DNA of 64,000 nt, taken from the NCBI GenBank assembly GCA_964017235.1, contig OZ024933.1, positions 6,017,962 to 6,081,961 on the forward strand, in the 5' to 3' direction. Every line of letters begins with the position of its first letter. Positions within the stretch are counted from its first letter, which is position 1. Below, piece after piece: positions 1-64,000 of this stretch. Made by a program: the position numbers and the translations under genes. The DNA is from Sabellastarte sp. h YS-2021 (taxonomy: Eukaryota; Annelida; Polychaeta; Sabellida; Sabellidae). Below the pieces are notes generated by a model. That model did not search any database and was not told where the DNA came from. It saw only the letters and a list, made by a program, of their open reading frames with translations.

Positions 1-975
1 TACTTTTGGGCTTTTCAGTAACTTCCATCATGAGTAAAATCTCTTGTAACTTAAAAACTATTGCATTTAGAGAATTTCGTATAAATATGTTATTCAGCTA
101 CTTTTGGGCCAGCTATAACATAGTAAAATTTCAGACCTGTAGCTCATGGCATAGCTGAGTAATAGCTACTTTTAGGTTATCACTGTTGAGTAAATCACTT
201 ATAACTTGAAAACTATTGCATTTAGAGTATTTTGTTTCATATGTTATTCACCTATTTTGGGGTCAGCTATAACATAGTGAAGTTTCAGACCTGTGGCTCA
301 TTTCATAGCTGAGTAATAGCTACTTTGAAGTTCTCACTGTTGAGTAAATCAGTTATAATTGGAAAACTATTGCATTTACAGAAATTTGTGCAAATATGTT
401 ATTCAGCTACTTTTGGGTCAGCTATAACATAGTGAAATTATAGACCTATAGCTCATGGCACAACTGAGCAATAGCTATTCTCAGGTACTGACTGTTGAGT
501 AAATCAGCTATAACTTGAAAAAGATTGTATTTGGAGTATTTTGTTAAAATATATTGTTCACCTACTTTTGGGTCAGCTATAACATAGTGAAATTACAGAC
601 CTATAGCTCATGGCATAGTGGAGCAATAGCTATTTTCAGGTTCTCACTATTGAGTAAATCAGTTGTAGCTTGAAAACTATTGCATTTACAGTAGTTTGCT
701 TAAATATGTTGTTCACCTACTTTTGGGTTAGCTATAACATAGTAAAATTTCAGACATGTAGCTCATTGCATAGATGAGTAATAGTTCCTTTGAGGTTCTC
801 ACTGTTGAGTAAATCAGTTGTAACTTGAAAACTATTACATTTAGAGTAATTTGTTAAATATGTTATTCACAGAATTTTTGGTCAGCTATAACATAGTGAA
901 ATTGCAGACCTCTATGTCATGGCATAGCTGAGCAATAGCTACTTTCAGGTTCTCACTGTTGAGTAAATCATTGTA
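1..975 (+). repeat. satA tandem array (155-bp monomers) in E1
   Basis: About six monomers sharing landmarks such as GCTATAACATAG, AGACCTGTAGCTCA and GAGTAATAGCTA, spaced about 155 bp. They are more diverged from each other than those in the middle of E2, as expected for the edge or for an older short array. No higher-order period is visible here. Confidence 0.9.
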
Positions 976-1180
976 TCCACTGGATAGCCGCAGTGTGTAG
1001 AGAGAGATTTCACCATTACTGCTTTGATGAAAAAAAATATTATAGCTAGCTTTCTTAAGTTTGCAGTATATATTAATAACCATAAAATGTTGTCTGGGAA
1101 TATTTTTGGCCTCATTTTGAGAAACAAGATGGCCGCCACAGGTGTTTTTTGTCAGTCATGAAAAGTGCTTATATCTCCCT
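976..1180 (+). other. Linker between satA and satB with a YY1-like motif
   Basis: Unique sequence joining the two satellite arrays in E1. It contains CAAGATGGCCGCC (about 1127-1139), close to the YY1 consensus. The same linker is present in inverted E3 (about 45735-45850) but has been lost in E2, where satA runs directly into satB near 11575. Confidence 0.7.
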
Positions 1181-1730
1181 TATTATTGATCCTAGAGGTT
1201 TGGGATGATAAACCAACCTGTAGGAAATCATGTGGTGGGAATCTTTTGGTGTGGTCAGATTTGACCTTCAATGACCCTTCAAGGTCAAACAAGGATAGCC
1301 AAACTTAAAAGTGCTTATAACTCGCTTATTATTGGTCCCAGAGGTTTGGGATGGTAAAAAGACAGGAAATCATGGGCTGTGAATCTGTTGATATGGTCCG
1401 ATTTGACCTTGGAACCCTCCTTCAAGGTCAAATGAGGATAGCGAAAATTGAAAGTGCCTACAACTCGCTTATTATTGGTGACAGAGATTTGGGATGGCAT
1501 AGGAAATCATTGGCTCGGAATCTTTTGGTGTGGTCAGATTTGACCTTTGGACCCCTCCTTCAAGGTCAAATGAGGACAGCCAAGCTTAAAAGTGCTTATA
1601 ACTCATTTATAATTGGTCCTAGAGGTTTGGAATGGTAAACCATAGGAAATCATGGGCTGGGAATGTATTTGTGTTGTTAGATTGGACCTTGGACCCCTTC
1701 TTCAAGGTCGAACGAGGATATTGCATTTGT
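1181..1730 (+). repeat. satB tandem array (147-bp monomers) in E1
   Basis: Four monomers with the landmarks TTATTATTGGT, TTTGGGATGG, AAATCATGGGCTGG and TTCAAGGTCAAA. The short open frames across this block on both strands are satellite artefacts. Confidence 0.88.
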
Positions 1731-1834
1731 AGTATTTCTTTAAATATGTTTTAACCTATTTTTTACACTTAAACAATTACCTTGTTATTTTCCTTCATAA
1801 TACCATTTACAGGGCACAACTTTTTTATCCTTTT

Positions 1835-2250
1835 TATGTCAGCTGACTTGTCAGTCAGCTGGCATTATGTCGTCACTCTGCGGCGTGGGCGTACGCGTAC
1901 GCGTCCGCGTGAACAACTTCTCCTCCAAAACTACAAGGCCTAGAGACGTGCTGTTTTTTTTAAAAGATACCTTATCTATCGAGGATGAAAAATTGTTCAA
2001 GGCATGCAAATCTGTCTGTTCGTCTGTTTGCTAGAGACATTACAAGGGGGGTACCCCCACCAAAAGTGTGAAAATTTCAACTTTTTATCACAATTTTCTC
2101 AGTGACTATTGCAGGGATTTCTCTCATATCTTGCATATATGTACTAGGCCAGAGGTAGATTCTCTTGTGTGAGTATGAGACCTGGATCTCTCTTACTTTT
2201 TTTTTAATGAATTTTTTTAATAATTTTTAATGCATTAACATTCATGAAAT
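1835..2250 (+). other. Left terminal module of E2
   Basis: Starts TTTTTATGTCAGCTGAC and holds two near copies of the self-complementary GTCAGCTGAC, which can also fold together. It continues into GCGTACGCGTACGCGTCCGC (about 1889-1908) and the perfect palindrome GGGGGTACCCCC (about 2047-2058). The same module in reverse complement closes E3 at 47625-48036. Confidence 0.8.
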
Positions 2251-5200
2251 CATGCAGAAAATCATTTATAACTTGAAAACTGTTGCATCTAGAGCATTTT
2301 GTTAAAATATGTTATTCAGCTACTTTTTTCATAGCTACAATATGGTGAGTAAGTTGGGTGCCTGTCTCAATAGCTAAGTGAGTAATAGCTACTTTTGGGC
2401 TTTTCAGTAACTTCCATCATGAGTAAAATCACTTGTAACTTAAAAACTATTGCATTTAGAGAATTTCGTATAAATATGTTATTCAGCTACTTTTGGGTCA
2501 GCTATAACATAGTAAAATTTTAGACCTGTAGCTCATGGCATAGCTGAGTAATAGCTACTTTTACGTTATCACTGTTGAGTAAATTGCTTATAACTTCAAA
2601 ACTATTGCATTTAGAGAATTTCGTATAAATATGTTATTCAGCTACTTTTGGGTCAGCTATAACATAGTAAAATTTCAGACCTGTAGCTCATGGCATAGCT
2701 GAGTAATAGCTACTTTTAGGTCATCACTATTGAGCAAATCGCTTATAACTTGGAAACTATTGCATTTACAGTATTTTGCTGAAATATGTTGTTCACCTAC
2801 TTTTGGGTCAGCTATAACATAGTAAAATTTCAGACCTGTAGCTCATGGCATAGCTGAGTAATAGCTACTTTTAGGTCATCACTATTGAGTAAATCAGTTG
2901 TAACTTGAAAACTATTGCATTTACAGTATTTTGCTTAAATATGTTGTTCACCTACTTTTGGGTCAGCTATAACATAGTGAAATTTCAGACCTGTAGCTCA
3001 TTGCATAGCTGAGTAATAACTACTTTGAGGTTCTCACTATTGAGTAAATCAGTTGTAATTGGAAAAGTATTGCATTTAGAGAATTTAGTATAAATATGTT
3101 ATTCAGCTACTTTTGGGTCAACTATAACATAGTAAAATTTCAGACCTGTAGCTCATGGCATAGCTGAGTAATAGCTACTTTTAGGTCATCACTATTGAGT
3201 AAATCAGTTGTAACTTGAAAACTATTGCATTTACAGTATTTTGCTTAAATATGTTGTTCACCTACTTTTGGGTCAGCTATAACATAGTAAAATTTCAGAC
3301 CTGTAGCTCATGGCATAGCTGAGTAATAGCTACTTTTAGGTCATCACTATTGAGTAAATCAGTTGTAACTTGAAAACTATTGCATTTACAGTATTTTGCT
3401 TAAATATGTTGTTCACCTACTTTTGGGTCAGCTATAACATAGTAAAATTTCAGACCTGTAGCTCATTGCATAGCTGAGTAATAGCTACTTTTAGGTTATC
3501 ACTGTTGAGTAAATCGCTTATAACTTGGAAATTATTGCATTTAGAGTATTTTGTTTCAATATGTTATTCACCTATTTTGGGGTCAGCTATAATATAGTGA
3601 AGTTCCAGACCCGTGACTCATTGCATAGCTGAGTAATAGCTACTTTTAGATTATCACTGTTGAGTAAATCGCTTATAACTTGGAAACTATTGCATTTAGA
3701 GTATTTTGTTTCAATATGTTATTCACCTATTTTGGGATCAGCTATAACATAGTGAAGTTTCAGATCTGTGGCTCATTGCATAGCTGAGTAATAGCTACTT
3801 TGAAGTTCTCACTATTGAGTAAATCAGTTGTAATTGGAAAACTATTGCATTTAGAGAATTTCGTATAAATATGTTATTCAGCTACTTTTGGGTCAGCTAT
3901 AACATAGTAAAATTTCAGACCTGTAGCTCATGGCATAGCTGAGTAATAGCTACTTTTAGGTCATCACTATTGAGTAAATCAGTTGTAACTTGAAAACTAT
4001 TGCATTTACAGTATTTTGCTTAAATATGTTGTTCACCTACTTTTGGGTCAGCTATAACATAGTAAAATTTCAGACCTGTAGCTCATGGCATAGCTGAGTA
4101 ATAGCTACTTTTAGGTCATCACTATTGAGTAAATCAGTTGTAACTTGAAAACTATTGCATTTACAGTATTTTGCTTTAATATGTTGTTCACCTACTTTTG
4201 GGTCAGCTATAACATAGTGAAATTTCAGACCTGTAGCTCATTGCATAGCTGAGTAATAACTACTTTGAGGTTCTCACTATTGAGTAAATCAGTTGTAATT
4301 GGAAAAGTATTGCATTTAGAGAATTTAGTATAAATATGTTATTCAGCTACTTTTGGGTCAACTATAACATAGTAAAATTTCAGACCTGTAGCTCATGGCA
4401 TAGCTGAGTAATAGCTACTTTTAGGTCATCACTATTGAGTAAATCAGTTGTAACTTGAAAACTATTGCATTTACAGTATTTTGCTTAAATATGTTGTTCA
4501 CCTACTTTTGGGTCAGCTATAACATAGTAAAATTTCAGACCTGTAGCTCATGGCATAGCTGAGTAATAGCTACTTTTAGGTCATCACTATTGAGTAAATC
4601 AGTTGTAACTTGAAAACTATTGCATTTACAGTATTTTGCTTAAATATGTTGTTCACCTACTTTTGGGTCAGCTATAACATAGTAAAATTTCAGACCTGTA
4701 GCTCATTGCATAGCTGAGTAATAGCTACTTTTAGGTTATCACTGTTGAGTAAATCGCTTATAACTTGGAAATTATTGCATTTAGAGTATTTTGTTTCAAT
4801 ATGTTATTCACCTATTTTGGGGTCAGCTATAACATAGTGAAGTTCCAGACCCGTGACTCATTGCATAGCTGAGTAATAGCTACTTTTAGGTTATCACTGT
4901 TGAGTAAATCGCTTATAACTTGGAAACTATTGCATTTAGAGTATTTTGTTTCAATATGTTATTCACCTATTTTGGGATCAGCTATAACATAGTGAAGTTT
5001 CAGATCTGTGGCTCATTGCATAGCTGAGTAATAGCTACTTTGAAGTTCTCACTATTGAGTAAATCAGTTGTAATTGGAAAACTATTGCATTTAGAGAATT
5101 TCGTATAAATATGTTATTCAGCTACTTTTGGATCAGCTATAACATAGTAAAATTTCAGACCTGTAGCTCATGGCATAGCTGAGTAATAGCTACTTTTAGG

Positions 5201-8200
5201 TCATCACTATTGAGTAAATCAGTTGTAACTTGAAAACTATTGCATTTACAGTATTTTGCTTAAATATGTTGTTCACCTACTTTTGGGTCAGCTATAACAT
5301 AGTAAAATTTCAGACCTGTAGCTCATGGCATAGCTGAATAATAGCTACTTTTAGGTCATCACTATTGAGTAAATCAGTTGTAACTTGAAAACTATTGCAT
5401 TTACAGTATTTTGCTTTAATATGTTGTTCACCTACTTTTGGGTCAGCTATAACATAGTGAAATTTCAGACCTGTAGCTCATTGCATAGCTGAGTAATAAC
5501 TACTTTGAGGTTCTCACTATTGAGTAAATCAGTTGTAATTGGAAAAGTATTGCATTTAGAGAATTTAGTATAAATATGCTATTCAGCTACTTTTGGGTCA
5601 ACTATAACATAGTAAAATTTCAGACCTGTAGCTCATGGCATAGCTGAGTAATAGCTACTTTTAGGTCATCACTATTGAGTAAATCAGTTGTAACTTGAAA
5701 ACTATTGCATTTACAGTATTTTGCTTAAATATGTTGTTCACCTACTTTTGGGTCAGCTATAACATAGTAAAATTTCAGACCTGTAGCTCATGGCATAGCT
5801 GAGTAATAGCTACTTTTAGGTTATCACTGTTGAGTAAATCGCTTATAACTTGGAAATTATTGCATTTAGAGTATTTTGTTTCAATATGTTGTTCACCTAT
5901 TTTGGGGTCAGCTATAACATAGTGAAGTTCCAGACCCGTGACTCATTGCATAGCTGAGTAATAGCTACTTTTAGGTTATCACTGTTGAGTAAATCGCTTA
6001 TAACTTGGAAACTATTGCATTTAGAGTATTTTGTTTCAATATGTTATTCACATATTTTGGGATCAGCTATAACATAGTGAAGTTTCAGATCTGTGGCTCA
6101 TTGCATAGCTGAGTAATAGCTACTTTGAAGTTCTCACTATTGAGTAAATCAGTTGTAATTGGAAAACTATTGCATTTAGAGAATTTCGTATAAATATGTT
6201 ATTCAGCTACTTTTGGGTCAGCTATAACATAGTAAAATTTCAGACCTGTAGCTCATGGCATAGCTGAGTAATAGCTACTTTTAGGTCATCACTATTGAGA
6301 AAATCAGTTGTAACTTGAAAACTATTGCATTTACAGTATTTTGCTTAAATATGTTGTTCACCTACTTTTGGGTCAGCTATAACATAGTAAAATTTCAGAC
6401 CTGTAGCTCATGGCATAGCTGAGTAATAGCTACTTTTAGGTCATCACTATTGAGTAAATCAGTTGTAACTTGAAAACTATTGCATTTACAGTATTTTGCT
6501 TTAATATGTTGTTCACCTACTTTTGGGTCAGCTATAACATAGTGAAATTTCAGACCTGTAGCTCATTGCATAGCTGAGTAATAACTACTTTGAGGTTCTC
6601 ACTATTGAGTAAATCAGTTGTAATTGGAAAAGTATTGCATTTAGAGAATTTAGTATAAATATGTTATTCAGCTACTTTTGGGTCAACTATAACATAATAA
6701 AATTTCAGACCTGTAGCTCATGGCATAGCTGAGTAATAGCTACTTTTAGGTCATCACTATTGAGTAATCAGTTGTAACTTGAAAACTATTGCATTTACAG
6801 TATTTTGCTTAAATATGTTGTTCACCTACTTTTGGGTCAGCTATAACATAGTAAAATTTCAGACCTGTAGCTCATGGCATAGCTGAGTAATAGCTACTTT
6901 TAGGTCATCACTATTGAGTAAATCAGTTGTAACTTGAAAACTATTGCATTTACAGTATTTTGCTTAAATATGTTGTTCACCTACTTTTGGGTCAGCTATA
7001 ACATAGTAAAATTTCAGACCTGTAGCTCATTGCATAGCTGAGTAATAGCTACTTTTAGGTTATCACTGTTGAGTAAATCGCTTATAACTTGGAAATTATT
7101 GCATTTAGAGTATTTTGTTTCAATATGTTATTCACCTATTTTGGGGTCAGCTATAACATAGTGAAGTTCCAGACCCGTGACTCATTGCATAGCTGAGTAA
7201 TAGCTACTTTTAGGTTATCACTGTTGAGTAAATCGCTTATAACTTGGAAACTATTGCATTTAGAGTATTTTGTTTCAATATGTTATTCACATATTTTGGG
7301 ATCAGCTATAACATAGTGAAGTTTCAGATCTGTGGCTCATTGCATAGCTGAGTAATAGCTACTTTGAAGTTCTCACTATTGAGTAAATCAGTTGTAATTG
7401 GAAAACTATTGCATTTAGAGAATTTCGTATAAATATGTTATTCAGCTACTTTTGGGTCAGCTATAACATAGTAAAATTTCAGACCTGTAGCTCATGGCAT
7501 AGCTGAGTAATAGCTACTTTTAGGTCATCACTATTGAGAAAATCAGTTGTAACTTGAAAACTATTGCATTTACAGTATTTTGCTTAAATATGTTGTTCAC
7601 CTACTTTTGGGTCAGCTATAACATAGTAAAATTTCAGACCTGTAGCTCATGGCATAGCTGAGTAATAGCTACTTTTAGGTCATCACTATTGAGTAAATCA
7701 GTTGTAACTTGAAAACTATTGCATTTACAGTATTTTGCTTTAATATGTTGTTCACCTACTTTTGGGTCAGCTATAACATAGTGAAATTTCAGACCTGTAG
7801 CTCATTGCATAGCTGAGTAATAACTACTTTGAGGTTCTCACTATTGAGTAAATCAGTTGTAATTGGAAAAGTATTGCATTTAGAGAATTTAGTATAAATA
7901 TGTTATTCAGCTACTTTTGGGTCAACTATAACATAATAAAATTTCAGACCTGTAGCTCATGGCATAGCTGAGTAATAGCTACTTTTAGGTCATCACTATT
8001 GAGTAATCAGTTGTAACTTGAAAACTATTGCATTTACAGTATTTTGCTTAAATATGTTGTTCACCTACTTTTGGGTCAGCTATAACATAGTAAAATTTCA
8101 GACCTGTAGCTCATGGCATAGCTGAGTAATAGCTACTTTTAGGTCATCACTATTGAGTAAATCAGTTGTAACTTGAAAACTATTGCATTTACAGTATTTT

Positions 8201-11200
8201 GCTTAAATATGTTGTTCACCTACTTTTGGGTCAGCTATAACATAGTAAAATTTCAGACCTGTAGCTCATTGCATAGCTGAGTAATAGCTACTTTTAGGTT
8301 ATCACTGTTGAGTAAATCGCTTATAACTTGGAAATTATTGCATTTAGAGTATTTTGTTTCAATATGTTATTCACCTATTTTGGGGTCAGCTATAACATAG
8401 TGAAGTTCCAGACCCGTGACTCATTGCATAGCTGAGTAATAGCTACTTTTAGGTTATCACTGTTGAGTAAATCGCTTATAACTTGGAAACTATTGCATTT
8501 AGAGTATTTTGTTTCAATATGTTATTCACCTATTTTGGGATCAGCTATAACATAGTGAAGTTTCAGATCTGTGGCTCATTGCATAGCTGAGTAATAGCTA
8601 CTTTGAAGTTCTCACTATTGAGTAAATCAGTTGTAATTGGAAAACTATTGCATTTAGAGAATTTCGTATAAATATGTTATTCAGCTACTTTTGGGTCAGC
8701 TATAACATAGTAAAATTTCAGACCTGTAGCTCATGGCATAGCTGAGTAATAGCTACTTTTAGGTCATCACTATTGAGTAAATCAGTTGTAACTTGAAAAC
8801 TATTGCATTTACAGTATTTTGCTTAAATATGTTGTTCACCTACTTTTGGGTCAGCTATAACATAGTAAAATTTCAGACCTGTAGCTCATGGCATAGCTGA
8901 GTAATAGCTACTTTTAGGTCATCACTATTGAGTAAATCAGTTGTAACTTGAAAACTATTGCATTTACAGTATTTTGCTTTAATATGTTGTTCACCTACTT
9001 TTGTGTCAGCTATAACATAGTGAAATTTCAGACCTGTAGCTCATTGCATAGCTGAGTAATAACTACTTTGAGGTTCTCACTATTGAGTAAATCAGTTGTA
9101 ATTGGAAAAGTATTGCATTTAGAGAATTTAGTATAAATATGTTATTCAGCTACTTTTGGGTCAACTATAACATAGTAAAATTTCAGACCTGTAGCTCATG
9201 GCATAGCTGAGTAATAGCTACTTTTAGGTCATCACTATTGAGTAAATCAGTTGTAACTTGAAAACTATTGCATTTACAGTATTTTGCTTAAATATGTTGT
9301 TCACCTACTTTTGGGTCAGCTATAACATAGTAAAATTTCAGACCTGTAGCTCATGGCATAGCTGAGTAATAGCTACTTTTAGGTTATCACTGTTGAGTAA
9401 ATCGCTTATAACTTGGAAATTATTGCATTTAGAGTATTTTGTTTCAATATGTTATTCACCTATTTTGGGGTCAGCTATAACATAGTGAAGTTCCAGACCC
9501 GTGACTCATTGCATAGCTGAGTAATAGCTACTTTTAGGTTATCACTGTTGAGTAAATCGCTTATAACTTGGAAACTATTGCATTTAGAGTATTTTGTTTC
9601 AATATGTTATTCACCTATTTTGGGATCAGCTATAACATAGTGAAGTTTCAGATCTGTGGCTCATTGCATAGCTGAGTAATAGCTACTTTGAAGTTCTCAC
9701 TATTGAGTAAATCAGTTGTAATTGGAAAACTATTGCATTTAGAGAATTTCGTATAAATATGTTATTCAGCTACTTTTGGGTCAGCTATAACATAGTAAAA
9801 TTTCAGACCTGTAGCTCATGGCATAGCTGAGTAATAGCTACTTTTAGGTCATCACTATTGAGAAAATCAGTTGTAACTTGAAAACTATTGCATTTACAGT
9901 ATTTTGCTTAAATATGTTGTTCACCTACTTTTGGGTCAGCTATAACATAGTAAAATTTCAGACCTGTAGCTCATGGCATAGCTGAGTAATAGCTACTTTT
10001 AGGTCATCACTATTGAGTAAATCAGTTGTAACTTGAAAACTATTGCATTTACAGTATTTTGTTTAATATGTTGTTCACCTACTTTTGGGTCAGCTATAAC
10101 ATAGTGAAATTTCAGACCTGTAGCTCATTGCATAGCTGAGTAATAACTACTTTGAGGTTCTCACTATTGAGTAAATCAGTTGTAATTGGAAAAGTATTGC
10201 ATTTAGAGAATTTAGTATAAATATGTTATTCAGCTACTTTTGGGTCAACTATAACATAGTAAAATTTCAGACCTGTAGCTCATGGCATAGCTGAGTAATA
10301 GCTACTTTTAGGTCATCACTATTGAGTAAATCAGTTGTAACTTGAAAACTATTGCATTTACAGTATTTTGCTTAAATATGTTGTTCACCTACTTTTGGGT
10401 CAGCTATAACATAGTAAAATTTCAGACCTGTAGCTCATGGCATAGCTGAGTAATAGCTACTTTGAGGTTATCACTGTTGAGTAAATCGCTTATAACTTGG
10501 AAATTATTGCACTTAGAGTATTTTGTTTCAATATGTTATTCACCTATTTTGGGGTCAGCTATAACATAGTGAAGTTCCAGACCCGTGACTCATTGCATAG
10601 CTGAGTAATAGCTACTTTGAAGTTCTCAATGTTGAGTAAATCACTTGTAATTTGAAAACTATTGCAGTTAGAGAATTTAGTATAAATATGTTATTCAGCT
10701 ACTTTTGGGTCAGCTATAACATAGTAAAATTTCAGACCTGTAGCTCATGGCATAGCTGAGTAATAGCTACTTTTAGGTTATCACTGTTGAGTAAATCACT
10801 TATAACTTGAAAACTATTGCATTTAGAGTATTTTGTTGCAATATGTTATTCACCTATTTTGGGGTCAGCTATAACATAGTGAAGTTCCAGACCTGTGGCT
10901 CATTGCATAGCTGAGTAATAGCTACTTTGAAGTTCTCACTGTTGAGTAAATCAGTTGTAATTGGAAAACTATTGCCTTTACAGAAATTTGTGCAAATATG
11001 TTATTCAGCTACTTTTGGGTCAGCTATAACATAGTGAAATTACAGACCTGTAGCTCATGGCACAACTGAGCAATAGCTATTCTCAGGCACTGACTGTTGA
11101 GTAAATCAGCTATAACTTGAAAAATATTGCATTTGGAGTATTTTGTTAAAATATATTGTTCACCTACTTTTGGGTTAGCTATAACATAGTGAAATTACAG

Positions 11201-11575
11201 ACCTATAGCTCATGGCATAGCGGAGCAATAGCTATTTTATGGTTCTCACTATTGAGTAAATCAGTTGTAACTTGAAAACTATTGCATTTACAGTATTTTG
11301 CTTAAATATGTTGTTCCGCTACTTTTAGGTCAGCTATAACAGAGCAAAAATTCAGACATGTAGCTCATTGCATAGCTGAGTAATAGTTACTTTGAGGTTC
11401 TCACTGTTGAGTAAATCAGTTGTAACTTGAAAATTATTACATTTACAGTATTTTGTTAAATATGTTATTCACAGACGTTTTGGTCAGCTATAACATAGTG
11501 AAATTGCAGACCTCTATGTCATGGGATAGCTGAGTAATAGCTTCTTTCAGGTTCTCACTGTTGAGTAAATCATTG
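2250..11575 (+). repeat. satA array of E2 with higher-order repeats
   Basis: About 60 monomers of 155 bp. Diagnostic monomer variants recur at long spacing: GGGTCAACTATAAC begins at 3115, 4355, 5595, 6680, 7919, 9158 and 10242 (spacings 1240, 1240, 1085, 1239, 1239, 1084), and the variant AGTTCCAGACCCGTGACTCA begins at 3601, 4841, 5926, 7165, 8404, 9489 and 10573. The array is therefore built of 8-monomer and 7-monomer units. Flanking monomers near both edges are more diverged and lack the unit structure. No gene is present. Confidence 0.92.
3115..10640 (+). repeat. Higher-order repeat core of satA (1240/1085-bp units)
   Basis: Within each unit the stretch from the AGTTCCAGACCCG monomer to the next GGGTCAAC monomer is constant at 753-754 bp, while the other stretch is about 486 bp (three monomers) or 331 bp (two). 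Unit order is long, long, short, long, long, short, short. Private variants are shared between units, for example GAGAAAATCAG near 6297, 7536 and 9859 and a one-base-deleted GAGTAATCAG near 6762 and 8001, showing recent unit-level amplification. Confidence 0.9.
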
Positions 11576-12540
11576 TATCCAACCTGTAGGAAATCATGGG
11601 CTGGGAATCTGTTAATATGGTCCGATTTGACCTTGGAACCCTCCTTCAAGGTCAAATGAGGATAGCCAAAAATAAAAGTGCTTATAACTCGCTTATTATT
11701 GGTCCCAGAGGTTGGAATGAAAACCAACCTATAGAAAATCATGAGCTGGGAATTTTTTGGTGTGGTCGGATTTCACCTTAGACCCCTCCTTCAAGGTCAA
11801 ATGAGGATAGCCAAACTTAAAAGTGCTTGAAATAACTTGAAAAATATTGCATTTGGAGTATTTTGTTAAAATATATTGTTCACCTACTTTTGGGTTAGCT
11901 ATAACATAGTGAAATTACAGACCTATAGCTCATGGCATAGCGGAGCAATAGCTATTTTATGGTTCTCACTATTGAGTAAATCAGTTGTAACTTGAAAACT
12001 ATTGCATTTACAGTATTTTGCTTAAATATGTTGTTCAGCTACTTTTAGGTCAGCTATAACAGAGCAAAAATTCAGACATGTAGCTCATTGCATAGCTGAG
12101 TAATAGTTACTTTGAGGTTCTCACTCTTGAGTAAATCAGTTGTAACTTGAAAATTATTACATTTAGAGTATTTTGTTAAATATGTTATTCAGAGACGTTT
12201 TGGTCAGCTATAACATAGTGAAATTGCAGACCTCTATGTCATGGGATAGCTGAGCAATAGCTTCTTTCAGGTTCTCACTGTTGAGTAAATCATTGTATCC
12301 AACCTGTAGGAAATCATGGGCTGGGAATCTGTTAATATGGTCCGATTTGACCTTGGAACCCTCCTTCAAGGTCAAATGAGGATAGCCAAACATAAAAGTG
12401 CTTATAACTCGCTTATTATTGGTCCCAGAGGTTGGAATGAAAACCAACCTATAGAAAATCATGAGCTGGGAATTTTTTGGTGTGGTCGGATTTCACCTTG
12501 GACCCCTCCTTCAAGGTCAAATGAGGATAGCCAAACTTAA
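11120..12540 (+). repeat. 720-bp tandem duplication across the satA/satB junction
   Basis: The block from about 11120 to 11830 is repeated nearly exactly at about 11840-12545, offset 720 bp. Each copy holds diverged satA monomers followed by satB monomers, so the junction itself was duplicated. Paired short frames at 11488-11742 and 12208-12462 (minus) only reflect this duplication. Confidence 0.85.
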
Positions 12541-13540
12541 AAGTGCTTATAACTCATTTATTATTGGTCCTAGAGGTTTCGAATGGAAAACCAACCTATA
12601 GAAAATCATGGGCTGGGAATCTTTTGGTGTGGTCGGATTTGACCTGGGACCCCTCCTTCAAGGGCAGTTGAGGATAGCCAAACTTACAATTGCTTAGAAC
12701 TCGCTTATTATTGGTCCTACAAGTTTGGGATGGTAAACAAGCTACAGGAAATCATGGGCTGGGAATTTTTTTGTGTGGTCGAATTTGACCTTGGACCCCC
12801 TCCTTCCAGGTCAAACGAAGATAGCCAAACTTAAAGTGCTTATAACTCGCGTATTATTGGTCTTGGAGGTTTGGGATGGTAAACCAACATATAGGAAATC
12901 ATGGGCTGGGATTCTTTTGGTGTGGTCAGATTTGACCTGGGACCCCTCCTTCAAGGGCAGTTGAGGATAGCCAAACTTACAATTGCTTAGAACTCGCTTA
13001 TTATTGGTCCTACAAGTTTGGGATGGTAAACAAGCTACAGGAAATCATGGGCTGGGAATTTTTTTGTGTGGTCGGATTTGACCTTGGACCCCCTCCTTCC
13101 AGGTCAAACGAAGATAGCCAAACTTAAAGTGCTTATAACTCGCATATTATTGGTCTTGGAGGTTTGGGATGGTAAACCAACATATAGGAAATCATGGGCT
13201 GGGATTCTTTTGGTGTGGTCAGATTTGACCTGGGACCCCTCCTTCAAGGGCAGTTGAGGATAGCCAAACTTACAATTGCTTAGAACTCGCTTATTATTGG
13301 TCCTACAAGTTTGGGATGGTAAACAAGCTACAGGAAATCATGGGCTGGGAATTTTTTTGTGTGGTCGGATTTGACCTTGGACCCCCTCCTTCAAGGTCAA
13401 ACAAGGATAGCCAAACTTAAAAAGTGCCTATAACTCACTTATTATTGGTCCGAGAGGTTTGGGATGGTAAACCATCCTAAATTCTTTGGCTGGGAATCTT
13501 TTGGTATGGTCAGATTTGACCTTTGGACCCCTTCTTCATG
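11580..13540 (+). repeat. satB array of E2, including a 293-bp dimer
   Basis: About 13 monomers of about 147 bp. Between about 12650 and 13400 two distinguishable monomers alternate as a 293-bp dimer repeated about 2.5 times: identical 63-codon frames begin at 12773 and 13066. No gene. Confidence 0.85.
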
Positions 13541-14002
13541 GTGGAACGAGGATATTGCATTTATAGTATTTCTTTAAATATTTTAACCTACTTTTTACCC
13601 TTAAACAATTACCTTGTTACTTTATTTCATAATACCATTTGCAGGGCACAACTTTTTTGTCGTTTTCTTCTGTCAGCTTCGGAATATCTTTCGAACATGC
13701 TGTTCAGTTACCATTTACTGTATTTCTGTACAGCCCTTTCCCTGATAATTATGCTTTCCTCTCATTATCACCATCACAAATCAAAAACATTCAGTCAGCT
13801 GACACAGTGCCCGTTCACGGGCACTCTCCTCTTGTCTTCTGTCAGCTTCGGAATTTCTTTCGAACTTGCTGTTCAGTTACCATTTACTGTATTTCTGTAC
13901 AGCCCTTTTCCTGATAATTATTCTGTCCTGTAATCACCTTCACAAATCAAAAACACTCAGTCAGCTGACACAGTGCCCGTTCACGGGCACTCTCCTCTTG
14001 TT
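13541..14002 (+). other. Right terminal region of E2 with duplicated terminus
   Basis: After a unique tail (GGGCACAACTTTTTTGTC), a module of about 168 bp occurs twice in tandem (about 13667-13834 and 13835-14002). Each copy begins TCTTCTGTCAGCTTCGGAAT and ends with AGTCAGCTGACA, the hairpin GTGCCCGTTCACGGGCAC (7-bp stem, 4-nt loop) and TCTCCTCTTG. The 136-codon frame at 13523-13933 only reads through this repeat. Confidence 0.8.
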
Positions 14003-14337
14003 ACCTTATATTGAGGAAAAATCATTTTTGCATACATAAAAACATCTCGCGAAAGCCACTTCCATTTACAAGTTATCACTCATGTACGCCCACGAATAAT
14101 ATTTTCAATGCACAGAACAAGCATACGAAATACCGGATTTCGTTTCGTTTCAAAGTCCCGGTAACCGGTTTTGATTTCTGTAACGATGCCACCACTATTA
14201 TTACGTGCCCGGGTGCTTGGTGAAGTATATGCTCTCTAAGTTTGAATATTTTTAAAGTTGTGCAGTTTCCTTCTTCTGACGATATTTGTGATTTTACCGT
14301 TTCCATGAAATGTAGCTCTTTGTACAGTTTGTGGCCC
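14003..14337. other. Unique spacer
   Basis: About 335 bp of non-repetitive sequence between two elements, with no convincing gene or RNA. Contains CCCGGTAACCGG-type palindromic runs. Probably host intron DNA if RFC5 extends left. Confidence 0.5.
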
Positions 14338-14751
14338 TAATTAAGCGTCCCTTGAAAAGGGGACGCTTATTGGTTTCACCCCCGGTTTTCAGTCAGCCGC
14401 CGCCGCCGCCGCAGCCGCCGCCGCATTATCGTCTCCCTTGAATATCTCCCTTGTTATTAGGCCTATCCAAATGATATGTGGCAGTGTTCTTCTATAGACG
14501 TGGGGAAATTTTTTGACAGGCATAAATTTGACCTTTGACCTTTATGAAGGTCACATCAAAAATTCAAAAAAAAATTTACTTCCTTTTCACTAGATTTCCT
14601 CAGAAAGTACTGCGTGTGGGTCAACCAAATTTGGTATGCACATTCCTGAGGGAAGAATCTAGGCGCCAGTCGATATTGGGATCAGTCGGGCCATAATTGA
14701 CCGATTGACGGGTGATTGATTATAAGTTCATAAAAATTTTGCTAAGATTAA

Positions 14752-17387
14752 ACCTTGAACTCGCTTATTATTGGTCGTAGAGGTTTGGGATGGTATACCA
14801 ACATATAGGAAATCATGTGCTGGGAATCTTCTGGTGTGGTCAGATTTGACCTTGAGCCCCTCGTTCAAGGTCAAGCGAGGATAGGCAAAGTTTAAAGTGC
14901 TTATAACTCACTTATTATTGGTCCTAGAGGTTTGGGATGGTATACCAACATATAGGAAACCATGGGCTGGGAATCTTTTGGTGTGGTCAGATTTGACCTT
15001 GGACGTCTCCTTCAAGGTCAAACGAGGATAGGCAAACTGAAAAGTGCTTATAACTCGCTTGTTATTAGTCCTAGAGGTTTGGGATGGTATACCAACATAT
15101 AGGAAATCATGTGCTGGGAATCTTCTGGTGTGGTCGCATTTGACCTTGGGCCCCCCCTTCAAGGTCAAACGAGCATAGCCAAACTTAAAAGTACTTATAA
15201 CTCGCTTATTATTGGTCGTAGAGCTTTGGGATGGTATACCTACATATAGGAAATCATGTGCTGGGAATCTTCTGATGTGGTCGGATTTGACCTTGGGCCT
15301 CTCGTTCAAGGTCAAACGAGGATAGCCAAACTTAAAAGTGCTTATAACTCGCTTATTATTGGTCGTAGAGCTTTGGGATGGTATACCGACATGTAGAAAA
15401 TCATGGGCTGGGAATCTTCTGGTGTGGTTGCATTTGACCTTGGGCCCCTCCTTCAAGGTCAAACGAGCATAGGCAAAGTTTAAAGTGCTTATAACTCGCT
15501 TATTATTGGTCCTAGAGGTTTGGGATGGTATACCAACATATAGGAAATCATGTGCGGGGAATCTTCTGGTGTGGTCGGATTTGACCTTGGGCCCATCCTT
15601 CAAGGTCAAACGAGGATAGCCAAACTTAAAAGTCCTTATAACTCGCTTATTATTGGTCGTAGAGCTTTGGGATGGTATACCGACATATAGGAAATCATGT
15701 GCTGGGAATCTTCTGGTGTGGTCGCATTTGACCTTGGGCCCATCGTTCAAGGTCAAACGAGGATAGCCAAACTTAAAAGTACTTATAACTCGCTTATTAT
15801 TGGTCGTAGAGCTTTGGGATGGTATACCTACATATAGGAAATCATGTGCTGGGAATCTTCTGGTGTGGTTGGATTTGACCTTGGGCCTCTCGTTCAAGGT
15901 CAAATGAGGATAGCCAAACTTAAAAGTGCTTATAACTCGCTTATTATTGGTCGTAGAGCTTTGGGATGGTATACCTACATATAGGAAATCATGTGCTGGG
16001 AATCTTCTGGTGTGATCGCATTTGACCTTGGGCCCATCCTTCAAGGTCAAACGAGGATAGCCAAACTTAAAAGTACTTATAACTCGCTTATTATTGGTCG
16101 TAGAGCTTTGGGATGGTATACCTACATATAGGAAATCATGTGCTGGGAATCTTCTGATGTGGTCGGATTTGACCTTGGGCCTCTCGTTCAAGGTCAAACG
16201 AGGATAGCCAAACTTAAAAGTGCTTATAACTCGCTTATTATTGGTCGTAGAGCTTTGGGATGGTATACCGACATATAGGAAATCGTGCTGGGAATCATCT
16301 GGTGTGGTTGCATTTGACCTTGTGCCTCTCGTTCAAGGTCAAACAAGGATAGCCAAACTTAAAAGTGCTTATAACTCGCTTATTATTGGTCGTAGAGCTT
16401 TGGGATGGTAGACCAACATATAGGAAATCATGTGCAGGGAATCTTCTGGTGTGGTCAGATTTGACCTTGGGCCCCTCCTTCAAGGTCAACCGTGGATAGG
16501 CAAAGTTTAAAGTGCTTATAACTCGCTTATTATTGGTCTTAGAGGTTTGGGATGGTATACCAATATGTAGGAAACCATGGGCTGGGAATCTTTTGGTGTG
16601 GTCAGATTTGACCTTGGGCCTCTCCTTCAAGGTCAAACGAGGATAGCCAAACTGAAAAGTGCTTATAACTCGCTTATTATTAGTCCTAGAGGTTTCGGAT
16701 GGTATACCAACATGTAGGAAATCATGTGCTGGGAATCTTCTGGTGTGGTCGCATTTGACCTTGGGCCCCCCCTTCAAGGTCAAACGAGCATAGCCAAACT
16801 TAAAAGTGCTTATAACTCGCTTATTATTGGTCCTAGAGCTTTGGGATGGTATACCAACATATAGGAAATCATGGGCTGGGAATGTTTTGGTGTGGTCGGA
16901 TATGACCTTGGGCCCCTCCTTGAAGGTCAAATGAGGATAGCCAAACATAAAAATGCTCATAACTCGCTTATTATTGGTCCTAGAGCTTTGGGATGGTAAA
17001 CCAACATGTAGGAAATCATTGGCTGGGAACCTTCTGGTGTGGTCGGATTTGAGCTTGGGCCCCACGTTCAAGGTCAAACGAGCATAGCCACACTTAAAAG
17101 TGATTAGAACTCGCTTATTATTGGTCCTAGAGGTTTGGGATGGTATACCAGCATATACAAAATCATGGGCTGGGAACCTTCTGGTGTGGTCGCATTTGAC
17201 CTTGGGCCTCTCATTGAAGGTGAAATGAGCATAGCCAAGCTTAAAAGTGGTTATAATTCGCTTATTATTGGTCCTACAGGTTTGTGATGGTATACCAGCA
17301 TATAGGAAATCATGGGCTGGGAATCTTCTGGTGTGGTCGTATTTGACCTTGGGCCTCTCGTTTAAGGTCAAACGAGCATAGCCAAAC
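14752..17387 (+). repeat. satB array of E0, left block
   Basis: About 18 monomers at 147-bp spacing (TTTGGGATGG at 14932, 15079, 15226 and onward). Because 147 is divisible by three, minus-strand frames stay open through many monomers (14908-16197, 429 codons; 16295-17407, 370 codons), giving a 49-residue repeat rich in K and R. I treat these as satellite by-products, not genes. Confidence 0.9.
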
Positions 17388-17391
17388 TTAA

Positions 17392-19157
17392 AGGTCATAG
17401 GAAACATTTTTCACAAAAATTATGAAGTTAACTTCATTCAGTAGACAAACAACCTATAAGAATGAAAATGTGGTTTATTTTAAGAAATATATGGTACAAG
17501 AGCCATAAATAGCATTATAAAAAGAAATATCACGAACGTGGAGTAAATTTATTTATTTGTTGCTTTACGTCGCGTTCAACAGCCAGGGTCATATTGCGAC
17601 GGGTAGTTTACAGGTGGAATAAACCAGTGCATAGTGCACTGTAAACCACCGGGCATCGGCAAGTAACTACCAACTTTCCAACATGAAGCGCCCGGCCCGA
17701 GATTCGAACCGGCGGCCACAGAGGTTGGAGGCGAGAACCGAACATGGAGTAAAAAGTGGACATATTGTTTTTCTCGTAGTAGATGATTGATGACGTCACA
17801 GGTTCATAATGAAGTTCCGTGTAGTTGGAGATATAGTGTATATATTTCCAAACTGAAGGAAGATAACATTTTCCTTTGCCAAAAAAGCTGACTAGCCTCT
17901 ATTTTTTCTAGATGCTGTTTTTTTCTCAAGTTTTACCTAACTTTTAATCACTGACAGTTCTAACAAACACAGATATACTGTAAGTAGGCTTGTCTTGGAA
18001 TGCAGAAAGCGTAAACATATGTATGAGATTTTGCCTCCTTCCATCATTTTTTTCCAGGTTTTTAAACTGTGATGAGAAAGTAGCCTTTCAAGTTAGATAA
18101 ATTTACACAATACACAAAACTAAGAATCTCTTGATAAATTCAAAAGTGGTCATTTGAACTTAATGGATACTGTTTTTTTGCCTTTAATCACCGGCATTTC
18201 TATCAAGAAAAGGCATGATGTAAAGTGAAATCAAAATACACAATTTGTTTTCATTTGCATCAATAATTTATAAAAGCATGCTGTTGTAGTCAAATTTATT
18301 GAATTTATTCTGAAAGAATCATGTTTGAAGTTCTAACTTTTACATTATCAGTTTATGAAATAATTCAGTATATGAGTTTTCCTTAAGATATTAGTTCAGT
18401 ATTTCTTGGCCTTAAGTTTGGATAAATTAAAGTTTTGGAAATTAGTTGGTGACATTTTATTCTCAATTTAAGCCTTTGTTGAGACCAAAAAAAAGGATAT
18501 GTGTTTAGGGGAACTGTAATCAACACTAGATGGCTAGACGCATTATGTATACTATGAAAGCAGTATTGTTTACAGTTTTGATGGGAAAGTAATTTGGGGA
18601 ACATATATGATTTATCCTTGCTTGAGGCCCAGTTCTAAAGACATTTATGTTGTATTTATTTCATCTCCTGGCAATAGTGTTTTCAAAATTGAAAAAAATA
18701 ACTATCAAAATTGAACCTGGTTGACTGCATTGTTTGGTGATTTTTATGCAACTTGCTTAATACCTCTCTAAATATTTTTTATTTGAGAACAAAAATAAAA
18801 GATGTTCTGAAGGCTATTTCAAAAATTTACTGTGGCAGACTGATGTCTTATAAACAAATAAACTTCATAAAAACACATTATGCAATCTTTTAAATATATA
18901 TGTATGTATTAAAAGGCTTACGGAAATAATAGTTTGTTTACATTGTCATGAACCTGTGACGTCAAGGCTAGTATTTTCTACTGGAGTTGTCAAGTAAAAA
19001 ATAATGGCGACAGTTGTAAAAATCTTGAAAAAACAGCCAGAAAGTGATTGAATATACCATGTAACCTTGTCCAGACGCATCTTTTTTTCACAGAAATTGA
19101 ACTTACATATGTATATGTAATCACTAATGAATGATTTGAAAATAGTTCCCATGACCT
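17392..19157. mobile_element. TTAA-flanked DNA transposon (non-autonomous, 1766 bp)
   Basis: TTAA target duplications flank it at 17388-17391 and 19158-19161; removing the element and one TTAA restores an intact satB monomer (ACTTAAAAGTGC). Terminal inverted repeats: left AGGTCATAGGAAACATTTTT, right (reverse complement) AGGTCATGGGAACTATTTTC. An inner inverted pair TGACGTCACAGGTTCAT lies at 17791-17807 and 18948-18964. TTAA specificity is typical of piggyBac-type elements, but the termini do not begin with the usual CCC, so the superfamily is uncertain. No transposase frame. Confidence 0.8.
17548..17738 (-). mobile_element. tRNA-derived SINE inside the TTAA transposon
   Basis: Minus-strand SINE with a clean B box (GGTTCGAATCTC read on the minus strand, plus 17697-17715), a body shared with other copies in the window, and a T-rich (minus-strand A-rich) tail at its left. 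Target duplication CGAACRTGGAGTAAA at 17533-17547 and 17739-17753 with one mismatch. Confidence 0.85.
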
Positions 19158-19161
19158 TTAA

Positions 19162-20645
19162 AAGTGCTTATAACTCGCTTATTATTGGTCCTAGAGGTAT
19201 GGGATGGTATACCAACATGTAGGAAATCATGGGCTGGGAATCTTCTGGTGTGGTCGGATTTGACCTTGGGCCCCTCCTTCAAGGTCAAACGAGCATAACG
19301 AAACATAAAAGTGCTTATAACTCGCTTATTATTGGTCCTAGAGGTTTGGGATGGTAAACCAACCTATAGGAAATCATGGGCTAGGAATCTTTTGGTGTGG
19401 TCAGATTTGACCTTGGGCCTCTTCTTCAAGGTCAAACAAGCATAGCCAAACTTAAAAGTGTTTATAACTCGCTTATTATTGGTCCTAGAGGTTTGGGATG
19501 GTATACCAACATGTAGGAAATCAAGGGCTGGGAATCTTCTGGTGTGGTCGCATTTGACCTTGGGCCCCTCCTTCAAGGTCAAACGAGGATAGGCAAAGTT
19601 TTAAGTGCTTATAACTCGCTTATTATTGGTCCTAGAGGTTTGGGATGGTATACCAACATATAGCAAACCATGGGCTGGGAATCTTTTGGTGTGGTCGGAT
19701 TTGACCTTGGGCCTCTCTTTCAAGGTCAAATGAGCATAGCCAAACTTAAAAGTGCTTATAACTTGCTCATTATTGGTCCTAGAGCTTTGGGATGGTATAC
19801 CAACATATAGGAAGTCATGGGCTGGGAATCTTTTGGTGTGGTCGGATTTGACCTTGGGCCTCTTCTTCAAGGTGAAACGAGCATAGCCAAACTTAAAAGT
19901 GCTTATAACTCACTTATTATTGGTCCCAGAGGTTTGGGATGGTATACCAACATACAGTAAATCATGTGCTGGGAATCTTCTGATGTGGTCGGATTTGACC
20001 TTGGGCCCCTCCTTCAAGGTCAAACGAGTATAGCCAAACTTAAAAGTGCTTATAACTCGCTTATTATTGGTTCTAGAGGTTTGTGATGGTATACCAACAT
20101 ATAGGAAATCATGGGCTGGGAATCTTTTGGTGTGGTCGGATTTGACCTTGGGCCTCTTCTTCAAGGTCAAACGAGGATAGCCAAACTTAAAAGTGCTTAT
20201 AACTCGCTTATTATTTGTCCTAGAGGATTGGGATGGTATACCAACATATAGGGAATCATGTGCTGGGAATCTTCTGGTGTGGTCGCATTTGACCTTGGGC
20301 CTCTCATTCAAGGTCAAATGAGCATAGCCAAACTGAAAAGTGCTTATAACTCGCTTATTATTGGTCCTAGAGGTTTTGGATGGTATACAAACATATAGGA
20401 AATCATGGGCTGGGAATCTTTTGGTGTTGTCCGATTTGACCTTGGGCCTCTCCTTCAAGGTCAAACGAGCATAGCCAAACTTAAAAGTTTGATAACTCGA
20501 TTATTATTAGTCCTAGAGGTTTGGGATGTGAAACCAACATGTAGAAAATCATGTGCTGGGAATCTTCTGGTGTGGACGGATTTGACCTTGGGCCTCTCAT
20601 TCAAGGTCAAACGAGCATAGCCAAACCTAAACATGCTTCTTCTAC
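19162..20645 (+). repeat. satB array of E0, right block
   Basis: About ten 147-bp monomers continuing the array after the TTAA insertion. Minus-strand frames (for example 19910-20464) are again repeat artefacts. Confidence 0.9.
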
Positions 20646-20690
20646 TTTGCAGCTTAAAAGACACAGTCAGCTGATACAGAACCTGTTCAC

Positions 20691-20864
20691 AGGCACTGAT
20701 TGCTTTTTTCGTTTTAAGATCACTCTTGTGACCCTAACATGATCCTTTCAGGAGAATTTCTCTTCACCAATAACATTTACCTCTTCACATTGGTCCTTTA
20801 GCATTTCTTATAAAACTTAAAAGCTGTAGGGACGCTTTGTTTTTGTGTACAAAAACTTTTGTCT
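20691..20864. other. Spacer between E0 and the LINE
   Basis: Short unique segment; nothing recognised. Confidence 0.4.
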
Positions 20865-21013
20865 AGTTCTAATTCTAATAGCACTTTTATAGCGCTTAAT
20901 CTGTCAAAAGACGGATTCTAAGGCACATCACACAAAAACATTGGTTCAATATTCAAAAACCAGAGACATTGCAGGGGTCAGCACCACGGAGAAAGCAGAA
21001 GGAGATTGGAAAT

Positions 21014-21584
21014 TTAGGGTGGGTATGCTTTTCCAAACAGGTATGACTTCAACTTTGACCTGAAAGAGGCAAGTGAGTTTGCAGAGCGGACCTCATCAGG
21101 AAGGTCATTCCAAATCATAGGTGTGTCATACGCAAAACTGAGTCCAAAATGTTTTCGAGACTTGAAAACTGAAGCAAAGTGGGGAACCTCAAGAAATATG
21201 CCATCAGATTGACTTCGACGTGTGTTATATGCACTATGTCGGGGAATCAGGAAGGGTTCAAAGTATTTGGGGTTACCACTGTGTAGGAACTTATATACGA
21301 GCATGGCAGTCTTAAAGATAGAACGGTACTTAATCATCAACCAATGTAGTGCTTTTCTAACTGGAGTGATGTGTGAATACTTGGTGGTGTTGGCAACAAT
21401 TCTGGCAAGGCTATTCTGAACACATTGAAGTTTGCGCAGATCTAGAACTGAGAGACCTCTGAACAGAGAGTTACAGTAATCAAGTTGACTTCCGACCAGA
21501 GCATTGGCAGCCATAAGAGCCGCTTCATGTGTCAGATGTCCTCGGAGTCGCTTAAGATCCCGGACATGAGCAAAACAAGCCTTT
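21014..21584 (-). CDS. LINE C-terminal segment downstream of the insertion
   Basis: Continues the LINE protein: KACFAHVRDLKRLRGHL, QLDYCNSLFRGL, HWLMIKYRSIFKT, NTRRSQSDG, IWNDLPDEVRS and a terminal KSYLFGKAYPP, the usual C-terminal block of CR1/L2 reverse transcriptases. It is separated from the main frame by the inserted repeat. The open frame begins artificially inside that insertion (to 21757). Confidence 0.88.
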
Positions 21585-22036
21585 GTAGTGGGAAGGGAGA
21601 GATTATTGATTGGTTCTGCTGCGTCTCGAACTTGCAGCCTTCTGATTACACACAGATATAAACACAAGTCTAGCTCTTTAACCAGCTGAGCTAAAGGGGA
21701 ATCCCCGGAAGCCCAGGTATTAATAGAACTGACATATGTGAGGATATTACATACCACCCCTCCAAGGAAAGACCTGTCCTCAGGTCTTACATGACTACGT
21801 TATTACACTTTACTCGCTTGGCTTTGAGAGGGAAGGATCTTTTAGGCATCTCACCATGTAGTGGGAAGGGAGAGATTATTGATTGGTTCTGCTGCGTCTC
21901 GAACTTGCAGCCTTCTGATTACACACAGATATAAACACAAGTCTAGCTCTTTAACCAGCTGAGCTAAAGGGGAATCCCCGGAAGCCCAGGTATTAATAGA
22001 ACTGACATATGTGAGGATATTACTCCCCTTTGTAAA
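21585..22036 (-). mobile_element. Insertion with two 166-bp tRNA-like direct repeats
   Basis: Near-identical 166-bp segments at about 21586-21751 and 21857-22023 flank about 105 bp. On the minus strand each holds a tRNA-like head: CTTTAGCTCAGCTGGTTAAA (A box) and GCTGCAAGTTCGAGAC (B box). Flanking sequences AGCAAAACAAGCCTT and AGCAAATCAGACCTT match at 12 of 15 bases, compatible with an aged retroposition duplication. Either a tandem SINE dimer or a small element with terminal direct repeats; the sequence does not decide. Confidence 0.65.
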
Positions 22037-22045
22037 CAAAGCAAA

Positions 22046-24664
22046 TCAGACCTTCATAACATGGCAAGAGAATGAGAAATCTGAATCAAACCAGACACCA
22101 AGGTTCCTAACTGCATCTATTGGTGATATAAGATTACCAAGTACATGTATGTTGACCGGGAAGGACTGATTAAGTTTTTCGCGCTGAGACTTTGAGCCAA
22201 ACACAATGAATTCGGTCTTATCAGGATTTAGCTTGAGCTTATTTGTACAGAGCCATCTCTTTACATCTTCAAGGCAGTATGACAGCTTATCAAGGGCCGA
22301 GGCAACATTTTTATGTGTGAGATGTACATACAATTGTGTGTCATCAGCGTAGAACTGGAAACTAATACCAGGATGATTCCGTATGACTTTACTCAGTGGA
22401 GTAGTATAGAGTGAAAAAAGGATTGGCCCCAGGACAGGGCCTTGAGGCACACCATACAACAACTTTTTGGCATCAGATAAAATTGACCCAATCTTAATGC
22501 ACTGAACACGGTCTGAGAGATAAGACTTAAACCAATCGAGGACAACCCCGCTCACACCAAACCAGGAGCTAAGAGAATTAAGTAGCGTATCATGATCAAT
22601 AGTATCAAATGCTGCTGATTGATCCAAGAGAACGACAGCAGTAGCCTCACCTTTAGCAAAAGCCAAATGAACATCATTCTTAATTGAGAGCAATGCAGAT
22701 TCAGTTGAGTGACCCAGTTTATAGGCAGATTGCCTCACATTCTTTAGTCCGTTCAAACTGACATGGTCATTCAATTGAGAAGCAACAACACGTTCAACCA
22801 GTTTGGATATGAAGCCCAACCCAGAAACAGGTCTGTAGTTTTTTAAGTCATTTGGTGGTAGTGATGACTTGTTAATCAATGGGGTTACAATAGCCTTCTT
22901 GAACTCATCAGGTACAACACCTTCTGACAACGAGCAGTTAACAAGCCTGGTGATAGAGGGCAGTAAAATATCAATACATTCCTTAACCAGAAATGTAGGC
23001 CATGGATCTAACAAACAAGATTTAGTGGGTGACTTCATGATAATTTTTCTAATTTCCTCTTGAGAAACTTGTTTAAAGCAGCTGAAATTGGGTACATCAG
23101 GTGGAGGAGGCAGAGTGAGAGAGTCACTAGAGGAAAATGAGTTTCTGATTTTAGCTATTTTGTCACTGAAGAAAGTGACAAACCGGTCAGCAAGACCTTT
23201 CTTAGATTCATGAGAAGGGAGTACTGCTTCAGGACTAGAGTGCAGTGCAGAATGCAAGACCTGCCATAGCTTGTTGGAGTCGTTAGCATTTTCTCTGATC
23301 AGGTTTCTGAAGTAATTTGCTTTATCTTTGTTGACCAGTGAATTGCACCGGGCAATCTGTCTTCGAAGTCTAGCTTGATTATAGGCAGATTTATCTTTAC
23401 GCCAGATTCGTTCCAGCTGTTGCCTGATGGTTTTTGCCAGCCTGTAGGTGTCAGATAGCCAACCAGTAGCTTGCTTAGTAAAAATACGAGTAACCAATGG
23501 TGCATGCTTGTCGAGCAATTTGCTCAAATCATCTAAGTATTGTTCACACAAACCACTGACTGTATCACCAGGGCATTTTACGAATGCACTATTTCCCAAA
23601 TCCTTATGGAAACTATCCATGTCAATTTTATGATACCTCCTAAAGGTGACAACTTTTGCCTTATGTGAAGGAGGATTAACTGAATCAAGCTGAGCAAGGA
23701 CAAGAGCATGATCAGAAATAAATTCAGCAACTCGTACATTAGAGATGACACTGGCATCAGTAGGAGTAAGAACAAGGTCTAGGATATGACCATGAAGATG
23801 GGTAGCCGTTTGAACATTTTGTGTTATATTGCATGATTCTAAACAGTTTTGGAATTTGATACTATCATTTGAAGAAGTATCCACATGAATGTTGAAATCC
23901 CCACAAATTAGGAATGAGGGAGAAACTGAGGATAAGTATTCTACAAGATTGAGAAATTGGTCCAGGAAACTGTCAGAGCATGAGCCAGGTGGACGATAAA
24001 CACAAGTCAACACAAGCGGTTGAGCCGCAGACCCAATTGCAATGCTAATATTTTCAAAGGAACTGAAAGTAGGTGTATCCACAGATCTAAACTGTATAGC
24101 TTTGTTGATAAAAAATCCAACACCACCACCACGGCCATGAATACGGGGTTTGTGGCAGAATTTGAAACCTGTCGGGGTGATGGAATGTAGAAGGCTATCC
24201 GTTTCCTCCTGGCGAGTATGTGTTTCAGTGACAGCAAGAATGTCGACAGAATGTACTGTTACAGTATCATTAATGCAGGGTCCCTTGTTTCTTACAGATC
24301 GGCAATTTACCACCCCAAACGAGATTGGTCCAGGATTAAGGGAGATGTCACCACAAAGCAACAATAAGGTCGCAAGGCCATGACGCTTAGCCACACAAGG
24401 GAAATGATGTGTATTCAGGACATAGCTGTGGAGTCTGTAGGGGCGTGGTAATGAAGTAAGACCATGAGCAGACAACGGAATAAACACTTTGGAATCACTG
24501 CATACTAACTTTCTCCAAAACAACAGTAAGAGGAACAACCAGCGGATGGTACTCATTGCAGTCCAGTTCCCTAAACTAAGAACAGGACCGTGAGGAGTAA
24601 CACCAGTATGCCTTAATTCTAAGTTAGTTACTATGTGACACAGTTTGTCCACTCTAAATTCCAT
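22046..24664 (-). CDS. LINE polyprotein: 2A-like motif, endonuclease, reverse transcriptase
   Basis: 872 codons. Residues 1-104 contain a hydrophobic run near 41-50 and a second (LATLLLL) just before GDISLNPGP at residues 105-113 (24326-24352), matching the 2A ribosome-skipping motif D-x-x-x-NPGP known from CR1-type and related LINEs. An APE-type endonuclease follows (VNCRS, AVTETH, GDFNIHVD, ISDHALV), then reverse transcriptase with KNYRPVSGLG, AAFDTIDHD, GVPQGPVLGP and FYADD at 771-775. The frame ends just after FSCHVMKV because of the downstream insertion, and the C-terminal part lies at 21014-21584. No separate ORF1 is seen upstream. Role: target-primed reverse transcription of its own RNA. 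Family assignment is from motifs only. Confidence 0.9.
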   Translation of the reverse strand: MEFRVDKLCHIVTNLELRHTGVTPHGPVLSLGNWTAMSTIRWLFLLLLFWRKLVCSDSKVFIPLSAHGLTSLPRPYRLHSYVLNTHHFPCVAKRHGLATLLLLCGDISLNPGPISFGVVNCRSVRNKGPCINDTVTVHSVDILAVTETHTRQEETDSLLHSITPTGFKFCHKPRIHGRGGGVGFFINKAIQFRSVDTPTFSSFENISIAIGSAAQPLVLTCVYRPPGSCSDSFLDQFLNLVEYLSSVSPSFLICGDFNIHVDTSSNDSIKFQNCLESCNITQNVQTATHLHGHILDLVLTPTDASVISNVRVAEFISDHALVLAQLDSVNPPSHKAKVVTFRRYHKIDMDSFHKDLGNSAFVKCPGDTVSGLCEQYLDDLSKLLDKHAPLVTRIFTKQATGWLSDTYRLAKTIRQQLERIWRKDKSAYNQARLRRQIARCNSLVNKDKANYFRNLIRENANDSNKLWQVLHSALHSSPEAVLPSHESKKGLADRFVTFFSDKIAKIRNSFSSSDSLTLPPPPDVPNFSCFKQVSQEEIRKIIMKSPTKSCLLDPWPTFLVKECIDILLPSITRLVNCSLSEGVVPDEFKKAIVTPLINKSSLPPNDLKNYRPVSGLGFISKLVERVVASQLNDHVSLNGLKNVRQSAYKLGHSTESALLSIKNDVHLAFAKGEATAVVLLDQSAAFDTIDHDTLLNSLSSWFGVSGVVLDWFKSYLSDRVQCIKIGSILSDAKKLLYGVPQGPVLGPILFSLYTTPLSKVIRNHPGISFQFYADDTQLYVHLTHKNVASALDKLSYCLEDVKRWLCTNKLKLNPDKTEFIVFGSKSQREKLNQSFPVNIHVLGNLISPIDAVRNLGVWFDSDFSFSCHVMKV

Positions 24665-24715
24665 CCTGTGGGCGACTCACGGGCACCCTACACTCCTCAC
24701 TGAGCCTCTAGAATA

Positions 24716-25273
24716 AACAATTTCCCTAAAGTGAATCAAAGAGGGGATGGCCTTAAGCTAAAGGAAAGTATTGGAGTGACTAAAAATACAAAATAGTCAA
24801 TGGTATTCAGTAGATATTGACAGCCACTACAGTGAAAAACAACAATGGACTATAATGTCAATAAAATAGAAATAACTGGGCCCTTTGACGAAGCTGCAGA
24901 TGAAATTGGCAATTCTTGCTGTAACTGCAGCAATTCAATAGACATTTTGATGACCAAACATTTTCTGGACAAGTAAAAATTATAAATTATAAAATACTTT
25001 CCCCAGGAATTTGGTACTGTTGTAGTTGAATACAACAAGTTCCCCGAAAGAAATTTAACGAAAAGCTGGGTATGTTTAATTGAGCAAATGCCACGAGATA
25101 ACTTATTACAATTGTGTACATGATATGCAATTTGTGCTTTTTGAACAGCTTTTTTTGTCCAAAAAAATTGGCCAATATCTGAAAAGAAATACTAAAATAC
25201 TGATTAAAATGTTTCTTATTGTTGAATGTTTTAGTAAACACGAAACCAGATTTTTGAAATCTTGCTTTTTCAG
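24716..25273. other. Intronic sequence upstream of the first visible RFC5 exon
   Basis: AT-rich; no exon, RNA or repeat recognised. Ends in the pyrimidine-rich tract and AG acceptor at 25261-25273. Confidence 0.5.
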
Positions 25274-25355
25274 AGTGAATATCACCAAAGATGGGAAGAA
25301 GGCACTACTGGCTCTCGCAAACGGAGACATGAGGAGAGTTCTCAACGTTCTGCAG
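25274..25355 (+). CDS. RFC5: RFC5 exon (sensor-2 region)
   Basis: First base completes a codon split with the upstream exon, then VNITKDGKKALLALANGDMR and onward to VLNVLQ. Acceptor TTTTTCAG, donor CAG|GTATAT. GDMRR is the sensor-2 arginine motif of RFC small subunits. Confidence 0.92.
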
Positions 25356-28300
25356 GTATATTTTCATGTGGGAAAAAGACCAGAGATAATACTGTGTAGG
25401 TCAGGTATAAGTAGGGTGTTTGCACAACCAGATTTTATGATCAATTGATCACAAAGCAAATTGTGACATGTAATTAAATGATCAAGGTCCGTAGTCCGGA
25501 GTTATGGGTGTGACCAAAGGGAAGGAGACTAAGTTGGGAAACTAGAGTTAAACAGGTGAGTTTTCAGGAGTTTCTTGAAGGATGTGACAGAGGGACTGTT
25601 TCTTATTTGGAAGGGGAAGGAGTTCCAAAGAACTGGGGCATAGTGACTGAAAGAATTGGAAAAAGTGTTTGATTTGTGGACTGTGGGGTCAAAGGTGGGG
25701 ATGTGAAGGAACTTAAGTTTAGGTCTGCTGTGTCTTGTGTGTCTGGAGGAGGTGTAGGGGTAATTAATTCACTTAGGAAAGTTTCCTCCCCACCGATGTA
25801 AGCAAACATATTTTTCTAGTTTAATAAATTGACGCAAATGAAAGCTCACTAGCACTTTCACCTGTAATTATCTCAGTTGGAAAATTGGGGCTTGTTTTAG
25901 AAAAGAGCTTAACCCTGGGCCTGGTTTTAAAGTAAAGATGTTTACTTTAGATTTAGGCAAAGTCTGTGGTCCTAGATTTTGGAAATTCATCATTAAGAAA
26001 TACCCTTTTGCACTTTTGATGTCAAAGCTCAAAGTGACATATACGACAATAACACAGTTTAATAATAATAATAAATAATAATATACAAACTCTTTAAGTG
26101 ATTAATTTTGTTCTAAATCAAATTCTAAGGCGCTATTAAATTAAGGGAATATCGTAAGTTCATGGACAGAAAGCAGTCGGCATCAGAAAGGGTTTGTATT
26201 TTGGGTTTTACGTCGCTTTCAACACTGTACAGGTCATATCACGATGGGTAGTTGGAAGGGCAGAGGAAACCAGTACATACAGTTCGTTAGGGTTCTGTAC
26301 TGTAAACTGCCGACCAATGGCAAGCAACTACCATCTTTCCCACTTGAGGCCGTGCCGGGAATCAAACCCCGGCCTCAGAGGTGGGAGGCGAGTTACCATT
26401 TAGTGTTTGTTAAATGATCTTCACTATATTACTGTTGGTGAAGAAATCATAGTTATCTGGTATTTTCCTTTTAGCCTTAGTTAATGACATTTGTTTGTAC
26501 AACTATTTCTTCAGAGTACATCCATGGCTTACGATGAGGTCAGTGAGGACACTGTGTACACATGTGTGGGTCATCCACTCAGAAAGGACATTCAGAACAT
26601 CGTCCACTGGATGCTCAACGAAAACTTCACCATGGCTTATAATAGTATCCTTTTATTAGTCGAATCTTTGATTCGAGTTATGTACTGGGTTGTGGCCGCG
26701 ATTTTAAATTGGCTGATTAAGCCCTTAAATATCAAATTCTGAATAATATTTGTTCACATATCGGTACATTAAGGTGTATATTATACACTCTGCCATTTTG
26801 AAGATTTTTAATGCTTTTATTAAGTTATATTTTATGAAGTAAAAAGCATGTCTGGCACTACGTCTGGCTTTCTATAAGGTCCCGTATGTCCTAGAACTTA
26901 TTGTATTCCCATTGTGATTTTCTACTCGAACGAGTCTTTTTTAACCGTTTCGTCTGCTGGTTTCTAGACCTTAAACCCCCAAGTAATTTATTTGTCTGCT
27001 GGTGTATCAAGCAGTCACTGTTAATGTAAAATTGTTGTCTGCGCATCTAACCATTTGTCAAACAAATAAACCGCAAAGAAATTAATGAATGAAGTGACGT
27101 CACGGTAGTACTACACATTTGCTGTTCAGCCAATCAGAATCGAGAACCCCTCTGGCAGAGACAATGAAAATTTTCAAACTCCGTAGTTCTACATTCAACC
27201 ACTCCAGGGCGCTTTTGTATGTCCTAGAAGTTATCACGTGATTTCTTTTTTCTGTCAATCCGTTTCTTATTTTGGAAGAAGTTGTCTTCCAAATTGTTTT
27301 ACAGTATATTTACAAAATAAACCAGTTCGCTAATCTTATTTCCTGACAATATTTTATAAAATGGACGTTTCGACAAAGATCAGATACTTAAATTTAAGCT
27401 ACAGAACTCAGAGCGATAGCACCCAAGTCATTAATATTCATGAGAAGATATGAGGTCACGGATTTCCCCTGGCATTTCCTGACAATATTCTATAAAATGG
27501 ACGTTTCGACAAAGATCAAATACTTTAAGCTACAGAACTCACGGCCATAGCACCAGAGTCATTAATATTCTGTGTCCTTGATTCTGATTGGCTAAACGAC
27601 AAAATACTTCATCAGTAAAATACGGCATAACCTCTGATCCCCGATTTTCGCTCATTATTGCTATCGTAATATTGTAGAAATAATACACGAATATTTTATT
27701 TAAATACTTACAATTTGTTTCTGTAAAATATCCATATACAGTACTATATATCCACGCTTCAAAATTGAAATATGTCTTCTCATTTCAAAATCAAATTTCA
27801 AACTGCAAGTCCGTGAACAGGAAATATGCTGGTAGTTTTCATCTTAAACCAGCCTTGTAAAAAAAATGTCAGGAAATCCCCACAAAGAACTGCCGTGACT
27901 GCGCATATTTGCTCATTAATATTAATGAGGGAAGTCCGTGAACAGGAAATATGCTGGTAGTTTTCATCTTAAACCAGCCTTGTAAAATATATTGTCGGAA
28001 AACCCCCTCAAAGAACTGCCGTGACTGCGCATGTTTGCTCATTAATATTAATGAGGCAAGTCCGTGGACAGGAAATATGCTGGTAGTTTTCATCTTAAAC
28101 CAGCTTTGTAAAACTGCGCATCTACAGACCCTTTATATTTGTAAACAAATACCCATCTCGAGACACAGATCTGAAAACTTCCGTGAAAGCGGGTTCTAAA
28201 TGCGGGCGATAATACAGAGTTTACAGATTTCAACACCCAGTCCTGTCCTAAGATTCGACTCTGTGGTTGGGTGAAAGCCAGCCACTTTACTCTAGTTCTA

Positions 28301-31300
28301 TGTCTCTGATAGGTTCCCAGATTTTGAAAAACCAAATCCAGACTAGTAAACCAAGGTCCTCAAAAGTATTAAAATGTTGTTTTTCGTAAACAACATAGGT
28401 GAAACCAAATATTCAATTAAAATTTTTCTTGAATAATTGTCATCCACTGTTTTGTCACTGTGATATTATTGTGTAGGAAAGGTTTATTTTTCCTGCAAAC
28501 AATTTTGGCATCTAATGGCAGGCAGTCACCTCTGTGTAGGTTTGACTCTCACAGGTGACAAATACTGACTGCCTGTCCAATATAGTCTGGTTGGTGAACG
28601 GGACGTTAAACCCCAACTTTGACTTTGTCCCGCAAACAATTGTTAATGTTTTGTTTTTGTTTTAAAAGTGATCTAACCTACAAACTCAATGCGTATATTA
28701 TATTTGTTTGATTGAAATTCATCCAGAAATGAGGGAGATAATGTTAAGTTAAAAATTTCATACTCAAGAAATAAAGGCGATATCAGTAGTGAGTAAATCA
28801 TTTGGCTGTGTGCGTATCGATATTGAATGTAAAAATGTTAAATATCAGCCAATATCGAGGGTGTGATGTTCTCTACTAAATAGTTTGAATCCGGGATACC
28901 AAAAATGTTTTTGTTTTAGCATATCCCAAACCACTAACAGGAAATGAACTTTACCAAAAGAGAACATGACAGTTTTAAACTATCAAAATACAAGATAAAA
29001 GAGGACAAATTTTACTCAATTTAGACTTTTTTCAAATATTTACAGTGTAAGTTTACAATTTTACTTACAATGGCGATACTGTCTTTGAACATCAATACCC
29101 ATGACCATATCCCAAAACAGTATCGCCAATATCGATAAATGATGTACCTCTCTAGATATCAGGATTTGAAAATTTTAAGGAAGAGTAAAACATTTAATGA
29201 CAATATTTGTGGATGTCAGAGATGTGCTGTTAACAGGTCTGCACTCTAACAAAGGACTAGATGTCCAGTCAAGGAGAAATTACGCTGTTTTTGTTGCTAG
29301 TTATAAAGGGTTGCTAATGTTCTGGTATATCTCAGTTTTACCCCACAGCCCTTAAGGGCTGTCGGGGTATTGTTTTCACCCATGGTGTCCGGGTGGGCGG
29401 GCGGCGGGAAATAGTTTGTCCGGGCTATATCTCAGAAACTGTAAGGTGTAGGAAGTTCATACTTGGCAGGGACATTGGTTGGGGGGTGTAGGTGTGCAAC
29501 GTCATGGTCTGACCTTGATTTGACCTTTGACCTTGCCGTAGTGGCCTTGAGTTTGAAAATCTTGTCCGGGCTATATCTCGGCAACCATAAGGTGTAGGAA
29601 GTTGATACTTGACAGGGACATTAGTTGGGGGTTGTAGGTGTGCAACGTCATGGTCTAACCTTGATTTGACCTTGTGGTAGTGACCTTGACCTATAAAACC
29701 TTGTCCGGGCTATATCTCAGCAACTATAAGGTGTAGGAAGTTGATACTTGGTCGGGACATTGGTTAGGGGGTGTAGGTGTGCTACGTCATAGTTTGACCT
29801 TTGACCTTGCCGTAGTGAACTTGACCTATAAAACCTGGTCCGGGCTATATCTTGGAAACCGTAAGAGGTGTAGGAAGTTGATACTTGGTAGGGACATTGG
29901 TTTGGGGGTGTAGGTGTGCTATGTCATAGTGTGACTTTGATTTGAACTTGCTGTAGTGACCTTGACCTATAAAATCTTGTCCAGGCTATATCTCAGAGAC
30001 TGTAAGGTGTAGGAAGTTTATACTTGGTAGGGACATTGGTTGAGGGCTTTAGGTGTGCCACATCATGGTGTGACACTGATTGACCTTTGACCTTGCTATA
30101 TTGACCTTTAAAATCTTGTTGCACCTTTAAGTCTGTCTGTTGATGCAGATTAAGTACTGTTAAAGTCATATTAGAATTCATTAAGAATTTCCTTTTGCAA
30201 GTTCCCATTGTAACAGATGGAATTTCATCAAGTGAGCCACAGGCTTTTCTCCAACACCACACATAAGCATCATTGAATGTATTGCCACTTCTGTATGCAT
30301 GGGTAATATTCAAAACATCCAAACCCTAATTCGGCCATTTTTGGTTTACTGATCAATGCTGTCATTTTGTTATTGAATTGTCTTGTTTTAATACTTCATC
30401 TTTACATACATTTCTTTTCCTTAGATATTATTTTCTCTACTTAAGCATTATTTGGACCTTAATATAACTGACACTGCTCTGAAAGTATCTTGAACTTTGT
30501 ACTGTTACACTACTTCTATATCTCATGGTGTTGAAAAATATTTCCCCAGGCTGTGGGGTACGGGCATCTCTGATGCTATTTTTAATCTTTTCCTTGATGT
30601 AGTACATCAGATATCATCAATGTGAAAACGGCTAAAGGTCTGGCATTGCAAGACATTCTTACAGAGGTCCATCTGTATGTACACAGAAGTAAGTACTTAC
30701 TGTCAATCTAGTATTGATTTTCTCAGCAAATTGGGTCTCTTCACGAGTTTGAACAAAAGTAAGTCAGCCAATGAACATTTGGCCAATCAGGATGACTGTT
30801 ACAATTGTATAGCTTTGTAAGCTGTATGTTGATTGGTCATCTGCAATATCGAGATGCTGATTTAAGTACTAATTCCATTATCACCCCTTAAAGCCATCTT
30901 AAAAGGTTATCATTCCAATCACAGGCAGTGATCGTCAAGTACCTCTGAAAAATGGAGTCCAACGGAGTACATCACCTCGAAAAAATGGATTTCCAATCAT
31001 TTTTTTCGGAGTCCTGTGTTATAGTTTGCAGTAAAATCAACAGTATGATTAACCTAAGATTTTAATAGGTCAGAGTTCAACAGCTAGGCTCATAGTGTCA
31101 AACGCCCTTTTCAGATTACACAAACTGCAGATCACTCATGATTGATGTTTGGTTTTTTGAAAATCCCTGCAACCATTTGTGAATGTGGTCCTTTTTCCAA
31201 GCTTTCTTGCAATACATGAGTCATACTGAAGTCAGATAAATTGAGATTATCTTGTCCATGTTTCCTGTATTTTTTTTTGTCAATAATCTTACATATTCTT

Positions 31301-34300
31301 TACTCAGTCAGAGTTTCTCCCAACAAATGACAAAAAATAAGTAATTAAAAAAAAAATCGATTTGCCCCTGCACAATGATAATCTTGCACATGCACAGGTA
31401 AAGTATCACCATTTTGCCTTCAAAATCAAAGAATTAAATGAAAATTCACTCAATATATCACTTGTAAGCTTATTTTTTAAAGTATTTGCTAGTTTCTACA
31501 TACATAATGCATCCTAGTAGTGGGACTATCAGCCGAAATTTGCTTCTAAAACAAATATTTTCTACGTAAAGGATTTCCATCACAACAATGATTTGTGCAT
31601 GCATAATTAGAATCCACCATCTTGCCTTCAAAATCAAAGAATAACATAAAAATTCACGCAATGTATAACCCAAAAAATTATTATATATTATTATACCTCA
31701 AGTGAGTTTCGGCCAATCAGATTGCAGTATTTGCGGGCAATGTGACATGATATTGCTCGTTTTGGACAAAAAATATCACTCCAATGCCCTTTTCATCTCG
31801 AAATGTAAACAAACTACATAGATGCTGTTTACTCGATACGTCATTGTCATGTCACATGATGACGTTATTCAGCATTTCAGAATAACAAGTGGGGGGGGGG
31901 TATTGATTTTTATCAGTATCTTTGTAGAACTGGGTAGTGTATGATGTGAATGGAATTGGTTTGTGACATCATATTGTATTAAAAGGGGCTTTTCTCAAAC
32001 ATTCTACTCACTTCTCCTATACTTTTATAGTGCCTAATCTCTGCAAAGGCAGGCTCTTGCACTTTTATATACAAATACTGCTAAATAAAATAGATAAAAA
32101 AAGAAATACTTTCGGTATAATAAACAGAATAAAACACTTCTTTCTGGGAAATATTGTGATTTATGAAGCCCTTGGCCTATCGGCCCTCGGCCAATATCAC
32201 TTGCCCTCGGGCTTCATAAATCACAATATTGCCCAGAAAGAAGTGTTTTATTCTGAAAATATTGGCTAGGTTCTACATATATATTGTTTCCTAATCCTTG
32301 GATTGCCAACCAAAAGTTGCTTCTGAAACAGAAATATTTTCTACATAAAATCATGTCCCAATGGATGCACAGACAACCAAAATTTGCATCCAAATCTGAA
32401 ACCGAGTATCTAACATATTCAGGACAGCACAATTGCAATCCCTGATAAGTTCAGTCTAGAAAAACTCTAGTAGCTTCTCATTCTTTTCTCCTCTCAAATA
32501 TAACCTCATTTTTAAAGGCAGCAAATTTCTCCCTCCCCCCCCCCCTCCCCCCCTCCCCCATTAGGATATTTATCTTTGATCAACTCTAGTAGTCCGACTT
32601 CTGGGAATAGGCTCCGTTTCCTCAACCCTTTCCCAGAAAGGCCATGGGCAGGCGTGGTTTGGCTTCAGCTGTACCAGTGGAATGGAACATGCTCCCAATG
32701 AACTATTTCAAGCTTTAGAAGCCAACTCAAGACTTACCCATTGAGACTAGCTTATCCACCACCATAAATATCCTCCCCTGGCAGGCACCTACTAAGTCGC
32801 GACTTTGCTTGGTTTTAGGACTGTGCCTTTTCGAATTCCAGCATATTGGAGGATCCTCATCAATTTTAAGAATGTTTCTATTATTTCTAAAGTTTGATGT
32901 GTCCGACAGCTGGACTTGCACATTCTGCAATTTTTTTTTGTGTGTGTGTCACTTCTCCATTTCCTGTTATTTCAGTTGATCTCCCGCTTCACATCAGAAT
33001 CGTCCTGTTAGAAAAGATGGCTGAGGTCGAGTAAGTACTGTAATCAGATCCAATTTGAATTTCGCAATCAACAAAACTGCAAGCGATGTAATATAGGGGA
33101 CAAAAGAAAAACTTAGTTTAAGCCAGATTTTCAAATAGTTTGGGTCAAATAAGCTGTAGTGTTTCATTTGTTTTGATAAATATTAAAGCTGAAACGATTA
33201 TTCGTACTAGTCGATTAGTAGGTTATCAAAGCACTAGTCGACGCCAATGTTATGAAGTCGGTTAATTGTTTTCCTTATATATCACCATATAGCGGATTTT
33301 ACGCAATTGTTGTAACCATGGGTATCTCGAGTTAAGACCTTAAAACGTATCAAATTAAAGCATTTTATATGCATTTTATTTTTAAAATATCAAAATATTA
33401 CATTATTGGCCAATTATCCAATAATCTGGTGAATTCTTTGATTTTAAGCATCTCGTGATCCGCCATTTTGTTTGTTTACATCGGGAACCATCCGGAACAC
33501 ACGTTTTCGGTATTTCTCATACATGCTAAACGTCAGAAACAATTAATCGATTAGTCGACGGTTAATGCAAGCGACTACCCGGCCACCAAAATTTGCTAAT
33601 CGTTTCAGCCTTAATAAATATACAAGAAATATATTATGTACAGAAAAACCTGAGCTATGATTTTTTTGCAATATTTAAATCACTGTGTATTGATAAAGCA
33701 AAAAAGGTGAATTGTAATACATAATAATATATGAATAAATTTGCATTACATTTCATTTGTTGTGCAAAGAAAGTCAATCAGTGAAGTGAGATTTTACTTC
33801 TCCGTGGTCAGAATACCTGTATCTTGTCACATGGAGAAAAAGGTTTTAATAACACTGGACATTTGAACATTGGCCTCTACAGTGTCTTAACAGTTAATTA
33901 GAGCGGCCACGTTATATCTATAACATTTATATGTAGTAGCAAGGCTTGTTCTTTCTGATGTACACCATTCATGCTGCTCGGTTGCAAGGGTACAGCAAAT
34001 ATACAGCGAAATCAAACATAGTAATCAACAGTTATAAAAAAATTGAATTAAAAAACATTAAATAAAAATAAAAAATTCTGGAAAAATTTTATTGATCCGT
34101 TATTTTCTACACAAGTTTATGTCATTATTTAAACAGAATTTTTCCTTTATGTAAATATAAAAATGTCCAAGAATTTTTGAGTTATTTCATGTAGTTTCAC
34201 GTGTAGAGTGATGAATTGATCATCACATTCAGTTTATTTTGGCTGGAGTATTTGAAGGAAGTGACTATACCCTCCAGTCTCAGCCGACATCTGTTCAAAT

Positions 34301-34450
34301 CTCTGCCCAACCCATGGATTGTTTTCTGTGTATTCTTTCAGGCACCGCCTTGCCTCAGGGACCAGCGAGAAGCTACAGCTGAGCTCGCTGATTGCTGCTT
34401 TCCAAGTAGCGAGAGATCTGGTGGTCAAAGAGGGCGCTGCGTCAGTTTGA
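25274..34450 (+). CDS. RFC5: Replication factor C subunit 5, C-terminal five exons
   Basis: Exons 25274-25355, 26515-26644, 30611-30688, 32976-33030 and 34342-34450 splice in consistent phase with GT/AG ends and end in TGA at 34448-34450. The product is a small subunit of the RFC clamp loader, which opens and loads PCNA in DNA replication and repair, and is shared by alternative loaders. Visible protein starts in the AAA+ lid with the sensor-2 motif GDMRR, then SMAYDEVSEDTVYTCVGHPL, KGLALQDILTEVHLYVH and the conserved end EKLQLSSLIAAFQVARDL, closely following animal RFC5 as I remember it. Walker A, Walker B and the rest of the AAA+ core are not in the window, so more than 25 kb of repeat-filled DNA must be intron, or the gene is truncated here. 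Introns host several elements. Confidence 0.93.
25540..25740 (-). mobile_element. LINE C-terminal fragment
   Basis: Minus-strand translation gives RHSRPKLKFLHIPTFDPTV, YAPVLWNSFPFQIRNS and SFKKLLKTHLFN, the C-terminal signature of CR1/L2-type LINEs. A different copy from the main LINE, inside an RFC5 intron. Confidence 0.7.
26055..26150 (-). mobile_element. LINE 3' tail with TTA microsatellite
   Basis: Minus strand reads TAATAGCGCCTTAGAA and ends in a TTATTATTA-type run, the usual 3' tail of CR1/L2 elements. Short remnant. Confidence 0.5.
26195..26395 (-). mobile_element. tRNA-derived SINE, minus strand
   Basis: Same body as the 17548 and 37434 copies; B box GGGTTTGATTCCC on the minus strand (plus about 26345-26365). 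More diverged than the others. Confidence 0.75.
26515..26644 (+). CDS. RFC5: RFC5 exon (collar, part 1)
   Basis: Encodes STSMAYDEVSEDTVYTCVGH and then PLRKDIQNIVHWMLNENFTM plus AYN. Acceptor ATTTCTTCAG; donor AATA|GTATCC is weak but gives the right phase into the next exon (one base carried over). Confidence 0.92.
26850..27340. other. RFC5 intron, no gene
   Basis: AT-rich intronic DNA. GTCCTAGAACTTATT (about 26889) has a similar copy at about 27222, suggesting an old repeat element whose limits I cannot define. Confidence 0.4.
27341..27575 (+). repeat. Two-copy tandem repeat, about 135 bp unit
   Basis: TTTCCTGACAATATT, ATAAAATGGACGTTTCGAC and AAGCTACAGAACTCA occur in both copies (about 27340 and 27475). 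Intronic. Confidence 0.75.
27808..28112 (+). repeat. Tandem repeat, about 118-bp unit, nearly three copies
   Basis: AAGTCCGTGAACAGGAAATA starts the units near 27808, 27929 and 28047, each containing GGTAGTTTTCATCTTAAACC; the first two also contain CTCATTAATATTAATGAG (18-bp palindrome). The short frames here are repeat artefacts. Confidence 0.8.
28505..28627 (+). mobile_element. 5'-truncated SINE
   Basis: Ends GAACGGGACGTTAAACCCCA, a tail shared by SINEs of molluscs and other lophotrochozoans. Target duplication TCCYGCAAACAATT at 28491-28504 and 28628-28641. Intronic, RFC5. Confidence 0.8.
28642..29336. other. RFC5 intron, possible old inverted-repeat element
   Basis: No gene. CGATATTG/CAATATCG words at about 28818, 28850 and 29125 suggest a decayed inverted-repeat element. 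Confidence 0.35.
29337..30578 (+). mobile_element. Tandem-repeat-core element H1 (Helentron-like)
   Basis: Left end has the 16-bp palindrome CAGCCCTTAAGGGCTG (29345-29360); right end has GCATCTCTGATGC (30563-30575) followed by TA. The core is about five units of 130-155 bp starting GTCCGGGCTATATCTC (29418, 29573, 29703, 29838, 29979), then about 430 bp unique sequence. Units carry TTTGACCTTTGACCTTG, a DR1-type double nuclear-receptor half site. Two inverted relatives occur at 54550-56613 and 57962-59106. No coding capacity. Confidence 0.8.
30611..30688 (+). CDS. RFC5: RFC5 exon (collar, part 2)
   Basis: Encodes NIINVKTAKGLALQDILTEV then HLYVHR, with donor GAA|GTAAGT. The acceptor AG at 30609-30610 lies only about 32 bp downstream of a transposable element end (30578). 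Confidence 0.92.
30690..31330. other. RFC5 intron, no clear feature
   Basis: A minus-strand KRAFDT word near 31095-31130 hints at a decayed reverse transcriptase, but the surrounding sequence is too degraded to support a call. Confidence 0.3.
31340..31680. repeat. Diverged internal duplication
   Basis: CATCTTGCCTTCAAAATCAA with following AAAATTCAC occurs near 31615 and, diverged, near 31410. Similar GCTTCTAAAACAAATATTTT words recur near 32310. Old dispersed repeat. Confidence 0.4.
32120..32262. mobile_element. Hairpin (foldback) MITE
   Basis: Arms of about 46 bp starting AGAATAAAACACTTCTTTCT on both strands enclose a loop of about 33 bp, giving a near-perfect long hairpin within an RFC5 intron. 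A collapsed relative lies at 53963-54062. Confidence 0.8.
32590..32935 (+). mobile_element. Degraded LINE 3' fragment
   Basis: Plus-strand translation contains VPVEWNMLPMN, a LINE C-terminal word. The following TTCCAGCATATTGGAGGATC is shared with 60880-60960, marking a common 3' UTR. Confidence 0.5.
32976..33030 (+). CDS. RFC5: RFC5 exon (collar, part 3)
   Basis: Encodes IDLPLHIRIVLLEKMAEV with split codons at both ends; acceptor TTATTTCAG, donor CGA|GTAAGT. Confidence 0.92.
33184..33613. mobile_element. hAT-like MITE (430 bp)
   Basis: 8-bp target duplication ATAAATAT (33176-33183 and 33614-33621). Termini TAAAGCTGAAACGATTA and, reverse complemented, TAAGGCTGAAACGATTA. 8-bp duplications fit hAT transposition. 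Intronic, RFC5; no transposase. Confidence 0.88.
33622..34341. other. RFC5 last intron, remainder
   Basis: AT-rich; no further feature recognised. Confidence 0.4.
34342..34450 (+). CDS. RFC5: RFC5 last exon
   Basis: Encodes HRLASGTSEKLQLSSLIAAF then QVARDLVVKEGAASV and stop TGA. Acceptor TTCTTTCAG. The overlapping frame 34216-34620 is a shadow in another frame. Confidence 0.93.
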
Positions 34451-34832
34451 AAACATGGGAATTAAGATTGTTCATAGTGTTTCGTGAAATGCTGAATTCA
34501 AACTGTCAGCATATTGCAATCATAGGGTTCAGAATGAGTGAATTAGGAGTCTTGCCTAAAGGTCAATGTAAAATGTGGGAACTAAGGCTATTGGAATATT
34601 ATAGTCATTGTATGAAATGATGCAATTTAGACTGTTGCCATATATGGTCATCGTATTTTCTTGAAATTGGGGGAATTAAGACTGTTGCCGTAATAAGAAT
34701 ATTATGATTTATACAGTGCAAAATCGACAGAGATTGTCTAATGCGCTAGAATCCACAAAGGGACAGTTCAAAACCAGGCAGAAGTCATAATCCAGTAAGG
34801 TCATTGTATTGACCCATATGGTACTTGTATTG

Positions 34833-34838
34833 AATAAA
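34833..34838 (+). promoter_or_regulatory. Candidate poly(A) signal for RFC5
   Basis: AATAAA about 385 bp after the stop codon. It lies in an AT-rich minisatellite, so it could be chance. Confidence 0.25.
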
Positions 34839-34874
34839 ATGACAGGATTAAGACTGTTTGCATATGGTCATTGT

Positions 34875-35116
34875 ATTCAGGGTTCCCACATCCTTGAAAA
34901 TCCTTGAAAAAAATTTGCTTCATTTTCAAGGCCTTGAAAGTCCTTGAATTTGGCCAAATTTAAATAAAATCCTTGAAAAGTCCTTGAATTTGTTATCGTC
35001 CAACTTCTGCATCTGCATCATGTAGTTTTACGGCTATGGCAGACTGTTTTTGAATTGTTGTTGTTGACCTTGAAAAGACCTTGAACCCAGTTATCAAAGG
35101 TCTGTGGGAACCCTGT
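34875..35116. mobile_element. MITE with CAGGGTTCCCAC termini
   Basis: Starts CAGGGTTCCCACATCCTTGA and ends GTGGGAACCCTG, with many CCTTGAAAA words inside. A TTGTATT repeat on both sides may be the target duplication. A second copy lies at 60396-60780. Confidence 0.75.
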
Positions 35117-35451
35117 TGTATTGTATGAAATAATGGAATTTAGTCTGTTGGCATATTATGGTCTTCCTGTGTATGAAATGACAGAATTGTTGGCATTTGG
35201 TCATTGCATTGCATGAAATAATGGAATCAAGATTGTTGGCAAATGATCATTGAATTTTATGAAATAATGAATTTAGACTGTTTGCATATGGTAATTGTTT
35301 AGTCTAAAATGTTAAAATTAGAATTTCGCAAATGATCATTTTATGAAATAATGGAATTAAGACTGTTGGCATATGGTCATTATGTTACATATGAAATGAT
35401 GCAATCAGTGTATGAAATCAACACCTACCTCCACATCTAAGACTGGTAACT

Positions 35452-35765
35452 ATACTCATTGACCTGTATCTTCCAAGTTACAGGTCCAGATGTCCTGTAC
35501 CCTAAGAAAACGCTTCAAGTTTTCTCTTAGTTGCTGAAATGGAGGAAATTTTTACGTTCTCGCTGTGGAAAATCTTGCCAAATAGAAAATAAGAGTCAAC
35601 CAATGGTTCTTTAGCACTTGTCACTTGCTCAATTGTAAAACTCAATATTGATCTAACCTGCATTGAAATACGGTTTGGCAAGTTTTGCTACGGACTTACC
35701 ACATTTTTCAGTTACAGTTCTGACCAGGTCAGTTTTGCAGTAAACATTGTACACTCGATGCAATT
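35452..35765 (+). repeat. Dispersed repeat, copy 1
   Basis: Shares order and wording with 57640-57900: GACCTGTATYTTCC, a CAGGTCC word, CTAAGAAAA, TTCTTTAGCACTTGTCA and TGATYTRACCT. Unknown family; limits approximate. Confidence 0.55.
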
Positions 35766-36039
35766 TAGAGTGTTGGTATGAAATGATGGAATGAAAATGT
35801 TAGTATCGGAATATTAGATTTTCTTGAAATGAAGGAACTAACACCGTCTCAATATAGTCATTGTGTGTATTTAGGGAATTTAGATTGTCGACACATGACA
35901 AATCAAATTTACCAGAACCTTGAATTGCTGATGCTGTCTTTAGCTTGTACTGCCATATGCAGAATTTAAAACATGATTAAATTTCTGGATATTTCATAAT
36001 CTTCATTTTGGGCAAGTTACTCGTAACCAATTGGATTGA

Positions 36040-36530
36040 TGTGTTGGACATCCGTCTGTCTGTCCATCAACATTTTGGTTTTTGCGGACTCGAACTTGTA
36101 CACACTTCTGCTGATAGATTTGAAACTTACAGGGTGGTAGGGTACCACCTAGGCTAGACTGCTTTTGATATTGGTGCCACTTCGAAGAACAAGATGGCCA
36201 CCTTGGCTGCCATCTTGAAATTCTGTTTTGGGACTCTAACTCAAAGCTTTAGCCGATCGATTTGAAAATTCAAGGGTGATGGGACATTAACAGGGCTTGG
36301 TTGCTTTCGAAATTGGGGTCCCTTCATTTGCCCGTTTTGGCATGGGCTCTTCCAAAATATTTCTGTTTCCGGACTCTAGCTCAAAGGCGCTTTGTCCGAT
36401 CAACTTGTAACTTAATAGGGTGATAGGACACCACCAGGGCTTGGTTGCTTTGAAACGGAGGTCGGTTTGATTGCCCATTTTTGGCGTGCGCTCATTCGAA
36501 ATACATTTCGCACCCTATCCCTGTTGGGGT
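36040..36530 (+). repeat. Tandem repeat, about 140-bp unit, three copies
   Basis: Units begin near GGACTCGAACTTG (36087), GGACTCTAACTCAAAG (36232) and GGACTCTAGCTCAAAG (36371), preceded by CCGTCTGTCTGTCC. Probably the core of another tandem-repeat element. Contains CAAGATGGCCACC. Confidence 0.65.
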
Positions 36531-36816
36531 CTAGGAACCCAGTTTCTTGTTCATGTACATAATCAGGGTTTACACTTGTGAAAGTATCTTCTGGAGTCAT
36601 GAATTTAACAAAATAAAATAAGGTTCTATGCAACAGTTGTGGCAAATGCAAACCTGTTTATAGTCAAATTTTGGTGATTGATAAATCCCTGTATAATCAC
36701 TATTGATTATTGATCATATTTGAACTAAGTATGTTTTTGTAAAATACCCAATGTGTTCATTATTATCTGTAAAAAATATAATATAAAATTTCAGGAAGCC
36801 GTTTTTACATTATTTC

Positions 36817-36980
36817 TCTCCACCTCTGAGGTCTGCAGTTCAAGCTTCAGTCCCTATGTGGGAAAGTTGGGTTACTGATGCCAGGCAGTTTACAGTGTAG
36901 AATCTTGACCAATTAGTATGTACTGGTTTACTCTTCCATTAAATTCCCTATTGTGATATAGTCCATACAGTGATGTTAGA
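36817..36980 (+). mobile_element. SINE fragment, plus strand
   Basis: Body words GGCAGTTTACAGTGTAGAA and TAGTATGTACTGGTT are shared with the 37434 SINE; head truncated. Confidence 0.65.
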
Positions 36981-36984
36981 GGTC

Positions 36985-37300
36985 AAGAGTGGCCCAGTGG
37001 GTTACCAGGTTTAGCATCTAACAACACGGTGTTACCTCTGTGGGTTTGACTCCCAGCAAGTGGCACTGCCGCGGACCTGTCTCGATACGATTCTGACCTT
37101 CGTCCTGACCACAAGGATAGATCCTCAGTGACTTAGTGATTGTCAAGTTTAGCATCTATTGCTATCGTCTCTGTGCGAAGTGTTCCCATAAGCTGCAATC
37201 GCTGAGGGCCTATTCCAATATAACCCTGGCCAACTAAATCAAATCACTGGTGAGAGCCAGGTTAAAGAACAAAGTTGAGAGGTCGAAAAGGGCATTCAAA
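36985..37300 (+). mobile_element. Second SINE type with tRNA-like head
   Basis: TGGCCCAGTGGGTTACC (A box) and GTGGGTTTGACTCCC (B box), followed by TCGATACGATTCTGACC. Head related to the 28505 copy. Confidence 0.6.
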
Positions 37301-37433
37301 AACTCTGCTTCCTCTGTCAAATGTGGGTCTAGCATAAAGATCCTAACGCACATATAGCACGTGCCACATAATTCACATGCATGTCAAAGATAGAACACTG
37401 CTGTGAACAAAATTGTTTCAAAGAGGATTTCAC

Positions 37434-37653
37434 AGGGGGCTCGGTGGTGTAGCGGTTAGAGTGCTCACCTTCAACCTCTGAGGGTGCCAGTTCAAATCTA
37501 GTGTTAGACAGTTGGTAGTTTCTTGCTGTTGCCCGGTGGTTTACAGTGCAGTCTATTTGACCAACTAGTATGTACTGGTTCCTCCACCTGTACACTACCT
37601 ATCTCAATATGACCCTGGCTGTTGAACGCGACAAAAAAAAAAATTCTAATTCT
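37434..37653 (+). mobile_element. Full-length tRNA-derived SINE
   Basis: Perfect 12-bp target duplication AGAGGATTTCAC (37422-37433 and 37654-37665). Head GTGTAGCGGTTAGAGTGC (A box) and CAGTTCAAATC (B box), body, and tail GTTGAACGCGACAAAAA with a poly(A) run. Best preserved copy of the family in the window, probably young. Confidence 0.88.
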
Positions 37654-37665
37654 AGAGGATTTCAC

Positions 37666-38785
37666 TGTCAGCCAGATGATCGGAAAATACCTCGGCAGGA
37701 AGGTGGGTTTATTTATTCTTGTATATACAAACAATTCAAAAGTGAAATTTACTAGTAATCTTGTTCCAGAGTGAAAACTTTCCTCTTTAAATTAAGTTAA
37801 GCTGATGTTTACGATTAAATTCACAAGATTCAACCCTATTAGAGTTTAATCTATTTTGATGGGTGGATCAAAGTTAATCCAAAACTCAACTAAAAATCAG
37901 CTTAACTTCTTTGTGAATACAAACTTAATCCTGATTCAGTTTACAACTCAACTTGAGCCTGATCCCTTTGGTGAATATGGGTCCTGGGTTTTTTAACCTA
38001 AGTCACTGGTAGTTGCCACACTTTAGTTTCTTTTATACTGTAATGGACCAATGAAACAAGTTTTATTTTAAAAAGTTTATTTAGCTGTCTTATAATAATA
38101 GTCTGAAGATAAAGTCTAATAAACACTATCAAAATTAATGCACATTCCTTGACTTAGTTACATTTGTGTAGAAAAAATGTGATCCTAGACGGGGGAACAT
38201 GCCCACTTTAAAAGGACTGATGTCGGCAGATCTAGGGCCATCTTTTACAACAATAGTAGACAATTTCTAACTTAGATTTTAAGAATTTCTTAGATTTCAA
38301 GTAAGAAACTATGAAACTGATCATTCCTAACTTATCTGACAAGTGGGTCAAAAAAGATGGTATTGGTTCTTGATTGCTAGATAGAAGAATCCAGTAAATT
38401 TGCAAATAGCACAACTAGACATTACTATATATAACTACCCCAATTTTCACATTCTTATCCGTCATAATCTCTTCAGATTTTCAGGCTCCAGAAAATAATG
38501 ATATTGGTATAAAACAATATATTTATGCTTAGCCTTGCTTAGGCCCAAGTACAATAAGACAATAAGTACAGAGTAATACTAATTCAATACAAGGATAATT
38601 AAAGAATAACACTGCAATACAGATGGAATACAAAACAAGTATACACATAAAACATGACTGAACATTCTATAAAAAGATTCTTCAAAATGCATCACAATAA
38701 ACAAGTGCAGCACCATAACACTGTATTTTACAGCAGCAGATATGGGAACAATGGAATATGGGTTTTGATTGTTTAAACATCACAC
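37666..38785. other. Intergenic, no feature recognised
   Basis: AT-rich; no supported gene. Confidence 0.4.
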
Positions 38786-39120
38786 TAAACTTGTAACAAA
38801 AGAATGCCTTATATACACAACTAAACTTATTATAACAGAATGTCTTGTACATGCAAACCTTGTCGCAATGAACGCCTTATAGTCACTCTAAATTTGTAAT
38901 ACCAGAATGCCTTATTGTCACTAAACTAGCAAAAACAGAATGTATTAGTCACATTACATTTGTAACAATAAAAAGCCTTAGTCACATTACATTTGTAATA
39001 ACAAAAAGCTTTAGTTACATTACGTTTGTAACAACAGAATGCCTTAGTTACAATACATCTGTAAGAACAGATTGCTTGAATCACAATACACTTGTAATAG
39101 CAGAATATCTTATACATAGA
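38786..39120. repeat. Minisatellite, about 36-bp unit
   Basis: Variants of AGAATGCCTTAGTCACATTA plus CATTTGTAACAAC repeat about nine times. The 140-codon minus frame at 38926-39348 is only this repeat (CYKCNVTKAF). Confidence 0.85.
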
Positions 39121-40526
39121 AGGAAACAATATGAGACACATTATACAAATCACAATAACATCAAATGAAAGCAATAGTATCAAAGAAAAAAAAAAATGTA
39201 TATATATGAAAACAAGAAATACACTTAAGAAAAACCATTTGATTTTAAGCTCTATAAAGGATAGAAATTTATGATTGCTGCAATACTGGTGAAAAATACT
39301 TAATTGTCCTGAAACTTGCATAGAAAATTTAGTATATGTGTACATCACAACTTATTACAATAAAGCACCTTTTCAGTAAAACTCTCTAAGCTGAATTGAT
39401 CTTTGAAGAGTCTATTATCTTGTTATATTTAAATGCTAGTTGAGCAGGATAATTTATTCAGGCAGTGGTAGGTTATGCGGCTGTTCCACTGGAGCCGACC
39501 CGACAGCTGACCCTGCAACTCTATGGTCGGCTGCAAAAGTCGGGGGTTGGGAACAGAAATCCACAATGATAAAAATCCCTTTAGAAAAGCCCTGGATTCA
39601 GATGGCGATGCACATCAACACTTGCTAAAAATGTTATCAAAATCAGTCCATAATTTTTCAAGTTATATTGCAAAGAAACAAACAAACCAATGCACACTTC
39701 CAAACACATAACCTCCTCAACAGATGTAAGAAAATAATCCTTCAGAAATATGATTCGATCTAAAGGTGTTCAAAGCATACAAAATGTATATGAAGCCAGC
39801 AATACTGATAAAAAGTACAGGAAAAATCATAGAAACTGTAAAGTATATAATAAACATATCACAACTTTTGAGAACCAAACCCTTTTAAACCCAGTTTTTC
39901 ATTGCAAGTTTCTTTAACAAAAGAAATTTGTACAGGTAGAGACATTTGCATAGATCATTTTAATCAAGGTGAGAGGAAGTAAAGCAAAACATATTTTTCC
40001 TTTTTTGAGATTTGACTGATCAGACTTTTAACCCAGACTATCAGTAAATCAAACAATAACATACAAAAAAAAAAGAAGAAAATAACATACTTTAAGACAG
40101 GAAAATACTTTTGTTGCACCAAATACTATTTGATTCTCTTTAAAGCATACAAACGTCTGTTTATTCGGCCATATTTGAGTATTTCTGTCATGTCATGATT
40201 TGAGTGTATATATATTACGAAACCTGAATACTAACATATCAAAAACAATACTTCTTGGTAAATAAAAAAGTTAGCAAAAATGACACTTGTCACGTGTTAC
40301 ATCAGCACGAAACATACTTTAACGTACATGTCACAGGCAAAACTTTCATTCTAACATGACACTGTTGTGTCGGCGATTTTGATTGGCTAATCGAGGAAAA
40401 ATTTCGTCAGCATAACCTGTGGTTTCTATAATCACCCATTGTAGTTATCTTGACAATTTTGTCCTAAAATAGTAAATAATAATTCATATTTATAAAATTT
40501 AATCACTTGTCATGTTAGAATAGCAA

Positions 40527-40564
<38 letters not shown>

Positions 40565-41639
40565 AAAACCATGGTGTACACAGAATTCCTTCAGGCTTTG
40601 CTTTGCTTTCAGGGTTTCTAACCTCAAACCATGGTAAAATTCTGCGGATACTATGGTTTGGTGGGGGATATTCCTATATTCATTTAAATGGGAAAATTCT
40701 AGAGGTATGACTATCAATAAAAATCAATATCAGTTTGCATGGCTTTGGAACCAATGATATCCTGTGTCATTTTATACTTGTCACTGACATTGTAAAATGT
40801 AACCAAGGTCATACATGAGCCATAATTTAAACCAGGAAAGATATTCACAATATACCACGAAGATAATAAACTCAAATTCATTTATACCCATTACTAATAA
40901 ATAATGCATAACTCTGGTACATGAACAGTGTCGTCTAGGTATTATGCAGATCTGTATCCTGACAATTCTTACAGAAACTACCTTATACATAAGATCTGAG
41001 TATAACCGAAACTACAACTATATGGCATTGAATGTCAACCTAAGCTTCCACCAGGGGGGCAACTCTGAATTGTAGATTCAGCAAAATTTTAAGTTTTTCC
41101 TGTGACACATACAAAAACACTGTCTGATAGAGTTAGGCACTAAACTCGTTGAACCAGTTATAGAGATAGAGAAAAAGTAAAACTTCTGATATTTAGTCAA
41201 TCACACACAATCTTATCCAGATATATTCAGCAGTAAACACCAGACGTATAAATACATAAAGCCATCCGACCAGTATATGATTTTCTAACACTTTATCATC
41301 ACAATAAAAAAAAAAAAGACAATGGTGATTCCCATCTGATATCTACATTATCTGACTATCAATACTGTATTAGATTTTATGACTGTTTTTGCCACAGTTT
41401 CTAGAAAAATAGGGGGCGTTTACTTTTTCCCACTTTGAAGTCATAATTAGGACTTATTTTTGACTTTGAGTCTGCATTTATAGTGGAAGTCATGTACTGT
41501 ACAAATAGTGTTACAATGGAAGGATTTTAGCATGTTCCTCAACTGATACGGATTCATCTTTGCCATCATAAGGCGTGCTTTAGTTTTTTGAGCAATTCGC
41601 TTTGACATTTTGATCCTCAAATTAAACACTGATATATGG
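39121..41639. other. Intergenic; poly-C tract, no gene
   Basis: AT-rich. Holds a 32-base C run (40530-40561) and, at 40380-40480, sequence similar to 27590-27690 (GATTGGCTAA, GCATAACCT), an old dispersed repeat. A more GC-rich patch at 39470-39560 has no supported coding sense. Confidence 0.45.
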
Positions 41640-41850
41640 TAACACACTCGCCTCCAACCTCTGAGGTCGGTGGTTCAAGCCCCCGGACCTGATGTAAGAA
41701 AGTTAGTATTTGCTTACCCATAGTTGGCAGTGTACAGTACAGAACCTTGGCACCAACTGTATGTACTGGTTTCCTCTGCCCACAAAATTACCAGACCTAT
41801 GATACGACCTATACAGTGTTGGAAATGATGTTAAAACCCAAATAAATTAA
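41640..41850 (+). mobile_element. SINE, plus strand
   Basis: CTCGCCTCCAACCTCTGAGG and GGTGGTTCAAGCCCCCGG (B box) followed by the shared body GTATGTACTGGTTTCCTC and tail GATGTTAAAACCCA. The 5' head is slightly truncated. Confidence 0.75.
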
Positions 41851-42605
41851 GAAACACGTATATATTTTATGATGGTTCAGAGTCACCCCTGGTCATCACA
41901 ATATAATGGGAGCAGTTCCTTTGCCATTCTCTACCTTCTGTCTAAGAATATATAAGAATGGCACAATTTTGCTACATAATGGCCAGGTACAGTAAAAATT
42001 CAGGCACGGTGGTGGTTTGGGGTGATTAATCTGAACCATTCAGGAAAGTGGAACATCACCATTACCAATAACGAAAGAAATATGTATATATTATTGTAAT
42101 ATAAATCCAAATTCCCTGCTAAGAAATAGGTAAAACTGATGGCTGTAACTAACAGTAACACATGTAAATTGCTGATAAGCACGACATTTAATGCAATTAA
42201 GCTTATCAAGCCATAGGAATGAGTTATTAACCCATAATAAGTTATAAATATTAAATTATAGAAGTTATCAACAGTAAAAAGCAAAAAGTGACATACAAAA
42301 TAACTAATAATAATTGGATTTTGATGGAAATTGACTTTCTACCCACAATAATTTACTTATGAAACTATAAATAATATAAAATGTAATATATATATAAACT
42401 GCTAACAAGCATAGCATTAGATGCAATTTTCACTTATTAAATCATAGCACATTATTTTAATATTTTCAACATTATAAATTATGCTTAGAAAAAGTATATC
42501 TTTGTCAACTACTAATGGTATTTCAATTTTGATTTCTCAAACCATTCAGCCAAGTGGAACAGCACCATTATTAACGAATAAAGCATGGCAAAGTCCTATG
42601 TATGT
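41851..42605. other. Intergenic, AT-rich
   Basis: No supported feature. Words at about 42020-42250 recur at about 42540-42570 and 43880-44040 (AATATAAAWTC, GATGCAAT), suggesting old duplication. Confidence 0.35.
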
Positions 42606-43878
42606 CATGGTAGAAAGTCCAATCTGGTAGAACTTCCAAATTGTACCAGTAGAAAGTCCAACTGGAGTTTCTACCAGTAGAAAGTCCAATCTACGAGCTT
42701 TGGGTATAGACCTTTCCACGGTGTCAATCGAATTACCGCAAATCGGCAAATATCTTGTTTACAAGCCATTTACTGCAACGGCAACAACCAGTTATATTAC
42801 AGCATTCCTTAGGTCAATGACAGGCGCCATTTTGAAACAGAAAAATGTGACAATTTTTTTGTTACATATTTGTAAATATTATTGTACTCATACTAGACAA
42901 AAACGAGTAGACACAACATTATTGTGTATGAAAATTCAGTAATCAATCCTCACTATTTTAAAATATTGGGTATCAATGTAAAACCCCTAAATTGTTCAAG
43001 ATTCCCCTTATTTTCCCAAATCAGGAAGTGTTTCTCATTAAAGAAAATGATTAAAAAATATTTTATAACATTTGTCACATTTACACGTGTACGTTACTAT
43101 AATAATATATGATTTCTGCAACAAATCCCACCATTTATAACAAATATTAACTGTTCACAATGTCTTTTTTCTCAAATTTTACATTTTATTTCCCGCCATT
43201 TTTTCCGTTTGTTTGTCAGACTACAACGACTAAACCAGGAAGTGGGCGTGGCCTATGGAATGGTCTATTGCCCTGGGGTCCGAAATCTATAAATTTGGTT
43301 GATATTTCAGTCTCGGAGATTTAAGCATTGCTCTGTGTACCAGAATGTAATCTTTTAAAAACTCACTATAACCCTGAACAAAAGTCCAACTGAAACACAA
43401 AAAGTGGACCTTCTATACATATAAATCTGTCACTAAAGCAAAGTGCAGCTTTCATTAATGAAAAGAAAATACATATAAATAAAATATTTTACTGTAATGC
43501 ACCATTTTTCAAGGGAAATCTGTAATATGGACATTAGTAACTGATGTAAGATTTAAGTGTCCTCTAACAAGTGTTATACAAAGTACAGTTTTGGCCAATT
43601 ACATTTTGACAGCAGTCACTTCCTACATGGCATTTAGTTGAGCAATTAACACCTATGCGCATTTGTTTGCTACCCAATTGGTCTCAGCATGTAAACCTTG
43701 TAGTACTGCTTACCTCATACAGAGTTTCAACATCTAGATTAGAATATCTTCCAAGTTTAGATTTCGGACTCCAGGGCAATACCCAAATCTCCTAGATTAG
43801 ACTTTCTACCGGTAGAAACTCTAATAGGACTTTCTACTATGAAATTCTACTAGATTGGACTTTCTACCATGTCATGTA
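42606..43878. mobile_element. Long-TIR element with TAGAAAGTCCAA subrepeats
   Basis: Left arm starts CATGGTAGAAAGTCCAATCT; right arm ends AGATTGGACTTTCTACCATG, its exact complement. Each arm (about 100 bp) holds several inverted and direct copies of TAGAAAGTCCAA. The interior (about 1070 bp) has no coding frame and itself has inverted ends near 42710 (ATAGACCTTTCC) and 43262 (GGAATGGTCTAT), perhaps a nested MITE. Confidence 0.75.
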
Positions 43879-44455
43879 TATACATAATAGTATTACAAAC
43901 TCAAATTCCGTGCAATATAAAATCTATTAAACTCATGACTGAAGCCATCAGTAATGCATATATAAACTTCTGGCCAGCATGGCATTTGATGCAATGTAAA
44001 GCAATCAAAGCATTAGAAATTATAAATATTAAATTACCCTTGACAAAAAATAATCAAGGCAGAAAGATGACTGACAAGCAAAAAAGTAAAGGTCTGTTCA
44101 CACTGTTCCGTGTGGCCAATTCACGACCTTGACTTTATTATTCTGTAAATGGACCCTGGATGTAGAAAAACAAGCCTCCCATTTAAGCGATCCCACCTCC
44201 AATTTGCCTCCTGCCTGCAGTTCCTCAGAGGACATAACTTGATAGTGCTGTGAGATCGTTTAGAATGTCTGGTTCAATGTTTGGTAGGTATACAAGCCAG
44301 CGAAGTTTGATCTAGTTCATACGTTGAAACAACGTTTTCAAACCCAGTAAAAAGCACAGAAATCAAACATAAAATCTTGTCACTTTGTTGAAAATTTGCT
44401 AAAAATATAAAGTGCATGTATATTTTGAATAAATTTCCCCATATTTTCAAAACAA
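43879..44455. other. Intergenic, no feature recognised
   Basis: Unique-looking sequence next to E3; no gene supported. Confidence 0.4.
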
Positions 44456-44689
44456 GCAATCAGTGCCCATGAACGGGCTCTTTGTCAGCTGACTGTGTGT
44501 TTTGAGTTTCAGAATAGAAGTGACAGAAGAAAAGGACACAAAAGTTGTGCCCTGGAAATGGTGTTCAGAAGGAAAGTAAGAAGTAACTCTTAAGGTGTAA
44601 AAAGTAAGTTAAAACACATTTAAAGAAATGCAATAGTTTTAATTCTACTATGTAATAGCTGACCGAAAAATAGGTGAATAACATACTGA

Positions 44690-45735
44690 AATTAGACCTA
44701 TCACATCGGAGAACTGATGCAAATTGTATGCACCAGAAAGAATCCTCACCAAAGCCATTAAAACATGCTTAAAATTGGAAAAGCCCAAACTGAAATCTGA
44801 CCATATCAAAAGATTCTTAGCCCATGATTCCTATAGGTTGGTGTGACATTGCAAACCTCTAGGAACACAAATAAGCGAGATATAAGCATGGTTAATTTGG
44901 GCCAAAGATCAAACCTGATCACATCAAAAAATTCCCAGCCCATGATTTGACATTGCAAACCTCTGGAACCAATAATAAGCCAGTTATGAACACTTTTAAG
45001 TTAGGCTATCCTCGTTTGACCTTGGAGGAAGGTTCCAAGGTCAAATTCGACAACACCAAAAAATTCCCAGCCCATGATTTTCTATAGGTTGGTTTACCAT
45101 TCCAAACCTCTAGGACCAATAATAAACGAGTTATAAGCACTTTTAAGTTTGGCTATCCTCATTTACCTTAAAGGCGGGGTCCAACGTCAAATCCGACCAC
45201 ACCAAAAGATTCCCAGCCCATGATTTCTTAAAGGTTGGTTTACCATCCCAAACCTCTAGGACCCATAATAAGCGAGTTATAAGCACTTTTAAGTTTGGCT
45301 ATCCTCGTTTAACCTTGAAGGAGGGGTCCAAGGTCAAATCTGACCACCCCAAAAGAATCCAAGCCAATGATATCCTATAGGTTGGTTTACCATCCCAAAC
45401 CTGTAGGACCAATAATAAGTGAGTTATAAGCACTTTTAAGTTTGGCTATCCTATTTGACCTTGAAGAAGGGGTCCCAGGTCAAATCCAACAACACCAAAA
45501 GACTCCCAGCCCATGATTTCCTATAGCTTGGTTTACCATCCCAAACCTGTAGGACCAGTAATAAGCGACTTATAGGCACTTTTAAGTTTGACTATCCTCG
45601 TTTGACCTTGAATGAGGGGTCCAAGGTCAAATTTGACCACACCAAAAGATTCCCAGTCCATGATTTTCTATACATTGGTTTACCATCCCAAACCTCTAGG
45701 CCCAATAGTAAGGGAGATATCAGCACTTTTCATGA
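44690..45735 (-). repeat. satB array of E3
   Basis: About seven diverged 147-bp monomers, each with a GACCTTGGA-type half site. Confidence 0.88.
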
Positions 45736-45849
45736 CTGACAAAGAAACACCTGTGGCGGCCATCTTGTTTTGTTCAAAACGAGGCCAAAAATATTTCCAG
45801 TCAAAATTTTATAATGAAGAACATATCCTGCTATCCGGTGGATAAAACT

Positions 45850-47625
45850 AAATAATTTAAATGCAATAGTTTTCGAGTTACAAGTGATTTACTCAACAGC
45901 GATAACCTAAAAGTAGCTATTACTCAGCTATACCATGAGCTACAGGTCTGAAATTTTACTATGTTATAGCTGACCCAAAAGTAGCTGAATAACATATTTA
46001 CACAAACTTCTCTAAATGCAATACTTTTCAAGTTACAAGTGATTTTACTCATGATGTAAGTTACTGAAAAGTCCAAAATAGCTATTACTCACTTAGCTAT
46101 TGAGATAGATACAGTAGTTACTCACCATGTTGTAGCTATTTAAAATGTAGCTGAATAACATATTTTAACAAAATGCTGTAAATGCAATACTTTTCAAGTT
46201 ATAATTGATTTAGTGTTAAGTAAGAACCTCAAAGTAGCTATTACTCAGCTATGCAATGAGCCACAGCTCTGGAATTTTACTATGTTATAGCTGACCCCAA
46301 AATAGGTGAATAACATATGAAACTAAATAATCTAAATACAATACTTTTCAAGTTATAAGTGATTTACTCAACAGTGATAACCTAACAGTAGCTATTACTC
46401 AGCTATGCCATGAGCTACAGGTCTGAAATTTTACCATGTTAAAGCTGACCCAAAAGTAGCTGAATAACATATTTACACAAAATGCTGTAAATGCAATACT
46501 TTTCAAGTTATAAATGATTTAGTGTTGAGTAAGAACATCAAAGTAGCTATTATTCAGCTATGCAATGAGCTACAGGTCTGAGATTTTACTATGTTATATC
46601 TGACCCCAAAGTAGCTGAATAACATATTTACACAAAAGTCTCTAAATTCAATATTTTTCAAGTTATAAATGATTTAGTGTTGAGTAAGAACCTCAAAGTA
46701 GCTATTACTCAGCTATGCAATGAGCCACAGCTCTGGAATTTTACTATGTTATAGCTGACCCGAAAATAGGTGAATAACATATTGAAACTAAATACTCTAA
46801 ATGCAATACTTTTCAAGTTATGAGTGATTTACTCAACAGTGATAACCTAAAAGTAGCTATTACTCAGCTATGCCATGAGCTACAGGTCTGAAATTTTACT
46901 ATGTTATAGCTGACCCAAAAGTAGCTGGATAACATATTTACACATAATTCTCTAAATGCAATACTTTTCAAGTTATAAGTGATTTACTCAACAGTGATAA
47001 CCTAAAAGTAGCTATTACTCAGCTATGCCATGAGCTACAGGTCTGAAATTTTACTATGTTATAGCTGACCCAAAAGTAGCTGAATAACATATTTACACAA
47101 AATTCACTAAATGCAATACTTTTCAAGTTATAAATGATTTAGTGTTGAGTAAGAACCTCAAAGTAGCTATTACTCAGCTATGCAATGAGCCACAGCTCTG
47201 GAATTTTACTATGTTATAGCTGACCCCAAAATAGGTGAATAACATATGAAACTAAATACTCTAAATGCAATAGTTTTCAAGTTATGAGTGATTTACTCAA
47301 CAGTGATAATCTAAAAATAGCTATTACTCGGCTATGCCATCAGCTACAGGTCTGAAATTTTACTATGTTATAGCTGACCCAAAAGTAGCTAAATAACATA
47401 TTTGTACAAAATTCTCTAAATGCAATACTTTTCAAGTTACAAGTGATTTTACTCATGATGGAAGTTACTGAAAAGTCCAAAAGTAGCTATTACTCACTTA
47501 GCTATTGAGATAGACACCCAAGTTACTCACCATGTTGTAGCTATGAAAAAAGTAGCTGAATAACATATTTTAACAAAATGTTCTAATTGCAATAATTTTC
47601 AAGTTATAATTGATTTAGTGCATGA
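45850..47625 (-). repeat. satA array of E3 with 465-bp trimer units
   Basis: About 11 monomers. The variant GAGCCACAGCTCTGGAATTT recurs with its CCACAG at 46261, 46725 and 47190 (spacings 464 and 465), so monomers amplified as trimers here, unlike the 7/8-mers of E2. Confidence 0.85.
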
Positions 47626-48036
47626 TTTCATGAATTTTAATGTATTAAAAATTATTTTAAAAATTCATAAAAAAATAATTAAGAAAGATCCAGGTCTGAC
47701 ACTCACACAAGGGAATCTACTAGTGGTCTAGTACATATATGCAAGATATGAGAGAAATCCCTGTAATAGTCACTGAGAAAATTGTGATCAAGTGTTGAAA
47801 TTTTCACACTTTGGTGGGGGTACCTCACTTGTAATGGCTCTGGCGAACAGACAGATCTGCATGAATTTTACGATTTATCATCCTCGATAGTTAAGGTATC
47901 TTTTAAAAAAAACAGCATGTCTCTGGGTCTTGTAGTTTTGGAGAAGAAGTTTGTCACGCGGACGCGTACACAGACGCGGACGCCGCAGAGTGATGCCATA
48001 ATGTCAGCTGACTGACAAGTCAGCTGACATAAAAAA

Positions 48037-48387
48037 GCAAGTTTTATAGATGGGTGAAAATAGGATCTGTTGGGATATGGTGTGATCTTTACAAAGTCCG
48101 AATTTCAGACGTTTGAACCGAACTTCGAATTGGGGCAGTAAATGACCAAACTATTGAACTTCTACAAACATCGTTTGTACTTCTACAGAACAACTATTTC
48201 AAACGTTTAAAAAAATCCACAGGTTAAAATCACTCTCTGTATTGTGTTGAATGTGTCCAAATACAAATGCTGACCTATGAACTAAACCACCAGCTAACAC
48301 AAAATGCATTGAAACAAGCCCTGTCGCGTTAAATATTTTACACTGGTATGTATTTTCTGAGGCCAGTAACGGAACAGTGTGATGGAA
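48037..48387. other. Presumed 3' UTR of the carboxypeptidase gene
   Basis: No repeat recognised; no clear minus-strand AATAAA. The transcript end may lie in this stretch or inside E3. Confidence 0.35.
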
Positions 48388-48624
48388 TTAGGTTAACAGG
48401 CAAATGACCAGAGACCCGAGCACAAGTAAACGGCTGATGTTCTCAACATTTGATGTACCTTCATCTACTGATCCAATCCCTCTGGAATTATTTTCTGTTT
48501 GTCTGTTTGTTGGTATGTTGCCAGTCGTCGTGGCAACCCGTTCCAGGGTCACGTCGATAATGAGAACGTTTCCTTCTGTCACTGAGATGGGGACAGATTG
48601 ACTGGCATAGCCAGCTGCACTCAC
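48388..48624 (-). CDS. CPM: Carboxypeptidase last exon with hydrophobic C-terminus
   Basis: [20 protein letters not shown], strand LIIDVTLER, a Thr/Asn/Ser-rich linker, and a final hydrophobic stretch ending at TAA (48390-48388). Pattern fits a GPI-attachment signal. Confidence 0.88.
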   Translation of the reverse strand: MSAAGYASQSVPISVTEGNVLIIDVTLERVATTTGNIPTNRQTENNSRGIGSVDEGTSNVENISRLLVLGSLVICLLT

Positions 48625-49660
48625 CTGAAAAAAAACATAGAATTCTAAAAATATTTGGACAAGAAGACCTTGGGTGGCTAATCAGATGTCTATCAGATTA
48701 AACATCAGTGACACTGTGCTATTACTTTGATTATTCTAATGTAATGTACTGCTTTGCAGACACAATATCTTTCCAAAAAAGGGGAACTCCGTGTGCTATG
48801 GTAACAAATACATTAGTCATAAGGATAGTCAAGGGGTGATCATTGATATGCTAAGACTAATATTCCAGTTTTGTGCAGTATTTCCATTTCTAATACATCA
48901 TTCACACTACTTGCGGTACATCCCATGGTCAAAGGTTTTACTCGGTGGCAGAACCGCCTACAAGGATGCCACGTACTGTGTTTCCATCACACTACAGGCG
49001 ACACAACAAACTGTTACAGGCGTCGGGTGAAACACCCCTATCCTTCAACTACTGTGTGAGGTTTGTATGCACAGTTGTGACACTGTGTATGTTAGTATTG
49101 GAATGGGTGAGTGCTACAGTGCATTACTGCAGTCAACAATAGCTTTGCAGTTCACGCTAGTAGACAAAAACCCATTTCAGCTTTTTTTATTTTTTATCTC
49201 TGGACTTTCATGAATAAAGTGACGAGTATCTGTCTCTTCACTGGAGTTAAGCGACAGTGGGCTAAGTTAGTGCTGGGATGGGTGACCGCCCCAGTGCACT
49301 ACTTGGGTCTCTGATTGCTTTGTGGCTCGCGCTAGTACGCCAAAACCCCTTTTGGCCTTGTTTAATGTTTTGTTTTGATTTCCCCTCTGTAAAACATGGG
49401 AGGAGGGCTACACATTCATTCAGTACTGGCCTTGTCAGGACTTCTGTAAATTTATGTGCACTGACACAAAAAATGGTTCTTTATAATTATTTATGCACAT
49501 TATTGAATGGAACAGTATGTAAAGATGAAATAAATGTAAACGAGCATGGAAATTTTTTCAGACTTGAATATTTTATCTTCACTAACGGGAGTATTCTGTG
49601 AACAAATATACATATGTAAAGACAGGTTACTGTTTATCTCTTATCTGGCTCTCTCTCTGT

Positions 49661-49702
<42 letters not shown>

Positions 49703-52700
49703 TCTGACACACACACACCAAAGTCATGACAGTTTGGCCTTTACTAGCCTTTCCAAAGACTGTTTTATGTGGAAACAATCTATTGACAGAAGACCTCATT
49801 ATATTAATTCCGTGTAATTACTTAATTGTTAATATCTACCTTAACTATGTGGTATTCCAGGTAAACTTCTGCAAACAAAGTGGAGATCTCTGAAGGGTAA
49901 TTACTTGAAAACAGGAAGCGATACTATGATACTATGTATCTGCTGTGGGGAATTTGCATAGTGGCTCAGATGACCACTTAAAATGGCGGTCCTATGCCAT
50001 CTTATCTCGATCCTATCCTCAGTGACAGGCTGAAGAACCTCAGGGACAATAATACATAGTCATCCCTGAGTTTCTGTATGTCAGTTAGAGGAACGGAGGC
50101 CGAGGTGTGTCAAACAGTGTTTTGAGTGTAGCTACTGCTTGTCACCGTATCATGTCACAAACCTCATCTTGGCACAAAAGAGAAGATAAAATATTTAATA
50201 ATGGTCGTTCTTTTATTGCCCACAATCGTAGATTTCCAGATACCAAATAAGGAAGTTGATGTGACAACACAAATAATTAAAATATCTGCGGAGATTTCTG
50301 TATGAAAATTGTACCAAGTAGTTGGGGCGCTGATTTCTTGTAGAAATCATATGTTATCACCCATTAAAAACAATTTAAACAGGTTCATTGTGTGGATTTT
50401 GTGTCAGTAAAATACTTGTATATAACTTGTGCTAGTGTAAATGCATATTTTAATAAAAAGAAATCCACGAAACTACACTTAAAACAAGCCAAAATAAAGT
50501 TTTTGTATCCAAGTTACAGTGTGGAGCACTATACAACACAATACAACCTTATAGACACATTCTTCGACAAAATCCTTGTTTGTAGGTGAAGGAATACATG
50601 ATTCCATACAGAAACACATTCAAGAGGCAAACCTGAAACACTGAAGTCTATTTTCACCCCATAACATACCGTCAGATTATATTCTCCAGGTAACAGGATG
50701 CGCCAGAATTCCCCGCTGCTTGTTGAGGTCACATGATGTTTTTCCCGACCTGCAACCCGGATCTCTGCACCACTAATTATATTGTTTTGTTGGTCTCTGA
50801 TGTAACCTTTAACTCCTACATAAAACACGAATATTACCAAAATATCAGTGTAAGAATTGACGTGAAATGTTAATCTCAATATTAAACTGTAATTTCACTT
50901 TGCAGACCGGTTGCTATTGACATGTTATTCTATGCTGTAAAGTGCACCATTTGGCAGCTAGTGAAGTATCATAGGAAAACTTTCCGAATGGAAATGAAAT
51001 GAATGAAATACTAAGCACTCGATTAATATTGTTATCTTCTTTCGTGATATATTTTTTCTGTATATGTCTAATGAGGGATGTTGTATTTTTATTATCTACC
51101 ATTTTGTATGATTTATGAGTTAAATATATCAATATAAAATGAGAGAATGTGAAAAATGCTGTCCAAAGCATTGGCACCAGTGAATTTAAAAACTTCAATC
51201 TTTAACTTGCAATATCTCAGTCATTTCTGTATGGATTTTTAAGCAATAAACATGTGCAGCAGGGCTGTAAAAAGACCTTTCTAATGATATATAATACTTA
51301 TTTGTAGGTCACATGGTGTCTGAGATATTGGAGGAAAATCAGAAGTTATTAACACTAATTATCCATGGTACGGAGGGCGCCGTTGTATACAAATAAAATA
51401 TGTCCCACTTTGTAGATTCTCCTATTCGGGTCAAATACAGCGTGCAGTGGATAATAAGAAACATTTACAAAGTGCCAAATTGATGAAAACATATTCCAAG
51501 GTGCTAATGTCCAAGAAGAAATAGTCCAATTTCCGAAAAAAAATCCACTTCCATGTTAACATCCGATAGGGGAGAAGGACTATGGATGTTGGGTAGGCTG
51601 ACCTAAATTGATTGGTCTTCAAGTGTTGTTTAAATCTATATATACTATCCTGAGTTCTGATGGCCTGAGGGAGTTTGTTCCATTCTGTGGGAGCAGTAAC
51701 TGTGAAACTGCACATCCCCAGGTATTTATTTGGTCTGGTTGAGGACACTGTGTAAGGTCTCTACATTTTATTAAACCTGACAGATATTGGGGTTGGCTAA
51801 AATTTATTGCCTCGTGGGTAATTAATTTTATATTTAAGCGGTATACGGTACTGAATGGGGAGCCAGTATGGATTGCGTCGGAAAGGCGTCACATGACAGA
51901 AGTTTGCAAACTATGTGACTAATGGTGTCATCGTCTGGGTATATGAGGTCTCGATACCATGAACAAAACAGTGAGCGATATCACGGTGTCATCGTCTCAC
52001 ACATTAAACCTACATTTGCTCTTTAAATAATGTGCATTGACAACTAATACTGAAATAAAATAAATTTTATGTTTCATTTGTGCTGTCAGTTGTTAAAATG
52101 GTGGATATTTGAAGCAATAAAAAGTAAACAAAACTTATGTTTTTTTCACTTCCTGTAGGCAGTGGAAAGGGTCATCACCATAGTTACATCAGAAATCAAA
52201 ACAAAACCTCATAAAAGTAGAAATTAGATGAATATTTCACCATATTGTTATTAAAGCCCTTCGAAAATAAGCTTAAGTTAATGGTTGAATATGTTTATGA
52301 GATGCATCGCGGATGATCACTTAAATCCTCGATTATCGTCCATTTTCATCACCGGTGAATCTGCGATATCGTTGCTTGTGATGACACCACTATATGTGAC
52401 CTAGAATGTTTTGAATTCTTTGATGTCTACTAATATTTGTCTTTTTTGTGTGCTGAAATGATGTCCATGCACATAATATTACAGGAGGGACGAGTCGGGG
52501 GGTGGGGGTGGGGGGTGGGGGAGTATTCTTGTCCACCAACCCTTTTACCTTTTACTAGTGAAGGGAGTGAAATGCTTTTTAAATATCAATTTCCAACTCA
52601 AATTTAAATTTGCATATTGATCAATATTAAAATATTGCTTCATTTTGAAAAATGCAACATTTAACAACTAAAAGTAGCTTACATACCATACAGTACAGAG

Positions 52701-55700
52701 GGTGTTACTGAAAAATCATATATTTAAGACAAGATCACTTTACACGTAACCAAATTCTTTTAAAACATCTGAGAAAAGATCATCTTACATGTGGATATTA
52801 ATAAATGAACTAAAAATAGCTCTAAAAAATGTAATTTGGAAAGTAATGTCTGATGAGGTGTTATAACTGATATCATAATTTAGACCTTGTGTTTTATATT
52901 GAAATTTAGGATGACAAACTGTTTAATATTGAAATCCATACTATATACATTGTATATACTTATAATCTACCATTAAATGTGGATATTTTGACCTGAATAT
53001 TGGGTTATATGGAGTGATACATATTTTTTAATATTCACCAGCATAAGTTGGGATATGTCATATACATAATGGCTATTATGTAAAAACACATACTGATTTT
53101 TTTTCTTCAAAAATTCATCCAAAAAATTAATACATCACTAGCAAGAAATTATTTACAGCATTTTAGCTTTGTTGCATCCAAATCATCTCATTTGATCTAA
53201 CTGAATGCGATTTGATCAGATTGTATTAGACCAGATCAGATCGTATTAGATCACATTAGATCGTATCAGATCAGCTCAGATTACTGACCCCTCTGAGCCT
53301 GGAGTAGGTACTTGATCATGGCATCCTTGTTGTCAGACCAGTGGCCAGAAAGTGTGTCTGCTGTGGGGAATTTGCAGCACGACAATTCAACCAGTATCTC
53401 CATACAACCCGCGTAGATGTAGTTATAGTCCTGCATGCCACCTGGAATGTTAGCAAAAACATTTAAAACTTGAAATCTGTAGGATAAATCAACATGTATA
53501 CTCATTAAATTAATATACTCATTAATATACAACTGCTTAAGTCAAACTTCAGGTTTTTACATTCTGTTCAACAGGCCAGGATCATATTGGGAGAGGCCCT
53601 CAGCAGTATCATTTTTAGCGGTTCAACCCCAGTAAAATCAGCTTGCAATCGATAAACATACAGTTTACCAAGCTAAGCTGCTGAACTTGTGGTTTAGGTC
53701 TGGTTCAACAGCTAGGGAATGTTTGGACAGATCACTCTGTTACTGAATAAATAAGTCCAGACAATCCTTGCAATATTAACATCCCCCTCCCCTCAAACTC
53801 AAACGATACTGAAATATTTTTATATTCAATATCGATGTCCACACAACCACATGATGTATTGATTGGAATTGACTCTTAGAATCTACCCAATTACAAAATG
53901 TCAGTATGATGTTTACAGTAAACAAGAAAGAAAGAAGTAAAATTAAAACTTCCTGAATATTAAACAGAATAACACACTTCTTTCTGGGCAATATTTGCAT
54001 TTTATGAAGCCCTAAGGGCCTTGGCCAAGAGACAATGCCCGCTGGCTTATTGTAATTATTGTACCTATGATGGCGTACCAGGCTGCCCCATTTGTGATAC
54101 CATCTTTAAAGTAGTCCCCACAGTTGGAGCCCTGATGCATTGTGGGATGGTTTGAGGCATAGGTCGTCGCCAAGTGCTTGAAAACATCATCGTCTGGCGA
54201 CTTACTGTACCGACTGGCCAATGTGGCTGGAATGGTAAAATAAGATTGTAGTATGAAGAACAGAATACTCCAAATGTAGCATTATTACTGAAATATATTT
54301 GTCACCATGGTCAGATTCTCCTAATTGTTGTCAGTTTTATGTTATAAATAGTCTAAGATGCACATACCGTATTTATCCATATAAACGCCCCCTCCCTATT
54401 AATACCCCCTCTTCTCAACCTTTGCAAAGTTCATATTTCGGGGTTTTACATCCCTCTCAACAGCCACCAGCCTTGCGATTCCAGGATTCCGAAAAAAGAT
54501 GCATTTTAGTGCTCCCCCAATCGAATACCGCTTACGAGAAATAAAGAAGATAGCATCAGAGATGCCCGTACCCCACAGCCTAGGAAAATATTTTTAACAC
54601 CATGAGATATATAAGTACTGTACCAGTACAAAGTTCAGGATACTTTCAGAGCACTGTCAGTTATATAAAGGTCCAAACAATGTTTAAATGGAGAAAATAA
54701 TGTTTAAAAGAAAGATAATGCATGTAAAGATGAAGAGTTAAAACAAGATAATTCAATAACAAGATGACAGCATTAGTCAGTAAACTAAAATTCAACACTC
54801 TTTATCTACATCTGCATGGCCTAATTATGGTTTAGATGTTTTGAATATTACCATGCATACAGAAGTGGTTATACATTTAATGAATTCTTATGTGTGGTGT
54901 TGGAGCAAAATCTGTGGCTCACTTGATGAAATTCTATCTCTTACAATGGGAAGTTATGAAAGTAAAATTCTTAATAAATTCTAATATGACTTTAACAGTG
55001 CTTAATCTGCATCAAAAGACAGACCCAAAGGTGCAACAAGATTTTAAAGTTCAAGGTCACTACGACAAGGTCAACGGTCAAATTAAGGTCACACCTTGCA
55101 AGAAGGCTTGATATAATTGTTAAATCAATTGTTGCCTAATTGTGAATAAAATATGTTTAAACTAACTAAGGTCACACCATGATAATGCACGCCTATAACC
55201 CCTAACCAATGTCCCTACCAAGTATCAACTTCCTACGCCTTACAGTTTCCGAGATATAGCCCAGACAAGATTTTATAGGTCAAGGTCACTACAGCAAGGT
55301 CAAAGGTCAAATCCTAGTCAGACCATGACGTTGGACACCTACACCCCCTAACCAATATCCCTACCAAATATCAGCTTCCTACACCTTATAGTTTCTGAGA
55401 TATAGCCCGGACAAGATTTTTTTAGGTCAAGGTCACTAATGCAAGGTCAAAGGTCAAATCAAGGTCAGACCATGACGTTGCACACCTACACCTCCTAACC
55501 AATGTCCCTACCAAATATCAACTTCCTACACCTTACGGTTTCTGAGATATAGCCCAGACAAGATTTTCAAACTCAAGGTCACTACAGCAAGGTCAAATCA
55601 AGGTCACACCATGACGTTGCACACCTACACCCCCTAACAAATGTCCCTACCAAATATCAACTTCCTACACCTTACGGTTTCTGAGATATAGCCCAGACAA

Positions 55701-58700
55701 GATTTTATAGGTCAAGGTCGCTACGGCAAGGTCAAAGGTCAAATCAAGGTCAGACCATGACGTTGCACACCTACACCCCCTAATCAATATCCCTACTAGG
55801 CTGCAACGATTCTTCGGTTACTCGGAAACGAAATGATTCAGTTCAATACTCGAGGCAAGAAAAGTGAACCAGGTCTTTGAAAACAACTAAATATAGAAGT
55901 AAAATCTACTACAGAATTAAAGTTTTTTCTTTAAATATATTAATATATTTTACCATTATAAGGCGTTCCCGTTTCAGTATTTTATATTTTAACTATTTGC
56001 AAACTTTAATTCTTTGTGTAACAATGTTTTATAAGACAGCATTTTATTCTAACGTATTTCAAAGACGCCTCAAATCTCGCAATATAAATATGGTTACAGT
56101 TTCTAATATTTTGCATTATAAATGAGTCTTTTCCCCAAAATTCAATAAATTATCTAAATTCTTTCCTGTTGTGTGGTTTGTAACCATTTAATAAGGCGTG
56201 GTATGTCAAAATATGAAGCAGTTTATTTCGTGGGCGATAATCAAGCAATTAACTGAGTCCAAGTCGATTCTTATAAAACGAGGAATCGAGGCACATTTTC
56301 GGGCTCGCTTGCAGCCCTAATCCCTACCAAGTATCAACTTCCTACACCTTACAGTTTCCGAGATACAGCCCGGACAAGATTGTATAGGTCAAGGTCACTA
56401 CGGCAAGGTCATAGGTCAAATCAAGGTCAGACCATGATGTTACACACCTACACCCCCTAACCAATGTCCCTACCAAGTATCAACTTCCTACATCTTATGG
56501 TTTCGGAGACACAGACCAGACAAACTTTTTCCCGACACCAAACCACCCACCCACCCATCCGGACACCATGGGTGAAAACAATACCCAGACAGTCCTTAAG
56601 GGCTGTGGGGTAAAAATCACAACAAAAAATGGCAATTTGGATCACAGATCACAAATCTGTAAAACACGAGATAAAAGTTAATAATTTCTTCAGATTTAAG
56701 GTTGGTTTCTAATATTTTAAGCTCTCCCGCCATTATACATGCTGGTAAGCGAGATCAAGACTGTAAGTGTCCATTAAATACCCATTGCCACTGGACTTGA
56801 GAGTTGATTTTTTTTATCTGTAATAGTAGCCATCCCTTTTAAAAAATGCATCGCCCCCAGGGCGTTTATATGGATAAATACGGTAAAACGGTTAAATCTA
56901 CAGTATTTTAAAATAAACATAAAATTCACAATTCTTGGGGTATTACTTGAGTTTTTACTCAATTTAAAGGTTAAATAGTACATATCTTTCAGGAAAGTTG
57001 TGTAACCAGTAATTTTATGAAATTCTTGAATCTGTCATACTTCTATCGCAGGAATTTTGAGAACTTAATGGTTAAACAACTTCAATATCAGAAATAAATC
57101 AAAGAACAGATATATAACAGAATAACATTCTTTTTTGTAATATATTTTTGCAAAAACATACACATAGAATTAAGACAGAAGTTGTAGCCATTAAATGTAT
57201 ATTTCCTAATATATTTTATCAGCATGAAAATAACATTACAATTTGTGAGGACTTGTGTTCATATCTCACTAATATTATATGTACTTGCAATGTGATGGGC
57301 CTAGATTTTAAATTTAGTACCAAGAATTAGCTTCTTGAATTTTTCTTTAATTGTATTAATTAAATCCAAATTATAAGTTCTCTTTAAACTAAAAAAAATG
57401 AAGTTTCTGAAGTATACTGAAATTGTTGATAATAATAATTTTATTAGTTTCTTATAACAATATTGATAACTTGATATCAATAGTTTAGTCACAGACAACA
57501 CATTAGCACTACTCAATACATATTTGTATTTGTCCTTAAATACACTGTATATGTATATATATTTATATTTGCAATTTAAAAAATCTGCACATTTGTATAT
57601 GATCTATGATCTCTGTATTTGAGGTTAGAATATTCTATTTTCATGGACCTGTATTTTCCTAGAGTTCCAGGTCCTGGTGTCCTTTTACTTAAGAAAAATG
57701 TTTAGGAATCGTTTTTTAATAACAGAATTTGATGACATTTTTACTCTTTACATTAAACCGTTTATTCTTTAGCACTTGTCAATTGGTGAAACTTAAAACT
57801 CAGCACTGATTTGACCTCATTTTAATACCAACTGTCAACTTTTTCTGCGGACCAGTAACATTTTTGAATTGGAATGTGTTACGGTAAACTGTGCACAAGG
57901 GTTGCATTTAATCAAATACAGGATGAAATACACAAATAAAGATGACCTTAGATTTTACAAAATAGCATCAGAGATGCCTGTACCCCACAGCCTGGGGAAA
58001 TAGTTTTCAACACCATGACATATAGAAGTAGTAAAACAGTACAAAGACAGCGCAGTGTCACTTGTATAAAGGTCCAAATAATGTTTAAGTAGAGAAAATA
58101 ACATCTAAGAGAAAGAAAACGTATGTAAAGATAAAGTACTAAAACAAGACAATTCAATAGCAAGATGACAGCATTAATCAGTAAACTAAAAAATATGAAG
58201 CTGTAAAATTTATTAATTGGAGAATAGCTGTCAATGGAAATAGCATAATTATGCAAAAGTGCATATAATAATCAGTTGCAGCAATCCATATATCTTTGTC
58301 ATAAGAGAAAGATGTCTCAAATATGGCAGCTGAACAAACTTTGGCAGAGCAAAAAGGTCACACCATGACACACACATACATTTACATACACCCCCTAACC
58401 AATGTCCCTACCAAGTGTCACCCTTCTACACCTTATGGAATCCAAGAAACAGCCCAGACAAGATTTTAAAACTCACGGTCACTATAACAGGGTTAAATGT
58501 CAAATCAAGGTCACAGAATGATGTTGCACACAAACACCCCCGAACCAATGTCCCTACCAAGTATCAACTTCCTATACCTTATGGTTTCTGAGATATAGCC
58601 CGGACAAGATTTTATAGGACAAGGTCAAAGGCCAAGTCAAGGTCAGACCATCACACTGCACACTTACACCCCCCTAACCAATGTCCCTACCAAGTATCAA

Positions 58701-59493
58701 CTTCCTACGCCTTACGGTTTCTGAGATATAGCCTGGACAAGATTTTATAGGTCAAGGTTACTATGGCAAGGTCAAATCAAGGTCAGACCATGACATTGCA
58801 CACGTACACCCTCTAACCAATGTATCTACCAAGTATCAACTTCCTACACCTTACGGTTTCTGAGATATAGCCTGGACAAGATTTTCACACTCAAGGTCAC
58901 TACGGCAAGGTCAAAGGTCAAATCAAGATCAGACCATGATGTTGCACACCTACACCTCCTAACCAATGTCCCTACCAAGTATCAACTTCCTATACCTTAC
59001 AGTTTCTGAGATACAGCCTGGACAAACTTTTTCCCGCCACCCGCCCGCCCATCCGGACACCATGTGTGAAAACATACCCCGACAGCCCTTAAGGGCTGTG
59101 GGATAAAAATTAGCTAAAACTTCTTTCAATAGCAAGTGAGAAGAGCATATCTGTTACAAGTCATTCAGAAGCAGTATTGTTTGTTTGGAGTCAAATCAGA
59201 GAAGAGAATACAGACAGCCATACCCTCACTGCAAACACACAAACACCACTCCTACCCCACCCCGTACCCTTACTGCACACACACATATGTACACAACTTG
59301 GCTGAAATACTCACAAGTGCTATCATATGGATAGTTAGCCACCATAGTCCCATCATGGAAGTTTGCCGAGAGTACAAACTGCATGGAATGGATCCAGTTG
59401 ATCACAGCTGTGGTCTCTGCTTGTTGAGGACGCCGGTTTGAGTGGAAGTAATCTGGGAAGTTCCTGTTCAAATCCTGGTTGTTAGCATTGTAC
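48388..59493 (-). CDS. CPM: Carboxypeptidase M-like metallocarboxypeptidase, C-terminal five exons
   Basis: Exons on the minus strand: 59493-59315, 54226-54065, 53441-53289, 50815-50670 and 48624-48388, in phase, all GT/AG. M14 N/E-subfamily enzyme that removes C-terminal Lys/Arg from peptides. Visible catalytic-domain parts: DLNRNFPD (substrate-binding Asn-Arg), LSANFHDG with the third zinc-ligand His, [10 protein letters not shown] with the catalytic-loop Tyr, and VELSCCKFP with the catalytic Glu. A transthyretin-like domain follows ([20 protein letters not shown]), then a polar linker and the hydrophobic end [14 protein letters not shown] with no basic tail, as in GPI-anchored carboxypeptidase M. 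Exons with the signal peptide and the HxxE zinc pair lie beyond 64000. A one-unit product is implied, so CPD is less likely; the CPM name rests on overall similarity recalled from vertebrates. Confidence 0.88.
48950..49185 (+). mobile_element. Diverged 5S rRNA-derived SINE-like repeat, copy 1
   Basis: TTAGTATTGGAATGGGTGA (about 49090) and the downstream body (CAGTGCATTACTGCAG, TAGTAGACAAAAACCC) match copy 2. GCCTACAAGGATGCCACGT at about 48957 resembles the 5' start of 5S rRNA. Old copy, carboxypeptidase intron. Confidence 0.5.
49226..49365 (+). mobile_element. 5S rRNA-derived SINE-like repeat, copy 2
   Basis: GAGTTAAGCGACAGTGGGCT and AGTGCTGGGATGGGTGACCG follow the 3' half of animal 5S rRNA, including the box-C promoter region; a non-5S body follows (CAGTGCACTACTTGGGTC, GCTAGTACGCCAAAACCCC) shared with copy 1. 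SINE3-type head inferred. Confidence 0.7.
49366..50669. other. Carboxypeptidase intron with 39-base poly-C
   Basis: C run at 49662-49700, then CTCTCTGACACACACACACC. Otherwise no supported feature. Confidence 0.5.
50670..50815 (-). CDS. CPM: Carboxypeptidase exon, transthyretin-like domain
   Basis: [20 protein letters not shown] to [15 protein letters not shown], a transthyretin-like/CNA-B beta-sandwich motif (VKGYIxD, PGEYNLT). Donor ACG|GTATGT, phase 0. Confidence 0.92.
50816..51430. other. Carboxypeptidase intron, no feature recognised
   Basis: AT-rich; nothing supported. Confidence 0.4.
51431..51770 (-). mobile_element. LINE C-terminal fragment
   Basis: [20 protein letters not shown], then [20 protein letters not shown]: the terminal block of a CR1/L2-type reverse transcriptase of another lineage than the main LINE. 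Confidence 0.7.
51771..53160. other. Carboxypeptidase intron with G-rich tract
   Basis: No gene. 52490-52525 is GGGACGAGTCGGGG followed by GGTGGGGG runs, a candidate G-quadruplex. The rest is AT-rich. Confidence 0.45.
53165..53282. repeat. GATC-rich tandem repeat beside a splice donor
   Basis: About ten variants of GATCAGATCGTATTA at 10-15-bp spacing, ending at the exon-3 donor (53283-53288). Confidence 0.7.
53289..53441 (-). CDS. CPM: Carboxypeptidase exon with catalytic Glu
   Basis: [20 protein letters not shown], then [15 protein letters not shown] to LLQAQRG. Donor GGG|GTCAGT is directly followed by a GATC-rich tandem repeat in the intron. Confidence 0.92.
53555..53600 (-). mobile_element. 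SINE tail remnant
   Basis: CTGTTCAACAGGCCAGGATCATATTGGGA matches the tail end of the tRNA-derived SINE family on the minus strand. Confidence 0.4.
53963..54062. mobile_element. Foldback MITE remnant at a splice donor
   Basis: AACACACTTCTTTCTGGGCA and ATGAAGCCC match the left arm of the 32120 hairpin; the right arm is shortened (GGCTTATTGTAATTATTG) and reaches the exon-2 donor. Confidence 0.65.
54065..54226 (-). CDS. CPM: Carboxypeptidase exon (SPDDDVF segment)
   Basis: [20 protein letters not shown] through [12 protein letters not shown], matching the family's TPDDDVFQYLAHTYA region. Donor ATAG|GTACAA is a poor consensus and sits at the edge of a MITE remnant. Confidence 0.9.
54550..56613 (-). 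mobile_element. Tandem-repeat-core element H2, minus strand
   Basis: Inverted relative of H1: GCATCAGAGATGC at 54552, unique part, core units carrying AAGGTCAAAGGTCAAATC, and the CCTTAAGG palindrome end near 56593. Interrupted by a hAT-like MITE (55797-56319). Confidence 0.8.
55797..56319. mobile_element. hAT-like MITE inside H2
   Basis: Perfect 8-bp target duplication ATCCCTAC (55789-55796 and 56320-56327). Termini TAGGCTGCAACGATTC and, complemented, TAGGGCTGCAAGCGAG. A short frame at 55877-56125 is not a transposase. Confidence 0.88.
56885..57639. other. Carboxypeptidase intron, AT-rich
   Basis: Nothing supported. Confidence 0.4.
57640..57900 (+). repeat. Dispersed repeat, copy 2
   Basis: Counterpart of 35452-35765 (GACCTGTATTTTCC, AGGTCCTGGTGTCCTTT, TTCTTTAGCACTTGTCA). 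Family unknown. Confidence 0.55.
57962..59106 (-). mobile_element. Tandem-repeat-core element H3, minus strand
   Basis: Third copy of the H family: TAGCATCAGAGATGC at its left, about five core units with CCAATGTCCCTACCAAGTAT, then CAGCCCTTAAGGGCTG at 59083-59098. Uninterrupted. Ends about 210 bp from a carboxypeptidase exon. Confidence 0.82.
59315..59493 (-). CDS. CPM: Carboxypeptidase exon with DLNRNFPD and zinc-ligand His
   Basis: [16 protein letters not shown], then [19 protein letters not shown]. Donor ACTT|GTGAGT; acceptor GTATACAG. HDG replaces the usual HGG after the zinc ligand. Confidence 0.9.
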
Positions 59494-59573
59494 CTGTATA
59501 CGTCAGAATAGAGACTCTGATTCAGGGAAAGGGAATTTGGTGGTATATATAAAATCCTGACCAGAATTGCCAC

Positions 59574-60100
59574 AAATCAAGACTACAATCCATTTCTTGT
59601 AGTGGTGGGACCATTTACAGAAATTAAACCCAGTTACCGGGTTTTTGAAATGAATGATATTCGGTATTTCGTAGATGTACATGAATAAGAACTTGCAACT
59701 AGAAATGGCTTTTGTGAGATATTATTTAGGTATGTAAACATGACTTTTGCTCAATAGAAAGTAAAAATGTGACATATTTCACAAAATATGTATATTTGTT
59801 GTCATTTTGATGAAGTATCAGCCATTAGAAAGCCTGAAATGATGACAAATATTCTTTGGGAATTACATTTTTTATAACAAAAACGAATGAAAAACCAGTT
59901 ACCACTTAAATTGTTCACACCACTAATTTGTTGGTTACAATGCAGTTTGCCAGTACCAACTGTCGCTAAATTGGAAACACTGAACCGCATTAAATTTATA
60001 TTCCTTTTTAACTGCTCTTTTTTTATCTTCTTTTAAAATTTTAAAAATTCCCAGAAAAATACATATTTCCATTAAAAATATGTTTAATGCTTTTTGAAAA
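59574..60100. other. Carboxypeptidase intron, no clear feature
   Basis: AT-rich with words such as CCCAGTTACCGGGT that suggest an old element, not resolved. Confidence 0.35.
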
Positions 60101-60330
60101 TGTGGAGGTATGGGAGGTATCAGTCAAACGGACAAACGAACAGACGGAATTTCACCAATTTCAAAAGGAACCTAGCTATGATGGTGATCTATCTCCCTGT
60201 CAAGTTTGAATTCGATTGGACAAATCATGTTCGAGTTAGAGTCCCGAAACGAAAAATGTGGACGGACAGACAGACGGACGTCGGACACATCAATCTAATT
60301 GGCGGGTTGGTTACACGCAACCCGCCTAAT
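60101..60330 (+). mobile_element. Element right end with 9-bp-stem hairpin
   Basis: GGACGGACAGACAGACGGAC followed by hairpin GGCGGGTTG ... CAACCCGCC (60301-60326) and TAATAAAA. Looks like the right terminus of a further Helentron-type family; the left end is not recognised. Confidence 0.55.
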
Positions 60331-60395
60331 AAAAATTTAAGTGCCCATTTCTTTAATATTATAATTGTAATCAAAGATCACAGTTACCCATTTCA

Positions 60396-60780
60396 GGGTT
60401 CCCACACACCTTTGACAACTGGATTCAAGGTATTTTCAAGGATTTTCAAGGTCAACAACAACAATTCTCAAGGATATATTTTAAGGCACAGCCTCCTTTA
60501 CCTCCCCTTCTAGCCATCCATTCCTCCCACAAAATTCTTTATTGTCACATGAATTCTAACATTTTATAATCTCATTACAACAATGCTAGCTAACACATCT
60601 AATAATATTTTAACATAAACTTTGTTCAGACTAGATCATACTTGCTTTGCCGAGTCTGCCATAGCCGTAAAAATAGATGATGCAGATGCAGAAGTTTGGC
60701 AATAACAAATTCAAGGACTTTCAAGGCCTTGAAAATGAAACAATTTTTTTCAAGGATTTTCAAGGATGTGGGAACCCTGC
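60396..60780. mobile_element. MITE with CAGGGTTCCCAC termini, copy 2
   Basis: Begins CAGGGTTCCCACACACC and ends GATGTGGGAACCCTG, with TTTTCAAGGATTTTCAAGG inside; inverted relative of 34875-35116. Confidence 0.75.
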
Positions 60781-60819
60781 GTTTAGACGAGAATACCCAC
60801 CACAATAATCCTCCTCCTC

Positions 60820-60965
60820 TGGTTGGCACTTACTGGGTTACAACTGGGTTTCTGGACTGTCCCTCTCTGGATTCCAGAGAATTTGAGGATCCTCATCAAT
60901 TTTGTACTAGTATGCAAATGTTTCTATTTTTATTATTAGGAGAAATTGGGATCTTATTACACTTC
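60820..60965 (+). mobile_element. LINE 3' UTR fragment
   Basis: TTGAGGATCCTCATCAATTT and flanks match 32850-32930. No coding part left. Confidence 0.45.
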
Positions 60966-61084
60966 TTTGATCCTTCCATTTATTTCACTTAAATCCCATT
61001 GCATTTTTCACCCTCCCCACTAGTTTCATTTGAATCCATTTGACATTTCATATCAATATTAAAACTAGAGGAATGCTTTTGCTA

Positions 61085-61733
61085 ACAAAAGCGAAGCGTC
61101 CCTTAAAGTTTAAAATGCTTTGTGGTTTTAATAAGCATGCTGTAAAGCTAAGAATGCACAAAGCTGCACTGTATGCGTTCCCAATACCTCTTAATACATT
61201 CTGAAGCTATAAAAGCAATAATAAAGGAGATATAAGGCAAAAACTCAAAATCGGCTATTTTATGACCCCAGTTTGACCCATAAGGGGGGGGGGGGGGGGG
61301 GGTCGGGGGGTAAAACTGACCGGCTATTTAGACTCTCCATATATGCTTTCCCAATACCTCTTAATACATTCTGAAGGTATAAAAGCAACAATAAAGGAGA
61401 TATAAGGCAAAACTCCAAAGCAACTATTTTATGACCCCATTTTGACCCATAAGGGGGGGTTGGGGGATAAAACTGACCGGCTATTTAGATTCTCCACATA
61501 TGCTTTCCCAATACCTCTTAATACATTCTGATGCTATAAAAGCAATGATAAAAGAGATATAAGGCAAAAACTCCAAAGCAGCTATTTATGACCCCAGTTT
61601 GGCCCATAAGGGGAGGGTCGGGGGTAAAACTGACTAGCTATTTAGACTCTCCACATATGCTTTCCCAATACCTCTTAATATATTCTGAAGCTATAAAAGC
61701 AACAATAAAGGAGATATAAGGCAAAAACTCAAA
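61085..61733 (+). repeat. 156-bp tandem array with hairpin end
   Basis: Starts with hairpin GCTTTTGCTAACAAAAGC (about 61076-61093) and GAAGCGTCCCTT. About 3.5 units: CCCAATACCTCTTAATACAT recurs near 61170, 61350, 61507 and 61663. A 19-base G run lies at 61284-61302. Cut at 61733 by the DIRS-like element. Confidence 0.8.
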
Positions 61734-62088
61734 ATTGAAAATTTTAATTACTTAAATGTAGCTTTTATAAGCTACAAGCTTACCATGTGGGACTTAATGC
61801 TGTTCTCGGGTTGCCACACCCGGGGCCAACGTCTTAGAAAAAAAGACCGTTCTTGTTAGCCACCGGATATACTGGTAGTTGTCGTCACGTGATACCTTCT
61901 GACCAATCGTCCTACTTTCTCGTTGAAATTTTTTAAACCTACCCCTCAGCTGTAAACAGCGGGGAGGCAGGGTGGGACTCTTCTAAGTCCCACATGGTAA
62001 GCTTGTAGCTTATAAAAGCTACATTTAAGTAATTAAAATTTTCAATTTTATTACGCTACAATAGCTTACCATGTGGGACTTAATGCTG
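61734..62088 (-). repeat. DIRS right terminal repeat and internal complementary region
   Basis: Perfect 63-bp inverted arms at 61734-61796 and 61984-62046 separated by 187 bp, and a direct 26-bp copy of the inner terminal sequence at 61777-61802 and 62063-62088. This is the DIRS layout in which the internal region is complementary to the joined element ends. Confidence 0.85.
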
Positions 62089-62511
62089 AATTCAACCGCC
62101 CGGTGGCGGGATTACAGCTGAGACTGGAAGGTATGTCATTTTTTTCTAAGATTTTGAATTAATATTTATAGAATAGTGCCAGAAATACCAGTCTGAGTCC
62201 CATTTACAGTGCCCCGACCCCGAAGGCCGGGCCTGTAACGAGCCAAAAACCTAAGTAAAGGAGAGACAGTACTAAAAACTGTCTAGATGTTTTATTGTAG
62301 GACGGAAGTGCAGCAATGCTCACTCCGAGGTCTGAGGGTCCAAAAGGGCCCTTCACGTATGACTGACCAACCCAGTGGTTGGGCGTCTCATAAAAATTTT
62401 TACAAGCTGAATATGAGATTAATGACAACTAAATAAGTCCTTAATAGAAATTACTTGATAATTAAAGAATAAAATGACCTTACCCGTAACATCTTGAAGG
62501 TAAAGGAATAC

Positions 62512-63849
62512 CTAGATCCTGGGAAAGACTCCTGAAGACTTGGTTGTAGCGGATGTGCCCCCCCCCCTTTTTTCTTTCCGAGGACAACTGGTCTGAGGGG
62601 AAGGATCTAGGACTTGTTGTGCAGCCACTACGGGTCCCAGGTACAAATTGTTGTCGGTGTCCGACCAAGTAAGGTCTTTTAGGTAAAAATTTGTAAATGT
62701 GTTGTGAGCTTTCCAGTGACAGGCTTGCATGATTTGGTCCACCGATACCCCACCGTAAAAGGCCTTAGAGGCCGCGAAGGCCCGGATGTCATGCGCTTTG
62801 ACTTGGACCAAGTCCAAGGTTTGTTGATCTGCTTGTTTGTAACAAAGTAAAATGGTTTGTTTCAACCATGAAGAGAGTGTAGCGGGTCTGATGTCTGAGG
62901 TATGTCCTTTCTTAAAGGAGATGAAAAGGAGAGAACGAGACCCTCTCAGGTCTTTAGTTCGGTCCAAATAAAACCTCAGGGCCCGTACGGGACACAGGGT
63001 CCTGTCTTCTTTAAACTGTCTATCCACAATGGTAGTCAGAGCAGGGATAGTCACCGGAGACACACTTTGAGAACCTTCTCTTGCTAGTTGGTTTTTGGCT
63101 ATGAAATCAGAAGAAGGGAACAAGGCAACCTTTTCCCATTGGCCTAAATTGGATACTTTGTTAGCGACCCAGGCATGGATTTCGCTGCGGCGCTTGCCGG
63201 AGGCCAAGGCTAGCAAGAAAGCAGTTTTTAAAGTGAGATGTTTGAGGTCTGAGTCTTTCATGGGCTCAAAAGGTGCTTTGGTGAGCTCGTTAAGGACAAC
63301 AGAAAGGTTCCACTTGGGTAAGTTTCTGGAACTTTTAGGACGATCCCTGTGAAAACTGGAGAGTAACCTATGAAGGTCTGCATTGTGTGCAATATGTTGG
63401 GCCGTTGGGCCCAAAGTGTCAACGATTGCAGTCCTGTAGCCATCAATGGTCGAGGGGCGCCTGTTTAGGTCTTGGTACAGGTACATGAAGAAATCTGAGA
63501 TTTGTTTCACAGATGGAGTGGAGAAATCCACCGAATTTTCTCTGCACCATTTTTCAAATAGGGCCCACTTTGACTTGTAGATGGTCCTTGTTGATGACCG
63601 CTGAGGGGCAGCAATTCTCTCTGCCACCTCCACAGAGAAGCCTTGTTCTTGGAGTTGTCCGCTCCTAGACACCAGGCGTGGAGGTTCAGGTGCTGGGGGT
63701 TGTTGTGGAACACCAACTTGTGGGACTGTTTGAGTAGGGTTGTTGACACTGGGAGTTGCAGTGGGATCTCTGTTGAGAGCTGCACTAGGTCCCAAAACCA
63801 GGGCATCCCTGGCCAGCCTGGGGCTATTACGATGATCAGGCACTGGCAT
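62512..63849 (-). CDS. DIRS-like tyrosine recombinase
   Basis: Up to 445 codons. N-terminal Pro-rich region, SAM-like core-binding part (FEKWCRENSVDFSTPSV, RRPSTIDGYRTAI), then the catalytic part with SGKRRSEI (first Arg), KAHDIRAF (His-x-x-Arg) and CHWKAHNTFTNFYLKD (His/Trp and Tyr). It joins circular cDNA to the genome without target duplication. Overlap of its start with the end of the preceding frame is usual in DIRS elements. The true start codon is uncertain. Confidence 0.88.
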   Translation of the reverse strand: MPVPDHRNSPRLARDALVLGPSAALNRDPTATPSVNNPTQTVPQVGVPQQPPAPEPPRLVSRSGQLQEQGFSVEVAERIAAPQRSSTRTIYKSKWALFEKWCRENSVDFSTPSVKQISDFFMYLYQDLNRRPSTIDGYRTAIVDTLGPTAQHIAHNADLHRLLSSFHRDRPKSSRNLPKWNLSVVLNELTKAPFEPMKDSDLKHLTLKTAFLLALASGKRRSEIHAWVANKVSNLGQWEKVALFPSSDFIAKNQLAREGSQSVSPVTIPALTTIVDRQFKEDRTLCPVRALRFYLDRTKDLRGSRSLLFISFKKGHTSDIRPATLSSWLKQTILLCYKQADQQTLDLVQVKAHDIRAFAASKAFYGGVSVDQIMQACHWKAHNTFTNFYLKDLTWSDTDNNLYLGPVVAAQQVLDPSPQTSCPRKEKRGGGTSATTKSSGVFPRI

Positions 63850-64000
63850 TGCCTGATCTTTTGGATCACCTTGTGAAGGAGAGCCGTAGGAGGGTACGCA
63901 TATGCTGTGAGGTTGGTCCAGTTTATGTTCAGAGCATCTATGTCCCAGGCCTTTGGGTCTGGGATAGGAGACACGTATAGAGGGAGCTTGTGGTTCAGGT
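63507..64000 (-). CDS. C-terminal end of DIRS-like reverse transcriptase/RNase H frame
   Basis: Contains YPPTALLHKVIQKIRQ, IIVIAPGWPGMPWFWDLV and LNLHAWCLG, the characteristic tail of DIRS polymerase proteins. Continues beyond the window; overlaps the recombinase frame. Confidence 0.8.
   Translation of the reverse strand, partial: LNHKLPLYVSPIPDPKAWDIDALNINWTNLTAYAYPPTALLHKVIQKIRQCQCLIIVIAPGWPGMPWFWDLVQLSTEIPLQLPVSTTLLKQSHKLVFHNNPQHLNLHAWCLGADNSKNKASLWRWQRELLPLSGHQQGPSTSQSGPYLKNGAEKIRWISPLHL

Follow-up and report, generated by a model that had tools for sequence, protein, structure and literature searches.

A family of HINE-type elements with two satellite arrays, one of widely differing length, in Sabellastarte

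Introduction

Helentron-associated elements (HINEs) with two different satellite arrays have already been published for the oyster Crassostrea gigas, in which Cg_HINE_10_13 and Cg_HINE_11_12 carry two consecutive arrays each (PMC7492417). The two-satellite cargo of the family described here, which the original prediction had considered less described, is therefore of a known kind. The size range of the satA array within one young family is unusual. As far as the oyster description extends, the Cg_HINE elements resemble this family in having a subTIR with a complementary inverted repeat, a GTCY-type microsatellite and a 3' palindrome, in their oligo-T target without target duplication, in carrying two arrays in a row with monomers mostly of 140-180 bp in fixed orientation, and in that an autonomous partner was not found (PMC7492417). 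The longest Cg_HINE array given there has 29.3 monomers as compared to up to 286 here, and the present family adds a duplicated boundary between satA and satB as well as higher-order repeats (PMC7492417). The C. gigas satellite CgiSat01 of Helitron/Helentron elements is likewise found in arrays that lie mainly inside elements and vary widely in length, some being long; however, in that account its longest element-associated array has 89 monomers and its 232-monomer array is standalone and contains a gap, while the 286 monomers reported here are enclosed by the two ends of a single element (PMC8268682).

Similar features recur in the HINE/DINE-1 elements of mite, Culex and Drosophila, which are described as non-coding, with subTIRs, a 3' stem-loop, a T-rich target and, in some, internal tandem repeats (PMC4067079). 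Several of these have Helentron partners with near-identical ends according to the same source (PMC4067079), whereas none was found here in the nine of 24 Rep loci that were extended downstream.

The birth and growth of satellite arrays are usually inferred from finished arrays. The Pearl elements CvA, CvE and CvG and DINE-TR1 are like the present family in having central tandem repeats able to become satellites, and are set apart from it by having one array type instead of two. These elements are named in PMC11136912.

Results

The analysed stretch of 64,000 nucleotides (hereafter the window; OZ024933.1, positions 6,017,962 to 6,081,961) contains E1, E2 and E3, copies of one non-coding element with satA and satB as cargo. 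Its modules follow the order left palindrome module, satA array (155-bp monomers), satB array (147-bp monomers) and right module with hairpin. This order, the presence of both satellites and their large size differences had been predicted and were borne out in all three copies. The linker that had been placed between satA and satB is present in E1 and E3, but E2 lacks it and reads satA60-satB2-satA3-satB9.

E2 is nested inside E1, both on the forward strand. It is a complete HINE-type element of 12,001 bp (1834-13834), as judged from its ends, the lack of target duplication and the restored empty site of E1. Specifically, excising E2 in silico leaves E1 reading ATCCTTT joined to TCTTCTGTCAGC, as compared to GTCCTTTTCTTCTGTCAGC or GTCGTTTTCTTCTGTCAGC in six compared copies (E2 and L033-L037). 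The left module of E2 includes a GTCY-type microsatellite (2011-2030, read by eye) and is followed by a satA array of 60 monomers (2249-11577) with an interior of 7/8-mer higher-order repeats. Next come a short satB block of 1.6 monomers (11579-11816) and a short satA block of three monomers (11833-12297), which form a duplicated boundary; the junction of this satB block with satA has 186 exact copies in the genome. The main satB array of 8.5 monomers (12299-13554), a pre-right unique segment (13555-13666) and the right module (13667-13834) complete the element. E1 itself begins outside the window, at L054:6433, and has ten satA monomers. The 3' six lie at 16-975, while the others and the E1 left module lie upstream (L054:6433-7462). 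A linker follows (976-1160), matched again within the window only in E3, then a satB array of 3.8 monomers (1161-1720) and a pre-right unique segment (1721-1833) that is interrupted by E2. The right module is found twice in tandem because E2 inserted in E1, the first copy belonging to E2 and the second, displaced one (13835-14000) to E1.

E3 is a complete older copy of 3,580 bp on the reverse strand (44453-48032), with about 11 satA monomers (45847-47616), part of the linker (45731-45831), a satB array of 6.4 monomers (44793-45730) and the variant right end GGGCACTGATTGCTTG. E0, on the forward strand, has a single satB array in two parts of 18 monomers (14758-17387) and 10 monomers (19158-20626). 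The right end of E0 (20656-20705), which the original prediction had called related, is a variant of the right module more distant than that of E3. The array is, moreover, interrupted by an insertion of 1.77 kb (17392-19157) with TTAA on each side and ends AGGTCATRGG, read by eye, which we take to be piggyBac-like. The right-end folds of E3 (z -0.47) and E0 (z -0.96) were weak and not better than shuffles.

The element ends fit those of a HINE. In this class, subTIRs are 12-15 bp long, with the 5' copy 2-4 nt and the 3' copy about 38-60 nt from the respective end, as given in the source (PMC4067079). E2 has a perfect pair of 12-bp subTIRs, of which TGTCAGCTGACT (1837-1848) lies 3 nt from the 5' end and forms the first arm of a 5' hairpin (fold z -4.73), while AGTCAGCTGACA (13793-13804) starts 42 nt from the 3' end or, by its near edge, 30 nt, slightly below the HINE range. 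The 18-nt 3' hairpin GTGCCCGTTCACGGGCAC (13807-13824; fold z -4.79) ends 10 nt from the E2 terminus, within the 8-35 nt of a HINE palindrome, and is weaker in E3 and E0. Three out of three empty-site comparisons revealed a T-rich target with T on both sides and no target duplication. In each of these nested insertions (E2 in E1, and L034 and L037 in satA-like arrays, with sibling monomers as the empty sites of the latter two) the element sits among 4-5 consecutive T; as read by eye, the insertion added a net TT and duplicated nothing. No ORF of at least 150 aa was present in E2, in keeping with a non-coding HINE at this length cut-off. Like the two-array Cg_HINE type, six of seven fetched elements carry arrays of different families in the same orientation within one end pair, L034 having satA only. 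We also considered a canonical Helitron, the 3' end of which is CTRR. Such elements are stated to insert between A and T (PMC4067079), whereas the present element ends CTCCTCTTG and inserts inside T runs, and this class was rejected.

To place these copies in the 1.79-Gb genome, exact end patterns were searched. The left 48-mer gave 595 matches and the right 45-mer 6,726, eleven times as many, while reversed control patterns gave none. The best 40 of 1,335 left-module candidates were all 100% identical (rounded). A same-strand right end lay within 15 kb of seven of the eight left ends checked, compared with 0.020 for random points and none of eight on the opposite strand. Stretches fetched between paired ends (L033-L037) contained satA in all five cases and satB in four, L034 being without it; the criterion for picking these was a distance of 4.9-6.8 kb between exact left and right ends, so that short arrays are favoured and pairing is built into the choice. 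The prediction of one mobile element with both satellites was supported. Modules were ordered in all seven fetched elements and satB was present in six, five of the seven having been picked by their paired ends.

The satA arrays differ strongly between copies: 10 monomers in E1 (six in the window), about 11 in E3, 60 plus 3 in E2, about 100 in a sister of E2 at C7:118.65 Mb and 286 in one 46-kb copy (C5, 90.22-90.27 Mb), the last two having been picked because they contain many marker copies, a choice biased towards long arrays. In a sample of 25 copies in which the left 48-mer and a junction 40-mer both match exactly, taken among 100 listed of the 595 left ends, the arrays had 20-86 monomers. 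Their spans shared one phase at 155 bp, with 20 of the 25 within 8 bp (Rayleigh R 0.74); the largest value in 100,000 random sets was 0.67, and five other periods gave 0.07-0.44. This means that the arrays differ in steps of whole monomers.

E2 and its sister have different flanks and share an odd right side (2,460 bp, 5 substitutions) as well as a junction monomer type found only in these two copies at a 2% cut. The single-copy modules of E2, sister and C5 copy are 0.29% apart (2 of 683-689 sites per pair). One unit variant is found in six of 13 sister units and in none of E2, and also singly at nine other places, while at least two unit variants are common to both copies; some amplification therefore preceded their split. 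A stretch present seven times in E2 and absent from the first copies compared was considered as an E2-private marker that would prove growth in place, and was rejected on finding its 40-mer at 76 places. Of 19 loci, 12 had this 40-mer once and the remaining seven had it in blocks of 2 to 30. Other E2 markers and the marker of the sister also occur elsewhere, which indicates differential amplification and not single-site growth.

The original prediction had proposed looking for an autonomous Rep/helicase element with the same ends. The genome encodes a protein of Helentron type, which matches Rep and PIF1 and, below threshold, an endonuclease. We inspected 24 Rep loci with 1.5-kb flanks each, and extended nine downstream, eight by 7 kb and L015 by 9.9 kb; L015 was the only one read further upstream (5.6 kb). 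No Rep element with the ends of the family was found in this set, the right end being absent in the nine extended loci. Four Rep loci (L012, L014, L015 and L017) are about 99% alike. At L029 a right end is present on the strand opposite to Rep and together with satB, and hence belongs to a composite element that inserted in the neighbourhood. L030 and L031 have part of a left module (83%), oriented away from Rep. Arrays resembling satA or satB lie close to L010, L013 and L020. Weaker stretches were seen next to L009 and L011, and a 57-bp piece of the left module tail next to L010 and L013.

Discussion

These data are very probably explained by one family of non-autonomous Helentron-type rolling-circle elements (HINEs), in which satA and satB are inherited as a unit while the interior changes by whole monomers and blocks. 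We infer that a Helentron protein made elsewhere acts on the subterminal inverted repeats and the 3' hairpin, so that whatever lies between the ends would be copied into an oligo-T target. The founder would already have held one satA and one satB array. The edge monomers are largely fixed, while the interior would gain and lose complete monomers as well as blocks of several monomers. The most likely cause is unequal exchange between nearly identical repeats, or slippage when they are replicated, and these changes may have come partly before and partly after the copies separated.

We further suggest, tentatively and with some doubt, that already-amplified higher-order arrays move as cargo: a source that had two or more higher-order units, and probably many, may have given rise to E2 and its sister, each of which then changed quickly, and one copy may now be a 44-kb satellite inside intact transposon ends. 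If so, we would see in this family a nursery of satellites, with all stages represented between 10 and 286 monomers. The family shows how mobile DNA can seed satellite DNA. There are hundreds of young copies with common ends and edge monomers around this one array; each insertion is a replicate datable by its single-copy ends, and growth rates and modes could be measured in one genome or population.

Alternatively, array length might be set at birth by slippage or template switching during rolling-circle copying and change little after landing. The 60, about 100 and 286 monomers of three copies that differ at so few single-copy sites leave little time for growth in place, and the E2 units, counting like all distances here only units that fit one pattern (six in E2, 11 in the sister, 18 in C5), are as near to those of the sister as to one another (0.48% in both cases), and hence give no sign of growth after the split. 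However, units are closer within the sister (0.32% versus 0.48%) and within C5 (0.50% versus 0.73-0.76% to E2 and the sister), and the variant in nearly half of the sister units is missing from E2. We regard length setting at birth as rather unlikely. The closeness of units within copies and the sister variant suggest continued amplification, which may have taken place before or after landing. The predicted expansion after landing is thus partly supported: it agrees with the whole-monomer differences between such similar copies and with variants amplified in one sister only, but part of the amplification predates the split of E2 and its sister, and length change during transposition remains compatible.

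An assembly error could in principle have produced the arrays of 286 and about 100 monomers, since long tracts of near-identical units assemble poorly and the lengths are taken from the assembly. This is improbable, however. The 44.3-kb C5 array keeps a spacing of 154-156 bp throughout, has no N and the usual edge monomers, and consists of varied blocks and not one copied block.

Repeated capture of satellites from free arrays by a common set of ends is still less probable. Both satellites are common in the genome, with 66,164 exact places for the core of satA and 39,908 for that of satB, and two of the five elements fetched between paired ends (L034 and L037) lie within satA-like arrays. Yet edge monomers are largely conserved across copies. 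The last five monomer types equal those of E2 in six of seven whole-fetched elements, with different last monomers in L034, and the first eight types are identical in five of the seven elements L002-L008, L005 and L007 deviating only in their last type or through a first monomer that was missed; E2 and its sister differ from the common first monomers at the array start. The common last monomers, and the many exact genomic copies of the E2-type duplicated satB-satA junction alone, fit one founding array and already disfavour capture.

That classical satellite arrays adjoin unrelated repeats by chance, with no composite mobile unit, has hardly any chance of being true, since the surplus of exact right ends and the frequent occurrence of satB without satA are outweighed by precise ends with empty sites, ordered modules and paired left ends, which contradict it for satA, while satB clearly also occurs elsewhere. 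In the first 4 Mb of C1, counting listed satA places up to 3.99 Mb and listed satB places up to 3.76 Mb, 19 of 28 satB clusters were without upstream satA, whereas eight of ten multi-hit satA clusters had satB and/or an exact right end downstream. The counter-expectation that the satellites lie mostly apart from the termini is thus half true, applying to satB and not to satA. An exact right end accompanied five of these ten satA clusters and an exact left end one.

Element structure and nesting

In the window, which was taken from C7:6017962-6081961 of a 1.786 Gb genome, arrays of satA (155 bp) and satB (147 bp) were found where the original prediction had placed them. Six modules taken from the element copies E2 and E1 were mapped onto the window, and the common order claimed for E1, E2 and E3 (44453-48032, minus strand) proved identical in all three. 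E2 (1834-13834, plus strand) is nested within E1: excision of 1834-13834 restores the E1 sequence with a joint of 4 T, and except for one A/G difference close by this joint is the same as in six compared copies (E2 and L033-L037, five elements fetched elsewhere via their paired ends). The right module is therefore present twice, the second being that of E1. The stretch L054, upstream of the window, holds the E1 left module and initial satA monomers, which brings the E1 satA total to 10 monomers.

The left end of E2, TTATGTCAGCTGACTTGTCAGTCAGCTG, has a strong hairpin fold (z -4.73) and its right end, AGTCAGCTGACACAGTGCCCGTTCACGGGCACTCTCCTCTTG, a hairpin with z -4.79; right-end folds are weak in E3 (z -0.47) and E0 (z -0.96). 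The subterminal inverted repeats (subTIRs) form a perfect inverted pair of 12 bp. Both L034 and L037 sit within satA-like arrays, where adjacent monomers were used as empty sites. By eye, these two insertions and that of E2 in E1 each show a net gain of TT inside a run of 4-5 T, and no target duplication. This pattern matches the Helentron-associated interspersed elements (HINEs) of PMC4067079. One departure concerns the 3' subTIR, whose near edge lies 30 nt from the end, slightly under the 38-60 nt reported there.

Left of the E0 satB array, segment 14341-14757 contains the palindrome AAGCGTCCCTTGAAAAGGGGACGCTT, unlike the left module of E1-E3; E0 may combine a left end and a right end from two different HINE families. 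Its satB array is split by a 1.77-kb insertion (17392-19157; ends AGGTCATRGG, TTAA on either side), presumably piggyBac-like.

Genome-wide distribution of ends and satellites

Exact matches numbered 292 + 303 genome-wide for the left 48-mer end probe and 3,340 + 3,386 for the right 45-mer, with none genome-wide for the reversed control patterns of both. The proposed co-occurrence of the ends was borne out on C1 up to 34.85 Mb: seven of eight left ends had a same-strand right end at 4.9-14.8 kb, against 0/8 on the opposite strand and a chance of 0.020 within 15 kb of random points. The exact right end outnumbers the exact left end eleven to one, which indicates its use by other or diverged elements.

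Core matches occurred at 66,164 (satA) and 39,908 (satB) places genome-wide. Over the initial 4 Mb of C1, satB, the exact right end or both lay downstream of 8/10 multi-hit satA clusters (two or more core hits; right end in 5/10) and of 2/9 single satA hits, while satA was absent upstream of 19/28 satB clusters. Thus, in this region, satA arrays mostly follow the order of this element but satB also resides elsewhere, as in E0; that the satellites live mostly apart from these termini holds for satB and not for satA. The exact left 48-mer preceded only one of the ten multi-hit satA clusters; the left ends of most are therefore diverged or of another kind.

At three loci (C1:159624688-159626167, C1:94833518-94834277 and C2:40628842-40629601) the satB-satA junction is found 2-3 times, spaced 720 bp apart, apparently a higher-order repeat built of both satellites, and a satA variant occurs four times at 619-bp spacing at C8:79900061-79901964, apparently a further higher-order period. 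A third tandem repeat of about 139-146 bp (units compared by eye) lies on both strands of the window at 29416-30087, 55168-55796 and 58387-59025.

Size and composition of satA arrays

The elements fetched whole carry 23 (L033), 28.5 (L034, which has no satB), 35 (L035), 34 (L036) and 32 (L037) satA monomers. The sister copy of E2, at C7:118.65 Mb, spans 18.2 kb (98 monomers cut, about 100 in all), and the C5 element spans 46.0 kb with 286. In an exact-match sample, the duplicated boundary of E2 lay downstream of 25 of the 100 left ends listed, with inferred counts of 20-86 satA monomers (median 33). Tested against a 155-bp period, these 25 array spans cluster in a single phase (20 deviate by no more than 8 bp and 3 lie far outside; Rayleigh R 0.74, compared with a maximum of 0.67 among 100,000 random sets and 0.07-0.44 at five other periods). 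Copy sizes thus differ in whole monomers.

Monomers were grouped into types at 5% and 2% cuts. At the 5% cut, five of eight whole young arrays (L033, L035, L036, L037, C5) start A-E-G-C-C, E2, the sister and L034 starting otherwise, and the last five types are common to all but L034. Among the family copies L002-L008, 5/7 are type-identical over the first 8 monomers. By monomer type, satA arrays share edges and have interiors shuffled block-wise. The E2 interior is a 7/8-mer higher-order repeat in which 8-mers predominate; in the sister, 7-mers do. At the 2% cut one junction monomer type was seen in these two alone, and their right sides differ by 5 substitutions in 2,460 bp; their flanks are different, so the two are separate insertions from a common source.

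Any two of E2, the sister and C5 show 2 differences among 683-689 sites of their single-copy modules (0.29%). The older copies are short: E1 has 10 monomers and diverges from E2 by 3.8%, and E3 has about 11 and diverges by 12.8%. Because the long copies were chosen for length, we claim no age trend.

Timing of amplification

Divergence between repeat units (E2 6, sister 11, C5 18) was 0.48% within E2, 0.32% within the sister and 0.48% between them; it was 0.50% within C5 and 0.73-0.76% between C5 and E2 or the sister. By this measure the sister and C5 appear to show additional amplification of their own, after landing or during copying, and the six E2 units give no sign of it. One unit variant is common to 3 E2 and 6 sister units, so at least two unit types are older than the E2/sister split. 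The idea that the satellites expand after landing is upheld in part; the later growth may instead have occurred during copying.

According to PMC7492417, oyster HINEs carry one array or, exceptionally, two consecutive ones, unrelated ones included, the longest of 29.3 monomers. For the main oyster satellite, PMC8268682 gives 89 monomers for the longest element-associated array and 232 for a standalone array that holds a gap, and a 2025 review (PMC12628747) already lists the growth of arrays within Helitron/Helentron elements among the common ways in which satellites arise. A two-array satellite-bearing element is therefore of a kind already known. No equal was found in the open-access literature for an array of 286 monomers enclosed by both ends, or for the sister comparison.

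Candidate autonomous partners

A Helitron Rep model matched 24 places in the genome. Four of these (L012, L014, L015, L017) are about 99% alike across 2-3.5 kb and all contain an RGSPH motif, which fits the Helentron signature of PMC4067079; L015 has Rep, a PIF1 helicase and an endonuclease match slightly below cut-off. The right end of the composite element family was absent from the 7-10 kb downstream of L015 and eight other Rep loci. The 1.5-kb flanks of all 24 loci contained a right end with satB at L029, in opposite orientation to Rep, as well as partial left modules oriented away from Rep at L030 and L031, which we read as neighbours, not partners. The suggested autonomous Rep/helicase element with the same ends was thus not found in these regions and we only infer the mobilising enzyme, as was likewise done for oyster HINEs in PMC7492417.

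The Rep fragments L028 and L029 (C4:175.90-175.91 Mb) are 98% alike, and their similarity ends in L029 at the start of the right end of a composite element, an apparent empty/filled pair. Elsewhere in the window, 22046-24676 (minus strand) holds an 876-aa reading frame that combines an endonuclease domain with a reverse transcriptase domain and resembles a non-LTR retrotransposon, and unbroken runs of 32 C (40530-40561) and 39 C (49662-49700) occur.
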